From Streptomyces sp. NBC_01235 (lineage in GTDB: Bacteria > Actinomycetota > Actinomycetes > Streptomycetales > Streptomycetaceae), in assembly GCF_035989285.1 (NCBI RefSeq), contig NZ_CP108513.1, forward strand, positions 8,618,001 to 8,682,000: a stretch of 64,000 nucleotides of DNA, written 5' to 3'. Positions 1 to 64,000 of this stretch are shown piece by piece. Every line of letters starts with the position of its first letter. The first letter of the stretch is position 1. Below the pieces are notes generated by a model. It worked only from the letters and a program-made list of their open reading frames with translations, had not been told where the DNA came from and did not search any database. Position numbers and translations under genes: made by a program.

Positions 1-329
1 AGGAGATGAGCCGCGTACTGGGAAACCTCCTGGTCAACGCGATCCGGCGCACCCCCGCCGACGGCACCGTCATGGTGGCCGCCGAACGCTCGCCGGACGG
101 CGTGGTGCTGTCTGTCTCGGACAGCTGCGGCGGCATCCCCGAGGAGGACCTGCCCCGCGTCTTCGACACCGGCTGGCGCGGCACCCACGCCCGCACGCCT
201 CCGGCGGGCGCCGGGCTCGGTCTCGCCATCGTCCGCGGCATCGTGGAGGCCCATCAGGGCCGGACCACGGTACGCAACATCCCAGGCGGCTGCCGCTTCG
301 AGGTGCTGCTGCCCGCGGCAGCTTCATGA
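1..329 (+). CDS. Sensor histidine kinase, C-terminal ATPase domain (5' end outside window)
   Basis: Only the last ~109 residues lie in the window, in the frame read from base 3. The sequence opens inside the N box (GNLLVNAI) and continues through the G1 box (SVSDSCGGIP), a GAGLGLAIV G2 box and a short C-terminal strand ending in LLPAAAS. This order is the HATPase_c catalytic domain of two-component kinases, which binds ATP and phosphorylates the dimerisation-domain histidine. The ATG at base 6 follows an AGGAG but cannot be the true start, because it would begin mid-domain. The dimerisation and sensor regions and any response regulator are upstream and unseen, so the signal is unknown. The neighbouring copper genes do not prove a copper-sensing role. 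Confidence 0.85.
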   Translation, partial: EMSRVLGNLLVNAIRRTPADGTVMVAAERSPDGVVLSVSDSCGGIPEEDLPRVFDTGWRGTHARTPPAGAGLGLAIVRGIVEAHQGRTTVRNIPGGCRFEVLLPAAAS

Positions 330-799
330 ACGCGGGCAGCACCACCGGTCCACCACGGTTTTCCCCGAACCTGGGAGGGCGTGGGGCGGGCACGGCCCCG
401 AGGGTCACCATCCGGCCGTGACCGGCGCCCCGCGCGTCTTCAGTACCTACCGCACCCACATCGAGGACACCAGGTCGCGCAGGGCGATGACGTCCTTGTT
501 CGTCCTGACCGCGGGCACCCAGGTACGGCGGCGTCGAAGAGGGCGGAGCGCAGATCCTCGGCCTCGCGCAGCCCTTCCCGCCACCAACGCTCGGCTTCCT
601 CGCTCTTTGCGCCACGCCTCCCTGCCCGCGCGAACTCGCGCAAGCCCTCCGTGAAGCCGACGTCGCGCCGACGGAAGCCGGCAATGACGAGGAGACGGTC
701 CGCCGCCGAGCAGCACCGCCGGCGGGGTCGACATGTTCCTCGGACACCACGGTCCGGGGCGGGACCGCTGGATCCCGCCCCGGGCGGGGAGCCGAAGGC
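330..799. other. Gene-free gap with possible degraded reading frame
   Basis: No convincing gene. On the minus strand, about 640 to 450, a short charged helical stretch (AKSEEAERWWREGLREAEDL) is followed in another frame by KDVIALRDLVSSMWVR. This may be a frameshifted fragment of a small unidentified protein, but neither piece has a recognisable family or good ribosome binding site. Confidence 0.3.
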
Positions 800-2449
800 T
801 CAGGCTCCGTAGGCCACGAGCGCCATCATTCCGGCTTCGCCGTGGTAGGCGTTGTGACAGTGCAGCATCCACTGGCCGGGGTTGTCCGCGTCGAAGACGA
901 CGGACACCTTCCTCTTGGGCAGCACGATGGTGGTGTCCTTGCGCGGACCGGTGTCGCCGAGCTGGTAGGTGTGGCCGTGCAGGTGCATCGGGTGCCACAT
1001 GTTCGTGGTGTTGACGAAGTCGAGCCGCACGCGCTGGCCCTCCTCGACGAGCAGCGCGTTCGCGGCCGGGTCGGCCATGTCGTACCGCTTGCCGTTGATG
1101 GCCCAGTCGTACTTGTTCATGCTGCCGGTCAGCGCGATGTGGTGAACCCGGTCGGTCTTCTTCGCCTCCAGCCGTACGTCGTCGGCCGCGCGCAGCTGCG
1201 AGGCGGTCACGATCCGGCCGTCCAGTTCGGCCGGTCGTACGGTCGGCTTCGGAGTACCTCCCGACCCGGTGCGCATCACAGCCATGCCGACGGTGTCCTT
1301 GCCCTCGGCGAGCGCGACGAGGGGGAAGACGCCGTCCCCGAGGGTGACCAGGACGTCGTACCGCTCACCCATTCCGATCAGCAGCGCGTCGACCTGCTGG
1401 TGCTCGACGGGGAAGCCGTCGGTGTGGGTGATGGTCAGCTTGTGGCCGCCGAGCGCCACACGGTAGGCGGTGTCGCCGCCCGCGTTGATGATCCGCAGGC
1501 GGACGCGCTTGCCCGACTTGCCGGTGTAGACGGCCGGGTCGGTCGGCACTCGCCCGTTGACCAGGTGGTACGGGTACTTCACGTCCCCCGCGTCGCCGCC
1601 GAGCAGCGGGCTGGTGGCGCCCATGAGCATGAACCTCATCGACATGCCGTCGCCGGAGGACGCAGGCGGCGAGGCCGTCGTCTCGTCCATGCCGGAGCCA
1701 CTCATGTCCATCCCGCTCATGTGCCCCATGTCGTGACCGGACGAGGCGGTCGAACCGGAGGGAGCCGACGCGTCGCCGGAACCGCCCATGTCCATGCCGC
1801 CCATGCCGCCCATGCCCTGCCTGAGCTCGGCGAAGGCTTCGTCGGGAGTGCCGGTCACGCCGTCCAGCCAGTCGTCGAGAACGACGACCCACTCGTCGTC
1901 GTACGACAGCGGCTCCTTGGGGTCCTCGACGATCAGCGGGGCGTGCAGGCCGCGGTCGAGCTGGACACCCACGTGCGGGTGGAAGAAGTACGTGCCGGGT
2001 GTGTCGGCGATGAAGCGGTACGTGAAGTTGGACCCGGCTCGTACCGCGGTCTGGGTGACCGGCGGTACGCCGTCCATGTCGCTGCGCAGCGCGATGCCGT
2101 GCCAGTGGATGGAAGTCGTCGTGCCGCCGGGAAGCTGGTTGGACAGCTCGGCGGCGAGGGTGTCGCCGGCGGAGACACGGATCTCCTTGCCAGGAGCCTG
2201 GCCGCTGAAGGCCCAGGACTTGGCCATGATGCCGCCACCCAGGTCGAGCATGCCGGGAGCGGCGGTCAGGTTGAGACGGTGCACCGTGCCCGTGCTGGTC
2301 CGCTCCTTCTCCGTGCGGGCGACCTGGGAACCGGAGGGGCTGAGGAGGGAGGGGCTGCTGGAGGCGTCGTTGCTGCAGGCGGCGAGCAGGCCGGTACCTG
2401 CCGCACCCAGTCCGGCGAGCAGGACGGAGCGACGGTTGATGCTGTTCAC
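800..2449 (-). CDS. Met-rich multicopper oxidase (CueO/laccase type)
   Basis: A predicted periplasm-facing oxidase that would couple oxidation of Cu(I) or a phenolic substrate to reduction of O2. The 549-residue form starts at GTG 2449, preceded by GAGGA, and opens with an NRRS twin-Arg-like signal followed by LAAC, so it may be an exported lipoprotein. The copper ligand motifs are all visible: HWHG (115-118), HPH (157-159), HLHGH (489-493) and HCHNAYHGEAGMM near the C-terminus, with the type-1 Cys and its axial Met region. Residues 212-272 form a Met/His-rich loop like the one that feeds Cu(I) to CueO. It lies 97 bp downstream of a DUF6153 gene on the same strand, behind a CsoR-type box. An upstream in-frame start exists but would precede the signal peptide. 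Confidence 0.93.
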   Translation of the reverse strand: MNSINRRSVLLAGLGAAGTGLLAACSNDASSSPSLLSPSGSQVARTEKERTSTGTVHRLNLTAAPGMLDLGGGIMAKSWAFSGQAPGKEIRVSAGDTLAAELSNQLPGGTTTSIHWHGIALRSDMDGVPPVTQTAVRAGSNFTYRFIADTPGTYFFHPHVGVQLDRGLHAPLIVEDPKEPLSYDDEWVVVLDDWLDGVTGTPDEAFAELRQGMGGMGGMDMGGSGDASAPSGSTASSGHDMGHMSGMDMSGSGMDETTASPPASSGDGMSMRFMLMGATSPLLGGDAGDVKYPYHLVNGRVPTDPAVYTGKSGKRVRLRIINAGGDTAYRVALGGHKLTITHTDGFPVEHQQVDALLIGMGERYDVLVTLGDGVFPLVALAEGKDTVGMAVMRTGSGGTPKPTVRPAELDGRIVTASQLRAADDVRLEAKKTDRVHHIALTGSMNKYDWAINGKRYDMADPAANALLVEEGQRVRLDFVNTTNMWHPMHLHGHTYQLGDTGPRKDTTIVLPKRKVSVVFDADNPGQWMLHCHNAYHGEAGMMALVAYGA

Positions 2450-2546
2450 GAGAGGGGTCCTCTTCTCGATGCGCGATAGGCGTTCGGGGTGTCCGGACAC
2501 GGCTCGTCGGCGTCGTGGTGACGCGGGGAAGCCGTGAGGCGGCGGC

Positions 2547-2975
2547 CTATATGCGCAGCTGAGAGAGGAGAGACAGGTCGGGTGGCGCACGATTCACGGA
2601 GCGCGCGATGTCCACGCCGGTGAGCACCGTGATCCGGGTCGGGAAGGTTGCGGTCGGCGACTCGGGTGGTGCCACGAGCTGAAGGGTGCTGACGCCGGCG
2701 GCCGTGCAGAGCTGCATGGCCATGGAAGGGCAGGAGGCGCCGTCGGAACCGTGTGCCGCAACCGCTGCCGGCGAGGCCGTGTGGGGGTGGGCCGCAGGAG
2801 CTGAGCGAGGTTCCGACATGGCGTGCGGTGAAGCTGTCGACGTCGCTGTGACCGGCGAGTCGGGGAGTCCGTGGTGGAGCAGTACGGCGACCACGGCGCA
2901 CAGCGTGACGAGCACGCCGCGTACCCAGCGGGCGGCACCGCCGGTCTGGGGCCAGGACAAGTTTCGTACCGTCAT
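2547..2975 (-). CDS. Small anchored DUF6153-like protein, first gene of the oxidase operon
   Basis: A 142-residue protein with one N-terminal hydrophobic segment (VLVTLCAVVAVLLHH), a low-complexity His/Ala/Ser linker, a SCPSMAMQLC motif and a conserved-looking LSLLSQLRI tail. This layout matches the actinobacterial DUF6153 family, whose function is unknown; my family assignment is from memory of the C-terminal signature. The Cys-x-Met-x-Met-x-x-Cys cluster could hold Cu(I), which is inference. The start at ATG 2975 is chosen because it places the signal segment at the N-terminus and lies 40 bp below the CsoR-type palindrome. Co-transcription with the multicopper oxidase is likely. Confidence 0.65.
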   Translation of the reverse strand: MTVRNLSWPQTGGAARWVRGVLVTLCAVVAVLLHHGLPDSPVTATSTASPHAMSEPRSAPAAHPHTASPAAVAAHGSDGASCPSMAMQLCTAAGVSTLQLVAPPESPTATFPTRITVLTGVDIARSVNRAPPDLSLLSQLRI

Positions 2976-3014
2976 CAGGAGCGTCCGTACTTCCTGCGAT
3001 CGCGGGCTGCCCAA

Positions 3015-3033
3015 TATACCCCGCACGGGTATA
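3015..3033. promoter_or_regulatory. CsoR-type copper operator upstream of the DUF6153-oxidase operon
   Basis: Perfect inverted repeat TATACCC-CGCAC-GGGTATA. It matches the arrangement known for CsoR sites upstream of Streptomyces copper genes, where Cu(I) binding releases the repressor. The csoR gene itself is not in this window. Confidence 0.8.
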
Positions 3034-3255
3034 CGTGTCGCGTGAAGCCGACGGACACGCTCTTCGGGCAGTGGTGGACACATGCACTCGGGGGACCGTT
3101 GAAGGGAGGGCGCCGCAGGCGGCGAGGATCCGGCCATGACCGAGACTCAGGCGGAGGGCACGTCGCCGGCCGCGGTCAGGGCGCGCGGGCAGAAACTCGC
3201 GAGTTCGCCGGGCGCGATGCGTCGTGGACGCTGCCGGTCCGAGGAGGCGAGCGGC

Positions 3256-3300
3256 CGTCCGGGTTGCGCAGCGCGAACGTCGCGCTGCGCAACCCGGACG
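3256..3300. terminator. 21-bp perfect hairpin downstream of the DUF305 gene
   Basis: A 21-bp stem without mismatch closes on a 3-nt ACG loop, 46 bp beyond the stop of the minus-strand DUF305 gene. No T-tract is present, as is usual in Streptomyces. It probably terminates that operon and insulates the CsoR-driven operon beyond it. Confidence 0.7.
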
Positions 3301-3346
3301 CCCGGTTGGCGACGCGAGCCGAAAGGACGGCTCGTGTCAGGAGGGC

Positions 3347-3991
3347 TCAGAGCCGGTCGAGGATGCTCTGCAGTTGCTTGACCTCGGCGGACTGGCCTTC
3401 GACGATGTCGCCCGCCATCTTCACGGCGTCGGCGTTCTTGCCGTTCTTCTGCTCGTCCTGGGCCATGCCGATCGCGCCGTTGTGGTGCTCGATCATCATG
3501 TCGGCGAACATCTTGTCGAACTCGGCGCCCTTCATGGACGTGAGGTGCTCCATGTCCGCGTCGGGCATCATGCCGTCGCCGCTTCCGTGATCCATGCCGG
3601 GCATGGAGTCTGTGGCGGTCGGCTTGTTCCAGGACTTCAGCCAGCCCGTCATCGTCTTGATCTCGGGGTCCTGGGCCTTTTCGATCTTCGTGGCGATGTC
3701 CTTCACCTCCGAGTCGGAGGCTCGCTCGGCGGCGAGCTTGGCCATCTCCAGGGCCTGCTCGTGGTGCGGGATCATCATCTGCGCGAAGCTGACGTCCGCG
3801 TCGACGAAGCTCGCGGATCCGGCCTCGGCGGTCGCCGACGCGGAGCTCTTGCCGCTGCCGTGGTCCATCCCGCCCATGTCGTCGCCGTTGTCGCCGCAGG
3901 CGGAGAGGAACAGGGCGCCGGCGGCGACGACGCCTACGGCGGCGGCGCGGCGGACGTGCTTGCGGCGCGGGGCATGCGTGAAGGAAGTCAT
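3347..3991 (-). CDS. DUF305 lipoprotein, likely copper-binding
   Basis: A 214-residue exported lipoprotein. The N-terminus is basic, then hydrophobic, and ends in LFLSAC with Cys32 as the lipidation site. A short MGGMDHGSG linker follows, then two copies of the DUF305 helical unit with MMIPHHEQALEMA and MMIEHHNGAIGMA cores. Between them lies a second Met/His/Asp-rich stretch (MPGMDHGSGDGMMPDADMEH). DUF305 is a ferritin-like helical fold often found beside copper genes. Metal sequestration at the membrane surface is inferred from the HH/MM clusters. The start at ATG 3991 follows AAGGTGA. It lies 95 bp downstream of another DUF6153 gene and is probably co-transcribed with it, divergent from the BlaI-type repressor. 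Confidence 0.88.
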   Translation of the reverse strand: MTSFTHAPRRKHVRRAAAVGVVAAGALFLSACGDNGDDMGGMDHGSGKSSASATAEAGSASFVDADVSFAQMMIPHHEQALEMAKLAAERASDSEVKDIATKIEKAQDPEIKTMTGWLKSWNKPTATDSMPGMDHGSGDGMMPDADMEHLTSMKGAEFDKMFADMMIEHHNGAIGMAQDEQKNGKNADAVKMAGDIVEGQSAEVKQLQSILDRL

Positions 3992-4086
3992 GGTTGATTC
4001 ACCTTGTTGCTGTCGGTTCTTGGCTGTTTTGGCGCAGGCGAACTCGCGGGTCCGCGCGTGGTGCGCGCCCGCGAGAGCGATTCGGC

Positions 4087-4542
4087 CTACAGCCGCAGAA
4101 CCGACAACAGGGTGAGATCGGGGCCGCGCGGAGGGGGATCGGGCCGCAGAGCGGCGGCGACCTGGGCGAGAAGTTTCGCCGGCCGCTCCTGGTGACGGGC
4201 GAGGGCGGACCTGAGGAGCCTGGCGAGCACCCACACGCCGAACAGGACCGCCACGCACAGCGAGAGCATGTCCATGGCCATGGCGGGCTCGTGCGAGGAC
4301 GTCGGGCCTGCCGTACCCGTGGCGTGACCGTCTCTGCCCCGGTCGGCGGGAGCACCCATGGGATCGTGGCCGGAAGCGGCCGTATCCAACGCATTCGGGT
4401 GGGACGCGGTGCTCATGGCCGAACCGGACGACTCACCGGGATGTCCCATGCTGTGCATCGCGAAGATGCCCAGGGCGAGCACGACGACGAGCAGCAGGTG
4501 CCCGAGGGCACCTCCCGCGCGTACGTACCGGCTCACTTTCAC
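4087..4542 (-). CDS. DUF6153-family membrane protein
   Basis: A 151-residue protein with two hydrophobic segments (residues ~12-30 and ~92-110) separated by a His/Met/Ser-rich extracytoplasmic loop (MGHPGESSG, SGHDPMGAP, SSHEPAMAMDM). It ends in LLSVLRL, the tail typical of DUF6153. The start is a GTG at 4542 after GGAG. Function is unknown for the family; the loop and setting suggest copper binding or delivery. It leads the minus-strand operon with the DUF305 gene and shares a 135-bp divergent promoter region with the BlaI-type repressor, which contains that repressor's putative operator. Confidence 0.72.
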   Translation of the reverse strand: MKVSRYVRAGGALGHLLLVVVLALGIFAMHSMGHPGESSGSAMSTASHPNALDTAASGHDPMGAPADRGRDGHATGTAGPTSSHEPAMAMDMLSLCVAVLFGVWVLARLLRSALARHQERPAKLLAQVAAALRPDPPPRGPDLTLLSVLRL

Positions 4543-4633
4543 AAGGGACTCCGTCGCTGGTCGTTCTGGATCGGCTCCTCGGCAGTGGCCAAGGGATGCG
4601 GCCCTGCCGCGAGACGGCCGACCTCCACTGATC

Positions 4634-4648
4634 TACTAAGCTGTTTCG
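4634..4648. promoter_or_regulatory. Putative BlaI/CopY-type operator, copy 1
   Basis: TACTAAGCTGTTTCG lies 30 bp before the BlaI-type start, in the divergent region shared with the DUF6153-DUF305 operon. The left half repeats exactly in copy 2 at 11789, where the palindrome is perfect. The link to this repressor is inferred. Confidence 0.55.
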
Positions 4649-4677
4649 CGTTGAGGGTACCGGAGAGGGGAGCGGCC

Positions 4678-5046
4678 GTGCGTCAGCTGGGTGAGCTTGA
4701 GGCGGAGATCATGCACCGCCTGTGGGCCTGGGGGCGTCCGGCGACCGCGCGCGACGTGCTGACGGACATCAACAAGCAGCGGCCGCTCGCCTACAGCACC
4801 GTCAAGACCGTGGCCGACATCCTGCACCACAAGGGCATGCTCAAGCGGCACAAGGAAGGCAGAGCCTGGGTGTACGAGCCCACCTGCACCCGGCAGCAGT
4901 ACACGGCGGCGCTGATGCAGCAGGCCCTCGGCAGCAACCCGGACCCGGCCGGCACGCTGGTCAGTTTCGTGGAACAGATGACGCCCGACGAGGCCGACGC
5001 CCTACGCTCGGCGCTCCGAGCGGTCAAGAGGCGGAGCGAGGCATGA
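4678..5046 (+). CDS. BlaI/MecI/CopY-family transcriptional repressor
   Basis: A 122-residue winged-helix repressor. The N-terminal ~70 residues carry the family signature: LGELEAEIMHRLWAWG, then a recognition helix with LAYSTVKTVADILHHKGML and the wing KRHKEGRAWVYEP. The rest is the helical dimerisation tail. Members repress beta-lactamase or copper genes and are released by proteolysis or, in CopY, by metal. The start is GTG 4678 behind GGAGAGGGGAG. The gene overlaps the M56 protease gene by 4 bp, the usual repressor-sensor protease pairing. No CopY-type CxCx4CxC cluster is present, so direct Cu sensing is not supported and release by the protease is more likely. Confidence 0.9.
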   Translation: MRQLGELEAEIMHRLWAWGRPATARDVLTDINKQRPLAYSTVKTVADILHHKGMLKRHKEGRAWVYEPTCTRQQYTAALMQQALGSNPDPAGTLVSFVEQMTPDEADALRSALRAVKRRSEA

Positions 5047-5951
5047 GCACAGCCGCCGTCCTCGCCGGATACGCCGTTGTGGTGGGCGCCCTCGTGCCGT
5101 GCCTGCTGTCCCGGGCGGCGTGGGTGCACCGCGCTCCGGTTCTCGCGGTCCTCGCGTGGCAGGGCCTCATGGCGACGTTCGTCTTCACCGCCATGCTCGC
5201 GGTGTATCACCTGTTTGTTGCTGACCACCCTGTGCACGGCGGCCTGGTCGGGCTGCTCACGGCCTGCGGTCTCGTCGTCGGCGCCCCGTTCGTGGGGCCC
5301 GCACCCTCCCTGCCCCAGGCTCTGGCGCTTGCCGCGCCCGCCGCGGTCGTGCTGCTGCCGCTGGGCCGGCTCGTCGCCTGTGCCTGGCAGGCACGCCGGG
5401 CACGACAGCGCCACCTCGACCTGCTCACCCTCGTGGGTGACCCGGCACCTGAGTACGGTGCCACCGTCGTCGACCACAAGGCCCCGGCCGTCTACTGCCT
5501 GCCCGGCCGCCACTGTCGAGTCGTCATCACACGAGGTGCGTTGGACGCCCTGTCCGAGGAGCAGTTGCGGGCCGTCCTGGAGCACGAGCGCGCGCACATC
5601 GACGGCAGGCACCACCTGCTCCACCTGTTGGCGGACGCGTTCTCCCGGGCCTTCCCCGGACTGCCGCTGGCCCGCCACGCGAAGGAGCAGACGGCGCTGC
5701 TGGTGGAGATGATCGCGGACGACCGCGCCCTGCGGTCACATCCGCGGGAGGCGCTGGCGACCGCGATGTGTGAGGTGGCAGCAGGTCGGGTGCCGTCGGT
5801 GGCGCTGGGGGCCGGTGGGGCAGGTGCCCTGCTCAGACTCCGGCGCGTGCTCACCCCGCAGCCCCGGCCGCACCGCGCGACCTGGCTGGGCGTCGTCGCG
5901 GCCACTGTCGTGGCGCCGCTGCTTCCGCTCCTGGTGGCGTGCGGGCCCTGA
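5043..5951 (+). CDS. M56-family membrane zinc metalloprotease (BlaR1/MecR1-like)
   Basis: A 302-residue integral membrane protease. Hydrophobic segments run near residues 4-25, 35-58, 66-82 and 92-115, followed by a soluble domain with the zinc motif HERAH (181-185), a downstream glutamate-containing helix (EMIADDRAL) and a last C-terminal membrane helix. It lacks the penicillin-binding sensor domain of BlaR1, so it is the short M56 form common in actinobacteria. The start codon overlaps the repressor stop (ATGA), implying translational coupling. The likely role is signal-dependent cleavage of the partner repressor, inferred from family pairing. An inverted repeat overlaps and follows its stop codon. 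Confidence 0.9.
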   Translation: MSTAAVLAGYAVVVGALVPCLLSRAAWVHRAPVLAVLAWQGLMATFVFTAMLAVYHLFVADHPVHGGLVGLLTACGLVVGAPFVGPAPSLPQALALAAPAAVVLLPLGRLVACAWQARRARQRHLDLLTLVGDPAPEYGATVVDHKAPAVYCLPGRHCRVVITRGALDALSEEQLRAVLEHERAHIDGRHHLLHLLADAFSRAFPGLPLARHAKEQTALLVEMIADDRALRSHPREALATAMCEVAAGRVPSVALGAGGAGALLRLRRVLTPQPRPHRATWLGVVAATVVAPLLPLLVACGP

Positions 5952-5984
5952 TCCGGCGTGGCCCACGTTGCTCGTGGCCGGATC
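5950..5984. terminator. Possible terminator after the M56 gene
   Basis: GATCCGGC is repeated inverted as GCCGGATC across a 19-nt loop, beginning inside the M56 stop codon. It is weaker than the other hairpins in the window. Confidence 0.4.
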
Positions 5985-6236
5985 ACACCCCGGCCGCCTG
6001 GCCACGGTCCTTCGCGGACGGAAACCAGGCGGCGGGTGGGCGGTTCGAAGGGTTTTGAGCTGCTGCCGCTGGAGTGTGTTCAAGAGGATTTTGGTGCGCG
6101 GGAGTGAGTGCCGGTGGTCGGTGTCGTGTCGCGCGCCTCGGCCGGGTGTCGGTTTTCAGCGAGGAACTGACGTTCTTGCATCGAATGCGTGACCTTCTAC
6201 GGAACTGCTCGTTGGAAGCGGTGACAGGGGCTTCGC

Positions 6237-7892
6237 GTGAGGTTGGGCGGGGGTGACGGGATGGGTGAGCTGAGGGACTTGGCGTCGCCGTTCGTCGCGT
6301 CCGGTCCGAGTGGTGTGGCCGTCCGTACCCGCCTCAAGCAGTTGACACCGGACGATGAGAAGGTGCTGCGCCTGGTGGGCGCGCATCTGGGGGCGCTGGC
6401 CTCGAAGGATCTCAGGGCGCGCTGCCGGGATGGCCTGGAGCACTCCGCTGAGACGTGGGCGGGACGCAAGCGGGGACTGACGGCCCTGTCGTCGTCGCGG
6501 TGGGCGGGCAGTATCACCAAAGCCACTCATGACCAGTGGGCGCTGGCCCGTCGCTGCCAGCTGGCGCACATCCAGAACCTGGAAGCGGGCATCCGTGCCA
6601 TCGGGCAGCGGCTGTCCCAGCCGGTTGGGCAGAAGGGGACCAGGCGGGCGCCGGGCGGTTACCGGTCGCGGCGGGAGTGGTATGCGAAGTCGCGTCGGCT
6701 GCGGGTGCTTCAGGACCGGCTGGCCGCTGCGCGGGCCGACCGTGAGGCAGGAGTCGTGCACGTCGTACGGGGCGGCAAGTGGCTGGCCCGTGCCCGCCAC
6801 CACCTGGACGAGGCCGGATTTACCAAAGGCGAGTGGCGCCGGGGCTGGGAGGCGGAGCGCTGGTTCTGCCAGGCCGACGGTGAGTCGGGCAAGCGCTACG
6901 GCAACGAGACGATCCGTATCAGCCCAGAGGGTGAGGTGAGCCTCAAACTCCCCGCGCCGCTCGCGTATCTGGCGAACGCGCCGCACGGGCGGTACGTCCT
7001 GGCCGGCCGGGTCGTGTTCGCGCACCGGGGCGGCGAGTGGGCGGACCGTGTCGCGGCCGACCGGGCTGTGGCCTACCGCATCCACCTGGATACCGGCCGG
7101 GACCGCTGGTACCTGACGGCCTCCTGGCAGACCCCCGTTACCCCGGCCATCCCGATCGAGGCCGCGCTCGCCCACGGCGTGATCGGCGTCGACATGAACG
7201 CCGACCACCTCGCCGCCTGGCACCTCGACATCCACGGCAACCCGACCGGCGCCCCGCGCCGTTTCTTCTACGACCTGACCGGCACCGCCGAACACCGTGA
7301 CGCCCAGGTCCGCCACGCCCTCACCCGCCTCCTGCACTGGGCCCGTACCTGTGGCGTGAAGGCGGTTGCGGTGGAGGACCTGGACTTCGCCGCCGAGAAG
7401 ACCCGGGAGAAACACGGCCGCAAAAAGCGCTTCCGGCAGCTGGTCTCCGGCATGCCCACCGGGAAGCTGCGCGCCCGGCTGGCCTCGATGGCCGACCAGA
7501 CAGGCGTCGCGGTCATCGCCGTCGACCCGGCCTACACCAGCCGCTGGGGCGCCCAGCACTGGCAGAAGCCCCTCACCAGCACCACTCGCACAACCACTCG
7601 CCACGATTCTGCTGCCGTGGCGATCGGAAGGCGCGCCCAGGGACACCCGATCCGGCGACGGACGGCACCGCCCCCTGCTCACCGGAGTGATGAGCAGGGG
7701 CATCGGACCGTCCAGGCCCGACCGGGGGTTCCTGGGCGTGAGGGAACCCGCCCCCGCATCCCCGGACCACGGACACGATCCGTGCCGCCCGGACGCGGAG
7801 CGAACGCGGGCAACCAGAACGCCCAACACCGTCCGGGGCGTTCGGCCGAGCATGGGTCCTGGCAACAGGACTCACTCCCGCTCAGTCTCTAG
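6237..7892 (+). CDS. TnpB/OrfB-like transposon protein (IS200/IS605 superfamily)
   Basis: A 551-residue protein with the RuvC-like catalytic triad of TnpB: Asp in GVIGVDMNADH, Glu in VAVEDLDF and Asp in TTRHDSAAVAIGRR. The N-terminal half is helical and basic, as in the RNA-guided nucleases of this superfamily. Unlike classical TnpB, the segment between the second and third catalytic residues (VDPAYTSRWGAQHWQKPL) has no CxxC zinc finger. I find no TnpA transposase beside it, so it would be a non-autonomous unit. The start is uncertain: GTG 6237 or ATG 6261. Its stop codon lies 7 bp from the converging copA stop, and it separates the M56 operon from copA. Confidence 0.82.
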   Translation: MRLGGGDGMGELRDLASPFVASGPSGVAVRTRLKQLTPDDEKVLRLVGAHLGALASKDLRARCRDGLEHSAETWAGRKRGLTALSSSRWAGSITKATHDQWALARRCQLAHIQNLEAGIRAIGQRLSQPVGQKGTRRAPGGYRSRREWYAKSRRLRVLQDRLAAARADREAGVVHVVRGGKWLARARHHLDEAGFTKGEWRRGWEAERWFCQADGESGKRYGNETIRISPEGEVSLKLPAPLAYLANAPHGRYVLAGRVVFAHRGGEWADRVAADRAVAYRIHLDTGRDRWYLTASWQTPVTPAIPIEAALAHGVIGVDMNADHLAAWHLDIHGNPTGAPRRFFYDLTGTAEHRDAQVRHALTRLLHWARTCGVKAVAVEDLDFAAEKTREKHGRKKRFRQLVSGMPTGKLRARLASMADQTGVAVIAVDPAYTSRWGAQHWQKPLTSTTRTTTRHDSAAVAIGRRAQGHPIRRRTAPPPAHRSDEQGHRTVQARPGVPGREGTRPRIPGPRTRSVPPGRGANAGNQNAQHRPGRSAEHGSWQQDSLPLSL

Positions 7893-7899
7893 GAACGGT

Positions 7900-10227
7900 C
7901 TACTTGAAGGACCGCAGGCGCAGGCTGTTCGTGACGACGAAGACCGACGAGAAGGCCATCGTGGCACCGGCGATCATCGGGTTGAGCATGCCGGCGGCGG
8001 CGAGCGGCAGGGCCGCGACGTTGTAGCCGAAGGCCCAGAAGAGGTTGCCCTTGATGGTGGCCAGGGTCTTGCGGGACAGTCGGATCGCGTCCGCAGCCAC
8101 CCGCAGGTCACCTCGTACGAGGGTCAGGTCTCCCGCCTCGATCGCCGCGTCCGTGCCGGTGCCCATGGCAAGGCCGAGGTCTGCCGTGGCGAGGGCGGCC
8201 GCGTCGTTGACGCCGTCGCCGACCATGGCGACCGTACGGCCCTCGGCCTGGAGCCGCCTGACCACGTCGACCTTGTCCTGAGGCAGCACTTCGGCGATCA
8301 CTTCGTCGATGCCGACAGCGCGGGCGACCGACTCGGCTACGAGTCGGTTGTCGCCGGTCAGGAGAACCGGCTTCAGACCCAGTCGGCGCAACTCGGCCAC
8401 CGCTTCGGCGCTGGTCTCCTTCACCGCGTCGGCGACAGTGAGGACACCGCGAGCCTCGCCGTCCCAGGCGACGGCTACGGCCGTACGCCCCTCGGCCTCC
8501 GCCGCGGCCTTGGCCTCGGCCAGTTCGCGCGGCAGCACGATGGCCGTCCCCCACTCTCGGCTTCGCTCGAGCGGGGGGACCCCGACCTCGAGGAGCTTCT
8601 CGCGGCCGACGAGTACGGCGTGCCCGTCGACGATGCCCTGGACGCCGAGGCCGGCGACGTTCTCGAAGCCCTCCGGTACCGGCAGGCTGCCGGCCCGCTC
8701 TACCGCGCCGGCCGCGATGGCCTGGGCGATCGGGTGCTCGGAGGCGTGCTCCAGCGCGCCCGCGAGCCGCAGGAGTTCGTCCTTGTCCACCCCCGGTGCG
8801 GTGAACACGTCCTGGAGCTGCATCCGGCCGGTGGTGACGGTCCCGGTCTTGTCGAGGACGACCGTGTCGACGCGGCGGGTGGACTCCAGCACCTCGGGGC
8901 CCTTGATGAGGATGCCGAGCTGGGCACCGCGGCCGGTGCCGACCATGAGGGCAGTGGGCGTCGCCAGCCCGAGCGCGCACGGGCAGGCGATGATCAGGAC
9001 GGCCACGGCGGCCGTGAAGGCGGCGGCCGCGTCACCCGTGACGCCGAGCCAGCCCCCGAGGGTGGCGGCGGCGATCAGCAGGACGACCGGCACGAAGACG
9101 CCGGAGATCCGGTCGGCGAGGCGCTGCACCTCGGCTTTGCCGTTCTGGGCGTCCTCGACGAGCTTCGCCATGCGAGCGAGCTGGGTGTCGCCCCCGACGC
9201 GCGCGGCCTCGACGACGAGCCGCCCCCCGGCGTTCATGGTCGCCCCGGTCACGGCGTCGCCGACGCTCACGTCCACGGGCACGGATTCGCCGGTCAGCAT
9301 GGAGGCGTCCACCGCGGACGCGCCCTCGACGACGGTCCCGTCGGTGGCGATCTTCTCGCCGGGCCGTACGACGAAGCGGTCGCCGACCGTCAACCGCGCG
9401 ACGGGGATGCGCACTTCCTTGCCGCCCCGCAGCACTGCCACGTCCTTCGCACCCAGTTCCAGCAGCGCCCTCAGCGCGGCACCTGCCTTGCGCCTGGACT
9501 TCGTCTCCAGGTAGCGCCCGGCGAGGATGAAGGTGGTCACCCCGGCCGCGGCCTCCAGGTAGATGGAGGAGGAGCCGTCCGAACGGGCGACGGTGAATTC
9601 GAAGCCGTGCCGCATGCCCGGCATGCCGGCGTGCCCGAAGAAGAGCGCCCACAGTGACCAGCCCAGGGCGGCAAGCGTGCCGATGGACACGAGCGTGTCC
9701 ATGGTCGCGGCTCCATGACGGGCGTTCGTGAAGGCCGCCTCGTGGAAGGGGTACGCGCCCCACACGACGACCGGAGCGGCGAGAGTCAGCGACAGCCACT
9801 GCCAGTTGTCGAACTGCAGGGCCGGGACCATCGCCATCAGGACGACGGGCACCGACAGCGCGAGCGACACGAACAGACGCTGCCGCAGGGAGAGCAACTC
9901 TCCGTCCGCGCCCGGGTGTGCCGCCCGGACCTCGCCTTCCTCGCCGGTCGGGGGAGTGGGGGGCGGCGGCTCTTCGGCCGTGTAGCCGGTCTTCTCGACG
10001 GTGGCGATGAGGTCGGCGACGTCGGTCCCGCCTCCGTAGGAGACCTTCGCCTTCTCCGTGGCGAAGTTGACGGTCGCCGTCACACCGTCCATGCGGTTGA
10101 GCTTCTTCTCGATGCGGGCAGCGCACGAAGCGCAGGTCATGCCGCCTATGGAGAGCTCGACCTCGGAGGCGGGCGCCTGCGGGGGCGCCTCACCGGGACG
10201 TGTCTTCTCGGGAGCCGTGCTGGTCAT
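7900..10227 (-). CDS. copA: Copper-exporting P1B-type ATPase
   Basis: A 775-residue Cu(I) export pump. An N-terminal heavy-metal domain has GMTCASC (residues ~29-35). Eight membrane helices carry the CPC transport site ([12 protein letters not shown]). The actuator has MLTGES, the P-domain has DKTGTVTTG with the phosphorylated Asp, and the hinge has [10 protein letters not shown]. An unusual Met/His-containing loop ([11 protein letters not shown]) sits between the early helices and may bind copper on the outer face. The start at ATG 10227 follows AGGAG with good spacing. It lies 108 bp downstream of copZ, separated by a strong hairpin. The C-terminus NSLRLRSFK is complete even though an IS gene abuts it. 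Confidence 0.97.
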
Positions 10228-10308
10228 GGAGATTCTCCTGGGGAAGGCCGGGACGTACGGCGTCCGTATCAGCGGAGCGGCACGTCCCGGCGGGGAGGAA
10301 AACGCGTG

Positions 10309-10332
10309 GTCCGGGGCCGTCTGACCCCGGAC
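10309..10332. terminator. Hairpin between copZ and copA (possible attenuator)
   Basis: A perfect 8-bp stem (GTCCGGGG/CCCCGGAC) with an 8-nt loop lies just after the copZ stop and before copA. Partial termination here would give more CopZ than CopA, a ratio known for chaperone-pump operons. The effect itself is inferred. Confidence 0.5.
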
Positions 10333-10335
10333 GGC

Positions 10336-10632
10336 TCACGCGGCGCCGACGAGCTCGTAACCCGCCTCGTCGACGGCGGCGCGGACGGCCTCCGTGTCGA
10401 GCGGGGCGGCGGAGGTGACCGTCACCTCACCGGTCTTGGCGACGGCCGTGACCGAGGTGACGCCGTCCAGTTCGGATATCTCCTGCGAGACCGCGCCCTC
10501 GCAGTGCCCGCAGGTCATGCCGGACACCTTGTAGACGGTGGTGACCCCGCCGGCCTGGGTGTCGGTTGCGGCGCCGGAGTGGCACGAACCGTCGGTGGAG
10601 CAGCAGGAGCCGGAGTTCTTCTGGTCGGTCAT
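10336..10632 (-). CDS. copZ: Copper chaperone with Cys-rich N-terminal extension
   Basis: A 98-residue cytoplasmic Cu(I) chaperone. Residues ~31-98 form the ferredoxin-like heavy-metal domain with GMTCGHC as the Cu(I) site. The first ~28 residues are an extra extension with three cysteines and a histidine (SGSCCSTDGSCHSG), which could store additional copper or bind a partner. The gene precedes copA on the same strand, and a CsoR-type box lies 81-99 bp before its start. The start at 10632 is the first in-frame ATG. The extension is not needed for the fold, but no better start exists between it and the domain. Confidence 0.93.
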   Translation of the reverse strand: MTDQKNSGSCCSTDGSCHSGAATDTQAGGVTTVYKVSGMTCGHCEGAVSQEISELDGVTSVTAVAKTGEVTVTSAAPLDTEAVRAAVDEAGYELVGAA

Positions 10633-10712
10633 GACTGTTCATCCTCGGAAGTCGATGCGTGGACGACGCTCCGGGAGGGGCTCATCCCCGCTCCTCCCGA
10701 GCGAGTCAACAA

Positions 10713-10731
10713 TATACCCCCCAGGGGTATT
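10713..10731. promoter_or_regulatory. CsoR-type copper operator upstream of copZ-copA
   Basis: TATACCC-N5-GGGTATT, containing a perfect ATACCCC/GGGGTAT inverted repeat. It has the same half-sites and spacing as the box at 3015, so both operons are likely derepressed together by Cu(I). Confidence 0.82.
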
Positions 10732-10791
10732 CCCGAGCTGTGGGGGTGCTCACGTCTTCCCGACGGTGGTGGTCGCTGGGAGCCTCGACCG

Positions 10792-11697
10792 TTACGCGAC
10801 CATCATCAGCAGCATGGCGGACATGGTTCCGCCCATGCCGATGTGAGCGGCGAGGGCCGCCTCGGGTGTGGCGCCGGCCCTGCGGCGACGACCGCCGTGG
10901 CGGCCCCGTTCCGCCGTGCGGGCCTTGTCCCAGACGGAGAGCGTCAGCGACGCCAGAAACACCACGACCGTGTCCGGCATGGAGAGCAGCCAGCGGCTCC
11001 AGTCGCGGCGCCGGGTGTTCTCGCGGCCGGCCGTGAGGCCGATCCGCTTGGTGCCGCGGATGCGCGCCCAGACCGACGCGGCGATCGACAGCAGGAAGTA
11101 CACGGCAAGCGCGGCGATCACCAGGCGCCAGACGGAAGGCGACGACGATGCGTTCGCCCCGGCGGCGGACGTGTGCGCGCTCATGCCGGCCATGTCCATC
11201 CCGGGCGTGGACTCCATCCCGGGCATGGACTCCATGCCGGCCATGCTCTCCGTCCCGCCGGTGTGCTGCGTGCTCGCGCCATCCTCCATGCCGGGCATGC
11301 CCGGCATCGTGGAACCGTGGCCGTGGCCCAGCGCGAGGACGGGCCCGGACGGCGTCGTCGTCATGGCCAACGTCATGATCACCATGCCGGCGCTGCCGAC
11401 GATCAGGTGCACCCAGTGGCGGCCCTCTTTCCAGCCGCGTTCGCGGGTGTGCTTGACGGCCAACATCACGGCGCCGAGACCGAGAAGGGCGAACGCCGTC
11501 GCCCACCACAAGCCGTACCCCCCGTACCAGGCTGCCGTCGCGGGCAGGGCCATGGTGGCCATGCACACCCCCATCAGCAGATCGCCGCCCGCCGCGTACC
11601 GGCCCTCGCCGCTCGTGGTCACGACCCGGACCGCGCTGACGGCGGCGACCAGTGCGGCGACCCCCGCTATGGACCAGCTCAGAGTCACAGTTCCCAT
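10792..11697 (-). CDS. DUF5134 membrane protein with Met-rich loop
   Basis: A 301-residue membrane protein. Five or six hydrophobic segments are visible in the first ~120 residues and two more near 195-285. Between them lies a strikingly periodic Met-rich loop (residues ~133-175) of repeats such as MPGMPGM, MAGMESMPGM and MDMAGMSAH. The N-terminal part fits DUF5134, a family of unknown function; the loop is typical of extracytoplasmic Cu(I) binding. The start at ATG 11697 follows AGGGAAGGG. The perfect TACTAAGC-type palindrome lies about 93-107 bp upstream, tying it to the BlaI-type circuit rather than CsoR. A role in copper uptake or sequestration is inferred. Confidence 0.75.
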   Translation of the reverse strand: MGTVTLSWSIAGVAALVAAVSAVRVVTTSGEGRYAAGGDLLMGVCMATMALPATAAWYGGYGLWWATAFALLGLGAVMLAVKHTRERGWKEGRHWVHLIVGSAGMVIMTLAMTTTPSGPVLALGHGHGSTMPGMPGMEDGASTQHTGGTESMAGMESMPGMESTPGMDMAGMSAHTSAAGANASSSPSVWRLVIAALAVYFLLSIAASVWARIRGTKRIGLTAGRENTRRRDWSRWLLSMPDTVVVFLASLTLSVWDKARTAERGRHGGRRRRAGATPEAALAAHIGMGGTMSAMLLMMVA

Positions 11698-11788
11698 GTC
11701 CACCCTTCCCTGTGCGTCTCGCTGCGCCGCGCAAGTGCTTGGCGGCTGCGACCTAGTACGCACGGGGATGGGGGGAGGACTCAGTAAC

Positions 11789-11805
11789 TACTAAGCAGTT
11801 TAGTG
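11789..11805. promoter_or_regulatory. Putative BlaI/CopY-type operator, copy 2
   Basis: TACTAAGCAGTTTAGTG contains the perfect inverted repeat ACTAA-GCAGT-TTAGT. It lies between the divergent DUF5134 gene and the small gene at 11942, and shares TACTAAGC with the site before the BlaI-type repressor. Confidence 0.6.
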
Positions 11806-11941
11806 TTCGAGGGTCCGTCGGGGCGCGTCAGGGTCGCCCCCGGACTGCTCGCCGAAGCAAACCGGTCATGTGTCTGGCTCGTTGACGCGATATCGCGCGG
11901 GAGTCGGCGGATCAAGGTCTGTGAGCCGCTAGCATCACGGC

Positions 11942-12394
11942 GTGATTACGGCTTGGTCACTCCCGCGCATGGTGCGGGCCCGTGTTTCCGCGGGCCCGTT
12001 GCTCCGCGTGTCGGCCATGGCCGTACTGCTGTTCAGCGTCGTGTTCACGCACGGACTGAGCGCCGAGAGCGTCAAAGGACACCTGGTGACCAGCGCGGTG
12101 GCGCCTGCTGCCGCAGCGCACGAGGCGGTTGTCGACGCCGAGGGCGAGCGGGCTGTGTTCCGGCTGGTCGCGATAGGTGATCCAGGTGACGGCCACGGCT
12201 CCTCGCACCCGAGCGAGCAATGCGTCTCCGGGCAGCCGCAGCAGGGCCCGGTGCTGACACCGCCGTGCTGTGCCGTCTCGGTCGGCGAATCGGCCCCCGT
12301 CGGGCGCGTCCTGGACACGTCGGATTCCAACGGGTCGGTACTGTCTGCCACGTCGTCGACAGGCCTGAGATCGGCTGTGGTTCAGCAGGTCTAG
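11942..12394 (+). CDS. Small exported His/Cys-containing protein (DUF6153-like)
   Basis: A 150-residue protein starting at GTG 11942 (ATG 11969 is an alternative), with one hydrophobic N-terminal segment (MAVLLFSVVFTHGLS) and an exported remainder. It contains DGHGSSHPSEQCVSGQPQQG followed by a PPCCAVS motif. The HxxxHPxEQC and CC elements resemble the small His/Cys proteins beside other Streptomyces copper genes, but lack the clear LLSVLRL tail of DUF6153. Function is unknown; metal binding is inferred. It diverges from DUF5134 across the palindrome at 11789. Confidence 0.55.
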   Translation: MITAWSLPRMVRARVSAGPLLRVSAMAVLLFSVVFTHGLSAESVKGHLVTSAVAPAAAAHEAVVDAEGERAVFRLVAIGDPGDGHGSSHPSEQCVSGQPQQGPVLTPPCCAVSVGESAPVGRVLDTSDSNGSVLSATSSTGLRSAVVQQV

Positions 12395-12568
12395 AAGCCG
12401 GATTCCCCTTCGTCCTCCGGCTGTTCCGGCCACCCCCGTCACCGACTCGGCGTGTGGGGACGGTTCGGCTGTGGATCGTCGATACCGTCCTGCCCCCACC
12501 CCTGCTCGCCGCTTCCTCTGCCGTGGTCGCCGCCATGGCCGAAGAGGGAGCCGGCGCACGGAGGACCT

Positions 12569-13006
12569 GTGCCGCCACCTTCCCGTACACCCCCACACCC
12601 CCTTCGGGCCGTACCCGACTCGCGCCTGCCGCAGCCGGTCGTCGCCCTGTTGTCCGGCGTCCTGCTCGTGCTGATCGGCCTGTGCGCCGTTACGCATGGG
12701 CAGTCGACAGAGCCGGACCACCCGGTACCCGCCGTGGCCACGGCATCGGCCTGGTCGGCGGTGACGAGCGATGTGACGCCCCATGGGCCGCACCGACACC
12801 ACGGGAACGAGCACTGCGCCCTGGACGAGGCCGCCCGGCCGACGGCCCAGGCCGCTCACCATCCCCCCGCCGACGCAGCGGCGACCCTGCCCGTCGGTGA
12901 CTTCGGTGTTCTGGTCGCTCTGCCGACTCACCGTCGGCCGTATCGCTTCCGCACCCGACATACGGGCAGAACCGCGCTCTTTTGCACCTCGCGGTGGCGC
13001 ATCTAG
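12569..13006 (+). CDS. Small membrane-anchored His-rich protein (DUF6153-like)
   Basis: A 145-residue protein whose GTG start at 12569 is supported by GGAGG four bases upstream. A hydrophobic segment (PVVALLSGVLLVLIGLCAV) is followed by a His-rich exterior (TPHGPHRHHGNEHCALDEA, then AAHHPP) and a basic C-terminus ending CTSRWRI. The order anchor, HHGNEHC, basic -RI tail is the same as in the other small copper-island proteins. It is the fourth such gene here and lies 174 bp after the third, with the cysteine-synthase-like gene 135 bp downstream. Function is not established. Confidence 0.55.
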   Translation: MPPPSRTPPHPLRAVPDSRLPQPVVALLSGVLLVLIGLCAVTHGQSTEPDHPVPAVATASAWSAVTSDVTPHGPHRHHGNEHCALDEAARPTAQAAHHPPADAAATLPVGDFGVLVALPTHRRPYRFRTRHTGRTALFCTSRWRI

Positions 13007-13141
13007 ACCTCCCGCCCGCAGCCGGCACCGCACGGCTGCCGCGCTACGGCTGCACAACCTCGGACGAGCAACGACCGTCCGCCTGTGGCCGTGGCGCGAG
13101 ATGAGCACGCCCCGCGCATTCATCGAGCGAGAGCGAAAGAC

Positions 13142-14236
13142 ATGCAGTCACTCACGAATACCCCCGCCACGCCCGACCGGTCCGCCTTGTCGGCGCTGGT
13201 GGGCAACACGCCTCTGCTGAGGGTGTCCCAGCCGCTGACACCCCCGGACCGCGGCTTCTGGGCGAAACTGGAGGGCTTCAACCCGGGCGGCATCAAGGAC
13301 CGGCCCGGCCTGCACATGGTGGAGCGGGCCCGCGCCCGCGGCGATCTGCGCCCCGGCGCCCGGATCATCGAGTCCACCAGCGGCACCCTCGGACTCGGCC
13401 TCGCCCTGGCCGGCATGGTCTACGGCCATCCGGTCACCCTGGTCACCGACCCGGGTCTGGAGATGTCCATGACCCGGCTGCTCGCCGCATACGGCGCCCA
13501 GGTCAACGTCGTCTCCGAGCCGCACCCCACCGGCGGCTGGCAGCAGGCCCGCCGCGAGCGCGTCCAGCAGTTGATGGCACAGCACCCCGACTCATGGTGC
13601 CCGGACCAGTACAACAACCCTGACAACACCACCGCCTACACCCCGCTCGCCCTGGAACTGGCCGCCGAACTGGGCCACATCGACGCCCTGGTGTGCAGCG
13701 TGGGCACCGGCGGGCACTCCGCCGGCGTCTCCCGGGTGCTGAAGCAGCTCTATCCCGAGCTGGACGTGGTCGGCGTCGACACCATCGGCTCCACGATCTT
13801 CGGCCAGCCGGCCCGGCCGCGGCTGATGCGGGGCCTGGGGTCCAGTATCTATCCCCGCAACGTCGCCTACGACGCGTTTTCCGAGGTCCACTGGGTGGCC
13901 CCGGCCGAGGCGGTGTGGACCTGCCGCCAGTTGGCCGGCTCGCACTATGCCACCGGCGGGTGGAGCGTGGGCGCGGTCGCCCTGGTCGCCGGATGGCTGG
14001 CCCGTACCCTGCCCGCCGACACCCGGATCGCGGCGATCTTCCCCGACGGCCCGCAGCGCTACCTCGGGACGGTGTTCGACGACGACTACTGCGCCGCCCA
14101 CGGCCTCCTCGACGCCCCTCCCGTTCCCGAACCCGAGGTGATCGGGCGCGTGGACGAGAAGGAAGTGGCCCACTGGACACGGTGCACCACCGTGGTCGAC
14201 CCGCTCACCTTGGAGTCCGTGGAGGAGAGCCGGTGA
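13142..14236 (+). CDS. PLP-dependent cysteine-synthase-like enzyme
   Basis: A 364-residue fold-type II PLP enzyme. GNTPLLRV (21-28) and the Schiff-base lysine in GGIKDRP (Lys52) are present. The usual substrate loop TSGNTG is altered to TSGTLG, and the phosphate-binding GTGG appears in GTGGHSAG. The loss of the Asn in that loop suggests a substrate or nucleophile different from O-acetylserine and sulfide. About 50 residues extend past the normal CysK C-terminus. The stop overlaps the next gene's start by 4 bp (GTGA), so enzyme and MFS carrier are co-translated. Such enzyme-exporter couples often make and secrete a small amino-acid-derived product; a metal-binding product would fit the neighbours but is speculation. 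Confidence 0.82.
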
Positions 14237-15531
14237 AGGGCACCCTCACACAGGTACGCACCTACGAACGCAGCGTCCAGCTGCTGATGGCCAATCAGTT
14301 CACCATCAACCTGGGCTTCTACATGCTCATGCCCTACCTGGCCGCTCACCTCTCCGGCACGCTCGGACTGGCCGGCTGGGTCGTCGGACTCGTCCTCGGC
14401 GTACGGAACTTCAGCCAGCAGGGCATGTTCCTCGTCGGCGGGACGCTCGCCGACCGGTTCGGCTACAAGCCGCTGATCGTCGCCGGATGCGTGCTGCGCA
14501 CGGTCGGATTCGCGGCGCTCGGCCTGGTCGACTCGCTGGCCGCCCTGATCGCCGCCTCCGCGGCCACGGGGCTCGCCGGGGCGTTGTTCAACCCGGCGGT
14601 CCGGGCGTATCTCGCCGCCGACGCGGGGGAGCGCAGGGTCGAGGCGTTCGCACTGTTCAACGTCTTCTACCAGGCCGGAATCCTGCTGGGCCCGCTCGTC
14701 GGGATGGTGTTGACCGGGGTGGACTTCCGCATCACCTGCCTGGTCGCCGCTGGGATCTTCGCCGTGCTGAGCGTCGTGCAGATCCGTGCGCTGCCCACCC
14801 GGCGCGCCGAGGACCCTGTGAGCAAGGCGGACAAGGACCGAGACGGCGTTCTCACCCAGTGGCGCGGCATTCTCGCCAACCGTCCGTTCCTGCTCTTCTC
14901 CGGCGCCATGATCGGCTCATACGTCCTCTCCTTCCAGGTCTATCTCGCACTGCCGTTGGAAGTGCGACGGGTCGGCGGGGACGGAGAGTTCGGCACGGCT
15001 GCGGTGGCGGCGCTCTTCGCCGTCTCCGGACTGAGTACGATCGTCGGCCAGACCAGAGTGACTGCCTGGTGCAAGGCCCGCTACGAGCCGGGGCAGGCAC
15101 TCGCCGGTGGACTGGCCGCCATGGGCCTGGCCTTCGTGCCGCTGCTCCTGGCCACCGCTCTGCCCGTCCCCGAGTCCGGCGCCGGCCTGTGGCTGCTGGC
15201 CGCGGTACCGCCCACACTGGCCGCGCTTCTGCTGGCGGTCGGCACGATGATCGCGTACCCCTTCGAGATGGACACCATCGTCCGGCTCTCCGGTGACCGC
15301 CTCGTCGCCACGCACTACGGGCTCTACAACACCATCTGCGGGATCGGCATCACCTTCGGCAACCTCCTCACCGGCGTGGCGCTCGACGCGGCCCGCGAGG
15401 CGGGGATGCCCGCGCTGCCGTGGATCTCCCTGTGCCTGCTCGGCTTCGCCTGCGCGGCCGCCCTGTACGGCCTGTACCGCACAGGGCGTTTGGCGACTCC
15501 GCTCGCCGACCCACGACCCGTCGCCGCCTGA
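14233..15531 (+). CDS. MFS transporter coupled to the PLP enzyme
   Basis: A 432-residue major facilitator with about 12 predicted helices. The loop-2 signature [13 protein letters not shown] follows the second helix. The first half includes [12 protein letters not shown], the second half [17 protein letters not shown]. The gene starts at GTG 14233 inside the last codons of the upstream enzyme gene, strong evidence for a dedicated function with that enzyme's product. Direction is not proven by sequence, but the subfamily resembles drug or metabolite exporters. A stable hairpin 16 bp after the stop ends the operon. Confidence 0.87.
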
Positions 15532-15546
15532 CCCGGCGACCGAGAA

Positions 15547-15578
15547 CCGGGGTGGGCGCCACGCGGTGCCCACCCCGG
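15547..15578. terminator. Terminator hairpin after the PLP enzyme-MFS operon
   Basis: CCGGGGTGGGC pairs perfectly with GCCCACCCCGG across a 10-nt loop, just after the MFS stop. Confidence 0.75.
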
Positions 15579-16039
15579 CCGGGCCGAGCGCTTTCGTCAG
15601 GGAACGCTTCCCCTCGGCGGCGCACTGGTTCAGTGGCGCATCGGTTCGCTGGGCGTGATGCCCCGGTATCCGCGCGGCGCCGGCGCGTGCCACTGCAGGC
15701 CGCCGCCCTTGAGGATCACCGGCTCCCGACCGGCCGGCCCGACCCGGTCGTACCGCGCAACGGTCGCCCCCGCCGGCCCGCATGGCGTCCACCACCGCAT
15801 GGTGCAGTTGCCCGTCGACGGTCAGTCAGGCGACGGCGCACCAAGGGGCCGTTTGTCCCTGTGCGCTCCGTGGAGGGCGGTAACGGAGGTCGCGAGACGC
15901 GAATGCGCCATTGTCCGGAAGGGTGTGGGCTCAGAGGAACCTGAGAGATTCCTGTGCCAGGCTGACGCGCCCCACCGGCCGGCACGCGCGGACGTGCCCG
16001 AGCCGATTTCTCACGGTCGCCTTTCTGGAGGAACACCCG
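15579..16039. other. Gene-free stretch before the DUF2231 gene
   Basis: After the hairpin at 15547-15578 I see no supported gene or repeat here. The last ~20 bases hold the GGAGGAA ribosome binding site of the DUF2231 gene. Confidence 0.5.
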
Positions 16040-16579
16040 ATGAGCCTCACCGTTGTCAACGGTCTGCCGGCACACGTTCTGATCGTGCACGTCGTCGTCG
16101 TGCTCGTTCCCCTGAGCGCACTGGCGGTCGTGGCCGGCGCGATATGGCCGAGTGCCGCCCGGCGCATGGGGATCGTGCTGCCGGTGCTGGCCCTGCTGAC
16201 GCTGGTGAGCGTGCCCCTGGCCACGGAGGCCGGCGAGTGGCTGGAGGAGCACGTCGACAGCAACGCCCTGGTGCGCCGGCACGCCGAACTCGGCGACGGG
16301 TTGCTCCCCTGGGCCGCGGGCCTGTTCGTGCTGGCGACGGCGCTCTGGTGGACGACGCGACGGTCGGCCGCGGCACAGGCCGCTCCCGGAGAGCAGCCGA
16401 CCCGGTCGGCCTCGTCCCGGTCCGCGCTGCTCGTGCGGGTGGCGGCAGTGGTGCTGTCCGTCGGGGTGGCCGCGGGCGCGGTCGTGGACGTGTACCGGAT
16501 CGGCGACTCCGGGGCGAAGGCCGCCTGGCAGGACGGGTTCTCCAAGACCGCCACGGGCGAGCGGGGCGACAACGACTGA
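16040..16579 (+). CDS. DUF2231-type small membrane protein
   Basis: A 179-residue protein with about four membrane segments: near residues 8-35 (with HVLIVHVVVVLVPL), 42-62, 85-105 and 130-150. The N-terminal GLPAHVLIVHVVVVLVPLSA resembles the DUF2231 start, where conserved histidines in the first helix may bind a metal or haem. Function is unknown. The start at ATG 16040 has an excellent GGAGGAA 6 bp upstream. It stands alone, with hairpins on either side. Confidence 0.7.
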   Translation: MSLTVVNGLPAHVLIVHVVVVLVPLSALAVVAGAIWPSAARRMGIVLPVLALLTLVSVPLATEAGEWLEEHVDSNALVRRHAELGDGLLPWAAGLFVLATALWWTTRRSAAAQAAPGEQPTRSASSRSALLVRVAAVVLSVGVAAGAVVDVYRIGDSGAKAAWQDGFSKTATGERGDND

Positions 16580-16875
16580 CGCGATCGGCTCAGCCGTCGG
16601 AGCGGACACGCAGGCGTCGGAAGCCGTGCGGCCACGTAGGGACTCCGCTCCTCCCGCCAGGCAGGTGCCGGTTTACCCAAGTGTGTTGCCCGACGGGGTC
16701 TGGACGGAGCGTCCGGCCTGTCACCTGAAGACGTCGACTTCCCCCGTGGGCTCTCCACAACCCCGCGCAACGCAGGGGCACAGCAACCTGCTGTGCCCCA
16801 TACGTCTGACGTCACCGCCTGCGGTCCGTGCGGCACTCCCTCACGGCAGCGCCTGTCTCGACTCCCGACGATTGC
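16580..16875. other. Intergenic region between DUF2231 and corA
   Basis: Holds only the convergent terminator at 16775-16799. No reading frame in it has a recognisable product. Confidence 0.6.
16775..16799. terminator. Bidirectional terminator between DUF2231 and corA
   Basis: GGGGCACAGCA and TGCTGTGCCCC form a perfect 11-bp stem on a 3-nt loop between two convergent genes. Confidence 0.75.
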
Positions 16876-18003
16876 TCAGAGCCAGTCCCGCCGCTTGAAG
16901 ATGACGTACAAACTGGTGCACACCATCGCCATCAGGACGATCGCGAAGGGGTATCCGAACACCCAGTGCAACTCCGGCATGTGCGTGAAGTTCATGCCGT
17001 AGATCGTCCCGACCAGCGTCGGGGCGAAGAGGATCGCCGCCCACGACGAGATCTTCTTGATCTCCTCGTTCTGCTCGAACCCCGCCTCCGCCAACGCCCG
17101 CATCTCCGCGTTCTGTTGCTGGGTGACGAGGGTCGCGTTCACGGTGAGGATCTCGGTGAGGGCCTGACGGAAGCCGTCGACGCGCTCGCTGGTGTGGGTG
17201 ACGTGGTCGGCGACGTCGCGGAGGTAGCGCTGGAGTTCCTCGTCGGTGCCGTACTTGGAGAAGCCGGCCATCAGGCCGTGCAGCATGCCGACCAGCGGGC
17301 GGGTGGCACGCTGGAACTCGACCATCTCGCGGGAGAGTTCGTAGATGCGGCGGGAGACCGCCGGGTCGCCGCGGAACACTTCGGTCTCGATCTCGTCGAC
17401 GTCGTTCTGGACGCCCGACACGACCGGCAGGTAGCCGTCCACCACCGCGTCCAGGATCGCGTACAGCACCGCCTCCGGGCCCAGCTTCAGCAGCTCCGGA
17501 GTCTCCTCCATGCGGCGGCGGACCGCCGACAGGTCGGGGGCCGCACCGTGGCGGACCGTGAGGACGAAGTCGGGGCCCACGAAGACGTGCAGCTCGCCGA
17601 AGTCGATCTCCTCCTGGGCGTCGAGGTAGCGGGCCGCCCGCAGGACGACGAAGAGGGTCTCGCCGTAGCGTTCCAGCTTCGGACGCTGGTGGGCCTCCTT
17701 CGCGTCCTCGACGGCGAGCGGGTGCAGGTCGAACTCCGCGGCCAGGGAGTGGAGTTCACCCTCGGTCGGGCGGGCCAGGCCGATCCACGCCATGCCCGAC
17801 GGCTGCTCGCGCAGCGCCCGGTAGGTCTCCGAGAGCGTGGTGGGGGCGACGACGCGCACGCCGTCGCGGTACAGGACGGCCTGGACGATGCTGGCGGTCT
17901 CGGACGGCTCCGCGGCCGCCGGCGCCGGCGGGCGGGACGGCCGCGGCGGCTGAGGTGCGGGCGGGGTGCGGCGCCAGACGGGCTTCCTGGGGCGCTCGGC
18001 CAT
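16876..18003 (-). CDS. corA: CorA-family magnesium/divalent cation channel
   Basis: A 375-residue CorA protein. A ~40-residue Pro/Ala-rich N-terminus precedes the alpha/beta cytoplasmic funnel domain and long stalk helix. Two C-terminal membrane helices follow, with the selectivity motif YGMNF at the end of the first and a basic tail (FKRRDWL). Homopentamers carry Mg2+ (or Co2+) into the cell, gated by cytoplasmic Mg2+. The length and GMN motif are normal. It has its own transcription unit, ending at the hairpin at 16775. No Mg-riboswitch-like structure is evident upstream. Confidence 0.93.
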   Translation of the reverse strand: MAERPRKPVWRRTPPAPQPPRPSRPPAPAAAEPSETASIVQAVLYRDGVRVVAPTTLSETYRALREQPSGMAWIGLARPTEGELHSLAAEFDLHPLAVEDAKEAHQRPKLERYGETLFVVLRAARYLDAQEEIDFGELHVFVGPDFVLTVRHGAAPDLSAVRRRMEETPELLKLGPEAVLYAILDAVVDGYLPVVSGVQNDVDEIETEVFRGDPAVSRRIYELSREMVEFQRATRPLVGMLHGLMAGFSKYGTDEELQRYLRDVADHVTHTSERVDGFRQALTEILTVNATLVTQQQNAEMRALAEAGFEQNEEIKKISSWAAILFAPTLVGTIYGMNFTHMPELHWVFGYPFAIVLMAMVCTSLYVIFKRRDWL

Positions 18004-18193
18004 CGCGGCTGCCTCTCGGTCGAGCCTACGTTCGTCCGGATGTCGTGGGATCTCGCTGGATCTCGTCCGATCACCTGGTGGTGATCACGTAGCAGGATAT
18101 AGGGGGCAAACGACCTGGAGGCGAGAGGGGCGGACCCCGGCCCGGACGCGTAGCGGACAGCAGGTGTCCGCAAGGCCCGTTAGCTTGCCGTGC

Positions 18194-19303
18194 ATGACGA
18201 TGACGATGTCCCCGGCGGCCCCCGTGCTCGGTGCCCGTGCCCTCAACCGCGCCACCCTCGACCGGCAGCTGTTGCTGCGCCCCTCGTCACTGCCGGCCGG
18301 GGCCGCCGTCGAGCATCTGCTCGGGCTCCAGGCGCAGAACGTCAAGCCGCCGTACTACGCGCTCGCCGCCCGGCTCGACGGCTTCGTCCCGCAGGCGCTG
18401 TCGACGCCGATGGCCGACCGCGAGGTCGTCCGCATCGTCAGCATGCGCTCCACCATCCACACCCACACCGCCGACGACTGCCTCACCCTGCGGCCGTTCG
18501 TGCAGCCCGCCCGTGACCGCGAGCTGACGTACTTCCGCAAGGGCCTCGCCGGAGTCGACCTCGACCGGCTCGCCGTCCTCGCCCGCGACCTCGTCGAGAC
18601 CGAGCCGCGCACCATGAAGCAGCTGCGCGAGGCCCTCTCCGCCGAATGGCCCGACGCCGACCCCCGGTCCCTCGCCGTCGCCGCCCGGTGCAGGCTGCCC
18701 CTGGTCCAGGTCACCCCGCGTGGGCTGTGGGGCAGGAGCGGGCAGGTCGCGCTGACCACCGCCGAGCACTGGCTCGGCCGGCCCGCCGAACCGGTCCCGG
18801 CGCCGGACTCCGTCGTCCTGCGCTACCTGGCCGCTTTCGGCCCGGCCTCCGTCAAGGACATGCAGACGTGGGCCGGCCTGACCCGGCTGCGCGAGCCCTT
18901 CGAACGGCTCCGCCCGCACCTGCTCACCTTCCGGGACGAGCGGGGCGTCGAACTCTTCGACCTCCCCGAGGCCCCGCGCCCCGACCCCGAGACCCCGGCC
19001 CCGCCCCGCTTCCTCCCGGAGTTCGACAACCTCCTCCTTTCCCACGCCGACCGCACCCGAGTCGTCCCGGCCGAGAACCGGGGCCGCAGCTGGCAGGGCA
19101 ACCAGGCCTACTGCACCCTTCTCGTCGACGGCTTCCTGGCGGGCCTGTGGAAGCTGGAGCAGGACGCGCTCGTCATCGAGGCCTTCGGCCGCCTCACCAA
19201 GGCCCAGCGGGAGGACGTGGCGGGGGAGGGCGAGCGGATGCTGGCCGCCATGCATCCCCGGCAGCCCCACGACATCCGGTTCGGTGCCGTCGTACGCCCC
19301 TGA
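18194..19303 (+). CDS. Winged-helix DNA-binding protein (HTH_42/AlkZ-like family)
   Basis: A 369-residue protein of the family annotated as winged-helix DNA-binding domain-containing, related to the AlkZ/YcaQ DNA glycosylases. It shows LLGLQAQNVKPPYYALAARL early on, the STIHTHTADD region and a GLWGRSGQVALTTAEHWLG wing. It lacks the QxQ/QxD catalytic glutamines of AlkZ as far as I can align, so an enzyme role is uncertain. The start is the first ATG of MTMTMS at 18194. It is transcribed away from corA. Confidence 0.75.
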   Translation: MTMTMSPAAPVLGARALNRATLDRQLLLRPSSLPAGAAVEHLLGLQAQNVKPPYYALAARLDGFVPQALSTPMADREVVRIVSMRSTIHTHTADDCLTLRPFVQPARDRELTYFRKGLAGVDLDRLAVLARDLVETEPRTMKQLREALSAEWPDADPRSLAVAARCRLPLVQVTPRGLWGRSGQVALTTAEHWLGRPAEPVPAPDSVVLRYLAAFGPASVKDMQTWAGLTRLREPFERLRPHLLTFRDERGVELFDLPEAPRPDPETPAPPRFLPEFDNLLLSHADRTRVVPAENRGRSWQGNQAYCTLLVDGFLAGLWKLEQDALVIEAFGRLTKAQREDVAGEGERMLAAMHPRQPHDIRFGAVVRP

Positions 19304-19336
19304 CCGGCAAGGACGGGGTCCAAGGACGGGGTGCAA

Positions 19337-19620
19337 GGGCAGGCCTGATCGTCGGCGCCTGCCACGAGGCCGGGTTCACACCGCTGCCGGGCCGAGGGGC
19401 GGCGCCCCGCACGACACCCTCGCCACCATCGGCACCCGCCCGTTGTGGACGGTCGTCTACGCCTCCCACGCGCGCGTGCTGCACACGCCCCGCGTGGCCT
19501 TCGTGCCGTTCCGGGAGCCGGGGCTCGCTCGCGCTGTCGACGGGGCTCGCCGTGCACGCGGCCGACCCGACCCCCTGCCCGGACACCCTGCTCCTGGCCT
19601 GCGGCGATCACCGGAACTGA
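19337..19620 (+). pseudogene. LysR effector-domain remnant
   Basis: Three stretches read as the C-terminal half of a LysR regulator: GLIVGACHEAGFTPLPGRG, then GTRPLWTVVYASHARVLHTP and VAFVPFREPG, then LALSTGLAVHAADPTPCPD. The middle one is in a different frame from the outer two, so at least two compensating indels are needed. No helix-turn-helix half remains. It is clearly broken; the original target is unknown. Confidence 0.6.
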
Positions 19621-19719
19621 TCGCTGCGGTCGCGGACTGCTCCTTGGTCGCGGCCCGGTCCGCGATGGACTGGTGACACGGCTGCAGGAGCCGTTCCGCA
19701 CCAGGAAGTCGGAGTAGTC

Positions 19720-19902
19720 ATGCCGATCGTCACCGTGCAGCAGGGCCCGCGCGACACCGAGTTGAAGCGGGACCTCGTCAAGCGGGTCACCGACGCGTTC
19801 GTCGACGCGTACGGGATCCCCGCCGAGACCGTCCAGGTGTGGATCCACGAGGTGCCCACCGACAGCTGGGGCGCGGCCGGAAAGCTCACCGCCGACAAGT
19901 GA
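19720..19902 (+). CDS. 4-oxalocrotonate tautomerase family protein
   Basis: A 60-residue member of the tautomerase superfamily. The catalytic Pro is the residue after Met (MPIVTVQQGP), and an Arg-containing helix (KRDLVKRVTDAFVDAYG) and ETVQVWIHEV strand complete the beta-alpha-beta unit that assembles as hexamers. These enzymes isomerise enols to ketones using Pro1 as base. The ring-cleavage pathway gene expected beside it is absent, so the substrate is unknown. It is followed by two hairpins. Confidence 0.85.
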   Translation: MPIVTVQQGPRDTELKRDLVKRVTDAFVDAYGIPAETVQVWIHEVPTDSWGAAGKLTADK

Positions 19903-19923
19903 AAAGCCCCCACCCGAAGTGAA

Positions 19924-19952
19924 AAGCCCCCACCTGTGAGAGGTGAGGGCTT
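19924..19952. terminator. Terminator after the tautomerase gene
   Basis: AAGCCCCCACCT and AGGTGAGGGCTT form a 12-bp stem with one mismatch on a 5-nt loop. A 16-base unit (GTGAAAAGCCCCCACC) directly before it is a partial tandem duplication of its left arm. Confidence 0.7.
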
Positions 19953-19959
19953 GGATAGA

Positions 19960-19996
19960 GGGCGCTGCGGGCCGCTCGTGGAGGCTCGCAGCGCCC
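19960..19996. terminator. Second hairpin, between tautomerase and protease genes
   Basis: GGGCGCTGCG pairs with CGCAGCGCCC across a partly paired loop. It lies 86 bp past the stop of the minus-strand protease gene and can serve either direction. Confidence 0.6.
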
Positions 19997-20081
19997 CCTG
20001 GTTTTTCCCTGAGGGGTGCTCAGGAGTTCTTGCAGGCTACGCGGTGACTACGCGGTGACTACGCGTGCGTCACGCGGACGG

Positions 20082-20873
20082 CTACGAGTTGACCTGCGCC
20101 GTCACCAGGCTGGAGAAGGTGGTCAGCCGGGTGTAGACACCCGGGTAGCCGGCCTCCGCGCAGCCCTCGCCCCAAGAAGTGATCCCTGCCAGGACGCCCC
20201 CGATGAGCAGGGGACCGCCGCTGTCGCCCTGGCAGGTGTCTGTGCCGCCGGAGGTGTATCCGGCGCAAACCATGTCGGTCTGGACGAAGTCCGAACCGTA
20301 GGAGCTCTTGCAGCTGGAGTCGGACACGATCGGGACGGTCGCGGTCCGCAGCTGGTTGGAGGAGCTGCCGCTCTCCGAGGTGGTGCCCCAGCCGAGGATG
20401 CGGGCGGTGGTGCCGGCCGCGTACACGCTGGTCTGTGACGAGGAGACGTAGGACGCCGTGGTGTACGGCATCGACGTCGACAGGGTCAGGACGGCCACGT
20501 CGTCGCCGTTGGTGGCGTCCGTGTAGTCCGGGTTGATCCAGATCTTGCTCACCCGGCTGACCGTGCCGTTGGTGCCGTTGAGGTACGTGCGCCCACCGAC
20601 GACGCGCACGCTGCTCGTGGTCTCGCCGACCATACAGTGGGCGGCCGTGACCACCTTGGTCGCCGAGACGAGGGTGCCGCCGCAGAACTGGTTCTGCGAG
20701 GCGTCCGTGATCTGCATCATGAACGGGTACGACGTGGTCGTGGTCGTCGTGCCGCCGACGATCGGCTGGGGCGCTGCGACAGCGGTGGGGGCGCTGAGCA
20801 GTGCGGTCGCTGCCGCGGCAGCGGTCGCCGCGAGGACGGCGGCGGTCTTCTTGGCGCGGTTGAGCCCGAACAT
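20082..20873 (-). CDS. Secreted trypsin-like serine protease (S1 family)
   Basis: A 263-residue secreted protease. Residues 1-34 are a Sec signal (basic KK, then poly-Ala, AVAA). A short propeptide ends before IVGG (38-41), the activation site. The catalytic triad is visible as His in VVTAAHC (His79), Asp in DDVAVLTL and Ser in GDSGGP. The Asp in TDTCQGDSGG at the specificity position predicts cleavage after Lys/Arg, as in Streptomyces griseus trypsin. The start at ATG 20873 has GAGGAG 7 bp upstream; a longer frame would bury the signal peptide. It has its own transcription unit. Confidence 0.93.
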   Translation of the reverse strand: MFGLNRAKKTAAVLAATAAAAATALLSAPTAVAAPQPIVGGTTTTTTSYPFMMQITDASQNQFCGGTLVSATKVVTAAHCMVGETTSSVRVVGGRTYLNGTNGTVSRVSKIWINPDYTDATNGDDVAVLTLSTSMPYTTASYVSSSQTSVYAAGTTARILGWGTTSESGSSSNQLRTATVPIVSDSSCKSSYGSDFVQTDMVCAGYTSGGTDTCQGDSGGPLLIGGVLAGITSWGEGCAEAGYPGVYTRLTTFSSLVTAQVNS

Positions 20874-21179
20874 GGATCTCCTCGGTGGGGGATGGCCGGT
20901 GGGGGGTCGCGCGGGTGTGGGGGTGTGCACGGGGGTCGCGGGACCGACCCCCGTGTGCCCGGGCGAGCGGCACGTCCCTTACGCTAGGACCCGGACCCGC
21001 TCGTCCCAATGAGGGAACCCCCTAGGGGAGTTGAGGCAGGGAAAACCCTCGGTCGCCCCAGGGAACCCACAGCCGCTGCCGAGAGGACGCTCAGGAGAAC
21101 CGCCGCGCGGGGGCGGAGAACCCAGGAGAAAGCCACTACGGATAGGTAGCCCCTGAGGGGCAGTCAACCCGCGGATTCC

Positions 21180-24008
21180 TCACTTCGCGTGACGCCCTGC
21201 CGCCAGTCGGACGATGTCCACCCGCGAGCGGATCCCCAGCTTGCGGTAGACCCGGGTCAGGGTCGCCTCGACCGTCTTGACGCTGATGAACAGACGCGCG
21301 GCGATCTCCCGGTTGGTCGCGCCCTCCATGACGAGCGCCGCGACCTGACGCTCCATCGAGGCCAGGCCTTCGAGGGCGTCGGACGCGGGCGCCTTATGGG
21401 CGACGGCGACCGGCTGCGCCTGCCCCTCCGTCGCGGCCGCGTCCACCTGACGCAGCCAGGGCAGCGCCCGGCACCGCCGGAACAGCCGCGCCGCCTCGTC
21501 GTACGACGTCGGCCCCGGACCCGCCCCCGGCCGCAGGGTGCGCAGCCGGGCCAGCGCGAACGCCGCCCGCGCCTCCTCCAGGCCGTACCCCAGCTTGGCG
21601 AGCCGGTCCTGAACGGACGTCAGCCGGGACAACGCCGCCTCGTGGTCGCCGAGCGCCGCCCGCACCATCGCCTCCGACCGGTCCAGCACGGCCAGGACGC
21701 TCTCCCGGCCCAGCCGGAGCGCGTGCTCGCGCGTGACGTCGATGACGTCCTGCGCCTCGCCCGGCTCGCCGACCTGCACCAGCGCCTCGGCGAGGTCGCC
21801 CTGCCAGCGGCCCCGCGCCGGGTCGGTGATGCCCAGGCCCTGCTCCAGCTCCCGCACCCGGCGCAGCGAGCCGACCGCGCCCGCCGCGTCCCCGGCCACC
21901 AACTGGGCGTGGCCGAGGGCGGCCAGGGCGCGGGAGACGTACATCTGGTCGCCGTCCTCCTCGGCGTGCTCCGCCGCCTCCCGGGCCAGCGCCAGCGCCC
22001 GGTCGACGTCACCGCCGGAGGCCTCGGCGAGGGAGGCGAGCATCGCGGAGGCGCCCAGACCGATGCCCGAGTCGCGGGCCAGCCTGAGGCTCTCGCGGGC
22101 CAGGTCGAGGGCGCGTCCGCAGTGCCCCGAGCGCAGTTCCGTCTCGGCGAGGAAGCGCTGGAAGTGCACCTCGCTCTCGACCATGCCGCGCCGGCGCACC
22201 TCGCGCAGCAGCGCGGTGATGGTCGACCGGGCCTCGGGCAGCTGGTCGCTCATCAGCAGCCAGCGGAACCGGGCCGCGCCGACGCCGTTGTGATGGCAGG
22301 CCACGTACGGGTCCTGAGGCTCCTTCAGGGCACGCTTGATGGTCGCGGGGGCGTTCGGATGGCCCATCAGGGTCTCGGTGGACGACTGGAAGGACAGCGC
22401 CATCAGCTCGGTGCGCCGGTCGCCGCCGCGCGCGGCCAGCTCCGCCGTGTGCGCGGCCTCCTGCCGGGCCTCGGAGAAGTCGCCCTCGACGATCAGCTTG
22501 CGCCAGGCCAGCCGGTAGTGGACCAGGGCGAGCAGCCGCGGGTCGTCACCGGCGTCGGCGAGGGCCTGCGGGAAGACGGCGTCGACCTCGCCGAGGGACT
22601 GTCCGGCGGCCTCGATCACCACTTCCCAGGCCCGGATCCGCTCGGCAGGCACGGTCGCCCGGGTCAGCACCTCGCGCGCGATGTCCCGGGCGAGGTCCAC
22701 CTCACCGGCGGTGATCGCGTCCTCGGCGGCCTGGAGTCTGCGGTCGTCCGGGGCGGGGGCTCCGTCCGGCGGGGTGTGGCGGGCGGCGAGCAGCCCGAGC
22801 GAGGCGGCGACCGAGGGCGCGCCGCGGTCGCGGGCCAGCGCCGCGGCCTCGGCGAGCCGGGCGGCCACCTCCGGGTCGGTGCCGGTGGTGGCCAGAGCGA
22901 GGTTGCGGGCGCGCTCGATCGGGTCGGAGGCGGCGGTGGACAGCGCGGCGTGCGCGGCCCGGCGCTCCTGCGCGGGCGCCTCCGCGTACAGCGCGGCCGA
23001 GATCAGCGGATGCGCGAACCTTACGGCCGGACCTTCGGGCTCCGTCCCCAGCAGCCCGAGGGCCGCGGCCTGCGCGGTCTCGGCCTCGGCGTTCTCCCGG
23101 CCGGCCGCGTGCAGCAGGGCCAGCGTGGGGCGGGCGCCGGCGCTGGCCACGAGCAGGGTGCGGCGGGCCTCGTCGGAGAGCATGTCGAGGCGGCTGAGCA
23201 CCAGGGCACGCAGCGAGGTCGGCACCGGCAGGGGCTCGCCGGGACGCGGCGGCGTCGGATTCTCGCCGAGGGCACGGCCCAGTTCCAGGGCGAACAGGGG
23301 ATTGCCGCCGCTGGTGCGGTGGATCTCCCGCATCGTCGAGCGGGGCAGGTCGGGGTAGCCGCGGTGGTCGAGCAGCGTGGAGACCTGGGCGCGGGAGAGG
23401 GGGTTGAGGCGGACGGCGAGGGTGTCGGGCGGGGACGCGCGTAGATGACGGTCGTACTCCTGGCCCTCCGTCCGCACCGCGCACAGCAACTGGACGGGGG
23501 TGTCGCCGAGACGGCGGGCGGCGAAGCCGAGGAGTTCGGCGCTGGCCGAGTCCAGCCACTGCAGGTCGTCGGCGACGAGCAGGACGGGCCCTGCGGCGGC
23601 GAGGGCGCGCAGGGCGGACAGCACGGCCAGGCGCAGGGCGAGGCCGTCGCGTTGCAGGGTCGATTCGCCGCGGCCGGTGAGCGCCGACTCCAGGGCGGTG
23701 CGCTGGGCGGCGGGCAACTTGTCCGAGATCTCGTCGAGGACCAGGCCGAAGAGGTCGGCCAGGGCCAGGAAGGGGAGGTGGGATTCGGACTCGGTCGCCG
23801 AGCAGCGCAGGACGGTGCGTGCCGCCTCGCCGTAATCCGCGGTCAATGCCCGCAGCACGGTCGACTTTCCTATTCCGGCGGGGCCGTGCAGCAGCACACT
23901 GCCGCCGCGGGTCAGCTGCTCACGGGCGGCCGTGAACAGCTCCTCCCTGCCGATGACCAGGTCGGGGCGGCATCTGGCAGGCTCCTTGAAGTCCCGTCGC
24001 ACGGTCAC
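21180..24008 (-). CDS. Large ATP-binding LuxR-family regulator (LAL type)
   Basis: A 942-residue regulator of the LAL class. A Walker A motif HGPAGIGKST (41-50) and a Walker B VLLVADDLQWLD (142-153) belong to a STAND-type ATPase. A long helical repeat region follows (about 400-860), then a C-terminal LuxR helix-turn-helix (ATNREIAARLFISVKTVEAT). The start at GTG 24008, behind GGAGGGGAG, puts the ATPase near the N-terminus; longer frames have no such site. LAL proteins are usually pathway activators triggered by a ligand bound to the repeat domain. The target is not obvious; the next gene in the same direction is another LuxR regulator. Confidence 0.9.
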   Translation of the reverse strand: MTVRRDFKEPARCRPDLVIGREELFTAAREQLTRGGSVLLHGPAGIGKSTVLRALTADYGEAARTVLRCSATESESHLPFLALADLFGLVLDEISDKLPAAQRTALESALTGRGESTLQRDGLALRLAVLSALRALAAAGPVLLVADDLQWLDSASAELLGFAARRLGDTPVQLLCAVRTEGQEYDRHLRASPPDTLAVRLNPLSRAQVSTLLDHRGYPDLPRSTMREIHRTSGGNPLFALELGRALGENPTPPRPGEPLPVPTSLRALVLSRLDMLSDEARRTLLVASAGARPTLALLHAAGRENAEAETAQAAALGLLGTEPEGPAVRFAHPLISAALYAEAPAQERRAAHAALSTAASDPIERARNLALATTGTDPEVAARLAEAAALARDRGAPSVAASLGLLAARHTPPDGAPAPDDRRLQAAEDAITAGEVDLARDIAREVLTRATVPAERIRAWEVVIEAAGQSLGEVDAVFPQALADAGDDPRLLALVHYRLAWRKLIVEGDFSEARQEAAHTAELAARGGDRRTELMALSFQSSTETLMGHPNAPATIKRALKEPQDPYVACHHNGVGAARFRWLLMSDQLPEARSTITALLREVRRRGMVESEVHFQRFLAETELRSGHCGRALDLARESLRLARDSGIGLGASAMLASLAEASGGDVDRALALAREAAEHAEEDGDQMYVSRALAALGHAQLVAGDAAGAVGSLRRVRELEQGLGITDPARGRWQGDLAEALVQVGEPGEAQDVIDVTREHALRLGRESVLAVLDRSEAMVRAALGDHEAALSRLTSVQDRLAKLGYGLEEARAAFALARLRTLRPGAGPGPTSYDEAARLFRRCRALPWLRQVDAAATEGQAQPVAVAHKAPASDALEGLASMERQVAALVMEGATNREIAARLFISVKTVEATLTRVYRKLGIRSRVDIVRLAAGRHAK

Positions 24009-24230
24009 CGCTCCCCTCCGAGTGTCGTGTCCGGGCCAAATTCTAGGCACCGTCTCTTTGAAATTCGGAGACACGGCGTGGTGAGGGATATAACAACGTG
24101 ACGCATGGGGAAATTCATGGCGGCGGCGAGTGAATGGTCTCTTGTCGTGAGGGACCTCCCTGGCTTGATGTGATCGGTGCTTCCCGGCATCCTGCACGGT
24201 CCGCGCTACAGGCGTGTTGCGCGCCCCTCG

Positions 24231-25091
24231 CTACGGCAGCAGACCCGCCCTGCGGGCCAGGGCCACCGCCTCTCCCCGCGTGCGCGCGCCCAGCCTGCGC
24301 ATCGCCGACCTGAGATAGCCCTTGACCGTCTCCGGGCGCAGTCCCAGCCGCTCGGCGGCCGCCGCGTTCGTCGCCCCCGCCGCCACACACGCCAGCACAT
24401 CCAGTTCACGCGGAGCCAGGACGACCCGCTGGGCCGCCGACTCCTTCGGCGTCCCCGAGGCCAGCAGCCCGCAGGCGTCGAGGAGCTCGGCGCGCAGGGC
24501 CGGGTCGGCGATCCGGGGGGCCAGAGCGCGCAGGGCGGCGTGCGCCTCGCGCACCTGCTCCCAGTCGGCCTGCGCGCCCGCGCCCGCGCCCGGTGCTCCG
24601 CTCGTGACGCCCGGCCGGGCCGCCGACAACAGGTCGCGCGCCTCGTCCCCGAGCACCAGGGACTGCTCCACGTCCCGCGCCACCTGCACGGCCGCGGTCA
24701 GCGTGCGGTCGCCCAGCGGCTGCGCCGTGCGCAGGGCGCCGTAGAGCACCCCGCGCACCCGGCGCCGTACGACCACCGGGATCGCCAGCACCGAACGCAG
24801 GCCCTCCTCGGCGACGGCCGCGTCGTACTCGTGGCTGATCTGCCGGGAGAGGGAGTAGTCGGTCACGGCGCACGGGCGGGCCAGCGCGACGGCCTTGCCG
24901 CCCAGGCCGTTGCCCGAGGTCACCGCCAGTCGGCGCAGCGCGAGACCGGCCGCGCCGCTGAACTCGCTGATCCGCATCCGCTGCCGCCCCGGCTCCACCA
25001 GGCCGCCGAAGGCGACCGGCAGTCCCGTCGTGCGCCGTAGCTGTGCCAGCGCGCCGCGCATCTCCACCGTTCCGGCCGCGTCTGCTGCCAC
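24231..25091 (-). CDS. GAF-LuxR transcriptional regulator, divergent from acyl-CoA synthetase
   Basis: A 286-residue regulator. An N-terminal GAF-like ligand domain (about 10-170, with GLPVAFGGLV and LRSVLAIPVVVRRRVRGVLY) is followed by a linker and a C-terminal LuxR helix-turn-helix (LAPRELDVLACVAAGATN, then ERLGLRPETVKGYLRSAMRR). It starts at GTG 25091; an internal ATG 30 bp later is the alternative. The divergent arrangement with the acyl-CoA synthetase at 25283 strongly suggests that it controls that gene and senses an aromatic or fatty acid or its CoA ester. That link is inferred from position. Confidence 0.82.
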   Translation of the reverse strand: MAADAAGTVEMRGALAQLRRTTGLPVAFGGLVEPGRQRMRISEFSGAAGLALRRLAVTSGNGLGGKAVALARPCAVTDYSLSRQISHEYDAAVAEEGLRSVLAIPVVVRRRVRGVLYGALRTAQPLGDRTLTAAVQVARDVEQSLVLGDEARDLLSAARPGVTSGAPGAGAGAQADWEQVREAHAALRALAPRIADPALRAELLDACGLLASGTPKESAAQRVVLAPRELDVLACVAAGATNAAAAERLGLRPETVKGYLRSAMRRLGARTRGEAVALARRAGLLP

Positions 25092-25282
25092 GTTCTCGCC
25101 CTTTCCGTGCGGCCTGGTAGCGCACACCCCCGTTCGGGGGTAGTGAGACCTGCACCACGGATTACACGATGACAGAGAGCCGCCCGGCAATGGTCCGGCA
25201 CCACGGGAGTGAACCGCAGGGCGCACCGGCTGAGCGCGCCCCGGCGGTGAACGACCGACCCGGCAAGGAGGACAGAGGACAG

Positions 25283-26953
25283 ATGACGACGGTGACGGGG
25301 CGTTTCCGCAGAGCCCGCGACTTCCTGCTGGAACACCGCGAGGACTACACAACCGCCTACGAGAGTTTCGAGTGGCCCCGCCCCGAGAACTTCAACTGGG
25401 CCCTCGACTGGTTCGACGCCATCGCCGACGGCAACGACCGCACCGCCCTGCACATCGTGGAAGAGGACGGTTCCGAAACGCGTCTCACCTTCGCCGAACT
25501 GTCGGAGCGCTCCGACCGGATCGCGAACTGGCTGCGCGGACGCGGGGTCGGCGCCGAGGACCGGATCCTCGTCATGCTCGGCAACCAGGCCGAATTGTGG
25601 GAGACCGCGCTGGCCGCGATGAAACTGCGCGCCGTCGTCATCCCGGCCACCCCGCTGCTCGGCCCCGCCGACCTGACCGACCGTGTCGAGCGCGGCCGGG
25701 TCCGGCACGTCCTCGTCCGGTCCGAGGACACCGCCAAGTTCGACGAGGTCCCCGGCGACTACACACGCATCGCGGTCGGCGGCGCCCCCGAGGGCTGGCA
25801 GTCGTACGAGGACGCCTACGCCGCACCGGCCGGCTTCACCCCCGACGGCCCCACCCTCGCCGACGACCCGCTGATGCTGTACTTCACCTCCGGCACGACC
25901 GCCCGTCCCAAGCTGGTGGAGCACACCCACACGTCGTATCCGATCGGGCATCTCGCCACGATGTACTGGATCGGGCTCAAGCCCGGCGACGTGCACCTCA
26001 ACATCTCCTCGCCCGGCTGGGCCAAGCACGCCTGGTCCAACCTCTTCGCTCCGTGGAACGCCGAAGCAACCGTCTTCATCCACAACTACACCCGCTTCGA
26101 CCCGGCCCGGCTGATGGCGGAGATGGACCGGGCGGGGGTGACGACCTTCTGCGCCCCGCCCACCGTCTGGCGCATGCTCATCCAGTCCGACCTCACCCAA
26201 CTGCGCACCCCGCCCCGGGAGGCCGTGGCCGCGGGCGAGCCCCTCAACCCCGAGGTCATCGAACAGGTGCGCCGCGCCTGGGGCGTCACCATCAGGGACG
26301 GCTTCGGGCAGACCGAGACGGCCGTGCAGATCGCCAACAGCCCCGGACAGGAACTGAAGACCGGCTCGATGGGCCGCCCGAGCCCCGGCTACCGGGTGGA
26401 GCTCCTCGACCCGGTGTCCGGCGCGCCCGGCGCGCAGGAGGGCGAGATCGCGCTCGACCTGTCCGCGCGGCCGGTCGGCCTGATGACCGGTTACCACGGC
26501 GACGCCGACCGTACGGCGGAGGCGATGGCCGGCGGCTACTACCGCACCGGCGACATCGGCAGCCGGGACGAGAACGGTTACCTCACCTACGTCGGGCGGG
26601 CCGACGACGTCTTCAAGGCCTCCGACTACAAGATCAGCCCCTTCGAGCTGGAGAGCGCGCTGCTGGAACACGAGGCGGTCGCCGAGGCGGCCGTCGTTCC
26701 CGCCCCGGACGAACTGCGCCTCGCCGTGCCCAAGGCGTACGTCGTCCTCGCCGAGGGCTGGGAGCCGGGCCCCGACACCGCCAAGGTGCTGTTCGAGCAC
26801 TCCCGCCAGGTCCTCGCCCCCTACAAGCGGGTCCGCCGCCTGGAGTTCGCGCCGCTGCCCAAGACCGTCAGCGGCAAGATCCGCCGGATCGAGCTGCGCG
26901 AGGCGACGGCGGGGGGCTCGACGGCGGAGTACCGCGAGGAGGACTTCCGGTGA
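25283..26953 (+). CDS. Acyl-CoA synthetase (AMP-forming, medium-chain/aromatic type)
   Basis: A 556-residue adenylate-forming ligase of the acetyl-CoA-synthetase-like ACSM branch. The P-loop YFTSGTTARPK (200-210), the A5-like motif DGFGQTET, the hinge YYRTGDIGSRDENGYL and the catalytic lysine in KTVSGKIRR (Lys532) are all present. The reaction activates a carboxylic acid with ATP and CoA. The N-terminus (FEWPRPENFNWALDWFD) is typical of the medium-chain acyl or benzoate subgroup. The start at ATG 25283 follows GAGGAC; a longer in-frame extension lacks a ribosome site. It diverges from a GAF-LuxR regulator. A broken second ligase lies just downstream. Confidence 0.92.
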   Translation: MTTVTGRFRRARDFLLEHREDYTTAYESFEWPRPENFNWALDWFDAIADGNDRTALHIVEEDGSETRLTFAELSERSDRIANWLRGRGVGAEDRILVMLGNQAELWETALAAMKLRAVVIPATPLLGPADLTDRVERGRVRHVLVRSEDTAKFDEVPGDYTRIAVGGAPEGWQSYEDAYAAPAGFTPDGPTLADDPLMLYFTSGTTARPKLVEHTHTSYPIGHLATMYWIGLKPGDVHLNISSPGWAKHAWSNLFAPWNAEATVFIHNYTRFDPARLMAEMDRAGVTTFCAPPTVWRMLIQSDLTQLRTPPREAVAAGEPLNPEVIEQVRRAWGVTIRDGFGQTETAVQIANSPGQELKTGSMGRPSPGYRVELLDPVSGAPGAQEGEIALDLSARPVGLMTGYHGDADRTAEAMAGGYYRTGDIGSRDENGYLTYVGRADDVFKASDYKISPFELESALLEHEAVAEAAVVPAPDELRLAVPKAYVVLAEGWEPGPDTAKVLFEHSRQVLAPYKRVRRLEFAPLPKTVSGKIRRIELREATAGGSTAEYREEDFR

Positions 26954-27099
26954 ACGGGTCGACGCCCACGCACGGAGCGGACGCGTCGCTCACGCATGGG
27001 TAGGGTGCGTCGCTCACGCACGGGGAGGGCCCCTCGTCCTCGCGGGGGACAGATGCCTCGTCCTCGTCGGCGTCGGGCGCCCCGTACGCGCCGGCGCCG

Positions 27100-27357
27100 G
27101 GTGTCTCGTACGCGCACGGGACACGCGCGACCGCGCTCCTCGGGGACACGATCGGGGCCAACCTGGACCGGGCGGCGGACCGCCGGCCGGACCGCGAGGC
27201 GCTGGTCGACGTGCCGTCCGGGCGGCGCTGGACGTGCTGTGCGCACGTACTGTGAGGGCCGGCCGGCGCACTACAGGATCCCGAGCAGGCTCCAGATCCT
27301 GGAGGCCTTCCCGATGACCGTCTCCGGGAAGGTGCGCAAGATCGAACTGCGTGAGAA
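27100..27357 (+). pseudogene. Internally deleted acyl-CoA ligase remnant
   Basis: The N-terminus of a FadD-like ligase (LLGDTIGANLDRAADRRPDR, then EALVDVPSGRRWT) is joined after about 10 bases to the extreme C-terminus of the same family (RPAHYRIPSRLQILEAFP, then MTVSGKVRKIELREK). The two pieces are in different frames. Roughly 450 central residues are missing, including the P-loop. This is a deletion scar, not a gene. Confidence 0.7.
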
Positions 27358-27366
27358 GTGCGGGCG

Positions 27367-28128
27367 TCAGCGGTTATCGCCTCGGGCGCCGAGGGCGTCG
27401 GCGATCGCGTTGACCGGCTGCGGGGTACCCGTGAGGTCCAGGACGAAGAGGGGGACGCACAGCTGGTCGGCGCGGGCGCGGGCGTCGTCGGCGTATCCGG
27501 CGAGCGAGAAGTAGACGCAGTCCGCGGACTCCGTCGTGGCCGTCAGCCACAGACACTCCACGTCCCGCAGCGAGGCCGGGCGCACGCTCGGGTCCACCTG
27601 GGCCAGGAGCCCGCGGGCGGCGAGGCCGATGCCGGAGGTGGGCTGCTGGTCGGCCCGCCGGATGTCCCGGTGTCCGAGCCAGTTCAGGTACAGGGCGGCG
27701 GCCGTGACCGCGTCGAGTGCGGTACGGATGGCGACGGGCCGGAACGCGGGCCGTCGCGGTGTGGGCACGGGCGTCGGCATGGCTGCGGGCGTCGGTGCCG
27801 GTGTCGACGACTGGGGCGGTGGTGACGGCGCGGCTGTCCCGGGCTCAGGCTCGGCGGGCGGGGTGGCCACCGGTATCCGTAGCACCGTTCCGCATGCGCA
27901 GCCCAGTTCCGGGCGGGGCCACTGGTCCCGGCGGCCGCAGGCGGGGCACCGCAGGGCGACCCACTCGTCGTCCCACGTCCGGTGCGCGACGGCCGTCGGC
28001 GCCGTCCGCCGGTCGAGCACCGGTGTGACGGGGGCACCGCACGCGCACGGGTAGGAGGGCGCGGTGTAGAGGCGCTCGCGCCGACAGGCCGGGCAGCGCA
28101 CCGGCACGCTCTCGGGCATGGCCCCCAT
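27367..28128 (-). CDS. Double zinc-ribbon protein with C-terminal restriction-endonuclease-like domain
   Basis: A 253-residue protein. The first ~85 residues hold two zinc ribbons (CPACRRERLYTAPSYPCAC, then CPACGRRDQWPRPELGCAC). A ~60-residue Pro/Thr/Ala-rich linker follows, then a ~110-residue alpha/beta domain (TAAALYLNWLGHRDIRRAD, CLWLTATTESADCVYFSLAG, ARARADQLCVPLFVLDLTG). The latter resembles the PD-(D/E)xK restriction fold used by Mrr-like proteins, but the catalytic D-(D/E)xK is not clear to me. The start at ATG 28128 sits just below AAGGAGGA; ATG 28119 is an alternative. It diverges from gcl. Function is unknown. Confidence 0.55.
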   Translation of the reverse strand: MGAMPESVPVRCPACRRERLYTAPSYPCACGAPVTPVLDRRTAPTAVAHRTWDDEWVALRCPACGRRDQWPRPELGCACGTVLRIPVATPPAEPEPGTAAPSPPPQSSTPAPTPAAMPTPVPTPRRPAFRPVAIRTALDAVTAAALYLNWLGHRDIRRADQQPTSGIGLAARGLLAQVDPSVRPASLRDVECLWLTATTESADCVYFSLAGYADDARARADQLCVPLFVLDLTGTPQPVNAIADALGARGDNR

Positions 28129-28189
28129 CGTCCTCCTTCGGCCCCCGCTTGTCCGTCTCTTGACGACCTTCGCGCACCCACTCACATTG

Positions 28190-28227
28190 CTTCCAGATAG
28201 TAGAAAATCTTTTCCGCGATACGGAAA
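28190..28227. promoter_or_regulatory. Paired AllR-type operators upstream of gcl
   Basis: Proximal site TTTCCG-CGATA-CGGAAA (28211-28227) is a perfect palindrome. A weaker copy, CTTCCA-GATAG-TAGAAA, begins exactly 21 bp earlier. They lie 82 bp before the gcl start. Confidence 0.75.
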
Positions 28228-28308
28228 CGATGGTGCTCACCGCGGGGCGCGACGGGAGAGCGAATCCGACAGCCGAACCAGCTGAAGCAGGCGAAGCAGG
28301 AGTACTCC

Positions 28309-30093
28309 ATGGCTCGTATGACCGCTGCCCGCGCGGCAGTCGAGATCCTCAAGCGCGAGGGCGTCACCAGCGCGTTCGGTGTCCCCGGCGCGGCGATCAA
28401 CCCCTTCTACGCGGCACTGAGGGCCTCCGGCGGCATCAACCACACCCTCGCCCGTCATGTCGAGGGCGCCTCGCACATGGCCGAGGGCTTCACCCGCACC
28501 CGCCCGGGCAACATCGGCGTCTGCGTCGGCACCTCCGGCCCGGCCGGCACCGACATGATCACCGGGCTGTACTCCGCCCTCGGCGACTCGATCCCGATCC
28601 TGTGCATCACGGGCCAGGCCCCGACCGCCGTGATCCACAAGGAGGACTTCCAGGCCGTCGACATCGCCTCCATCGCGGGGCCGGTGACCAAGATGGCGGT
28701 CACCGTCCTGGAAGCGGCGCAGGTCCCCGGCGTCTTCCAGCAGGCCTTCCACCTCATGCGCTCCGGTCGGCCGGGCCCGGTCCTGATCGACCTGCCGGTC
28801 GACGTCCAGCAGACGGAGATCGAGTTCGACCCGGACACGTACGAGCCGCTGCCCGTCCACCGGCCGGCCGCGACGCGCGCGCAGATCGAGAAGGCGATCC
28901 GGATGCTGAACGCCTCCGAGCGGCCGCTGATCGTCGCGGGTGGCGGTGTCATCACGGCCGACGCCACCGAACTCCTCGTGGAATTCGCAGAGTTGACGGG
29001 TTCTCCGGTCGTCCCGACCCTGATGGGCTGGGGCGCGATCCCCGACGACCACGAGCTGAACGCGGGCATGGTCGGCCTGCAGACCTCGCACCGCTACGGC
29101 AACGCGACCTTCCTGGAGTCCGACTTCGTCCTCGGTATCGGCAACCGCTGGGCCAACCGCCACACCGGCCGCGTCGACGTCTACACCAAGGGCCGGACCT
29201 TCGTCCACGTCGACGTCGAGCCCACCCAGATCGGCAGGATCTTCGCCCCGGACTACGGGATCGCCTCCGACGCGAAGGCGGCTCTGCGGCTCTTCGTCGC
29301 GGTGGCAAGGGAGTTGAAGGCGGCGGGCACGCTCCCCGACCGCTCCGCCTGGGCGGCCGCCGCGCAGGAGAAGAAGGCGACCCTCCAGCGCCGTACGCAC
29401 TTCGACGACATCCCGATCAAGCCGCAGCGCGTCTACGAGGAGATGAACAAGGCCTTCGGCCCGGAAACCCGTTACGTCACCACCATCGGCCTCTCGCAGA
29501 TCGCAGGTGCCCAGATGCTTCACGTCTACCGGCCCCGGCACTGGATCAACTGCGGCCAGGCGGGTCCCCTCGGCTGGACGATCCCGGCGGCACTCGGCGT
29601 GGCGAAGGCCGACCCGGAGGCGCAGGTCGTCGCCCTCTCAGGGGACTACGACTTCCAGTTCACGATCGAGGAGCTGGCGGTCGGCGCGCAGCACAAGATC
29701 CCGTACGTCCATGTCCTCGTCAACAACTCCTACCTGGGGCTGATCCGCCAGGCGCAGCGGGCGTTCGACATCGACTTCCAGGTCAATCTGGAATTCGAGA
29801 ACATCAACTCGCCCGAGCTGGGCGTCTACGGCGTCGACCATGTGAAGGTCGCCGAGGGCCTCGGCTGCAAGGCGATCCGGGTGACGGACCCCGCCGAGCT
29901 GGGCGCCGCCTTCGAGCAGGCCAAGAAGCTCGCCGCGGAGTTCCAGGTGCCGGTCGTCGTGGAGGCGATCCTTGAGCGCGTCACCAACATCGCGATGAGC
30001 GTCACCAACGACATCGGCAACGTCGTGGAGTTCGAGGAACTCGCCACCGAGCCGGGGCACGCGCCGACGTCGATCAGGACGCTGAAGGTCTGA
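28309..30093 (+). CDS. gcl: Glyoxylate carboligase (tartronate-semialdehyde synthase)
   Basis: A 594-residue ThDP enzyme that joins two glyoxylates to tartronate semialdehyde and CO2. It starts [19 protein letters not shown], as other Gcl proteins do. At the position of the usual ThDP-activating Glu it has [12 protein letters not shown], where Gcl is exceptional in the family. The ThDP-binding region has [17 protein letters not shown] and [12 protein letters not shown]. Length matches E. coli Gcl. AGGAG lies 7 bp before ATG 28309. Glyoxylate comes from allantoin breakdown, so it works with hyi and glxR. Paired AllR-type sites lie upstream and an intrinsic terminator with a T-tract follows. 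Confidence 0.96.
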
Positions 30094-30424
30094 CGCGCCT
30101 CGTTGTCGAGAGGGGCGGCCCGTCGGAGGGGAGAGGCCGCCCTTTTCCGCATGCGTTTCCCGTGTCCGTACGCGCCTTCACCTGGTTCTTGCGAGGAGGC
30201 CCCGGCGTTCACGCCAGGGAGGAATCGCATCCGGGTGTCGCGACGCGGAGCGTCGCCGCATCCGGTTCAGGGCGCGGAGCGCCCGTACCGCACCCTGGCG
30301 GGCCTGAGCTTGAACGAGCCGGTCGAGGAGCATCTCAAAGGGACGCGAGTGACCGGAAGCGTTGCCGCGGGCAGGCAGCGGCGGGGCCCGAGGGCCCCGG
30401 CTGCGTGCCCGCCGGGATGGTGTG
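30094..30424. other. Intergenic region between gcl and the TetR gene
   Basis: Contains the gcl terminator at 30113-30146. The remainder (about 280 bp) shows no supported gene. Confidence 0.6.
30113..30146 (+). terminator. Rho-independent terminator of gcl
   Basis: GGGCGGCC pairs with GGCCGCCC over a 14-nt loop and is followed immediately by TTTT. One of few terminators here with a T-run. Confidence 0.85.
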
Positions 30425-31003
30425 TCAGACCATGGCGAGCCGGTCCACCAGCAGCTCCACCCTCGGCTCGATGTACTCCGGCGGCAGCCGTCCCGCCCGG
30501 GTCAGGGTCGCCAGGCCGTGCAGGGACGCCCAGAACACCTCGGTGAACAGCCCCGGGTCGACGCCGTCCCCGGCGACCTCGCCCAGGCTCTCCAGCAGCG
30601 CGGCGAAGGCGTCCTTGAGAGGTTCCGGGGTGTCCTCCTGCGCGTACGCGAGACCGCCGTCGAGCTGGAAGATGGCGTCGTAGACCGCCGGGTTGCGTGC
30701 GGCGAAGTCGAGGTAGGCGCGCGCGAGGGCGGCGACCCGCTCGCGCGGGCCGTCCGCGGCGGCGGTCGCGGCCCGCACCGCCGCGGCCAGCTCGGCGGCG
30801 CCCTCGAGGGCGACGGCGCCGATGATCTCCCGTTTGCCGCGGAAGTGACTGTAGAGGACGGGCTGGCTGTACTCGATGCGCTCGGCGAGCCGGCGGGTGG
30901 TGACCGCGTCCCAGCCCTGCTGCTCGGCGAGTTCACGGGCTGTCGCCACGATGAGGCGCTCACGCTCCGCCCGTTCGCGCTGCTTGCGTTCCTGTACCGA
31001 CAT
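30425..31003 (-). CDS. TetR-family repressor
   Basis: A 192-residue TetR protein. The helix-turn-helix lies in residues ~15-60 (IVATARELAEQQGWDAVTTR, then RLAERIEYSQPVLYSHFRGK). The ligand-binding helices follow, with the LYAQEDTPEPL-type region typical of TetR_C_33/WHG-type subfamilies. Its start at ATG 31003 faces the DUF1772 gene 89 bp away. Between them lie CTAGC-N3-GCTAG repeats, a likely operator, so it probably represses itself and DUF1772. Confidence 0.9.
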   Translation of the reverse strand: MSVQERKQRERAERERLIVATARELAEQQGWDAVTTRRLAERIEYSQPVLYSHFRGKREIIGAVALEGAAELAAAVRAATAAADGPRERVAALARAYLDFAARNPAVYDAIFQLDGGLAYAQEDTPEPLKDAFAALLESLGEVAGDGVDPGLFTEVFWASLHGLATLTRAGRLPPEYIEPRVELLVDRLAMV

Positions 31004-31012
31004 GATTCGATC

Positions 31013-31076
31013 CTAGCATCGCTAGACAACGGAGCGGCAGCAGTACTAGCGTTGCCTCATCACCTAGCAACACTAG
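31013..31076. promoter_or_regulatory. Putative TetR operators (CTAGC repeats)
   Basis: A perfect CTAGC-ATC-GCTAG (31013-31025), a half-site CTAGCGTTGC (31046-31055) and an imperfect CTAGC-AAC-ACTAG (31064-31076) fill the divergent TetR/DUF1772 promoter region. Confidence 0.7.
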
Positions 31077-31092
31077 ATCCCAGGGGGGCATC

Positions 31093-31539
31093 ATGTTCAA
31101 CGCACTCGAGGTCGTCACCACCGTGATCGTCGGTGTGATGGTGGGGGTGGAGTTCTCCGTCGCCTTCGTCATGAACCCGATCCTCAACGCACTCCCCGAG
31201 GACAGCGGCCAACTCGGCCATGCCCACGGGGGCCGGATGCTCGGCGCCGTGATGCCGGTCTGGTACATCGGCTCGCTCGTCCTCGTCGTGGTCCGGGCCA
31301 TCGCCGGATGGCACCACCACGGCACCGGCCTCGTCGTCACCGCCGGCGCGCTGCTGATGCTCAGCGTGGTCATGTCGATCCTGCTGCTCGTTCCGATCAA
31401 CAACCTGAACAAGACGTGGACCCCTGACAACCGGCCCGCCGACTGGAAGCAGCAGTTGCACCGCTGGGAGCGCTTCCACTACGTCCGCGTCGCCGTCATC
31501 ATCGCCGCCTTCGCCCTGCTGGTCGCCGCCCTCACCTGA
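31093..31539 (+). CDS. DUF1772 (anthrone-oxygenase-like) membrane protein
   Basis: A 148-residue membrane protein with four predicted helices (about 5-30, 50-70, 78-98, 125-147). The family signature is the conserved segment after helix three, PINNLNKTWTPDN, and RWERFHYVRVAVIIAAFALL at the end. DUF1772 includes fungal anthrone oxygenases and many bacterial proteins of unknown role. It sits opposite the TetR repressor and is probably controlled by it. The last ~71 codons are duplicated in a remnant 1.2 kb downstream. Confidence 0.88.
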   Translation: MFNALEVVTTVIVGVMVGVEFSVAFVMNPILNALPEDSGQLGHAHGGRMLGAVMPVWYIGSLVLVVVRAIAGWHHHGTGLVVTAGALLMLSVVMSILLLVPINNLNKTWTPDNRPADWKQQLHRWERFHYVRVAVIIAAFALLVAALT

Positions 31540-31560
31540 GCCCGCGGGCTCACCCACCCG

Positions 31561-31695
31561 GTCGTCAGCCGCAACCGCTCGGCCGTCCGCCCGAAGTGCG
31601 GCACCGCCACCTCCATCTGCATCCAGGACGCGGACACCAACAGCCTCGAACTCCGCTGGTATCCCCAGGACGCGGGCGCCGGCGACACCCACTGA
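31561..31695 (+). pseudogene. Glyoxalase/VOC C-terminal remnant
   Basis: A 44-codon open stretch ending in a stop reads SICIQDADTNSLELRWYPQD, which matches the final strand of a glyoxalase-fold (VOC) protein including the metal-ligand Glu. No start or N-terminal half precedes it; the sequence begins within 25 bp of the DUF1772 stop. Likely a gene scrap. Confidence 0.5.
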
Positions 31696-31796
31696 CCGAT
31701 GGCGAGAGCAAGTGCCGAGAACGGCCAAGCTGCAGAGTCTGGACCCGAATACGCCGACCCCACCATGCGTAGCCCCGTCCCTGAGGAGGAGTCACT

Positions 31797-32183
31797 ATGA
31801 CCGTGGAACTGAATCACACCATCGTCCCCGCCCGTGACCCGCAAGCCTCGGCGCAGTTCCTGGCCGAAATCCTCGGTCTGAGTGTCGATCCGCCGGTGGC
31901 GCACTTCACGCCGGTCACGCTGGCCAACCAGGTCAGCCTGGACTACGACCAGCTGGACGACTTCGAGCCACACCACTACGCGTTCATGCTCGGCGAGCAG
32001 GAGTTCGACGCCGCCCTCGCTCGCATCCAGCACGGCGGAATCACCCACTACGGCGATCCCGCATGCCAAGAAATTGGGCAGATCTATCACAGCAAGCACA
32101 CCGAAGGCCGCAGGGGCACCTACTTCCGCGACCCCGACGGACATCTCATGGAACTCCTCACCCCGGGCGGCACCGGGTCGTGA
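31797..32183 (+). CDS. VOC (glyoxalase-fold) family protein
   Basis: A 128-residue single-module VOC protein: LNHTIVPARDPQASAQFLAE, HYAFMLGEQEFDAALARI and RGTYFRDPDGHLMELLTP give the beta-alpha-beta-beta-beta pattern, with His and Glu in metal-ligand positions. GAGGAGGAG lies 6 bp before ATG 31797. VOC proteins include isomerases, dioxygenases and antibiotic-binding proteins, and nothing here decides which. It lies near the TetR/DUF1772 pair and follows the remnant of a second VOC gene. Confidence 0.85.
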   Translation: MTVELNHTIVPARDPQASAQFLAEILGLSVDPPVAHFTPVTLANQVSLDYDQLDDFEPHHYAFMLGEQEFDAALARIQHGGITHYGDPACQEIGQIYHSKHTEGRRGTYFRDPDGHLMELLTPGGTGS

Positions 32184-32189
32184 GACCGA

Positions 32190-32540
32190 TGGCGGCTCAG
32201 CGGATCATGGCTTCGCTGGTGGCGGGATCGCGTTCGTGGTCGCGACCGACGCGGCGATGTGCGCGGACGGTCCGGTGACGTCACCGGTCGACCTGACGCT
32301 GCTGCCCGAACACCGGCGGCGGCACGGCGGGCCGTACGGCGATCTCGACCGGGGCTGCATCGACGTCGACCGGCTGCGTGTGCTGCTGGCCGGGCTGCCA
32401 CTGCCGCGCTCTCCGGACGGCCGGCTGGTCCTGTCCGTCGACATGTCACTGTGGCTGCGCTCGGACGCGCCGTGCTCGGCAGAGCGGCTCTTTCGTCACG
32501 TCCACGGGCGCAACGGGCGCTCCAGCGACCAGTTCATCCC
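32190..32540 (+). pseudogene. Transposase N-terminal fragment
   Basis: One frame reads AMCADGPVTSPVDLTLLPEH, then RIDVDRLRVLLAGLPLPRS and GRLVLSVDMSLWLRSDAPCS. This is the N-terminal part of a Streptomyces IS transposase of the DDE type that begins with this signature. The fragment stops at FIPA, where the DUF1772 duplication starts. The remaining two-thirds of the transposase is absent, so it is inactive. Confidence 0.65.
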
Positions 32541-32753
32541 GGCCTCGTCGTCACCGCCGGCGCGCTGCTGATCCTCAGCGTGGTCATGTCGATCCTGCTG
32601 CCGGTCCCGATCAACAACCGGAGCAGGACGTCGACCCCTGACAAGCGGCCCGCCGACTGGAAGCAGCAGACGAACCGCCGGGACCGCTTCCACTACGTCC
32701 GCGTCGCCGTCATCATCGCCGCCTTCGCCCAGCCGGTTGCCCCCCTCGCCTGA
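32541..32753 (+). pseudogene. Partial duplicate of the DUF1772 gene
   Basis: These 213 bases repeat 31327-31539 with scattered changes, including the same stop codon. The encoded LVVTAGALLILSVVMSILLP and FHYVRVAVIIAAFA are near-copies of the intact protein's C-terminal half. It lacks a start and is fused to a transposase scrap. Confidence 0.85.
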
Positions 32754-33091
32754 TACCAAAGCCGCCCCGACACGCACTGGTTCGCCCCGTTATGTCGATG
32801 GCTTTCGCTCCGTCGGGTGAGCCCGACAGGGCTTCGGATCACTGACCCCGCGGGCCGACGCCGCGCCGGTGGCGCACAATCCCCACTCCCCGGGCGGCAG
32901 TTGGCCACCGAATACCGACATCCGGGAATGCAGCTGCCGCTCAGATCCCACAACTGCGATCCCGACAACTGCGATCCCGACAAACTGCGCCCCTCGATCA
33001 GCCGCGTCCGCGCGGCCTGATCAGGCCCCACGCGACTCAGCAAGCTCCACGAAGCTCACCAGGCTGACGAAGACTCGCAAGGAGAAGAACA
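32754..33091. other. Intergenic region with 15-bp tandem repeat
   Basis: No gene. CAACTGCGATCCCGA occurs twice in tandem at 32951-32980 with a third partial copy, upstream of the DUF4267 gene; it may be regulatory. The ribosome site AAGGAG of the next gene ends the region. Confidence 0.6.
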
Positions 33092-33517
33092 ATGTCGCTG
33101 AAGAAGATCAACACCTTCCTGGCCGCCGCCTTCATCCTCTTCATCCTCTGGTTCGGGGTGGATTTCATCCTGAGCCCGGAGACGACGGCACCGGGCTTCG
33201 GCCTGCCGAGCTGGCCGTCCGGCGACGGCGACGGCTTCCTGATCATCAAGGGAATCCGCGACGTCGTCTTGGCCCTGGTCCTGGGCATCCTGCTGGTGAC
33301 GGGCCACCGCCGGGCGCTGGGCTGGGCGCTGCTGGTGGAGGCCCTCGCCGCGTACGGCGACATGTCCACCGTGCTGGCCCACCACGGCTCCGTGGCCACC
33401 GCGCTCGGCGTCCACGGCCTGACCGCGACACTGATGGTGGTCAACGGCCTGCTGATAATGCGCGAGACCCGCAAGGTCGCGGCCGCTCCGGCAACGCCCG
33501 CCCCGCAGCCCGCCTGA
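33092..33517 (+). CDS. DUF4267-like four-helix membrane protein
   Basis: A 141-residue membrane protein with four predicted helices (residues 8-28, 55-72, 78-95, 105-125). The central FLIIKGIRDVVLALVLGILL, with a charged KGIRD inside a helix, is the pattern of DUF4267 proteins, whose function is unknown. ATG 33092 follows AAGGAG with good spacing. It appears to be monocistronic. Confidence 0.75.
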   Translation: MSLKKINTFLAAAFILFILWFGVDFILSPETTAPGFGLPSWPSGDGDGFLIIKGIRDVVLALVLGILLVTGHRRALGWALLVEALAAYGDMSTVLAHHGSVATALGVHGLTATLMVVNGLLIMRETRKVAAAPATPAPQPA

Positions 33518-33770
33518 CGCCACCTTGGCGCGTGTCGGTATTCGCCTGTCAGCGCCTGCCGGGAAGGGCGAGGCGCACGATCTTCTTCCAGTGGGCGGCG
33601 GCCTGGTCGGCTCCAGCCGGACCGGCGTACCACCGCTCATGTCATCACCCCAGTGGCGGAGCCCGCCGCCCCCGTGTCGGCGGGCCCCGCGTGACGACAA
33701 TGTGCCCTGCCCCGGGGGCGGTTGAAGCCTGCTGAGCCAGGTTCAGAGGTTGATTTGAGGTTGGCCGCCC

Positions 33771-34007
33771 CTACGCCCCGTGCGGCTCCGACAGCCCCGG
33801 CCAGTCCTCGGGGCCGCCGCCCTGCCATTCGATGAGGTCGCTCGCCTCCACCTCGATTTGGTCCAGGTCGGCCAGACGCAGGATCTCGACGACGTCGTCG
33901 AGATGCGAGGCGACCCCGAGAACGGCGTCGCCCGAGGTGACCCGGCGGGATCCGTCCAGGGCCGGGGCATGGACCACGATGTGCGGGAACTGCGTCGGAT
34001 TGCCCAT
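33771..34007 (-). CDS. Hypothetical 78-residue protein
   Basis: A short acidic protein starting at ATG 34007 behind GAGG, with PHIVVHAPALDGSRRVTSGD and VEILRLADLDQIEVEASDLI. The regular pattern suggests a small beta-alpha fold. Codon use has the high third-position GC expected of a real Streptomyces gene. I do not recognise a domain, and the neighbours give no clue. Confidence 0.55.
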   Translation of the reverse strand: MGNPTQFPHIVVHAPALDGSRRVTSGDAVLGVASHLDDVVEILRLADLDQIEVEASDLIEWQGGGPEDWPGLSEPHGA

Positions 34008-34555
34008 GCCCTCAGACTCCTGCGGACGGGGCGGATCCGCACGCCGGGCGGGGAGCAGGGGCACCCGCGCGGCGCCCCCTCGTCGGTCCGGCCGACGGGG
34101 AGCGCTGGGATATGGGGTGCGGGTATGGCCGTCCGACGGCGCGAGGCTGAGCGCGAGGGGACGTTCGCGCCGCCGGACGGGGTTCGGTACGGCAGGGACC
34201 GCGGCGGGCACGACGGAACCGGGCCCGCCTTCCCTCAGATCGAGAAGGGCGGCTCGGGTCCTTCACCACCGCACTGGCTCACACGCCGCCGCGGCCCTCG
34301 CCCTGCCCGCACGCCGCCGACCGGTCACCCCTCGTCCGGGCCGTTCGGCTGGTGCGAGCCGCTTGTACGGTCGGTCCGCGCGCGCGTGGACCGCCTCCTC
34401 CACACCCTGGGCCGGGGTGAGGCGGACGCCAATGGTTCGTCGATGTTGATTCCGGGCCGCGGTGCCGCCTGGGCGCGACAGGACAGATGTCGGCGGCGCC
34501 GCGGCCCGGAAGTCCTCGCGGTGGGCTCAGACCCGGGCGAGTTCTCGCGGTGGGC
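34008..34555. other. Gene-free stretch downstream of glxR
   Basis: No recognisable gene in any frame. Its right edge contains a tandem duplication (34515-34539 and 34544-34568, period 29) that copies the last codons and stop of glxR. Confidence 0.6.
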
Positions 34556-35497
34556 TCAGACCCGGGCGCCGGAGAGCCGCTCCACGGCCCTCAGCAGGGC
34601 CGAGTGGTCCAGCCCGCCGTCGCCCTGCGCTCGCAGGCTCGCGACCAGCTGGGCGACCACCGCGCCGACGGGCAGGGCCGCGCCGACACTGCGGGCGGCG
34701 TCCGTGACGATGCCCATGTCCTTGTGGTGCAGGTCGATCCGGAAGCCCGGCTCGAAGTCGCGGGCGAGGAAGTTGTCCTTCTTGCGGGTCAGCACCGTCG
34801 AGCCGGCGAGCCCGCCGTTCAGGACGTCCAGCGCCGCCTTCAGGTCCACGCCCGACTTCTCCAGGAACACCACCGCCTCGGCGCAGGCCTGGATGTTCAC
34901 GGCGACGATCAGCTGGTTGGCGGCCTTCACGGTCTGGCCGGAGCCGTGCGGACCGCACAGCACGATGGTCTTGCCGAGGGCTTCGAAGAGGGGCTTCGCC
35001 TCGTCGAAGTCGGCCTGCTCGCCGCCGACCATGATGGACAGCACGGCCTCGACGGCACCGGCCTCACCGCCCGACACGGGGGCGTCGAGCACCCGGACGC
35101 CCTTGTCCTTCGCCACCCGCGCGAGGTCGACCGAGGTCTGCGGGGTGATCGAGGACATGTCGATCAGGAGCGTGCCGGGCCGAGCGTGGGCCAGGATGCC
35201 GTCCGGGCCGTACGCGATGGCCTCGACCTGCGGGGAGGCCGGCACCATCGTGATCACGACGTCGGCGTCGCGGACCGCTTCGGCGATGGACGCCGCCGCG
35301 GTGCCGCCGGCGGCCGTGAGCCGGTCCAGCTTGTCCTGCTCCAGGGTGAAGCCGGTGACGTCGTAACCCGCCTTGATCAGGTTCTCGGACATGGGGGAGC
35401 CCATGATGCCGAGGCCGATCCAGGCGATCGCGGGGAGGTTCGGGCGGGAGGGATCTTGGCGGGTCGGGCGGGAGGGGTCTGCGAGTGCGTCGCTCAT
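34556..35497 (-). CDS. glxR: Tartronate-semialdehyde reductase (2-hydroxy-3-oxopropionate reductase)
   Basis: A 313-residue beta-hydroxyacid dehydrogenase. The N-terminal Rossmann motif IAWIGLGIMGSPMSENL binds NAD(P)H. DAPVSGGEAGAVEA is the substrate-binding signature, and GSGQTVKAANQLIV contains the catalytic lysine. It reduces tartronate semialdehyde, made by Gcl, to D-glycerate. ATG 35497 starts 23 bp after the hyi stop, so the two form an operon. Its 3' end has been duplicated in tandem just past the stop codon, without changing the protein. Confidence 0.94.
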   Translation of the reverse strand: MSDALADPSRPTRQDPSRPNLPAIAWIGLGIMGSPMSENLIKAGYDVTGFTLEQDKLDRLTAAGGTAAASIAEAVRDADVVITMVPASPQVEAIAYGPDGILAHARPGTLLIDMSSITPQTSVDLARVAKDKGVRVLDAPVSGGEAGAVEAVLSIMVGGEQADFDEAKPLFEALGKTIVLCGPHGSGQTVKAANQLIVAVNIQACAEAVVFLEKSGVDLKAALDVLNGGLAGSTVLTRKKDNFLARDFEPGFRIDLHHKDMGIVTDAARSVGAALPVGAVVAQLVASLRAQGDGGLDHSALLRAVERLSGARV

Positions 35498-35520
35498 GGG
35501 GGTGCCTCTCGGTACGGGGG

Positions 35521-36342
35521 TCAGCGGGGCAGCCAGTCGAAGGCCTCGGTGCTCGGTCGGTCGCCCGGCTTGTACTCCAGGCCGACCCAGCCGTCGTATC
35601 CGGACTTCTTCAGCTGGTCGAGGAGCTCCTCCAGGGGCAGCGTCCCCGTGCCCGGCGCGCCGCGGCCCGGGTTGTCGGCGATCTGCACATGGCCGGTCCT
35701 CGCCGCGTACCGCTCGATCACCGACGGCAGGCCCTCGCCGTTCATCGACAGGTGGTACAGGTCCATCAGGAACCTCGCGTTGCCGAGCCCCGTCGCCTCG
35801 TTGACCTTGTCGACGATCCCGACCGCGGCCGGTGCGCTGACCAGCGGGTACAGCGGGGACTCGGACCGGTTCAGCGCCTCGATCAGCAGGATCGCGCCGA
35901 TCCGGCCGGCGGCCCGGGCCGCGAGGGTCAGGTTCTCCAGCGCGAGCGCGTCCTGCTCGGCCGGGTCCACGCCGTCGACGCGGTTGCCGTACAGGGCGTT
36001 GAGCGCCGTGCAGCCCAGGGACTGCGCGAAGTCGGCGGCCACGTCGACGTTGGCGCGGAACCGCTCCGACTCCTCGCCGGGCAGGGACAGGGCGCCGCGG
36101 TCGGGACCGGGGAGCTGTCCGGCGTAGAAGTTGAGGCCCGTGAGCTGTACGCCCGCGTCCTCGATCGCCTTCTTCAGGGCGTCGAGCTCGGACCGCTCGG
36201 GGGTGGGGGAGTCGATCCAGGGCCACCACAGCTCGACCGCGGTGAAGCCGGCCGCGGCGGCTGCCGCGGGACGCTCCAGGAGCGGGAGTTCCGTGAAGAG
36301 GATCGACAGGTTGACGTTGAAGCGCTGGTCTTCGAAGCCCAT
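35521..36342 (-). CDS. hyi: Hydroxypyruvate isomerase
   Basis: A 273-residue TIM-barrel isomerase of the Hyi/AP-endonuclease-2 fold. It has NVNLSILFTELPLLERPAAA at the start, AVELWWPW, LLIEALNRSESPLYPL with a metal-ligand Glu, FLMDLYHLSMNGEGL, HVQIADNPGRGAPGTG and a final GLEYKPGDRPSTEAFDWL. It interconverts hydroxypyruvate and tartronate semialdehyde. It leads the hyi-glxR operon, with paired AllR-type operators 31-68 bp upstream of its start at ATG 36342. Confidence 0.94.
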   Translation of the reverse strand: MGFEDQRFNVNLSILFTELPLLERPAAAAAAGFTAVELWWPWIDSPTPERSELDALKKAIEDAGVQLTGLNFYAGQLPGPDRGALSLPGEESERFRANVDVAADFAQSLGCTALNALYGNRVDGVDPAEQDALALENLTLAARAAGRIGAILLIEALNRSESPLYPLVSAPAAVGIVDKVNEATGLGNARFLMDLYHLSMNGEGLPSVIERYAARTGHVQIADNPGRGAPGTGTLPLEELLDQLKKSGYDGWVGLEYKPGDRPSTEAFDWLPR

Positions 36343-36759
36343 GGGGTTCCGCGCTCCCTCCCGTGTCGGCTTTTTCCGTAATGCGGAAGTTATTTTCTGT
36401 CTATTGGAAGATTGCCGCTCGCTCTCCTGGCTTGTCAAGGGGGCGCGGAAACGCCGAAGCCCGACGGCACGCACGAAGAGCGCAGGCCGCCGGACTCTCG
36501 GGGCAGGGTTTCCACGGCTGCGCGCGCCCGGGAGGGAGCGCTCCGCTGCGCCGCCCGCCGTCCGCCGGGGCCGGCTCGCCGCCGCCCGTGGGGCCGCGCT
36601 GGGCGCCTGCCTGCCCGACGGCCGGGACCCGGCCCCGAGCTGCCGCTGCCTCCCCGGCTGAGGCGGAATCCCGAGTCCGGCGTGATGCTCCGCCGGGTCC
36701 GTTAAGGTCGGGGTCCGGGCGCCGACGGCCCGGTCCTGTTCAGAGAGGTGTGGGGCGCG
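36343..36759. other. Divergent promoter region of hyi with a gene-free remainder
   Basis: The left 70 bp hold the hyi promoter and AllR-type sites. The remaining ~350 bp show no recognisable gene before the ribosome site GAGAGG of the gene at 36760. Confidence 0.6.
36373..36410. promoter_or_regulatory. Paired AllR-type operators upstream of hyi-glxR
   Basis: TTTCCG-TAATG-CGGAAG at 36373-36389 and TTTCTG-TCTAT-TGGAAG at 36394-36410. The starts are 21 bp apart, two turns of the helix. Confidence 0.75.
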
Positions 36760-37008
36760 ATGCGACTGAAAGTGGAGTTCACCACCGAGCCCTTCGACCT
36801 CGACGAGGCACCCGCGCACGCGCTGGTCGCCCGCGAGGTGATCGAGGCGGCCGACCTGGACGCGGTGGACGTCGGACCGTTCGGCAACACCGCGGAGGGC
36901 GCGGCCGACGCGGTGCTCGCCGCCGTGGACGCCCTGCTGCGCAAGTCCCTCGGCGCGGGCGCCACCCGCATCTCCCTTCAGGTCAACGTCCTCGGGGAGG
37001 GCGAGTGA
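36760..37008 (+). CDS. Small protein resembling the MTH1187/YkoF thiamine-binding fold
   Basis: An 82-residue protein starting at ATG 36760, 9 bp below GAGAGGTG. It has a strand (MRLKVEFTTEPFDL), a helix (AHALVAREVIEAADL), a short GPFGNTAEG loop, another helix and a last strand TRISLQVNVLG. This order resembles the MTH1187/YkoF family, some of which bind thiamine; the match is weak and based on pattern only. Its stop overlaps the start of the next gene by 4 bp (GTGA), so the two products are translationally coupled. Confidence 0.5.
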   Translation: MRLKVEFTTEPFDLDEAPAHALVAREVIEAADLDAVDVGPFGNTAEGAADAVLAAVDALLRKSLGAGATRISLQVNVLGEGE

Positions 37009-37370
37009 GTGCCGGCGAGGAGGCCTTCATCGCGGCCGTGAAGCCTCTGGTCGACGCGATGGGCGGGGAGATGCTCCCGCCGGACGAGGCCGGCGCCGAC
37101 GACGTCGTCCTGGCCTGGGCGGGCGTCGAGACCGTCGCCGTACGCCTGCCTCAGCTCGCGGACTCCCTCGATCACATTCTGGCCGCCATGGAGCGCAAGA
37201 AGGGCAAGCCCCTCGCCGACCTCGACCGCAAGGCCAAGCAGGAGGTCGTACGGATACTCGAGGCGCGCGGCGCCTTCTCCGTACGGCACGGCGTGGAGAC
37301 CGTGGCGAGCGCGCTCGGGGTGAGCCGCTTCACCGTCTACAACTACCTCAACCGGGAGAAGGGGGCCTGA
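37005..37370 (+). CDS. Helix-turn-helix protein upstream of the uricase operon
   Basis: A 121-residue protein starting at GTG 37005 inside the upstream gene's stop. The N-terminal ~70 residues are mixed alpha/beta (FIAAVKPLVDAMGGEMLPPD, then VAVRLPQLADSLDHILAAME). The C-terminus is a clear helix-turn-helix (VETVASALGVSRFTVYNYLN). It may regulate the adjacent uraD operon, which begins 154 bp downstream in the same direction. This is inferred from position alone. Confidence 0.7.
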   Translation: MSAGEEAFIAAVKPLVDAMGGEMLPPDEAGADDVVLAWAGVETVAVRLPQLADSLDHILAAMERKKGKPLADLDRKAKQEVVRILEARGAFSVRHGVETVASALGVSRFTVYNYLNREKGA

Positions 37371-37413
37371 GCGGTCCCTCGGGGGTGCGCGGGCGTCGGG
37401 AGGGGGCCACCGA

Positions 37414-37448
37414 CTTTCGTAACCCGGAATTTTCAACAAAGTGTTGAC
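37414..37448. promoter_or_regulatory. AllR-type site plus second palindrome upstream of uraD
   Basis: CTTTCG-TAACC-CGGAAT (37414-37430) is followed at once by TTCAAC-AAAGT-GTTGAC (37432-37448). The second type recurs at allB and, less perfectly, at aceB. Confidence 0.65.
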
Positions 37449-37524
37449 GCGGTGTCGCGGAGGGGCGTTAGCTGAACGCAGCCCGCTCAAGCACGAAGGC
37501 CGTATCGCGGCCACGGAGGCTCCC

Positions 37525-38034
37525 GTGACTTCGACTTCCCCGACCCCGGGCCTGGCCCGGTTCAACGACCTCGAGGAGTCCGCGGCCCTCGCCGACCTCC
37601 ACGAGGCGTGCGCCTCCACGGAGTGGGCGAACCGACTGCTCACGGCCCGCCCCTACACCACCGCCGACGACCTGTACGCCGCGAGTGACGCCGCCATGGC
37701 CGCCCTGACCGCCGCGGACCTCGCGGAGGCCATGGCCGGCCACCCCCCGATCGGCCGCCCCGCGCCCGGCGACCCGACCTCGGCCCGCGAACAGCGCGGC
37801 ATGGCCGGCGCCTCCGAGGAGCTCAAGGCGGAGATGCTCGAACTGAACCTGGCCTACCAGGAGAGGTTCGGCCATGTCTTCCTGATCTGCGCCACCGGTC
37901 GCACCGGCGAGCAGATGCGGGACGCGGTCAGGGAACGGATCGGCAACACGCCGGAGCGGGAGCGGGAGATCGTCCGCACCGAACTGGGCAAGATCAACCG
38001 TATCCGGCTCGCCCGACTGGTCGAAGAGGACTGA
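37525..38034 (+). CDS. uraD: OHCU decarboxylase
   Basis: A 169-residue all-helical enzyme that decarboxylates 2-oxo-4-hydroxy-4-carboxy-5-ureidoimidazoline to S-allantoin, the last step of uricolysis. The family signature is visible: GHPPIGRP with the catalytic His, then SAREQRGM, and FGHVFLICATGRTGEQM. The start is GTG 37525 with GGAGG 5 bp upstream. It is the first gene of the uraD-hiuH-uricase operon; hiuH starts 8 bp after its stop. Confidence 0.95.
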   Translation: MTSTSPTPGLARFNDLEESAALADLHEACASTEWANRLLTARPYTTADDLYAASDAAMAALTAADLAEAMAGHPPIGRPAPGDPTSAREQRGMAGASEELKAEMLELNLAYQERFGHVFLICATGRTGEQMRDAVRERIGNTPEREREIVRTELGKINRIRLARLVEED

Positions 38035-38042
38035 GACCCACC

Positions 38043-38468
38043 ATGAGCACCAGCACCACCGCCTCGGTGTCCACCCACATCCTGGACACCTCCGTCGGCC
38101 GCCCCGCCCAGGGTGTCGCCGTCCGGCTCGCGGCCCGCGGTGGCGGGTCCGCCCACTACGGGCAGGGCGGAGACTGGCAGGCGCTCGGCGGTTCCGAGAC
38201 CGACGCGGACGGCCGGTGCAAGGATCTCCCGGCACTGCCGGAGGGGACCACCCACGTGCGGCTCGACTTCGCGGTCGAGGCGTACTTCGAGAATTCCGCG
38301 AACCAGAAGGCCGATACGCAGCAGGACGCCCCCGCGAATCGGGACAGCGGTGCCACAGGCGTGTTCTTCCCGGAGGTGGCGATCACCTTCGCCGTCGTGC
38401 CCGGCGAGCACTACCACGTACCGCTGCTGCTCAACCCGTTCGGCTACTCCGTATACCGAGGGAGCTAG
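38043..38468 (+). CDS. 5-hydroxyisourate hydrolase (transthyretin-like)
   Basis: A 141-residue transthyretin-related hydrolase that opens 5-hydroxyisourate to OHCU. STHILDTSVGRPAQGVAVRL opens the fold, YFPEV-type FFPEVAITFAV lies mid-chain, HYHVPLLLNPFGYSVYRGS ends it, and YRGS is the diagnostic tail. It has a ~25-residue insertion (ENSANQKADTQQDAPANRDS) compared with the shortest members. The gene lies between uraD and uricase with gaps of 8 and 4 bp. Confidence 0.95.
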   Translation: MSTSTTASVSTHILDTSVGRPAQGVAVRLAARGGGSAHYGQGGDWQALGGSETDADGRCKDLPALPEGTTHVRLDFAVEAYFENSANQKADTQQDAPANRDSGATGVFFPEVAITFAVVPGEHYHVPLLLNPFGYSVYRGS

Positions 38469-38472
38469 CTAC

Positions 38473-39372
38473 ATGCCCATCCTGGGACAGAACCAGTACG
38501 GCAAGGCCGAGAACCGAGTCGTCAAGATCACGCGGGACGGCGCCACCCATCACATCAAGGACCTCAACGTGTCGGTGTCGCTGAGCGGCGACATGGACGA
38601 GGTCCACTACTCCGGCTCCAACGCCAACGTCCTGCCGACCGACACCACCAAGAACACGGTGTACGCGTTCGCCAAGGAGCACGGCATCGAGTCCGCCGAG
38701 CAGTTCGGCATCCACCTCGCCCGTCACTTCGTGACGAGTCAGGAGCCGATCAGGACGGCCCGGATCCGCATCGAGGAGTACGCCTGGGAGCGGATCGAGA
38801 CCCCTGAGAGCAAGCACTCCTTCGTCCGTCAGGGACAGGAAACCCGCCTCACCCAGATCACTTTTGACGGATCGTCATGGGAGGTCGTCTCGGGGCTGAA
38901 GGACCTGGTGGTCATGAACTCCACCGACTCCGAGTTCTGGGGCTACGTCAAGGACAAGTACACGACGCTTCCCGAGGCCTACGACCGCATCCTGGCCACG
39001 CAGGTCTCCGCCCGCTGGCGCTTCAACTGGTCCGACGACGAGCAGCGGATGCCGGACTGGGAGGAGTCCTACGAGCAGACGAGGAAGCACATGCTCCAGG
39101 CCTTCGCCGAGACGTACTCGCTGTCGCTCCAGCAGACCCTGTACCAGATGGGCTCGCGGATCATCGACCACCGCGGCGAGATCGACGAGGTCCGCTTCTC
39201 GCTCCCCAACAAGCACCACTTCCTGGTGGACCTGGAGCCGTTCGGCCTGAAGAACGCCACCGCCGACGGAGCGGTCTACTTCGCCGCCGACCGCCCGTAC
39301 GGCCTGATCGAGGCCACCGTCCTGCGCGACGGCGTCGAGGCGAGGATCCCGGTGGATCTCACCAACCTCTGA
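38473..39372 (+). CDS. Urate oxidase (uricase)
   Basis: A 299-residue cofactor-free uricase, oxidising urate to 5-hydroxyisourate with O2. Both tandem T-fold halves are present. NQYGKAENRVVKI supplies the lysine and DTTKNTVYAFAK the threonine of the catalytic relay, while SARWRF and QQTLYQMG correspond to the urate-binding arginine and glutamine regions. It starts at ATG 38473, 4 bp after the HIU hydrolase stop. 8-oxoguanine deaminase follows 65 bp downstream. Confidence 0.96.
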   Translation: MPILGQNQYGKAENRVVKITRDGATHHIKDLNVSVSLSGDMDEVHYSGSNANVLPTDTTKNTVYAFAKEHGIESAEQFGIHLARHFVTSQEPIRTARIRIEEYAWERIETPESKHSFVRQGQETRLTQITFDGSSWEVVSGLKDLVVMNSTDSEFWGYVKDKYTTLPEAYDRILATQVSARWRFNWSDDEQRMPDWEESYEQTRKHMLQAFAETYSLSLQQTLYQMGSRIIDHRGEIDEVRFSLPNKHHFLVDLEPFGLKNATADGAVYFAADRPYGLIEATVLRDGVEARIPVDLTNL

Positions 39373-39437
39373 CGCGGACACGGACAGCGCAGACGGAAGC
39401 GATTACGGAAGCGATTACGGAAAGCGAAGGACGGACA

Positions 39438-40811
39438 ATGGCACAGCGCATCGTCATCGAGAACGCGGCGATCGCCACCGTGGACGCGCAGGACACCGAG
39501 TACGCCACCGGGTACGTCGTCATCGCCGGCAACCGCGTCGAGTCGCTCGGTGCGGGCACGGCCCCAGCGGACCTGGACGACGTCGTACGACGGATCGACG
39601 CCACCGGACACCTGATCACCCCCGGACTGGTCAACACCCACCACCACTTCTACCAGTGGATCACCCGAGGCCTGGCCACCGACCACAACCTCTTCGACTG
39701 GCTCGTCGCCCTCTACCCCACCTGGGCGCGCATCGACGAGCAGATGGTCCGCGCGGCGGCCCAGGGCTCCCTCGCGATGATGGCCCGCGGCGGCGTCACC
39801 ACCGCCATGGACCACCACTACGTGTTCCCCAGGGGATCCGGCGACCTGTCCGGCGCGATCATCGGCGCCGCCCGCGACATGGGCGTCCGCTTCACCCTCG
39901 CCCGCGGCTCCATGGACCGCAGCGAGAAGGACGGCGGCCTGCCCCCGGACTTCGCCGTCGAGACCCTCGAAGGCGCCCTCGCCGCGACCGAGGAGACCGT
40001 CAAGCAGCATCACGACGCCTCCTTCGACGCGATGACCCAGGTCGCCGTCGCCCCCTGCTCACCCTTCTCCGTCTCCACCGAACTGTTGTGCCAGGGCGCC
40101 GAGTTGGCCCGCCGCCTCGGCGTGCGCCTGCACACCCACGGCTCGGAGACGGTCGAGGAGGAGAAGTTCTGCCACGAGCTGTTCGGCATGGGCCCGACCG
40201 ACTACTTCGAGTCCACCGGCTGGCTCGGCGAGGACGTGTGGATGGCGCACTGCGTCCACATGAACGACTCCGACATCGACGCCTTCGCCCGGACGAAGAC
40301 AGGTGTCGCCCACTGCCCGTCGTCCAACGCCCGGCTGGCGGCCGGCATCGCCCGCGTCCCCGACATGCTGGCGGCCGGCGTCCCGGTCGGCCTCGGCGTC
40401 GACGGCACGGCGTCCAACGAGTCCGGCGAACTCCACACCGAGCTGCGCAACGCCCTCCTCATCAACCGCCTCGGCGCACACCGGGAAGCCGCCCTGAACG
40501 CCCGTCAGGCACTGCGCCTGGGCACCTTCGGCGGAGCCCAAGTCCTGGGGCGGGCACGGGAGATCGGCTCACTGGAGCCGGGCAAGCTTGCCGACCTGGT
40601 GCTGTGGAGGCTGGACACCCTCGCCCACGCCTCCATCGCCGACCCGGTGACCGCCCTGGTCTTCGGGGCGGCGGCCCCGGTCACCGCCTCCTTCGTGAAC
40701 GGCCGTCAGATCGTCGAGGAGGGATGCCTGTTGCACGCCGACGAGGACGCCATCGCCCGCTCCACACGTGACGAGGCACAGCGCCTGGCGCGGATCGCCG
40801 CGCAGGGCTGA
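39438..40811 (+). CDS. 8-oxoguanine deaminase (amidohydrolase)
   Basis: A 457-residue metal-dependent amidohydrolase. Metal ligands are visible in NTHHHFYQW, RLHTHGSETVEEEKF, DVWMAHCVHMND and VGLGVDGTASNES. This set, with GLATDHNLFDWLVALYPTWA, is typical of 8-oxoguanine deaminase in actinobacterial urate clusters; the product, urate after hydrolysis of the oxidised base, feeds uricase. Guanine or isocytosine deaminase is the main alternative. It starts at ATG 39438 after GCGAAGGACGG. Three strong hairpins end the operon. Confidence 0.9.
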   Translation: MAQRIVIENAAIATVDAQDTEYATGYVVIAGNRVESLGAGTAPADLDDVVRRIDATGHLITPGLVNTHHHFYQWITRGLATDHNLFDWLVALYPTWARIDEQMVRAAAQGSLAMMARGGVTTAMDHHYVFPRGSGDLSGAIIGAARDMGVRFTLARGSMDRSEKDGGLPPDFAVETLEGALAATEETVKQHHDASFDAMTQVAVAPCSPFSVSTELLCQGAELARRLGVRLHTHGSETVEEEKFCHELFGMGPTDYFESTGWLGEDVWMAHCVHMNDSDIDAFARTKTGVAHCPSSNARLAAGIARVPDMLAAGVPVGLGVDGTASNESGELHTELRNALLINRLGAHREAALNARQALRLGTFGGAQVLGRAREIGSLEPGKLADLVLWRLDTLAHASIADPVTALVFGAAAPVTASFVNGRQIVEEGCLLHADEDAIARSTRDEAQRLARIAAQG

Positions 40812-40822
40812 GCGACCGAGAA

Positions 40823-40919
40823 CTCCGGTCGAGGGGGACGGCCCTCGACCGGAGCCGTGGACCCGACACCAGGGTCCACGGCCGGCCGTGACCGGGGCGC
40901 GCGTTGACGCGCGCCCCGG
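40823..40919. terminator. Three tandem perfect hairpins ending the purine operon
   Basis: Stem 1: CTCCGGTCGAGGG, 13 bp, 6-nt loop (40823-40854). Stem 2: CCGTGGACCC, 10 bp, 7-nt loop (40855-40881). Stem 3: CCGGGGCGCGCGT, 13 bp, 2-nt gap (40892-40919). None has a mismatch. They separate the intact operon from a dead permease remnant. Confidence 0.75.
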
Positions 40920-40963
40920 GACGGTTCCGCGCCGTCCTGTTGTTCCGGTCCCTCCCCCACGCG

Positions 40964-41411
40964 ATGACCCGGATCCGCAGCCGCTACGTCGTCGCCACCG
41001 GTGGCGGCTTCCTCGTCCTGATGGGCTGTGCCCGATGGCCGCCTCGCTCATCGCCGTCGTCCCCGGCCGGTCCTCGGCGGGGCCGGCGTCGTCCTGTTCG
41101 GCTCGGTCGCCGCGAGCGGCATCCAGACCCTGGTCCGCTCGGGCCTGGAGAAGGACGACAACGTCCTGATCGTCGCCGTCTCCCTCGCCGTCGGCATCAT
41201 CCCGATCACCGCGCCAGAGTTCTGCCAAGCCCTCCCGGAGACGGCGAGGATCGTCCTGGACTCGGGCATCTCCACGGGCTGCCTGGCGGCCGTCCTGCTC
41301 AACCTGGTCTTCAACCACCTGGGCCAGGGGCGGAACGCGGACGAGGTGACCGCGCCCATGGCCCCGGACATCGCGGGCGGCGTCTCTCCTGAGGCGGTGG
41401 TCGCAGGCTGA
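40964..41411 (+). pseudogene. Nucleobase:cation symporter (NCS2) C-terminal remnant
   Basis: Pieces in three frames join into the last third of a xanthine/uracil permease: MTRIRSRYVVATGGGFLVLMG, then MAASLIAVVP, then PVLGGAGVVLFGSVAASGIQ and VLLNLVFNHLGQGR. Two single-base losses (near 41028 and 41072) explain the frame changes. The N-terminal two-thirds, including the first eight or so helices, is missing. It lies where functional urate or xanthine permeases are found in related operons. Confidence 0.75.
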
Positions 41412-41445
41412 GGCAGGGGCGTCGCCGCGGCAGTGCGGCACCCGG

Positions 41446-43875
41446 CTACGCGTGAGTGCCGCGTCGGCGAAGTGTGGTGCGCAGCCGCCGCAGGTCCGCG
41501 CAGTCGCCGCAGGGCACTGCCTCCGTCTCGGGGCAGGTGGCCTCGGAGCCGAGCATGCGCTCCACCTGGTGCAGTGCGTCCTCGTACCGTCGCTGACGGC
41601 CCAGGTTCTTCAGCAGGGCCCGGCTCATGTTCCAGTGCAGGACGGCGTCCTGAGCGCCGACACGCTCCAACTCGGCGAGAACGTACCGGTATTCGGCCTC
41701 GGCCTCGGAGAGCAGCGCCACGGCGTCAAGGGCGTGGGCCAGATGGTGCCGTACGTTGAGTTCCAGCTCCCCGTGCTCTCGTGCCTGTCGGATGCGCGTG
41801 AGCAAGGGGCCGGCCTCGGCAGCGACACGCTCGTCCCGTCCGGCCTGGGCCAGTGTCTCGACGAGACCCATGTGCGCGTACAGGCCACCTGGCAGGTCCG
41901 GTGGGGAGCAACCGTCGATGGTGTCGACCAGACTCTCGAATTCTCGCTCGGCCTCGTCGAACAGACCATGAGAGAGCAGAGCGTGTGCCCACACCAGGTG
42001 GGTCTGCAACGTCTTGTGGTTCGTGGGACCTGAGGTCGCGCGGAGCTCGGTCACGAGGTCCCTCCCCTCGTCGACGGCGACGTCTCTGACGTACTGGATC
42101 CGAAGACGTCTGACGGCGAGCTTCGCTGGGTGGTCGGCGTGCAGTTGATCGCCCCGGTGAAACAACATGGCCAGGCAGACACCGATTGTTTCCTTGGAGC
42201 CCGACTGCGCCGAGTAGGACACTGCCTGATGGCCCGCGTCCATGTAGTGGTCCACGGCGTCGCCCGCCTCGGCCGGAACTGCCGCCAGCCCGTGCAGCAC
42301 ATGAGGAAGGAGCAGCTCCCACCATGGCCAGGCGCGCGGGTCCCGGGGATTCCAATGTGTGACCTGGTGAACCGAATGGGCCGCGGCCCTCCACGTCCCG
42401 GCGACGTGTTCGTCGAGACCGTTCCTGACATGGACGGCGTTGACCTCGCGGACCAGGGGGTGCATGGTCACGCACGGCACCGATACGGCGTCCGGTCCGG
42501 CGAGGCCGATGTCCACGACATCCACCAGCCCCAGGTCGACCAGCGCCTCAAGCGCACGGTCGCAGTCGTCCGCGACCGCGGTGGCCGGGAGCACTCCGCT
42601 CTCGGCGAGACAGAGGATGTCCAGGAGATCAGCTGGAAACGGAGCGTGGGCGAAGCATGACAACAGACGCATGATGCCGCGGGCTGCCGGCAGCCCCTGC
42701 CTCTGAAGGAGGTCCAGGCTCAGCTCCCAGGTACGGCTGATCGGCTCGCGGTGCGCGCAGGCACTCCGGTCGAGGAGGCCGGGGCCGAGCCGGTCGAGTG
42801 CCTCGGCGTACGACGGGAAGTCCCGTGCTCCCGTCCGCGTCAGCAGATCGGCCCCGCGCCGTGTCCGCGCCAAAAAGGATCCGGCCAGCCAGAGGGCCAG
42901 GGGCAGCCCGCCGAGGCGTTCGGACAACCGCTCGGCGTCCACCGCCGATCCGGCATCGGGCGCGAGGTCCATGAGTACTTCACCCCCGTGCTCGGGAGAC
43001 AGAGCCTCTACGGTGTGCCGCTGCGCCTCGGCCCCCCATGGCTCCGGGCCGCCCGCACGGGTGGTGACCAGGGCGAGTCCGGCCGGACTCGGGCGGACCC
43101 ATCCGGTGCCGTCGCCCGGCGCGCCGCCGCTGCAGAGCCATTGCGGCTGGTCGGCGTTGTCGACGACCAGCAGCCAGGGCAGAGGTGCGGCGTCGAGTGC
43201 GGCCCACACCAGGTCCGTGGCGCTTTCCTGCCCGGACCAGGCCGCCTGGATCAGCCCCTCGTCGACACCGAGCCGCCGGGCCACCCACTGCATCCCCGTC
43301 GAGATCCCTTCACGGGTGGCGGCGGAGATCCAGTACACGTCCAGGTGGCGTGCGTGTGCCTCCGCGGCCAGTTGCAGCGCGACCGTCGTCTTGCCGCAGC
43401 CGCCCAGTCCTTCGAGTACCTGTACCCGTCCTGTCGGCCTCGTCAGCTCCTCTCGCAGAATGGCCAGCAATTGGTCCCGGCCTCGGACCGAGCGGGGGAG
43501 TTCGCCGTACGGAGCCCGGAGAGACCCGGCTTCGACCGGGGCGCTGGGCGAACCGGGTTGCTCAGGAAGGTCGTTGCCTGATCGGCGTGTACTCTTCCGG
43601 GCCGCATCCGCGTCTTTGGCGGCCTTGTGCAGGTCCTGCCAGGCGGCGTCCGCCGGGACACGGGCCGCCTTGAGCAGACTCTTGACGACGTCCCACGAGG
43701 GCACTTTGGTGCAGTTGAGCGCGTCCCCGACGGTCGTCTTTCCCACCGCAGCGGCTGACGCGATGGCGCGCAGGTTCGTCAGCCCCGCCTTCTCCAGTTG
43801 GCGGCGCAGTTGTTGGGCCAGGAGCCGGACTGCCCGTGGCGCGTCCGAAGGTGCTGACCCTGTGCTCTTGCCCAT
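41446..43875 (-). CDS. HTH-NB-ARC-TPR STAND ATPase regulator
   Basis: An 809-residue multidomain protein. Residues ~14-75 form a helix-turn-helix-like domain (RAIASAAAVGKTTVGDALNC). The NB-ARC ATPase follows: Walker A GLGGCGKTT (156-164), Walker B WLLVVDNAD (234-242), LALVTTRAGG and GLPLALWLAG. The C-terminal half is helical and TPR-like (TLAQAGRDERVAAEAGPLLT, ALLSEAEAEYRYVLAELERV), ending in a CxxC segment (CGDCADL). STAND proteins are ATP-driven switches that oligomerise on ligand binding; in Streptomyces this layout serves in regulators, and related bacterial ones act in phage defence. The start at ATG 43875 follows GGAGGG. It diverges from the racemase-like gene across a repeat-rich promoter. 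Confidence 0.88.
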   Translation of the reverse strand: MGKSTGSAPSDAPRAVRLLAQQLRRQLEKAGLTNLRAIASAAAVGKTTVGDALNCTKVPSWDVVKSLLKAARVPADAAWQDLHKAAKDADAARKSTRRSGNDLPEQPGSPSAPVEAGSLRAPYGELPRSVRGRDQLLAILREELTRPTGRVQVLEGLGGCGKTTVALQLAAEAHARHLDVYWISAATREGISTGMQWVARRLGVDEGLIQAAWSGQESATDLVWAALDAAPLPWLLVVDNADQPQWLCSGGAPGDGTGWVRPSPAGLALVTTRAGGPEPWGAEAQRHTVEALSPEHGGEVLMDLAPDAGSAVDAERLSERLGGLPLALWLAGSFLARTRRGADLLTRTGARDFPSYAEALDRLGPGLLDRSACAHREPISRTWELSLDLLQRQGLPAARGIMRLLSCFAHAPFPADLLDILCLAESGVLPATAVADDCDRALEALVDLGLVDVVDIGLAGPDAVSVPCVTMHPLVREVNAVHVRNGLDEHVAGTWRAAAHSVHQVTHWNPRDPRAWPWWELLLPHVLHGLAAVPAEAGDAVDHYMDAGHQAVSYSAQSGSKETIGVCLAMLFHRGDQLHADHPAKLAVRRLRIQYVRDVAVDEGRDLVTELRATSGPTNHKTLQTHLVWAHALLSHGLFDEAEREFESLVDTIDGCSPPDLPGGLYAHMGLVETLAQAGRDERVAAEAGPLLTRIRQAREHGELELNVRHHLAHALDAVALLSEAEAEYRYVLAELERVGAQDAVLHWNMSRALLKNLGRQRRYEDALHQVERMLGSEATCPETEAVPCGDCADLRRLRTTLRRRGTHA

Positions 43876-43914
43876 GTACCCTCCGCTGCGACTTCCCCTC
43901 CGGAGAGTACGCGT

Positions 43915-43975
43915 TGTCCGCGCCGGACGTGCGGACAGCGCAGGCCGGGCCCCGGCTTGTCCGCGATGTGTCCGC
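43915..43975. promoter_or_regulatory. TGTCCGC repeat cluster between the STAND and racemase-like genes
   Basis: TGTCCGC occurs at 43915, 43958 and 43969 and inverted (GCGGACA) at 43931. The first two arms form an inverted repeat with a 9-bp spacer; the last two are direct, 11 bp apart. A likely operator for the STAND protein's own HTH, by inference. Confidence 0.6.
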
Positions 43976-44042
43976 ATGCCTTCAGGCCACCGTGGTCGCT
44001 GTCGTCCCCTGAAGTTCCACCGAAGAACTGGAGGACACCACA

Positions 44043-44846
44043 GTGGACGTTCCGGACCTGGAGACGATCAAGGAGTGGATGGGCGAGTACTTCCACGAGC
44101 ACGCTGGGGAGTTCGCGACGGCGTTGGGACTCGCCCGCGCGATCCGAGCTCTCCGCTCGTCTGGGAGGCGTGCTCAGGGTTCGCGGTCCGAGAGGGCCCG
44201 CGGCCCCAGGAGCGTCGTTCTGATCAACGCGAACGGGTCGGCCGCCGCGACCGAGACGATGACGGAACTGGCCCGGCGTACCCTCCGCCCTGAGGACGGG
44301 TTCTTCGTACACGGCGTGACGGCGGCCGACGGCCCGCGCCCCAGCGGGGCGTCGGTGGATCCGCGTGCCGCCGTCCCGCAGGTACTCGCGGCCGCGCTGC
44401 GGGCACGGCCGGACACCACCGACGCGTTCGTGGTGTCGGACTTCGGCGACCAGGCCGCGACGGAACTGCGTGCCGTCCTTCGCGTGCCGGTCGTGGGTAT
44501 GGGGGAGGCCGCGTTGCTGGAGGCGTCATCCGCACGGTTCGGAGTGGCCGCAGGCACTCCGGGCCTGGCGGAGTCAATCGCCGCGCGCATCGACGCGCTC
44601 GGGCTGGCTTCCCGCTGTACCGGAATCCGGGTCGCCGGCGACGGGGCGGAAGCACTGGTACCTGATCCGGGTGAGCTGCGGGCCCGATGGGCGACCGCCG
44701 TCACGCAGTGCGTCGACCAGGACGGGGCCAGGACGGTGATCGTGGCAGGCGGCGAGGTGGCAGAAGGCGCAGGCGAGAGTCTTGCCGTACCGCTCATCTG
44801 CCCCGTGGCAGCCGCTTGTCGCAGGGTACGGAGTCTGCTGGGGTGA
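44043..44846 (+). CDS. Asp/Glu/hydantoin-racemase-like protein lacking both catalytic cysteines
   Basis: A 267-residue protein. A ~55-residue helical extension (VPDLETIKEWMGEYFHEHAG, then LARAIRALR) precedes an Asp/Glu racemase fold: VVLINANGSAAATETMTELA as strand and loop one, VPVVGMGEAALLEASSARFG as the central signature, and LAVPLICPVAAA at the end. Catalytic members carry one Cys after each half-barrel's strand; the aligned places here read VVSDFGDQ and VIVAGGEV, so both cysteines seem lost. A ligand-binding or partner role is therefore more likely than racemisation. It is divergent from the STAND regulator and may be its sensor or substrate. The start is GTG 44043. Confidence 0.7.
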   Translation: MDVPDLETIKEWMGEYFHEHAGEFATALGLARAIRALRSSGRRAQGSRSERARGPRSVVLINANGSAAATETMTELARRTLRPEDGFFVHGVTAADGPRPSGASVDPRAAVPQVLAAALRARPDTTDAFVVSDFGDQAATELRAVLRVPVVGMGEAALLEASSARFGVAAGTPGLAESIAARIDALGLASRCTGIRVAGDGAEALVPDPGELRARWATAVTQCVDQDGARTVIVAGGEVAEGAGESLAVPLICPVAAACRRVRSLLG

Positions 44847-44867
44847 GGCAGCGGGCCCAGGGCGAGG

Positions 44868-45110
44868 TCAAACGGGCCCCGGCCCCGGCCACGCCATGAG
44901 TTTCGCGAACAGTTCGGCCTGTTTGGGGTCGGCCGCGGTGAACCCGTCGGCGTCCTGCCGGCCCGCGACCGCCGCGCCCAGGCTCAGCAGCGAATACGGG
45001 CTCGGGATCGGACCGTCGGACTCGACGTCGACGCAGATGTACAGACCGGGTTTCACGCGTTGTGCGGCCAGGGCGCCGGAGCATCGCAGGGCCGGAGGGG
45101 TTTTCGGCAT
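44868..45110 (-). pseudogene. Truncated 3'-5' exonuclease (DEDD) remnant
   Basis: About 50 residues match the N-terminus of a DnaQ-type exonuclease: GLYICVDVESDGPIPSPYSL with the first Asp-Glu pair, then LLSLGAAVAGRQDADGFTAAD. The frame then stops, about 120 residues short of a normal protein, so later catalytic residues are absent. Confidence 0.6.
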
Positions 45111-45116
45111 CCGAAT

Positions 45117-45908
45117 TCAGCGCTGCCGGAAGGGCCGGCAGGGCGTGGCGCGGGGCAGCCGGCCGGTGAAGAACGCCCCTGGCGGGACGCCCATCAGGGT
45201 GCGGAAGTCGGCCGTCATGTGTGACTGGTCGTAGTAGCCGGTGGCGGCGGCGAGTTCGGCCCACGGGGCGGAGGCCGCGTGTGTGAGGACGTGGCGTACA
45301 CGGTCGATACGGGCGTAGTGCTTGGGGGAGACACCGACGCCGTCGGCGAACAGGTTGCGCAACTGGCGCTCGCTGACAGCGAGTTCGCGGGCCACCTCCC
45401 GCACGGGGGCGGGGGTGCGGTCGGGGCGGGTCGACAGGGCGTCGACGGCGGCCCGCAGCAGGCGTTCGCGCGAGCCGTCCGTGGGCGGCGGCAGCAGGTC
45501 GGCCAGGCGGGCGGTGATCTCCTCCGGTTCCGCACCGGTCAGTTCGCGGGCCAGGCGGCCGGCGGCCGGGGCCGGCAGGTCACCGGCCGGCACCGCCCGG
45601 CCCACGAGGTCCACCGCCGACACTCCGAGCAACGGGCCCACCGCCCCCGGCGCCAGCCGCAGTTGCACGCACGACGCCAGGCGCTTGTCAGGTTCCGCGT
45701 GATAGGTGGCACGCGTACGCGGGCCGACGACCAGCGTGTCGAGCCGGCCGTTCTCCTCGACGCGGACGACGACCTTGGTCGCCGTGTCCGGTACGTGCGT
45801 GAAGGCGTCGTCAGGGGCGCGGTCGACGACGACGTCACCGATGCCGGTGATCCAGGGACGCAACGCGGAGGGGATGGGCAGGGCCTGCTCGGCAAGGGCG
45901 TTCGTCAC
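45117..45908 (-). CDS. AraC-family regulator
   Basis: A 263-residue regulator. The N-terminal domain resembles DUF6597/AraC-type sensors (IPSALRPWITGIGDVVVDRA). The C-terminal AraC domain contains two helix-turn-helix units: VREVARELAVSERQLRNLF and ELAAATGYYDQSHMTADFRT. GTG 45908 is the most likely start, though its GGAGGG lies very close. It faces the NAD-binding NmrA-like gene 96 bp away, its likely target. Confidence 0.88.
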   Translation of the reverse strand: MTNALAEQALPIPSALRPWITGIGDVVVDRAPDDAFTHVPDTATKVVVRVEENGRLDTLVVGPRTRATYHAEPDKRLASCVQLRLAPGAVGPLLGVSAVDLVGRAVPAGDLPAPAAGRLARELTGAEPEEITARLADLLPPPTDGSRERLLRAAVDALSTRPDRTPAPVREVARELAVSERQLRNLFADGVGVSPKHYARIDRVRHVLTHAASAPWAELAAATGYYDQSHMTADFRTLMGVPPGAFFTGRLPRATPCRPFRQR

Positions 45909-46004
45909 CCCTCCACCGTAAGCGCGCGGCCGGGGCGAGCGGGCGTCCGAAGCGTGCCGGAATTTCCTAGAGCCGGGAGGGCGGCGACCGCCACCGTGGT
46001 GGTC

Positions 46005-46856
46005 ATGATCCTCGTGACCGGTGCCACGGGCACCATCGGCAGCGAACTCGTACGACACCTCGCGGCGCGCGGCGAGAAGGTGCGCGCCCTCACCCGCGAC
46101 CCCGCGAAGGCCCGGATGCCCGTGGGCGTCGAGGTAGCGCGCGGGGACTACCTCGAACCCGCCTCCCTGGAGGCCGCGATGTCCGGTGTGACGGCCGCCT
46201 TCCTGGTGGGCCTGCCCGGGCCGTCCGCGCAGCACGACGAGCCGCTGGCGGCGGCGGCACGGGCGGCCGGCGTGGGCCGGCTGGTCAAGCTGTCCGCGAT
46301 CGGCACCGGCGATCCCGAGGTGGGGCCCACCGGGGAGTGGCACGTCGAGGGCGAGCGGGCGGTCCGGGAGAGCGGCGCCCAGTGGGTCGTCCTACGGCCC
46401 TCCTCCTTCGCCTCGAACACGCTGAGCTGGGCGCAGGCCGTCCGGGCGGGCGAACCGGTGCCGAACATGAGCGGTGACGGAGCCCAAGGGGTCGTCGATC
46501 CGCGCGACGTCGCCGAGGCGGCCGCCGTCGCACTCCTCGACGAGCGCTGGGCGGGCCGGACGTACACGCTGACCGGGCCCGAGACCATCAGTGCGCCCGG
46601 CCAGGCCGCCGTCCTCGCCGATCTCCTGGGCCGCCCGGTCCCGACCCGCGACCTCGCCCTGGACCAGGTCCGCGCGTACGTCCTGAACTGGTGGCAGGAC
46701 GAGGCCGTCGCCGACGGCGTCGCGGTGAGTTCCGCGTACGTCCGCCGGGGCGGCAACGCCGTCGTCACCGAGGACGTGCCGGAGCTGCTGGGGCGCCCGG
46801 CGCGGACGTACCGGGAGTGGGCGCTCGACCACCGGGAGGCGTTCGGGGTGGGGTGA
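46005..46856 (+). CDS. NmrA-like NAD(P)-binding protein
   Basis: A 283-residue atypical short-chain dehydrogenase. The Rossmann motif MILVTGATGTIGSELVRHLA starts at residue 1. GVGRLVKLSAIG holds the family's core strand and WVVLRPSSFASNTLSWA the substrate region. The canonical YxxxK is not evident, as in NmrA and similar NAD(P) sensors. Several enzymes of this type reduce quinones, so either role is possible. No clear ribosome site precedes ATG 46005, so it may be translated leaderless. It is divergent from the AraC regulator. Confidence 0.85.
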   Translation: MILVTGATGTIGSELVRHLAARGEKVRALTRDPAKARMPVGVEVARGDYLEPASLEAAMSGVTAAFLVGLPGPSAQHDEPLAAAARAAGVGRLVKLSAIGTGDPEVGPTGEWHVEGERAVRESGAQWVVLRPSSFASNTLSWAQAVRAGEPVPNMSGDGAQGVVDPRDVAEAAAVALLDERWAGRTYTLTGPETISAPGQAAVLADLLGRPVPTRDLALDQVRAYVLNWWQDEAVADGVAVSSAYVRRGGNAVVTEDVPELLGRPARTYREWALDHREAFGVG

Positions 46857-46976
46857 GGGAGCCGGGAGGGGCTGGTGAGGGCAGGGGGCTGCTGGTGCCG
46901 GGGCGGGCGGGCCGCTCGCCCCGCTGCCCCGGCGTCCCACCGCCCCTGCGCCCGCACAGCATCCGTCCTGCCCCGC

Positions 46977-48428
46977 TCAGCCGCCGTCCTGCTGCGGCCG
47001 CCTCGTCCGCAGTACTGCCGCCGCCAGTACCAGTGCCGTCGCCGCGATCACCGAGGCCACCCGGAATGCCAGTTGGTAGCCCTGCGCCGTGGCCGGGAGC
47101 AACTGGGAGCCTTCACCCAGCAGTTCGTCCGTCTGGCTCGCGGCGAGCGTCGACAGGACCGCGAGGCCGAGTGAACCGCCCACCACCTGGGTGGTGTTGA
47201 AGAGTCCGGACGCCAGTCCGCCGTCCTCCTCCCGGGCCCCCGACATGGCGAGACCGGTCAGCGCGGGCATCGCGGCGGCGAAACCGGCGGACATGAGGAG
47301 CATGGGAGGCAGGAAGTCGGCGGCGTACGAACCGTCGGCCGGCGCCCGGCTCAGCAGCGCCATCCCGGCGGTGATCAGCACCAGTCCGGCCAGCAGGACG
47401 CGGTACGGGCCGAAGCGGCCCATGGTCCGCGCGGACAGGCCCAGCATCAGCAGGCCGATCGCGATCGGCGCCGGCAGGAACGCCGTGCCGGTCGCCAACT
47501 CGCTGTAGCCGAGGACCCGTTGAACGTACAGGGCGCCGATGAACTGGAAGCCGAACATCGTCGCGATCATCAGCACCTGGACGGCGTTCGCCCCGCTGAG
47601 CAGGCGTGAGCCGAACAGGCGCAGGCGCAGGAGCGGGCGCGCGGCCCTCGCCTGGCGGAGGACGAACCCGGTGAAGAGGGCCGCGGCGAGCAGGGCGAGG
47701 AGCGCGGTGGTGGCGGCGTCGCGGTCGCCGGCGCCGACGATGACGTACACCGTCAGCATGAGTGCGCTCGTGACGAGGGCCGCGCCCGGGTAGTCGGCGC
47801 CCCTGCCGAGCCCGGCGCCGCTCTCCGGGGCGAGGACGCGGACGGCCGCGAACCAGGCCACCACGCCGATCGGCAGGTTGATGAGGAAGATCCAGTGCCA
47901 GGTGAGGAGTTGGGTCAGCGCCCCGCCGAGGAACGTGCCGAGCGCGCCGCCCGCCGCGCCGACCGCGCTGAACACCGCGATGGCACGGGCCTGTTCACGC
48001 GGCTCGGGGAACAGCGTCACCAGCATGCCCAGGACCACCGCCGAGGTCATCGCCCCGCCGACGCCCTGCACGGCACGTGCCGCGATCAGCAGCCCCTGGC
48101 TGGTGGCGAGCCCGCACAGTACGGACGCCGCGGTGAACACCGCCAGGCCGGCCGTGAACATCCGCTTGCGGCCCACCAGGTCACCGAGTCGGCCGACCAG
48201 CAGGAGCAGACCCCCGAAGGGGATGAGGTAGGCGTTGACGACCCAGGCCAGGCCCGGGCCGCTGAACCCGAGGTCGCTCTGGATGGCGGGCATCGCCACG
48301 GTGACGATGTTGCCGTCCAGGATCGTCATCAGCGTCCCCGCGCACAGGACGACGAGGGATGCCCAGCGGGAGTACGTTTTGGGGTGTGCCGTGTGGGTCG
48401 GCCCCTCGACCCTGGTGTACGTGGACAT
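46977..48428 (-). CDS. MFS drug exporter, EmrB/QacA type (14 helices)
   Basis: A 483-residue transporter with about 14 hydrophobic segments. The family motifs are clear: LDGNIVTVAMPAIQSDLGFS in helix 1, VGRLGDLVGRKRMF in loop 2 and FLGGALTQLLTWHWIFLINL at motif C. DHA2 members export drugs or natural products using the proton gradient. ATG 48428 follows GGAGG. It diverges from an HxlR regulator across 110 bp containing an ACGTGC-N7-GCACGT palindrome, so it is probably repressed by that protein. Confidence 0.9.
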   Translation of the reverse strand: MSTYTRVEGPTHTAHPKTYSRWASLVVLCAGTLMTILDGNIVTVAMPAIQSDLGFSGPGLAWVVNAYLIPFGGLLLLVGRLGDLVGRKRMFTAGLAVFTAASVLCGLATSQGLLIAARAVQGVGGAMTSAVVLGMLVTLFPEPREQARAIAVFSAVGAAGGALGTFLGGALTQLLTWHWIFLINLPIGVVAWFAAVRVLAPESGAGLGRGADYPGAALVTSALMLTVYVIVGAGDRDAATTALLALLAAALFTGFVLRQARAARPLLRLRLFGSRLLSGANAVQVLMIATMFGFQFIGALYVQRVLGYSELATGTAFLPAPIAIGLLMLGLSARTMGRFGPYRVLLAGLVLITAGMALLSRAPADGSYAADFLPPMLLMSAGFAAAMPALTGLAMSGAREEDGGLASGLFNTTQVVGGSLGLAVLSTLAASQTDELLGEGSQLLPATAQGYQLAFRVASVIAATALVLAAAVLRTRRPQQDGG

Positions 48429-48463
48429 GGCCTGCCGGCCTCCGCAATCTCCGTAGGAACCGT

Positions 48464-48482
48464 ACGTGCCCTTGGTGCACGT
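48464..48482. promoter_or_regulatory. Putative HxlR operator of the MFS gene
   Basis: Perfect inverted repeat ACGTGC-CCTTGGT-GCACGT, 36 bp before the MFS start and 57 bp before the HxlR start. Confidence 0.55.
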
Positions 48483-48538
48483 CTTGTAACGGAGTTCATG
48501 GTGGGTGACCATGGAGGAAGGCATAAGGAGGCAGTCGG

Positions 48539-48934
48539 ATGTCCCAGAGGAACACCGGTGTTACCTCGCAGGTGGTGAACGCGCACGCCTGCCCCGTCCG
48601 TGAAGTTCTTGACAGGGTCTCGGGGAAATGGAGCGTGCAGATCCTGGTCGCCACCGCGCACGGTCCCATCCGCTTCACCGAGTTGGAGCGCAGCATCGAG
48701 GGCATCAGCCGCCGCATGCTGACCCTGACGCTGCGCAACCTGGAGCGTGACGGACTCCTCACCCGCACCGTGCACCCGACGGTGCCGCCGAAGGTGGAGT
48801 ACGAACTCACCCCGGTGGCCCGTGAGTTGCACGAGACCCTGCAACGCCTCACCGTCTGGGCGGAGCGCAACAGGGTCTACATCGCACAGGCGCGCGCGAC
48901 GTACGACACCGAGCAGGAGCGGGAGTTGGTGTGA
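48539..48934 (+). CDS. HxlR-family regulator of the MFS exporter
   Basis: A 131-residue winged-helix protein of the HxlR class. CPVREVLDRVSGKWSVQILV and GPIRFTELERSIEGISRRML include the recognition helix, and the wing is LLTRTVHPTVPPKVEYELTP. The single Cys near the N-terminus (NAHACPVRE) is where redox- or aldehyde-sensing members carry theirs. AAGGAGG lies 6 bp before ATG 48539. The target is most likely the divergent exporter. Confidence 0.9.
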   Translation: MSQRNTGVTSQVVNAHACPVREVLDRVSGKWSVQILVATAHGPIRFTELERSIEGISRRMLTLTLRNLERDGLLTRTVHPTVPPKVEYELTPVARELHETLQRLTVWAERNRVYIAQARATYDTEQERELV

Positions 48935-48959
48935 TCTCCCGGCTCGACAGCTGCGGGCC

Positions 48960-49382
48960 CTAAAGTTCGAACAGGCCGGGATCCTTGGCCAGTTCCTTGA
49001 AGTAGTCGTGCGGGTTCGCGATCATCCGGCGCTTCTCCAGGTCCAACAGGCCGCCGACCGAGGTGAGTTCGGCCGCTACCGTTCCGTCGGTCTTGCGGAT
49101 GGTCTGCTGGATCCGGAACGTCTTCCCGCCGCCCCACTCGAAGACGCAGGTGACGTCGACCTCGTCCCCGGCGAGGAGTTCACGCTTGTACCGGATGGTC
49201 GTCTCCAGGCCGACCGGGCCCACGCCCCTCCCCAGCAGGTCGGCCTGGCTGATCCCCGCGGCCTGTAGCAGGGACCAGCGGGCGTGTTCCGCATAGTTGA
49301 TGTACACGCTCTGGTTCACATGGCCCTGCACGTCCGTCTCATAACCGCGGACGGTGATCCGGACGGAAAACGGCTCGCTCAC
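48960..49382 (-). CDS. Hotdog-fold acyl-CoA thioesterase (YbgC/FadM type)
   Basis: A 140-residue thioesterase. The active-site motif YETDVQGHVNQSVYINYAEH contains the catalytic Asp in the D-x-x-GHVN context, followed by an RYKRELLAGDEVDVT strand. It hydrolyses acyl-CoAs, with unknown chain preference. It converges with the HxlR gene, 25 bp apart, and appears monocistronic. Confidence 0.9.
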   Translation of the reverse strand: MSEPFSVRITVRGYETDVQGHVNQSVYINYAEHARWSLLQAAGISQADLLGRGVGPVGLETTIRYKRELLAGDEVDVTCVFEWGGGKTFRIQQTIRKTDGTVAAELTSVGGLLDLEKRRMIANPHDYFKELAKDPGLFEL

Positions 49383-49450
49383 TGCTTCCCCTTCTCATCG
49401 ACGAGCATGCGATGCGCTGGATGCCCTGGGCACCGATCTTGGCATGTCCC

Positions 49451-50101
49451 TCACACCCGGCGTGGGGAAGCCAGCAGATAGCGCGCTCTCGTCCGGGGCT
49501 CGGTGTGCTCGCCGACCTGCCAGCCCGTCTCCTCCAGTGTCGCCGCACAGGCCCGCAGCGTCGCGTCGTCCGGCCCCTGCACGGCCACCGCCTCCGGCTG
49601 CGGGGTCGCCCGCACCCGGTAGCCGTCCGTGCCGACCGGCCCGGCGGGGCGGTGGCCGGCCGCCTCCAGGGCGAGCCCGGCCGCCCGCACGAGATGCGCG
49701 CGCTCCCAGCCGCAGGGCCGGTCCGTGCCCCCGTCCGGGTTGGTCATGCGACGCAGCTCCAACAGCCCCTGCCACGCACTGTGCACCTCGCGGGCCCGGG
49801 CCGGACCGGCGGGCCCGACACCCTCCTCGCCCCCGACGCGCGCAGCGAACACGCCGGTGGCACCGGCGTCACCCGTACCGGTGTCCGCCTTCGGGGGATC
49901 GGCCGGCTGCTCGGGCGCGGCTTCCCGTGTCCGATGCCCCGCCGGGGTCAGGAAGTGATCGTGCGGCGGCCGCGGATGCCGGAACGCGAGCCCGTGTCTC
50001 ACCAGGGCCGCGAGCTGCGCCTGCGTACCCCGCAGCCGCCCGGTGACCGGATCGGCGGCGTCGATCACACGCCGCTGTGCGGCGGTCGGCGGTCGTGTCA
50101 C
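49451..50101 (-). CDS. Hypothetical actinobacterial protein
   Basis: A 216-residue protein with no domain I recognise. N-terminal RRVIDAADPVTGRLRGTQAQ and LAALVRHGLAFRHPRPPHDH read like a helical, DNA-binding-like region. A Pro/Ala linker follows, then a C-terminal alpha/beta unit (WERAHLVRAAGLALEAAGHR, then DDATLRACAATLEETGWQVG). GTG 50101 is preferred because of GGGAGAG before it. It lies 49 bp downstream of the phosphatase gene and may be co-transcribed with it. The codon pattern is normal. Confidence 0.6.
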   Translation of the reverse strand: MTRPPTAAQRRVIDAADPVTGRLRGTQAQLAALVRHGLAFRHPRPPHDHFLTPAGHRTREAAPEQPADPPKADTGTGDAGATGVFAARVGGEEGVGPAGPARAREVHSAWQGLLELRRMTNPDGGTDRPCGWERAHLVRAAGLALEAAGHRPAGPVGTDGYRVRATPQPEAVAVQGPDDATLRACAATLEETGWQVGEHTEPRTRARYLLASPRRV

Positions 50102-50150
50102 GGCGTGCTCTCCCTGCGAGTGCTGCCCCTCGGCGGGGCCTTCTCGAAGA

Positions 50151-50750
50151 CTACGACCCGGGTCTGACATTCCAGGCGGCGATCACCGGCCGCCCGTGCT
50201 CGGTGGCCAGCCGGCACAGTGTCCCTGTCGCCAGCTGGAACAGCGATCCCGCCGACGCCGGCAGTCCGAGCCGGCGGGCGGTCAGCACCCGCAGGAAGTG
50301 CCCGTGCGCCACCAGCACCACGCACCCCTCGGTGTTGGCGTGCGCCGCGTCGACCTTGGCCAGGATCCGGTCGGCCCGCTCCCCGACCTGCTCGGGCGTC
50401 TCCCCGGGATGGTCGGGCGGCCCGGGCGCGACGCCGTCCGTGAACAGGAACCAGCCCGGCCGGCCGCGCTGGATCTCGACAGTGGTGACGCCCTCGTAGC
50501 CGCCGTAGTCCCACTCGCGCAGGTCCGTGTCGACCCGGACGTCGTGCAGCCCGATCAGCTCCGCCGTCTCCCGCGCCCGCTGCAACGGGCTGACGAACGC
50601 GGCCCCGATCCGGTGCGAGCGGATCAGCGGCACCAGCAGCCGTGCCTCCTCCCGCCCGTGGTCGGTGAGCGGGACGTCCGTCGATCCGGTGTGCCGTCCG
50701 GAGCGCGACCAGGAGGTCTCGCCGTGCCGGACGAGAAACAGGTCGCCCAC
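50151..50750 (-). CDS. Histidine phosphatase family protein
   Basis: A 199-residue phosphoglycerate-mutase-like phosphatase. The phosphohistidine motif FLVRHGETSWS is near the N-terminus, followed by SPLQRARETAEL, the acid region REWDYGGYEG and the second His in VLVAHGHFLRVL. Substrates in this family range from sugar phosphates to nucleotides, and nothing here selects one. The start is GTG 50750 after AGGAAGGG. It lies 78 bp downstream of the aminotransferase on the same strand. Confidence 0.9.
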   Translation of the reverse strand: MGDLFLVRHGETSWSRSGRHTGSTDVPLTDHGREEARLLVPLIRSHRIGAAFVSPLQRARETAELIGLHDVRVDTDLREWDYGGYEGVTTVEIQRGRPGWFLFTDGVAPGPPDHPGETPEQVGERADRILAKVDAAHANTEGCVVLVAHGHFLRVLTARRLGLPASAGSLFQLATGTLCRLATEHGRPVIAAWNVRPGS

Positions 50751-50828
50751 GTGTGCCCTTCCTGCCGTGCCTCTGCAGCACGGTGTCACAGGGCGTCGGC
50801 GGGCGCAGTCCGGCACACGCCGAAGCCC

Positions 50829-52037
50829 CTACTGCCGGTACCCGCTCAGGAACCGCCCGATCCGGCCGATGGCCGCCTCCAGGTCGTCCGCGTGGGGGAG
50901 GGTGAGGATGCGGAAGTGGTCGGGGGCGGGCCAGTTGAAGCCGGTGCCCTGGACGACCTGGATCTTCTCCCTCAGGAGCAGGTCCAGGACGAACTTCTCG
51001 TCGTCGTGGATGGGGTGCACCTTGGGGTCGATGCGCGGGAACGCGTACAGCGCGCCCTTGGGCTTCACGCACGACACGCCCGGGATCTCGTTGAGCTTCT
51101 CCCAGGCCATGTCCCGCTGGTCGTACAGCCTGCCGCCCGGCACCGTCAGCTCGCGGATGGACTGGCGGCCGCCGAGCGCGGCCTGGATGGCGTACTGGGC
51201 GGGCGCGTTGGCGCACAGGCGCATGGAGGCCAGCATCGTGAGGCCCTCCAGGTAGTCCTTCGCGTGTTGCCTGGGGCCGGTCACCACCAGCCAGCCCGAA
51301 CGGAAGCCCGCCACCCGGTACGTCTTCGACAGGCCGCAGAAGGTCAGGACGACCAGGTCGGGGGCGAGCGCGGCGGCCGAGTGGTGGACGGCGTCGTCGT
51401 ACAGGATCTGGTCGTAGATCTCGTCGGCGAAGACCATCAGGCCGTGCCGGCGGGCGAGGTCGAGGATGCCCTCGATGATCTCCTTGGGGTAGACCGCCCC
51501 GGTGGGGTTGTTCGGATTGATGATCACAACCGCCTTCGTGCGGTCCGTGATCTTCGACGCCATGTCGTCCAGGTCCGGGTACCAGTCGGCCTGCTCGTCG
51601 CAGAGGTAGTGGACCGCCTTGCCGCCCGCGAGCGTGGTGACCGCCGTCCAGAGGGGGAAGTCGGGGGCTGGGATGAGGATCTCGTCGCCGTCCTCCACCA
51701 GCGCCTGTACGGCCATCGACACCAGTTCCGACACGCCGTTGCCGAGGAAGACGTCGTCGACGCCGACCTCCAGGCCCCGCTCCTGGTAGCGCTGGGCCAC
51801 GGCGCGGCGGGCGGAGAGGATGCCGCGCGAGTCCGTGTAGCCGTGCGCCTGCGGGAGCATCCGGATCATGTCCTGGAGGATCTCCTCCGGCGCCTCGAAA
51901 CCGAAGAGCGCGGGGTTGCCGGTGTTCAGGCGCAGGACGCTGTGGCCCGCCGCCTCCAGCGCGTTGGCGTGCTCGATCACCGGGCCGCGGATCTCGTAAC
52001 AGACCTCGCTCAACTTGTTCGACTGCCGGAACTCCAT
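50829..52037 (-). CDS. alaA: Alanine-type aminotransferase (class I/II PLP enzyme)
   Basis: A 402-residue aminotransferase resembling E. coli AlaA. Residues include NTGNPALFGFEAPEEILQDM, the PLP-phosphate and ring contacts INPNNPTGAVYPKEI and FADEIYDQILYDD, and the Schiff-base lysine in GLSKTYRVAGFRSGW. It transfers amino groups between alanine or glutamate and pyruvate or 2-oxoglutarate. It is divergent from an HxlR regulator, with three CTTGG/CCAAG half-sites between, suggesting repression tied to amino-nitrogen status; that effector is a guess. Confidence 0.9.
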   Translation of the reverse strand: MEFRQSNKLSEVCYEIRGPVIEHANALEAAGHSVLRLNTGNPALFGFEAPEEILQDMIRMLPQAHGYTDSRGILSARRAVAQRYQERGLEVGVDDVFLGNGVSELVSMAVQALVEDGDEILIPAPDFPLWTAVTTLAGGKAVHYLCDEQADWYPDLDDMASKITDRTKAVVIINPNNPTGAVYPKEIIEGILDLARRHGLMVFADEIYDQILYDDAVHHSAAALAPDLVVLTFCGLSKTYRVAGFRSGWLVVTGPRQHAKDYLEGLTMLASMRLCANAPAQYAIQAALGGRQSIRELTVPGGRLYDQRDMAWEKLNEIPGVSCVKPKGALYAFPRIDPKVHPIHDDEKFVLDLLLREKIQVVQGTGFNWPAPDHFRILTLPHADDLEAAIGRIGRFLSGYRQ

Positions 52038-52067
52038 GCGCGCTCGCCCCTCCGGTTCGTTGTGTTG

Positions 52068-52093
52068 CTTGGTTTTACCAAGTTCCAGCTTGG
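52068..52093. promoter_or_regulatory. Three-arm palindrome between alaA and the HxlR gene
   Basis: CTTGG (52068), CCAAG (52078) and CTTGG (52089) give two overlapping inverted repeats with 5- and 6-bp spacers. They lie 31-56 bp from both starts. Confidence 0.6.
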
Positions 52094-52124
52094 AAAGTCC
52101 AACGACATGTCTAGACTGCGTGCC

Positions 52125-52766
52125 ATGTCACCTCGCCGAAGCTACGACCAGTACTGTTCCGCCGCCCGCGCGCTCGACACCGTCGGCGACCGCTGGACCC
52201 TGCTGATCGTCCGGGAGCTGCTCGCCGGCCCGCGCCGCTACACGGACCTGCACGCCGACCTGCCGGGCGTGAGCACGGACGTGCTCGCCTCGCGGCTGAA
52301 GGACATGGAACGGGACGGGCTGACCACCCGGCGCAGGCTGCCTCCGCCGGGCGCGGCCTACGTGTACGAACTCACCGGGCGGGGACGTGAGTTGCTCCCC
52401 GTACTCCAGGCGCTGGGGGAGTGGGGCGAAGGCGAACTCGGTGAACGGCGGCCCACCGACGCCCTGCGCGCGCACTGGTTCGCGCTGCCCCTGCTGCGCG
52501 GGCTGGAGGGCGAGGGGCTCGAAGGCGAAGGACTCGTCGAAGTCCGGCTGGAGGAAGGGGACTTCCATCTGTTCGTCGGCGCGGCGGGCGGGCCGGTGTA
52601 CGGCTACGGGGCCGCGTCCGTGGAGCCCGACGCGCGGCTGGTCCTCGACACGGACACCTGCACGGCCGTCGCCCAGGGGGAGTTGACCGTGCGGGACGCG
52701 GTGCGCGCCGGGCGGATCGGCGTGAGCGGTGACAGCACCCTGGCCAAGGCTCTGCGGGAGGCCTGA
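52125..52766 (+). CDS. HxlR-family regulator with C-terminal SCP2-like domain
   Basis: A 213-residue regulator. Residues 1-95 are an HxlR winged helix (YCSAARALDTVGDRWTLLIV, VSTDVLASRLKDMERDGLTT). The remaining ~110 residues form a second domain with DFHLFVGAAGGPVYGYGA and TAVAQGELTVRDAVRAGRI, like the sterol-carrier fold fused to many actinobacterial HxlR proteins, a plausible ligand pocket. ATG 52125 matches family starts; an upstream ATG at 52107 is possible. It is divergent from alaA. Confidence 0.85.
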   Translation: MSPRRSYDQYCSAARALDTVGDRWTLLIVRELLAGPRRYTDLHADLPGVSTDVLASRLKDMERDGLTTRRRLPPPGAAYVYELTGRGRELLPVLQALGEWGEGELGERRPTDALRAHWFALPLLRGLEGEGLEGEGLVEVRLEEGDFHLFVGAAGGPVYGYGAASVEPDARLVLDTDTCTAVAQGELTVRDAVRAGRIGVSGDSTLAKALREA

Positions 52767-52783
52767 GAGAGGGCGTGCACGGC

Positions 52784-52817
52784 AGAAGGCCCACCGCCGC
52801 GCCGCGGTGGGCCTTCT
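52784..52817. terminator. Bidirectional terminator, 14-bp stem
   Basis: AGAAGGCCCACCGC pairs perfectly with GCGGTGGGCCTTCT over 6 nt. It lies between two convergent genes. Confidence 0.85.
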
Positions 52818-52837
52818 GATGGTGCGTCAAGCCGGTG

Positions 52838-53665
52838 TCAGGCGCCCGGTGGTATGTTCCGGGGTCGGCCCGAGCCGCGCGTCAGCGTGTAGCCGCCGAT
52901 GCCGGCGAGGGCGGCCAGCATGGCGCCGATCGCGGTCCACACCCAGCGGTCGGACCACCAGCCCGACGCCCAGCCGTCGTCCGGCTCGATGCTCGACAGG
53001 ACGGCCGTCGCCGACGAATCGTCCTTCTCCGTCTCGGAGGTGACGGCGATGCCCGGGACCAGCGGCTCCGCCAGCGAGCCGTCGACGGCCGCGGATCCCC
53101 CGATGTCCTTGGAGTCCACCCGCAGTTCGGCGTTCACCGGCAGACCCAGGTCGGCCGCCTTGAGGTCGAGGACCGTCAACCGGACGTAGTACGTGCCCGG
53201 CAGCGGGTCGTTCGCCCACGGCTCCGACCAGGCACGGACCGTGCGCAGCACGCAGGCCAGCTCGACGGAGGTCGCGCCCGCCGCGGCGGAGCGCGTCTGG
53301 GCGCCGTACTGGCAGGCCTGGCGGCGCCGCAGACCGTCGTACACGTCGACCTGCCAGGTCTGCGCGGTGTGGGCCTGAGGAAGCTTCACCGTCGCCTTCA
53401 CGGTGGGACGTTGACCCGAGTCCGCCGGGAACGACCAGTACAGGTAGTCGCCCGCGGAGCCGCTCGCCGTCGCCGTCCGACCCTGCTCGATCTCCGTCGC
53501 CGTACGGAACGACGTGCCCGCCTCGGTGGGCGCGGAGCTGTCGCCGGACGGGCTCGCCGACGGGCTGGAGTCGGCCGCGACCGGCGGGACCGCCGGGCCG
53601 AGCGTCAGCCCGAGGGCCAGTCCCAGCGTCGGCAGGGCGCTGCTCAACACACGTGTGATCCGCAT
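52838..53665 (-). CDS. Secreted membrane-anchored protein paired with the VWA protein
   Basis: A 275-residue surface protein. A signal peptide (about 1-31, ending VAADSS) and a Ser/Pro linker are followed by an all-beta exterior (TATASGSAGDYLYWSFPADS, PGTYYVRLTVLDL) like the pre-peptidase C-terminal fold. One C-terminal membrane helix follows (VWTAIGAMLAALAGIGGYTL) with a short basic tail. ATG 53665 shares its A with the stop of the upstream VWA gene, so the two are translated together. Function is unknown; cell-surface assembly with the VWA partner is inferred. Confidence 0.72.
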   Translation of the reverse strand: MRITRVLSSALPTLGLALGLTLGPAVPPVAADSSPSASPSGDSSAPTEAGTSFRTATEIEQGRTATASGSAGDYLYWSFPADSGQRPTVKATVKLPQAHTAQTWQVDVYDGLRRRQACQYGAQTRSAAAGATSVELACVLRTVRAWSEPWANDPLPGTYYVRLTVLDLKAADLGLPVNAELRVDSKDIGGSAAVDGSLAEPLVPGIAVTSETEKDDSSATAVLSSIEPDDGWASGWWSDRWVWTAIGAMLAALAGIGGYTLTRGSGRPRNIPPGA

Positions 53666-54927
53666 CAGTTGGTCCTCCAGACCGCGACCCGCCAGCGTGA
53701 CAGCCAGCCCCACAGCACACCCGCGAGGAAGCCGGCCAGCACCAGGACACCCAGCAGCCACCAGCCGCGACCGAGGCCGAAGGAGGCCACGTCGCTCGCC
53801 TGCGACGGCCCGTCGACCACGTCCACGGTCAGCTCCAGCGGCATGCCCGGCGTGGCCTTCACACCGGAGGCCGCCGAGTAGGAGTTGGTCACCTGCACGC
53901 ACACCGTCTCGGCGGGAGCCTCGTCCTCGTCGCTCTCCGCCTTCGGATAGCGCAGACCGGTCGAGATGACGTCGGTACGGCCGTTCCCGGCCGCCTCGCC
54001 GCGCACGATCTCCCGGCCGTGCACCGTGACCGCCCGCATCAGCACCCCGTAGTCGGGGTTCATGGCGCGGTCCGCCGACACGCTCACCGAGGCGCGCAGT
54101 TCCTGGCCCGGCTCGACGTCGACCCGGTACCAGCGCTCCTGGCCGAACTCCTCGCGGTCGGTGTACAGACCCGACTTCAGCGTCGGCGCCTTGGCGCAGG
54201 AGGCCGCGCCCTGGGTGGCCACCGGGGTCACCACGGGGTCGGCGGCCCGGTCGACCAACTGGTTGACGCGGTCGGTGAGTTCTTCGGTGTGCTCCACCGA
54301 CGTGTAGGTGCCGCCGGTCGCCTCGGCGATGCAGCTGAGCTGCTGGCGCATCTTGACGTTGGGCACCAGGCCGAGGGTGTCGATGGTCAGGCCGATGCCC
54401 TTGGCCGCGATCTCGCGGGCCACCTCGCACGGATCGAGCGGAGCGCAGGTGTCCTCGCCGTCACTGATCAGCACGATGCGCTTGGAGCCGGTGCCGCCGT
54501 CGAGATCGTCGGCCGCCTTCAGCAGGGCGGGACCGATCGGCGTCCAGCCGGTCGGCGACAGGGTCGCCACCGCCGTCTTCGCCTCGGTCCGGTCCAGCGG
54601 GCCGACCGGGTAGAGCTGCGCGGTGTCCTTGCAGCCCGTCTTCTGGTCGTCACCCGGGTAGTTGGCGCCGAGGGTGCGGATGCCGAGGAGAACGTTCTCC
54701 GGGGTCGCGTCCAGCACCTCGTTGAACGCCTGCTTGGCCGCGGCCATCCGCGTCCCGCCGTCCATGTCCTTCGTCCGCATCGAACCGCTGACGTCGAGGA
54801 CCAGGTCGACCTTGGGTGAGAGGGCGGTGGTCTCGTCGGCTACCGCCCCGGCCGGGAACGCGATCCCGGCCGTGAGCGCGGCGAGCAGGGCGCAGACGCC
54901 CGCCGCCAGCCGTTGTGTTCTGATCAT
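53665..54927 (-). CDS. Exported VWA-domain protein with C-terminal anchor
   Basis: A 420-residue surface protein. A signal peptide (ends FPAGAVADE) is followed by a von Willebrand A domain (about 38-230) whose MIDAS metal site DVSGSMRTK, GWTPIGPAL and ISDGEDTC are intact, so it should bind a divalent cation and a protein ligand. The domain ends in a helical segment, then a beta region (TDREEFGQERWYRVDVEPGQ) similar to the partner's exterior. A final membrane helix (WWLLGVLVLAGFLAGVLWGW) and basic tail follow. It is the first of a two-gene operon. Confidence 0.87.
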   Translation of the reverse strand: MIRTQRLAAGVCALLAALTAGIAFPAGAVADETTALSPKVDLVLDVSGSMRTKDMDGGTRMAAAKQAFNEVLDATPENVLLGIRTLGANYPGDDQKTGCKDTAQLYPVGPLDRTEAKTAVATLSPTGWTPIGPALLKAADDLDGGTGSKRIVLISDGEDTCAPLDPCEVAREIAAKGIGLTIDTLGLVPNVKMRQQLSCIAEATGGTYTSVEHTEELTDRVNQLVDRAADPVVTPVATQGAASCAKAPTLKSGLYTDREEFGQERWYRVDVEPGQELRASVSVSADRAMNPDYGVLMRAVTVHGREIVRGEAAGNGRTDVISTGLRYPKAESDEDEAPAETVCVQVTNSYSAASGVKATPGMPLELTVDVVDGPSQASDVASFGLGRGWWLLGVLVLAGFLAGVLWGWLSRWRVAVWRTN

Positions 54928-55040
54928 CGGCGGATCCTATTGATCAGAGGCGTCCCGCCACAAAACGGCGGCGGAACCGCTTTCGAAGAGGGGACGGAAC
55001 CGGCTTCGAAGATGTGGCGGAACCGGTTTCGAAAACGCGG

Positions 55041-56567
55041 TCAGTCCGCGTCCGCATCCAGCGGGTTGGGCAGCAGGGCCCACTGGTCCCCGGGCGCTTG
55101 CGGGGACAGCCGCATCAGCGTCAGCGCCTTCGTGGGAAGCGGTTTCTCGCACAGCGCCGCGAGGTCCGGGGTGTGCGGCAGGTCCCGTACGGCCGTCTCC
55201 AGGGCCGAGCACAGGGCCTGACGGCTGCCGGCCGTCGCCGCGAGCGCGCCCGCCACCAGGGAGCCGAACAGCTTGCGCCGCAGCGCGGTCACGTCGTCCG
55301 TGAGGATCCGCGCGGGCAGGTCGTCCGGCAGCGGGACGCCGTGCCGGGCCAGCCGGGCCGGGCTGACGCGGATGTCGGCCAGGTCGCGGTAGACCAGCCG
55401 CAGCGGGGCGCCCGACGCCGACAGCACCACCAGCAGGTTCTGGCCGTGCGCCTCCAACGCCACACCCCGCTCCAGCAGTCGCAGCCCGACGGTGAGCGCG
55501 AGCCGTGCGAACTCCGCCAACCAGGGCGCGGAGCCGGGCAGTCCGGTGCCGGCGAGGGCGCCCACCGGGACGACTTGCTCGCCCGGCGCTCCGTACACGC
55601 GCGGCGACTCGCGCAACACGGCCGCCAGGTCGGGGGAGTCGGCGGTGGCCGCGCCCAGGGTGCGGGTCATGTGCAGCAGGCCGTCCGCGCGCGGCGCCAG
55701 GCTCTCCGCGAACGCCGAGAGAGTCGCGGAGGCGGCGATGGAGCCCACGGAGATGTCCCGCACCGAGGACGTCAGCCGGGTGCTCAGCGCGGTCTTGACG
55801 TGCGGCCCGCCAGGCATCGCGAGCGTGCGAAGTGACATCAGCGGATGCGCCACGACCCCCTCCTCGCAGGATCGTTTGAGCACGTGCGCGGCCTGCCAGG
55901 GATGCACCGGGATCAGCAGCCGGCCCCCGTCCCGCAGCTGCTCCGGCCACTCGCCCGACACCAGGCACTCACCGGCCGGCACCGGCAGCAGACCCAGCCG
56001 CACCGACGGCCGGTGCTCGGGCCCGTACGCCAGCTGCTCGACCACCGAGAAGCCGGGCCGCGCACGGCAGTTGGGGTGGAACGGATGCCCGTCGACGACG
56101 CGCTGCTCCCACTCCCAGTCGTGCACCGGCCACTCCCGCGGGTCCTCGGACGAGGTGCCGTCGGGCTCCTGGTTGGCCCGTGACAGCGCCAACGACGCGA
56201 CACTGTGGCCGAGTTCGGCGGCGAAGGCCCCGCCGTGCGGCACCGCCAGCTTCGTCATCAGCCGCGCGGGATCGTCGTACGCCACCCCGTCCAGCCGCAC
56301 GTCCGTCACATGGGCGGCGGTCCCGTACGGGTCGGCGCGCGGGCCGTGCAGACGGCGGCCGTCGCGCAGCCGCAGCAAGCTCTCCGCCCCCGACACCTCC
56401 CGGTGCGCGATCCAGGGCAGCGGCTCGTGGACGAGCGCCCGCCACAGCCGGGTCAGCACGGCTGCCCGCGCCCCGGGCAGCGCGGCCGAGTACCGCGGGC
56501 CGAGAGCGGGGCGTACGGCGGCCAGTTCCGCGGCGAGCTCGGCCTCGGCGGTGGGGGGACGGTGCAC
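55041..56567 (-). CDS. IucA/IucC-type NIS siderophore synthetase, copy 1
   Basis: A 508-residue ATP-dependent synthetase that couples carboxylates to amines or alcohols in NRPS-independent siderophores. The three family elements are present: HPFHPNCRARPGFSVV in the N-terminal ATP region, LIPVHPWQAAHVL in the middle and the C-terminal FhuF-like part with GVALEAHGQNLLVVLSASGA. The start is GTG 56567 after AGGAG. It is divergent from a second copy 92 bp away. Which acid is used, citrate or succinyl-diamine, cannot be decided from sequence by eye. Confidence 0.9.
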   Translation of the reverse strand: MHRPPTAEAELAAELAAVRPALGPRYSAALPGARAAVLTRLWRALVHEPLPWIAHREVSGAESLLRLRDGRRLHGPRADPYGTAAHVTDVRLDGVAYDDPARLMTKLAVPHGGAFAAELGHSVASLALSRANQEPDGTSSEDPREWPVHDWEWEQRVVDGHPFHPNCRARPGFSVVEQLAYGPEHRPSVRLGLLPVPAGECLVSGEWPEQLRDGGRLLIPVHPWQAAHVLKRSCEEGVVAHPLMSLRTLAMPGGPHVKTALSTRLTSSVRDISVGSIAASATLSAFAESLAPRADGLLHMTRTLGAATADSPDLAAVLRESPRVYGAPGEQVVPVGALAGTGLPGSAPWLAEFARLALTVGLRLLERGVALEAHGQNLLVVLSASGAPLRLVYRDLADIRVSPARLARHGVPLPDDLPARILTDDVTALRRKLFGSLVAGALAATAGSRQALCSALETAVRDLPHTPDLAALCEKPLPTKALTLMRLSPQAPGDQWALLPNPLDADAD

Positions 56568-56595
56568 CGGTTTGCTCCTGGGGGTACGAGTACGA

Positions 56596-56614
56596 CGTCA
56601 CGAGGGTCGTGACG
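56596..56614. promoter_or_regulatory. Perfect palindrome between the NIS synthetase genes
   Basis: CGTCACGA-GGG-TCGTGACG, 8-bp arms. It is unlike the TTAGGTTAGG iron box of DmdR, so either a different regulator or a variant site is implied. Confidence 0.6.
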
Positions 56615-56659
56615 ACAGCGATACTGATCGTCTCCGCCCAGAAGAACCGTAGGGAACCA

Positions 56660-58240
56660 GTGGATCGCGTGGACCTCATACCCCCGCCCGCCGACGCCGC
56701 GGCACCCGCCGCGGACATCGCCGAGCGCGCCGACGCCTACGCGGCCGCGCCGTTGCTCAACTGTCTGCTGCGGGAGGTCGCCGAACCGCTGCCCGGGCCG
56801 TCGGGAGGGGACGGCCGGCTCGTGTACCGGCTGCCCGGCGGCGACCGTCTGCTGCGGGTGCGCGGCGCCCGGCGGCCCGCCGCACCCGAGGTGTACGCGG
56901 CGGGTGCCTGGCACCGCCTCGACCACTCCGAGCTCGTCAAACTGGTCGCCGAGGTACTGCGTGGGCACACCGGGCTGTCCAACCACGAACTGCCCGCCGA
57001 GATGATCGACAGCAGGGACGCGGTGGCCGCTCTGCTCACCGCACGCGCGCGTGCCGCCCCGCCGGCCGCCGGCTATCTGCGTTCCGAGCAGTCCCTGGTC
57101 ACCGGTCACCCCCACCACCCCGCCCCCAAGGCGCGCGGCGGCGGTCCGCACGCCGGCTGGCTGCCGTACGCCCCCGAGGCGCACGCCCGCTTCCCGCTGG
57201 TCCTGCTGGGCCTGCGCGAGGACCTGGTCGTCGAGGAGGGCGACACCTCCGCGCTGGACGCCCTCGGCGAGGCCCCGCCCGGCTACCGGCTGCTGCCGGC
57301 CCACCCCTGGCAGCTCGACCTGGCCGGCCGCCGGCTCGCGCCCGCCTTCGCCGACGGCCGTCTGCTGCGGCTCGGCACGACCGACTTCGAGGCCTGGCCG
57401 ACGGCCGCCGTACGCACGCTGTACGCGCCCGAGCGGGACCTGTGCCTGAAATTCAGCCTCGACGTCCGCATCACCAACGACATCCGTCGGCTGTGGCGCC
57501 ACGACCTGCTGAAACTGTGCCGGACCGACGCGGCGGCGGCCCGGGCCTTCGAGACGCTCGGCGGCCCCGCGGCCGGCGGCCCCGCGGCCGGTGGCCCGGC
57601 GGCCCGGGGCCCGGCGGTCTGGCTGAGCGACCGCGGCTACCGCACCGCGGCCTTCGCCTTCGAGGAGCTCGCCGTCCTGGTCCGCGACGGCCTGGACGAC
57701 CGGCTGCTGCCCGGCGCGACCCCGCTGCTCGCCGCGGGCCTCGTGGAGGGCTTCGACGGCAGTCCCCTGGACGCCACGGCGGACCCGGCGGCCTGGTGGG
57801 AGGCCTACCTGGCCGTCGTCGTCCCCCCGGCGCTCCGGGTCTTCGCCGAGCACGGCGTCGTCCTCGAGGCGCATCTGCAGAACACCCTGGTCGCCGTCGA
57901 CGCCGACGGCACCCCCGTGCAGGCCCTGTTCCGGGACGCCGAGGGCGTGAAACTGCTGCCGGACGTGGAGCGGGCGGCCGGCTGGGAGCGGCTGGTGTAC
58001 TGCCTGGTCGTGAACCACCTCTGCGAGGTCGCCGCGGCCCTCGCCGAACGCCACCCCGGCCTCGACCCGTGGCCCGCCGTCCGCCGTGAACTGGCCCGCC
58101 ACGACCTCCCCGAGGCCGCCGCGCTCCTCACCGCGCCCACCCTGCCCGGCAAGACGAACCTGCTGCTGCGCTGGACGGGCGCGGACGGGGCGGACGCCCG
58201 CTACCTGCCGCTGCCCAATCCCCTGGCCGCGGGCCGCTGA
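56660..58240 (+). CDS. IucA/IucC-type NIS siderophore synthetase, copy 2
   Basis: A 526-residue NIS synthetase. EQSLVTGHPHHPAPKARGGG with the ATP-binding His/Lys cluster, RLLPAHPWQLDLAG, and CLKFSLDVRITNDIRRLWRH mark the active site. GVVLEAHLQNTLVAVDADGT lies in the C-terminal FhuF-like domain. Residues ~301-320 carry four degenerate 5-residue GGPAA repeats not required by the fold. The start at GTG 56660 is tentative; GTG 56669 is also in frame. With copy 1 it may build one siderophore in two steps. The pair lacks amine hydroxylase and transport genes in this window. Confidence 0.9.
   Translation: MDRVDLIPPPADAAAPAADIAERADAYAAAPLLNCLLREVAEPLPGPSGGDGRLVYRLPGGDRLLRVRGARRPAAPEVYAAGAWHRLDHSELVKLVAEVLRGHTGLSNHELPAEMIDSRDAVAALLTARARAAPPAAGYLRSEQSLVTGHPHHPAPKARGGGPHAGWLPYAPEAHARFPLVLLGLREDLVVEEGDTSALDALGEAPPGYRLLPAHPWQLDLAGRRLAPAFADGRLLRLGTTDFEAWPTAAVRTLYAPERDLCLKFSLDVRITNDIRRLWRHDLLKLCRTDAAAARAFETLGGPAAGGPAAGGPAARGPAVWLSDRGYRTAAFAFEELAVLVRDGLDDRLLPGATPLLAAGLVEGFDGSPLDATADPAAWWEAYLAVVVPPALRVFAEHGVVLEAHLQNTLVAVDADGTPVQALFRDAEGVKLLPDVERAAGWERLVYCLVVNHLCEVAAALAERHPGLDPWPAVRRELARHDLPEAAALLTAPTLPGKTNLLLRWTGADGADARYLPLPNPLAAGR
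57560..57619 (+). repeat. 15-bp tandem repeat inside NIS synthetase copy 2
   Basis: GGCGGCCCCGCGGCC occurs twice exactly (57560, 57575) and twice with changes (57590, 57605). It keeps frame and encodes GGPAA-like units, so length variation is tolerated. Confidence 0.75.
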
Positions 58241-58255
58241 CATACCCTGACCGGT

Positions 58256-59170
58256 GTGCTGCGCGACGTGACTGCTGTTCGATACGTGACCCCGCTGAGG
58301 TCCGGCGGCTCCGTGCCCGGAGTCGTCGAGGCCGACGACCTGGGCACGTACGTCGTGAAGTTCACCGGTTCCGCGCAGGGCCGCAAGGCGCTGGTCGCCG
58401 AGGTGATCGTGGGAGAGCTGGCCCGTGCGCTGGGCCTGCGCTTCCCCGAGCTGGTGTTCGTGCACTTCGACCCGGCGATCGCCGACGGCGAGCCCCATCA
58501 GGAGGTACGCGACCTCCACGCCGCGAGCAACGGCCTCAACCTCGGCATGGACTATCTGCCGGGCGCGAAGGACTTCACCCCAGGGGTGGCGAAGACCTTC
58601 GGTGTCGACCCGCTGGAGGCCGGGCGGATCGTCTGGCTCGACGCACTGACCGTGAACGTCGACCGCACGGTCCACAGCTCGAACCTGATGGTCTGGCCGA
58701 CGCTCGGGATCGCGCCCCCGCGACTGTGGCTGATCGACCACGGCGCCGCCCTCGTCTTCCACCACCGCTGGGACGGGTCGGATCCCGGGAAGCGGTACGA
58801 CTTCCGGCATCACGCCCTCGGCCACTACGGCCCCGACGTGCGGGCGGCCGACGCGGAGCTGGCGCCGAGGGTGACGCGAGAGCTGCTGCGGGACATCGCG
58901 GCGGAGGTCCCGGACGCCTGGCTGGCCGGCGAGGAGGGCTTCGCCACCCCGGACGACGTCCGGGAGGCGTACACGGACTACCTCCACGCGCGCGTGCGGG
59001 CCTCCGAGGCCTGGCTGCCCACCGACTTCCCCACCCGGGAGGAGCTCGCCGCCGAGGAGGCCCAGCGCGCGGCGAGGACCCAGCAGGGCCGCCCGAACTG
59101 GCTCAAGCGGGTCCCCGACCTGCACGGCGAACCGGCGGCGGAACAGGATTGGTCGGTGCACCTCGGATGA
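58256..59170 (+). CDS. HipA-fold kinase-like protein
   Basis: A 304-residue protein of the HipA-like family. TYVVKFTGSAQGRKALVAEV supplies the ATP-lysine region, LTVNVDRTVHSSNLM the catalytic Asp and metal Asn, and LWLIDHGAALVFHH the metal-binding Asp. Unlike toxin HipA it lacks the N-terminal Couple_hipA domain, and no HipB-like antitoxin is adjacent. It is more likely a stand-alone kinase than a toxin. It starts 15 bp after the NIS synthetase stop and overlaps the next gene by 4 bp. Confidence 0.82.
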   Translation: MLRDVTAVRYVTPLRSGGSVPGVVEADDLGTYVVKFTGSAQGRKALVAEVIVGELARALGLRFPELVFVHFDPAIADGEPHQEVRDLHAASNGLNLGMDYLPGAKDFTPGVAKTFGVDPLEAGRIVWLDALTVNVDRTVHSSNLMVWPTLGIAPPRLWLIDHGAALVFHHRWDGSDPGKRYDFRHHALGHYGPDVRAADAELAPRVTRELLRDIAAEVPDAWLAGEEGFATPDDVREAYTDYLHARVRASEAWLPTDFPTREELAAEEAQRAARTQQGRPNWLKRVPDLHGEPAAEQDWSVHLG

Positions 59171-59442
59171 CTCAGACCGTGCAGATCGAGTACTGCACCC
59201 AGTGCCGCTGGCTGCCCCGCGCGGCCTGGCTGGCGCAGGAGCTGCTGACGACCTTCGAGACGGAGCTCACGGAACTGTCCCTCAAGCCCGGCAAGGGCGG
59301 CGTCTTCGTCGTCCGTGTCAACGACGAGGTGGTCTGGGACCGCCGTGAGCAGGGCTTCCCGGAGCCGACGGCGGTGAAGCGGCTCGTGCGCGACCGAGTG
59401 GCCCCGGGGAAGTCCCTGGGCCACTCGGACACCCCCGGGTGA
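59167..59442 (+). CDS. SelT/SelW/SelH-like thioredoxin-fold protein
   Basis: A 91-residue Rdx-family protein. The redox motif CTQC (YCTQCRWLPRAAWLAQELL) takes the place of the CxxU of selenoprotein W, followed by GGVFVVRVNDEVVWDRREQG and FPEPTAVKRLVRD. Such proteins may bind glutathione-like or other thiols; in Streptomyces, mycothiol is a candidate. The start overlaps the HipA-like stop (ATGA). It converges with aceB, 3 bp apart. Confidence 0.9.
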   Translation: MTQTVQIEYCTQCRWLPRAAWLAQELLTTFETELTELSLKPGKGGVFVVRVNDEVVWDRREQGFPEPTAVKRLVRDRVAPGKSLGHSDTPG

Positions 59443-59445
59443 CGC

Positions 59446-61080
59446 TCAGCCCTTGAGCTGCTCGTAGGCGGGCAGGGTGAGGAAGTCGGCGTAGTCGGCG
59501 TCGAGGGCGACCTCCAGGAGCAGGTCGTGGGCCTGCTGCCAGTGACCGCCGGCGAACGTCTCTTCGCCCAGTTCGGCACGGATGTTCGCGAGTTCCTCGG
59601 CGGCGACCTCGCGGGCCAGTTCCGGGGTCGCCTTCACCGTGTTTCCCGCGTGCTCGAACTCGACGCCCGCGTTGATCCACTGCCAGATCTGCGAGCGGGA
59701 GATCTCGGCGGTGGCCGCGTCCTCCATCAGGTTGAAGATGGCGACGGCGCCGAGGCCGCGCAGCCAGGCCTCGATGTAACGGATGCCGACCTGCACGGCG
59801 TTGACGAGCCCGTTGTACGTCGGCCTGGCGTCCAGCGAGTCGATCGCGATCAGGTCGGCCGCCTCGACGTGGACGTCCTCGCGCAGGCGGTCCTTCTGGT
59901 TCGGCTTGTCGCCGAGGACCTTGTCGAAGGACTCCATGGCGATCGGGACCAGGTCGGGGTGGGCGACCCAGGAGCCGTCGAAGCCGGCGCCGGCCTCACG
60001 GTCCTTGTCGGCGCGGACCTTCTCGAAGGCGACCTTGTTGACCTCCGCGTCCCGCCGGGACGGGATGAAGGCCGCCATGCCGCCGATGGCGTGCGCGCCG
60101 CGCTTGTGGCAGGTGCGGACGAGGAGTTCGGTGTACGCGCGCATGAACGGGGCGGTCATCGTCACCGCGTTGCGGTCCGGGAGGACGAACCTGGCGCCGC
60201 CGTCACGGAAGTTCTTCACGATGGAGAACAGGTAGTCCCAGCGGCCCGCGTTCAACCCCGAGGCGTGGTCGCGGAGTTCGTAGAGGATCTCCTCCATCTC
60301 GTACGCGGCCGTGATCGTCTCGATCAGGACGGTGGCACGGACGGTGCCCTGCGGGATGCCGACGTAGTCCTGCGCGAAGACGAACACGTCGTTCCACAGG
60401 CGGGCCTCCAGGTGCGACTCCGTCTTCGGGAGGTAGAAGTACGGGCCCTTGCCGAGGTCGAGGAGGCGCTGGGCGTTGTGGAAGAAGTACAGGCCGAAGT
60501 CGACGAAGGCGCCGGGGACCTGGCTGCCGTCGGCGTCGACCAGGTGCCGCTCGTTGAGGTGCCAGCCGCGCGGGCGCATGACGACCGTGGCGAGCTCACT
60601 GTCGTCCTTCAGGGCGTACGACTTGCCCGACCTCGGGTCGGTGAAGTCGATGTTCCGGGTGTACGCGTCGGCCAGGTTGATCTGACCGAGGACGACGTTC
60701 TCCCAGGTCGGCGCGGAGGCGTCCTCGAAGTCCGCGAGCCAGACCTTCGCGCCCGAGTTGAGGGCGTTGATGGTCATCTTGCGGTCGGTCGGGCCGGTGA
60801 TCTCGACCCGGCGGTCGTCCAGGGCCGCGGGGGAGGGGGCCACCTTCCAGGAGTCGTCCGCGCGGATCGCGGCGGTCTCCGGGAGAAAGTCGAGCGTGGA
60901 GGTACGGGCGATCTCGGCGCGGCGCTCACCCCGGCGGGCGAGGAGCTCGTCACGGCGCGGGGTGAACCGCCGGTGCAGCTCGGCCACGAAGGCGAGCGCC
61001 GCCTCGGTGAGGACCTCCTCCTGCCGCGGCAGGGGCTCGGCGTCGACGATGGCCAGCGGGGACGGCGCTGGTGCGGACAT
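59446..61080 (-). CDS. aceB: Malate synthase A
   Basis: A 544-residue malate synthase condensing glyoxylate with acetyl-CoA. It has the type-A length and landmarks: [40 protein letters not shown], the metal/glyoxylate region [20 protein letters not shown], and [20 protein letters not shown]. Its glyoxylate would come from allantoin breakdown, in parallel with Gcl. Three operator-like palindromes lie 83-137 bp upstream, so it belongs to the same regulon as gcl and allB. No isocitrate lyase is visible, which favours a purine-linked role over the glyoxylate shunt. Confidence 0.95.
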
Positions 61081-61161
61081 GAGCGGTCACTTCCTTCAGC
61101 GGTGGCACCGGGTGCCAGTCGAACCGGGTACGGCGAGCGGGGCCCCGGGCGGAGCCAGGTC

Positions 61162-61216
61162 CTTCTGAACAGTGGATACTAGTTTCCTCATCGTGGAAGT
61201 TCAATGGTTTGTTGAT
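61162..61216. promoter_or_regulatory. AllR-type sites upstream of aceB
   Basis: CTTCTG-AACAG-TGGATA (61162-61178) and TTTCCT-CATCG-TGGAAG (61183-61199) are 21 bp apart. TTCAAT-GGTTT-GTTGAT follows at 61200-61216, an imperfect copy of the second palindrome seen at uraD and allB. Confidence 0.7.
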
Positions 61217-61264
61217 GTCGAGATTCTCCGGGTCGAGGCAAGGTGGCGCTCGGTGCCATGTCCC

Positions 61265-61876
61265 TCACTCGAGGTGGACGAGATCCTGGGGGGTGTCGAT
61301 GTCGAACGGCCGGGCCACGTCCGCGCACTCGACGAGCGTGATCGCCTCCTGGTGTTCCCTCAGATAGGCGCGTGCCCCCCGGTCGCCGGTCGCAGTCGCC
61401 GTGACGCCCGCCCAGTGGACGGCCCCGAACAGGACGGGGTGGCCGCGTACGCCGTCGTAGGCGGCGGAGACGAGAGAGGACTCGTCCTCGTACGCGGCGA
61501 GCACCCGGGCCACCGCCTGTGCCCCGATGCCGGGCTGGTCGACGAGCGACACGAGCGCGGCGCGTGCCCCCGTCCCGGCGAGCGAACCGAGCCCGGCCCG
61601 CAGTGAGGTGCCCATGCCCTGCTCCCACTCCGGGTTCGGCACGATCACGCACCCCTCCAGCCGTGCCCGCTCCCGTACGGCGTCGGCGGCGGCCCCGAGG
61701 ACCACGTGCACGCGCGTGCAGCCCGCCGTACGCAGCACCCCCACAGCGTGCTCCACCAGCGGCCGCCCCCGGTGTTCGAGCAGTGCCTTGGGCCGCCCGC
61801 CGAGCCGCCGGCCCCCGCCCGCGGCCAGGAGCAGGCCGACCACCTGGTCCCGCGTCCGGTCTTCCTTTTGCGTCAT
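61265..61876 (-). CDS. MobA-like nucleotidyltransferase (Mo-cofactor cytidylyltransferase candidate)
   Basis: A 203-residue GT-A fold transferase. GLLLAAGGGRRLGGRPKALL binds the nucleotide and phosphate, and GTSLRAGLGSLAG and LVDQPGIGAQAV carry the metal-binding Asp region. MobA-like/MocA proteins attach CMP to molybdopterin for xanthine-dehydrogenase-type enzymes, and the setting in a purine regulon supports that. Its operon with xdh is not in the window. ATG 61876 follows AGGAC. GMP transfer cannot be excluded. Confidence 0.82.
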   Translation of the reverse strand: MTQKEDRTRDQVVGLLLAAGGGRRLGGRPKALLEHRGRPLVEHAVGVLRTAGCTRVHVVLGAAADAVRERARLEGCVIVPNPEWEQGMGTSLRAGLGSLAGTGARAALVSLVDQPGIGAQAVARVLAAYEDESSLVSAAYDGVRGHPVLFGAVHWAGVTATATGDRGARAYLREHQEAITLVECADVARPFDIDTPQDLVHLE

Positions 61877-62069
61877 GCGTCCTGCATACCTGACGTGCTG
61901 TCGATCGCACGGTTTCCGGGGGCTGAATTTCCGTCCGCGCAGTGGCGCACCCGGCATCGGGTGGCGTTTACTGGCCCGCGTCCTGCGGTGCCCGACCGGC
62001 GTCGCGGGGTGTGGGGCGGGAACACGCGCGCGTACCTGCGCACGCACGGGCGCGCCAGGGGGGAGAGCT

Positions 62070-62384
62070 GTGTTGCGAAGCGTGGGGCAGAGGGCAGTGA
62101 CCGGCAACGACGAGGATCCGAGGGTGGCGGAACTGCGGACCGCGGTGTCCCGGCTGCGCCGCGAACTCGCCGCGCACCCGGCCGAGTTCCCGGACCGGGT
62201 CATCGCCGAGGACGAACTGGCCGCACTCGCCGCGATGGCGACCCACGGCGTCCCGGAGGTCCCCCGGTTACGCCGCTCCCTGCTGCTGATCGCGGGCGCG
62301 ATCGGCTCGGTGAGCGCGCTGGCCCGCGGTCTGTCGGACGTACGCCACGCCGTGGAGCTGTTCGGGGAGACACCGCGCCGCTGA
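62070..62384 (+). CDS. DUF5955 family protein
   Basis: A 104-residue mostly helical protein. Its core is VAELRTAVSRLRRELAAHPA, AEDELAALAAMATHGVPEVP and LRRSLLLIAGAIGSVSALAR, the last helix being hydrophobic and possibly membrane-touching. It fits DUF5955, a Streptomyces family of unknown function. The start at GTG 62070 is preferred because of the GGGGGGAG before it; GTG 62097 is an alternative. Confidence 0.75.
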   Translation: MLRSVGQRAVTGNDEDPRVAELRTAVSRLRRELAAHPAEFPDRVIAEDELAALAAMATHGVPEVPRLRRSLLLIAGAIGSVSALARGLSDVRHAVELFGETPRR

Positions 62385-62679
62385 GTCGCAGCCGGAAGCG
62401 AGCCGTGGCCGGGGCGCGCTCAGCTGTCGGGCGGCGAAGAGCGGCGAAGTCGTTCGGCTGCCCGTCGGGGTCCGTCCGGCCAGGGTCTTCCCGGCAGGTC
62501 GAGTCGCCGGAGATCCGCAGCGCCTGATCGGCGCCGGTGATCGGGGTTACGGGGTCCCCTGCGCGAGCGAAGCCGAGCGTGGGGGGAGCCGGGGGAGTCG
62601 GCGACCACGGCAACGCCGCAGAGGGGCCCGCCGGGCCGGCCCTGCGTCGTCGGCATGATCGGCGGGACGGGCGCAGGCC
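62385..62679. other. Intergenic region between DUF5955 and allR
   Basis: Gene-free as far as I can support. An open minus-strand frame exists (62420-62656) but its Arg/Pro-rich product has no family features or ribosome site. Confidence 0.5.
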
Positions 62680-63477
62680 CTATGCCACCGGCCCCGAACT
62701 CGTCAGTGCCTCCGAGAGTTCCACCGCCACCTGCTGGAGCACCGGCACGATCTTCTCCGTGGCCGACTCCGTGACGCGGCCCGCCGGGCCGGAGATGGAG
62801 ATGGCCGCGGCGGTGGGGGAGTCCGGCACGGACACCGCCAGGCAGCGGACGCCGATCTCCTGCTCGTTGTCGTCGACCGCGTACCCCGCCTGCCGCACGT
62901 CCGCGAGCGCCGCGAGGAAACCGTCGGGTGTGGTGATCGTCTTCTCCGTGGCGGCGGGCATGCCGGTGCGGGCGAGCAGAGCGCGCACCTCGGCGTCCGG
63001 GAAGCCCGCCAGCAGCGCCTTGCCGACGCCCGTGGAGTGCGGCAGGACCCGGCGGCCGACCTCGGTGAACATCCGCATCGAGTGCTTGGACGGCACCTGC
63101 GCCACGTACACGATCTCGTCGCCGTCGAGCAGCGCCATGTTCGCCGTCTCGCCGGTCTCCTCGACCAGGCGGGCCAGATAGGGGCGGGCCCAGGTGCCCA
63201 GCAGCCGGGAGGCGGACTCGCCGAGCCGGATCAGCCGCGGGCCCAGCGCATAGCGGCGGTTGGTCTGCTGACGGACGTATCCGCAGACCACCAGGGTGCG
63301 CATCAGGCGGTGGATGGTGGGCAGGGGCAGTCCGCTGCTCGCGGAGAGCTCGCTCAGCCCTACCTCGCCTCCCGCGTCCGCCATCCGCTCGAGCAGGTCG
63401 AAGGCGCGCTCGAGGGACTGGACCCCTCCGCCGGCGGACTTGGCGGAGTCGGTGGTGCTGGCGCTGGACGTCGGCAC
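62680..63477 (-). CDS. allR: IclR-family regulator of allantoin catabolism
   Basis: A 265-residue IclR protein. The N-terminal winged helix (GLSELSASSGLPLPTIHRLM, then RTLVVCGYVRQQTNRRYALG) is followed by the ligand domain with MALLDGDEIVYVAQVPS, LPHSTGVGKALLAG and GYAVDDNEQEIGVRCLAVSV. Orthologues in Streptomyces coelicolor, AllR, repress allantoin and glyoxylate genes until allantoate or glyoxylate binds. GTG 63477 follows AAAGGAA. It is divergent from allB with palindromes at 63557-63594 and 63670-63702, which recur at gcl, hyi, uraD and aceB. The regulator assignment rests on that placement. Confidence 0.9.
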   Translation of the reverse strand: MPTSSASTTDSAKSAGGGVQSLERAFDLLERMADAGGEVGLSELSASSGLPLPTIHRLMRTLVVCGYVRQQTNRRYALGPRLIRLGESASRLLGTWARPYLARLVEETGETANMALLDGDEIVYVAQVPSKHSMRMFTEVGRRVLPHSTGVGKALLAGFPDAEVRALLARTGMPAATEKTITTPDGFLAALADVRQAGYAVDDNEQEIGVRCLAVSVPDSPTAAAISISGPAGRVTESATEKIVPVLQQVAVELSEALTSSGPVA

Positions 63478-63556
63478 GGCGCGTTCCTTTCGAAACTGGC
63501 GGGAAGGGCTGAAGCCTACCCGGCGGTCGGTTGACTCCTCGCTTGTGCGTAGCTAC

Positions 63557-63594
63557 GTTCTGCCTACTGGAATGCTAATTCCGCTTTGTGGAAA
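63557..63594. promoter_or_regulatory. Paired AllR-type operators near allR
   Basis: GTTCTG-CCTAC-TGGAAT (63557) and ATTCCG-CTTTG-TGGAAA (63578), starts 21 bp apart, about 80-117 bp before the allR start. This suggests autoregulation. Confidence 0.75.
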
Positions 63595-63669
63595 CGTCCA
63601 GAGTGGTGGCGGTGGGTGCACTGTGGAGAAGTGTGCCCTTGACGGCGCGAAGGCGGGAGTGAAGACTCC

Positions 63670-63702
63670 TTCAACAGAACGTTGAATTCCGTTACGTGGA
63701 AG
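63670..63702. promoter_or_regulatory. Two palindromes upstream of allB
   Basis: TTCAAC-AGAAC-GTTGAA (63670-63686, perfect) abuts ATTCCG-TTACG-TGGAAG (63686-63702), 65 bp before allB. Confidence 0.75.
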
Positions 63703-63766
63703 TTTCTGGAAAGTCTCCGGAACCTTCCCCGGAGTGAACGGAAGAGAACGGAAGAGAGGGGTCCGG

Positions 63767-64000
63767 GTGTCCGACGCTGAACTGGTGCTGCGCTCGACGC
63801 GCGTCATCACTCCCGAAGGGACGCGGCCCGCCACGGTCGCCGTCGCCGACGGCGAGATCACGGCCGTCCTGCCGTACGACACCCCCGTGCCCGAGGGCGC
63901 CCGGCTGGAGGACTTCGGGGACGACGTCCTGCTGCCCGGCCTGGTCGACACGCACGTGCACGTCAACGACCCCGGCCGCACTCACTGGGAGGGCTTCTGG
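63767..64000 (+). CDS. allB: Allantoinase (3' end outside window)
   Basis: The first 78 residues of an amidohydrolase. [20 protein letters not shown] forms the N-terminal beta-sandwich, and [20 protein letters not shown] contains the first metal pair HVH and the DPGR of allantoinase, which distinguishes it from dihydropyrimidinase. It hydrolyses allantoin to allantoate. GTG 63767 follows AGAGAGG. Position opposite allR and the upstream operators support the call. Confidence 0.93.

What the first reader, a model, noticed from the sequence alone, without database searches (positions are those of the whole stretch)
28190..63702. AllR-type regulon: one 17-bp palindrome at six promoters, often paired exactly 21 bp apart
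NTTCYG-N5-YGGAAN is seen upstream of gcl, hyi-glxR, uraD, aceB, allR and allB, ten copies in all. At gcl, hyi, aceB and allR two copies start exactly 21 bp apart, which would place two dimers on the same DNA face. The targets together form one route: purine to allantoin to glyoxylate to glycerate or malate. The only IclR regulator here, AllR, is divergent from allB. Pairing with fixed 21-bp phase suggests cooperative tetramer binding.
Basis: partly seen in the sequence, partly recalled or inferred. Interest (0 to 1): 0.7.

Follow-up and report, generated by a model that had tools for sequence, protein, structure and literature searches.

The report
Two repressor codes controlling purine breakdown
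In a soil bacterium's purine-breakdown genes, the reported repeated DNA signal is real and matches a known type of switch protein (AllR), but some of the same promoters also carry a second, better kept signal that tracks a small, apparently unstudied DNA-binding protein encoded next door.

Summary
Boxes TTCYR-N5-YRGAA form pairs exactly 21 bp apart at gcl, hyi, aceB and allR; the pair is kept at 210 of 225 readable orthologous promoters. Paired sites about two DNA turns apart are usual for IclR regulators (PMC8222616), and AllR of Streptomyces coelicolor is published (Navone 2015, not held, seen as a citation), so this part is known in kind.

The uraD 'AllR site' does not hold up: 4 of 30 genomes, the window's included, have a box there. 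It tracks a 121-residue HTH_22 protein encoded beside uraD: at uraD the motif is there in 84 of 84 genomes with that gene intact and in 0 of 5 where it is lost or broken. Two genomes without AllR keep the motif. My reading is two overlapping repressor regulons. No binding or expression was measured.

The parts
28191..28226 (+). AllR-type box pair (28191-28205, 28212-28226), 21 bp apart, upstream of gcl
   Evidence: pair in 29 of 29 readable genomes, own included
28309..30093 (+). gcl, glyoxylate carboligase
   Evidence: TIGR01504 1208.8 bits, above cut-off
34556..35497 (-). glxR-like reductase gene
   Evidence: NAD_binding_2 and NAD_binding_11; the name glxR is inferred from its place next to hyi
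35521..36342 (-). hyi, hydroxypyruvate isomerase
   Evidence: TIGR03234 315.5 bits, below its 353.45 cut-off
36374..36409 (-). AllR-type box pair (36374-36388, 36395-36409), 21 bp apart, upstream of hyi
   Evidence: pair in 47 of 48 readable promoters, one genome twice
36760..37008 (+). thBP: small Thiamine_BP-like protein gene, overlapping the HTH_22 start
   Evidence: PF01910 22.5 bits, below gathering 24.9; found with HTH_22 in 87 of 97 loci scanned, some genomes twice
37005..37370 (+). HTH_22 protein, proposed regulator of motif 2
   Evidence: PF13309 75.3 bits against gathering 29.6, no PAS match; motif tracks this gene
37415..37429 (+). imperfect AllR-like box upstream of uraD, poorly conserved
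   Evidence: within one mismatch in 4 of 30 genomes, 3 at this position
37432..37448 (+). motif 2 at uraD, TTCAACAAAGTGTTGAC; its right end is the probable -35 hexamer
   Evidence: 30 of 30 genomes, own included; alignment
37525..38034 (+). uraD (OHCU decarboxylase)
   Evidence: TIGR03180 above cut-off (read from 37468)
38043..38468 (+). uraH (hydroxyisourate hydrolase)
   Evidence: TIGR02962 above cut-off
38473..39372 (+). uricase
   Evidence: PF01014
59446..61080 (-). aceB, malate synthase
   Evidence: TIGR01344 above cut-off
61163..61198 (-). AllR-type box pair (61163-61177, 61184-61198), 21 bp apart, over the aceB core promoter
   Evidence: pair in 59 of 69 readable loci
61200..61216 (-). 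motif 2 at aceB, ATCAACAAACCATTGAA on the aceB strand; right half overlaps a probable -35, TTGAAC
   Evidence: within 1 mismatch in 65 of 70 loci, 2 mismatches in 2, neither in 3
62680..63477 (-). allR, IclR-family regulator
   Evidence: IclR_C and HTH_IclR above gathering
63558..63593 (-). AllR-type box pair (63558-63572, 63579-63593), 21 bp apart, upstream of allR
   Evidence: pair in 75 of 79 readable loci
63670..63686 (+). motif 2 at allB, TTCAACAGAACGTTGAA
   Evidence: exact in 79 of 79 loci; the only exact match of TTCAAY-N5-RTTGAA in the whole genome
63687..63701 (+). single AllR-type box at allB, abutting motif 2
   Evidence: exact box near motif 2 in 36 of 79 loci
63767..64000 (+). 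allB, allantoinase, cut by the window end
   Evidence: TIGR03178 E 1.2e-25 on a 76-residue N-terminal piece

Best explanation
The purine-to-glyoxylate genes carry two overlapping repressor codes. (1) AllR, an IclR-family repressor, binds pairs of palindromes 21 bp apart, two dimers on one DNA face, lying on the -35/-10/start region of gcl, hyi-glxR, aceB and allR; glyoxylate or allantoate would release it. (2) A small HTH_22 protein encoded beside uraD, perhaps working with its tiny thBP neighbour, binds TTCAAC-N5-GTTGAA at uraD-uraH-uricase, allB and aceB and blocks the promoter until an early purine intermediate appears. aceB, and allB in part of the species, carry both sites, so both signals would be needed. 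Shown here: sites, spacing, conservation, co-loss of HTH_22 and its motif, overlap with promoter-like hexamers. Inferred: which protein binds which site, repression, ligands, the two-signal gate.
For: Pairing: (210 of 225 promoters with the 21-bp pair, one other spacing). Promoter overlap, hexamers judged by eye: gcl TTGACG-N17-TANATT with box 1 starting 2 bp later; aceB TTGAAC-N17-TAGTAT with box 1 in the spacer and box 2 on the -10; allR with a conserved TAGCTA just after box 2. Motif 2. At uraD its right end is a probable -35. Link to HTH_22: motif at uraD within one mismatch in 84 of 84 genomes with the gene intact, plus G106 of another family in which only the HTH part aligns, against 0 of 5 with the gene absent (G211, G262, G277), frame-interrupted (G010) or truncated (G348). 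At allB 8 of 8 against 0 of 5, with the selection limits given in Tried and rejected. AllR is present in four of those five, so AllR does not explain the motif; G264 and G285 lack AllR at E 1e-50 but keep HTH_22 and the motif at uraD. In 13 of the 20 loci of genera g92 and g103 read a weaker motif-2-like site lies between hyi and thBP-HTH_22, as autoregulation would want.
Against: No binding or expression data. The HTH_22-less genomes are few (5), and AllR boxes at allR are weak there too: none exact in the four with AllR, a 21-bp pair within 1 mismatch in two, one single box, none in one, so general drift of regulation in those lineages is not excluded. Two of the five keep decayed remnants of the uraD motif, and the one in G010 passes the laxer filter; the allB site of G348 is a changed palindrome two mismatches away. 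In G211 allB itself is only partly preserved. Motif 2 also occurs upstream of cydA in some Streptomyces, which a purine-only regulator does not explain. G262 lacks HTH_22 but has one exact motif somewhere in its genome, not at uraD or allB. 27 of 111 family genomes with the gene have no exact TTCAAC-N5-GTTGAA anywhere.
Confidence: 0.66

Rival explanations
1. One AllR regulon only: motif 2 is an accessory AllR half-site arrangement or just conserved -35 sequence.
For: Motif 2 lies within 0-2 bp of an AllR-like box at uraD, aceB and allB in this window, and its right end can serve as a -35 at uraD and aceB.
Against: Motif 2 is kept where the neighbouring AllR box is gone (uraD 30 of 30 against 4 of 30; allB 79 of 79 against 36 of 79 exact), is kept in AllR-less G264 and G285, and is missing in four genomes that have AllR but no intact HTH_22. 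A -35 explains only the right half, not the conserved left half.
Confidence: 0.08
2. Motif 2 is the operator of some other regulator, for example a redox or global one, and HTH_22 is lost alongside it by chance or because the neighbourhood decays.
For: Motif 2 upstream of cydA in some species. In S. coelicolor uraD-uraH-uricase (SCO6209-6211) falls under the SenR redox system in RNA-seq (PMC4991794, passages and section 23). AllR boxes are weak as well in the HTH_22-less genomes.
Against: The SenR site predicted there, CCAGCCGCCGTCCGGT, differs from motif 2, and the gel shifts of the section read did not include SCO6209. The co-loss covers two separate promoters, uraD and allB, while uraD, uraH and the uricase gene remain.
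Confidence: 0.18
3. HTH_22 binds motif 2 but activates these promoters instead of repressing them.
For: Motif 2 lies upstream of the AllR pair at aceB. HeuR of Campylobacter jejuni, a PAS-HTH regulator, promotes expression of its targets (PMC5111405, passages); that HeuR belongs to the HTH_22 family is recalled.
Against: At uraD the motif includes the probable -35 hexamer, a position typical of repressors; at allB it seems to lie downstream of the -10, a weaker call by eye.
Confidence: 0.2
4. The 21-bp spacing is a chance result of a few AT-rich promoters.
For: Only four pairs in this window.
Against: Same spacing in 210 of 225 orthologous promoters while the distance to the start codon varies.
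Confidence: 0.01

Closest known systems
AllR of Streptomyces coelicolor (Navone et al. 2015, Appl Environ Microbiol 81:6649; paper not held, seen as a citation and through single sentences in PMC11438217 and PMC12772271)
   Same: Regulator of the allantoin pathway genes by its title; PMC12772271 calls the homologue an IclR-family regulator that represses; PMC11438217 cites it for inhibition of AllR DNA binding by allantoic acid 'to a lesser extent'. Here allR lies beside allB.
   Different: I could not compare its published motif or targets. The second palindrome and the HTH_22 gene are not mentioned in the passages I saw.
IclR-family tandem operators, motif subgroup WTT-11-AAW (PMC8222616, passages)
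   Same: The box at 36374 fits WTTYCRYW3RYGRAAW apart from the last flanking base; tandem sites 18-22 nt apart are described for 94 orthologous groups.
   Different: The pairing is nothing new; only its strictness of 21 bp across these promoters is added here.
E. coli AllR (NF007548, PRK10163)
   Same: Same family; 119.8 bits; pathway by name.
   Different: Far below the equivalog cut-off of 406 bits, and its operator KTTGGAAWAWTWTTCCAAC (PMC8222616) has a different core.
YheO-like PAS plus HTH regulators of Campylobacter jejuni: Cj1387c (PMC4519771, listing only) and HeuR (PMC5111405, passages)
   Same: PAS-linked helix-turn-helix regulators; that their DNA-binding domain is HTH_22 (PF13309) as in the window protein is recalled.
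   Different: The window protein is 121 residues with no PAS match in Pfam, sits with a Thiamine_BP-like partner and a purine operon, and goes with a defined palindrome.
SenR redox system acting on SCO6209-6211 (PMC4991794, passages and section 23)
   Same: Acts on the same uraD-uraH-uricase operon in RNA-seq.
   Different: Its predicted site there is a different sequence.

Membership tests
IclR-family regulator (AllR half) | IclR HTH plus IclR C-terminal effector domain | tested here: met
   PF09339 65.4 bits (gathering 22) and PF01614 142 bits (gathering 24)
IclR-family regulator (AllR half) | palindromic operators, often tandem 18-22 nt apart | tested here: met
   210 of 225 promoters with a 21-bp pair; family rule from PMC8222616
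E. coli AllR equivalog (NF007548) | score above curated cut-off 406 | tested here: not met
   119.8 bits
Streptomyces AllR | orthology to the published S. coelicolor protein; binding released by glyoxylate or allantoate | not tested
   published sequence and paper not at hand; 80 loci, 78 labelled Streptomyces, encode proteins 87-96% identical, 79 of them with allB in the locus, which makes orthology likely
Streptomyces AllR | represses its target genes in vivo | not testable with these tools
   no expression data
HTH_22 (PF13309) regulators | HTH_22 domain above gathering score | tested here: met
   75.3 bits against 29.6
YheO-like PAS-HTH regulators | N-terminal YheO-like PAS domain | tested here: not met
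   no PAS match in Pfam at E up to 1; protein 121 residues, the 120 listed homologues mostly about 122; fold not predicted
HTH_22 protein as binder of motif 2 | motif present when the gene is present and gone when the gene is gone | tested here: met
   uraD 84 of 84 against 0 of 5; allB 8 of 8 against 0 of 5, partly selected
HTH_22 protein as binder of motif 2 | loss of the motif is specific, other operators in the same genomes staying intact | tested here: inconclusive
   AllR boxes at allR also weak in the four HTH_22-less genomes with AllR
HTH_22 protein as binder of motif 2 | direct binding | not testable with these tools
   needs gel shift or footprint

The most novel reading that the evidence does not exclude
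Streptomyces and its relatives gate purine breakdown with two repressors reading the two ends of the route: a PAS-less HTH_22 mini-regulator that, together with a separate 80-residue Thiamine_BP-like protein as its sensor, reports an early intermediate (urate or allantoin), and AllR, which reports glyoxylate. aceB, and allB where it has both sites, open fully only when both let go.
Probability: 0.3. Interest if true: 0.65.

Novelty: new variant of a known kind. Interest (0 to 1): 0.5.

Why it matters
It assigns a likely DNA code to an uncharacterised regulator found in 111 of 121 sampled genomes of the window's family (match at E below 1e-20), and corrects the picture of a single AllR regulon. 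In S. coelicolor the gene number just before uraD (SCO6208) is listed as a putative transposase in one transcriptome paper (PMC3897704, one passage). The claim can be tested with one purified protein and three short DNA fragments, and would show how two metabolite signals at opposite ends of one pathway meet on single promoters.

Tried and rejected
Rejected: 38294 as an AllR site (inside uraH). uraD as a conserved AllR target (4 of 30). Motif 2 as an AllR accessory site. Chance as the source of motif 2: 0 hits of the lax filter in 476,302 bases of order-1 Markov random sequence modelled on L359-L398, and 0.51 expected against 4 found in the window at up to 2 mismatches, no shuffle of 100 reaching 4.

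Led nowhere: a solved relative of the HTH_22 or thBP protein (none at E up to 1). Paper searches for earlier work on the regulator or the motif showed none; the library misses most subscription journals, and the lists were long and cut (20 of 1359, 15 of 670, 15 of 93), mostly about an ethnic group of the same name as one search term.

Selection to bear in mind. Genomes read for the HTH_22 test at uraD: L145-L174 are the 30 best uraD matches of 61 genus genomes, the own genome included; L148 was dropped because its contig ends before HTH_22. G008, G018 and G037 were read because they have no exact motif. The 12 genomes of L268-L279 all had an exact motif. Of the 40 of L359-L398, 27 had none there. 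Five genomes lack the intact gene. G050 (L255) was dropped: contig end, uraD cut. G325, G352, G265, G271, G293 and G300, in which only distant uraD matches without uraH or uricase (or none) were found, were not counted. The other genus and family genomes were not read. The allB test: 14 genomes were searched; G008 has no close allB and was not counted; of the 8 with HTH_22, six (G259, G261, G266, G269, G320, G345) were already known to have an exact motif somewhere, so only G018 and G037 are an open test; in G211 allB is only partly preserved. HTH_22 was not checked in the 79 allB loci. Promoter counts: gcl 29 readable of 30 (L319 ends at its contig edge), hyi 48 of 89 loci given, aceB 69 and allR 79 of 80. 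The script scored G106 as 'not intact' because only its HTH part aligns; its Fisher value (1.4e-7) treats genomes as independent, which they are not.


Full report
WHAT WAS CLAIMED. One 17-bp palindrome at six promoters, four times as a pair 21 bp apart, forming an AllR regulon for the purine-allantoin-glyoxylate route.

WHERE IT LIES. The window is bases 8,618,001-8,682,000 of one 11.09-Mb contig. Of the 80 AllR loci kept from named genomes, 78 are labelled Streptomyces. Genes were named by NCBIfam and Pfam: gcl, glxR-like, hyi, thBP, HTH_22 protein, uraD, uraH, uricase, amidohydrolase, aceB, allR, allB.

THE ALLR BOXES ARE REAL. TTCYG-N5-YGGAA has 9 strand matches at 7 places against 0.32 expected. 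Six are promoter sites; one (38294) is inside uraH. The single box has 59 strand matches genome-wide (control 16), 9 of them in the window; I did not examine the others. The 36-bp pair pattern has 4 exact places in the genome, three of them gcl, hyi and allR here; the fourth (G000:C1:9837365) lacks the inner Y/R bases. aceB is one of 13 places with one mismatch (control 2). So the strong pairs are close to unique to this locus.

THE 21-bp SPACING IS FIXED. In orthologous promoters the 21-bp pair stands at gcl in 29 of 29, hyi 47 of 48, aceB 59 of 69 and allR 75 of 79; one other spacing (43) was seen between 15 and 45 bp. Distances to the start codon vary, so the spacing itself is what is kept. 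This is the habit of the family: PMC8222616 (passages) reports tandem sites 18-22 nt apart in 94 orthologous groups and ties it to tetramers. The regulator is an IclR protein that scores 119.8 bits on the E. coli AllR model, below its cut-off of 406. S. coelicolor AllR is published (Navone 2015; not held; seen as a citation).

WHERE THE PAIRS SIT (hexamers judged by eye). gcl: TTGACG-N17-TANATT in the consensus (CACATT in the window), first box 2 bp downstream. aceB: TTGAAC-N17-TAGTAT, first box inside the spacer, second on the -10. allR: conserved TAGCTA right after the second box. hyi: TTGACA-N18-CAATCT just before the first box in the window, not well conserved in the 47-promoter consensus. 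These fit a repressor that covers the core promoter. No start sites were measured.

A SECOND PALINDROME. TTCAAY-N5-RTTGAA has 4 matches at up to 2 mismatches in the window against 0.51 expected; the three within one mismatch are uraD 37432, aceB 61200 and allB 63670, each 0-2 bp from an AllR-like box. In the whole genome there are 19 places within one mismatch (reversed-pattern control 6), and only allB is exact. It is exact at allB in 79 of 79 loci; within one mismatch at uraD in 30 of 30 genomes, the own included; and at aceB within one mismatch in 65 of 70 loci, with two mismatches in 2, neither in 3. An exact TTCAAC-N5-GTTGAA occurs in 56 of 61 genus genomes. At allB the AllR box nearby is exact in only 36 of 79, and at uraD an AllR-like box is found in 4 of 30. 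At uraD the right end of motif 2 is a probable -35, TTGACG; a TAGCTT-type -10 follows 17 bp on in L269, and a TAGCTR-type one mostly 18-19 bp on in Streptomyces (19 in the window) (by eye).

WHICH PROTEIN READS IT. Between hyi and uraD lies a 121-residue protein with an HTH_22 domain and no PAS match; 2722 homologues were found, and the 120 listed bear only general names or none. In 121 genomes of the window's family a match at E below 1e-20 is present in 111. Of those, 84 have an exact motif 2; of the 10 without, one does. Read directly at uraD: motif within one mismatch in 84 of 84 genomes with the gene intact; also in G106 of another family, where only the HTH part aligns and the order is HTH_22 - motif - uricase; and in 0 of 5 genomes that keep uraD, uraH and uricase but lack the gene (G211, G262, G277), have it interrupted (G010) or truncated (G348). 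At allB: 8 of 8 against 0 of 5, but six of the eight were already known to hold an exact motif somewhere, and allB of G211 is only partly preserved. AllR is present in four of the five, while G264 and G285 lack AllR at E 1e-50 and keep motif 2 at uraD. The 40 genomes are all of other genera; 27 of them have no exact motif genome-wide; all 40 have it at uraD with one mismatch.

WHAT SPEAKS AGAINST. Only five losses, in four genera by the handles. AllR boxes at allR are weak in the four AllR-bearing ones: none exact, a 21-bp pair within one mismatch in two, one single box, none in one. Two of the five keep decayed remnants at uraD, which suits recent loss but is not a clean absence. Motif 2 stands upstream of cydA in some Streptomyces: Pfam-confirmed in L116 and L124, evident from sequence in L118, by gene layout only in L120, L125, L127 and L137. 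It also precedes a xanthine/uric acid permease gene (L139) and a DUF6986 aldolase-like gene (L133); the first suits purines. PMC4991794 puts SCO6209-6211 (uraD, uraH, uricase) under SenR in RNA-seq; its predicted site there differs from motif 2, and the EMSAs in the section read did not include SCO6209.

READING. Two repressors share the route. HTH_22 guards the urate-to-allantoin operon, allB and aceB; AllR guards the glyoxylate end and its own gene; aceB, and allB in part of the species, carry both. A weaker motif-2-like site between hyi and thBP-HTH_22 in 13 of the 20 g92 and g103 loci (lax filter of that call) suggests autoregulation. thBP accompanies HTH_22 in 87 of 97 loci scanned (some genomes occur twice) and may be its sensor: a guess. 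PMC3897704 lists SCO6208, the gene number just before uraD (SCO6209), as a putative transposase; that SCO6208 is the HTH_22 gene is inferred from gene order.

VERDICT. The AllR part is real and known in kind. The second regulon and its candidate regulator did not show up in print in the searches run, in a library that lacks most subscription journals. No binding, expression or structure was measured.

Noticed in passing
L116, L118, L120, L124, L125, L127, L137 at 1501-1517: Motif 2, exact, upstream of cytochrome bd oxidase cydA in several Streptomyces genomes (Pfam-confirmed in L116 and L124, by sequence in L118, by layout only in the other four); no explanation.
   Followed up: partly
G000:C1:1321511, 1325972, 1337649, 1343093, 3866088, 3872015, 3881264: Seven identical copies of TTCTGACCTGCGGAA; my guess is repeated coding modules, not regulatory sites.
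   Followed up: no
window 55041-58240: Two neighbouring, oppositely oriented IucA/IucC siderophore synthetase genes between the purine and allantoin blocks.
   Followed up: no
window 58286-59170: HipA-like kinase gene (PF20613) beside an Rdx-family gene (59167-59442), next to aceB.
   Followed up: no
window 61265-61876: MobA-like nucleotidyltransferase gene between aceB and allR; best model nicotine blue oxidoreductase, below cut-off. A match lies between aceB and allR also in L268, L275, L276, L277, L280 and L283.
   Followed up: no
L251 1223-1345 (G348): Truncated HTH_22 remnant with an altered recognition helix (VSRFTVHTCLNR against VSRFTVYNYLNR), in a genome whose allB motif reads GTCAAC-N5-GTTGAC.
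   Followed up: partly
G262: One exact TTCAAC-N5-GTTGAA in a genome without the HTH_22 gene; its place was not listed, it is not at uraD or allB.
   Followed up: no
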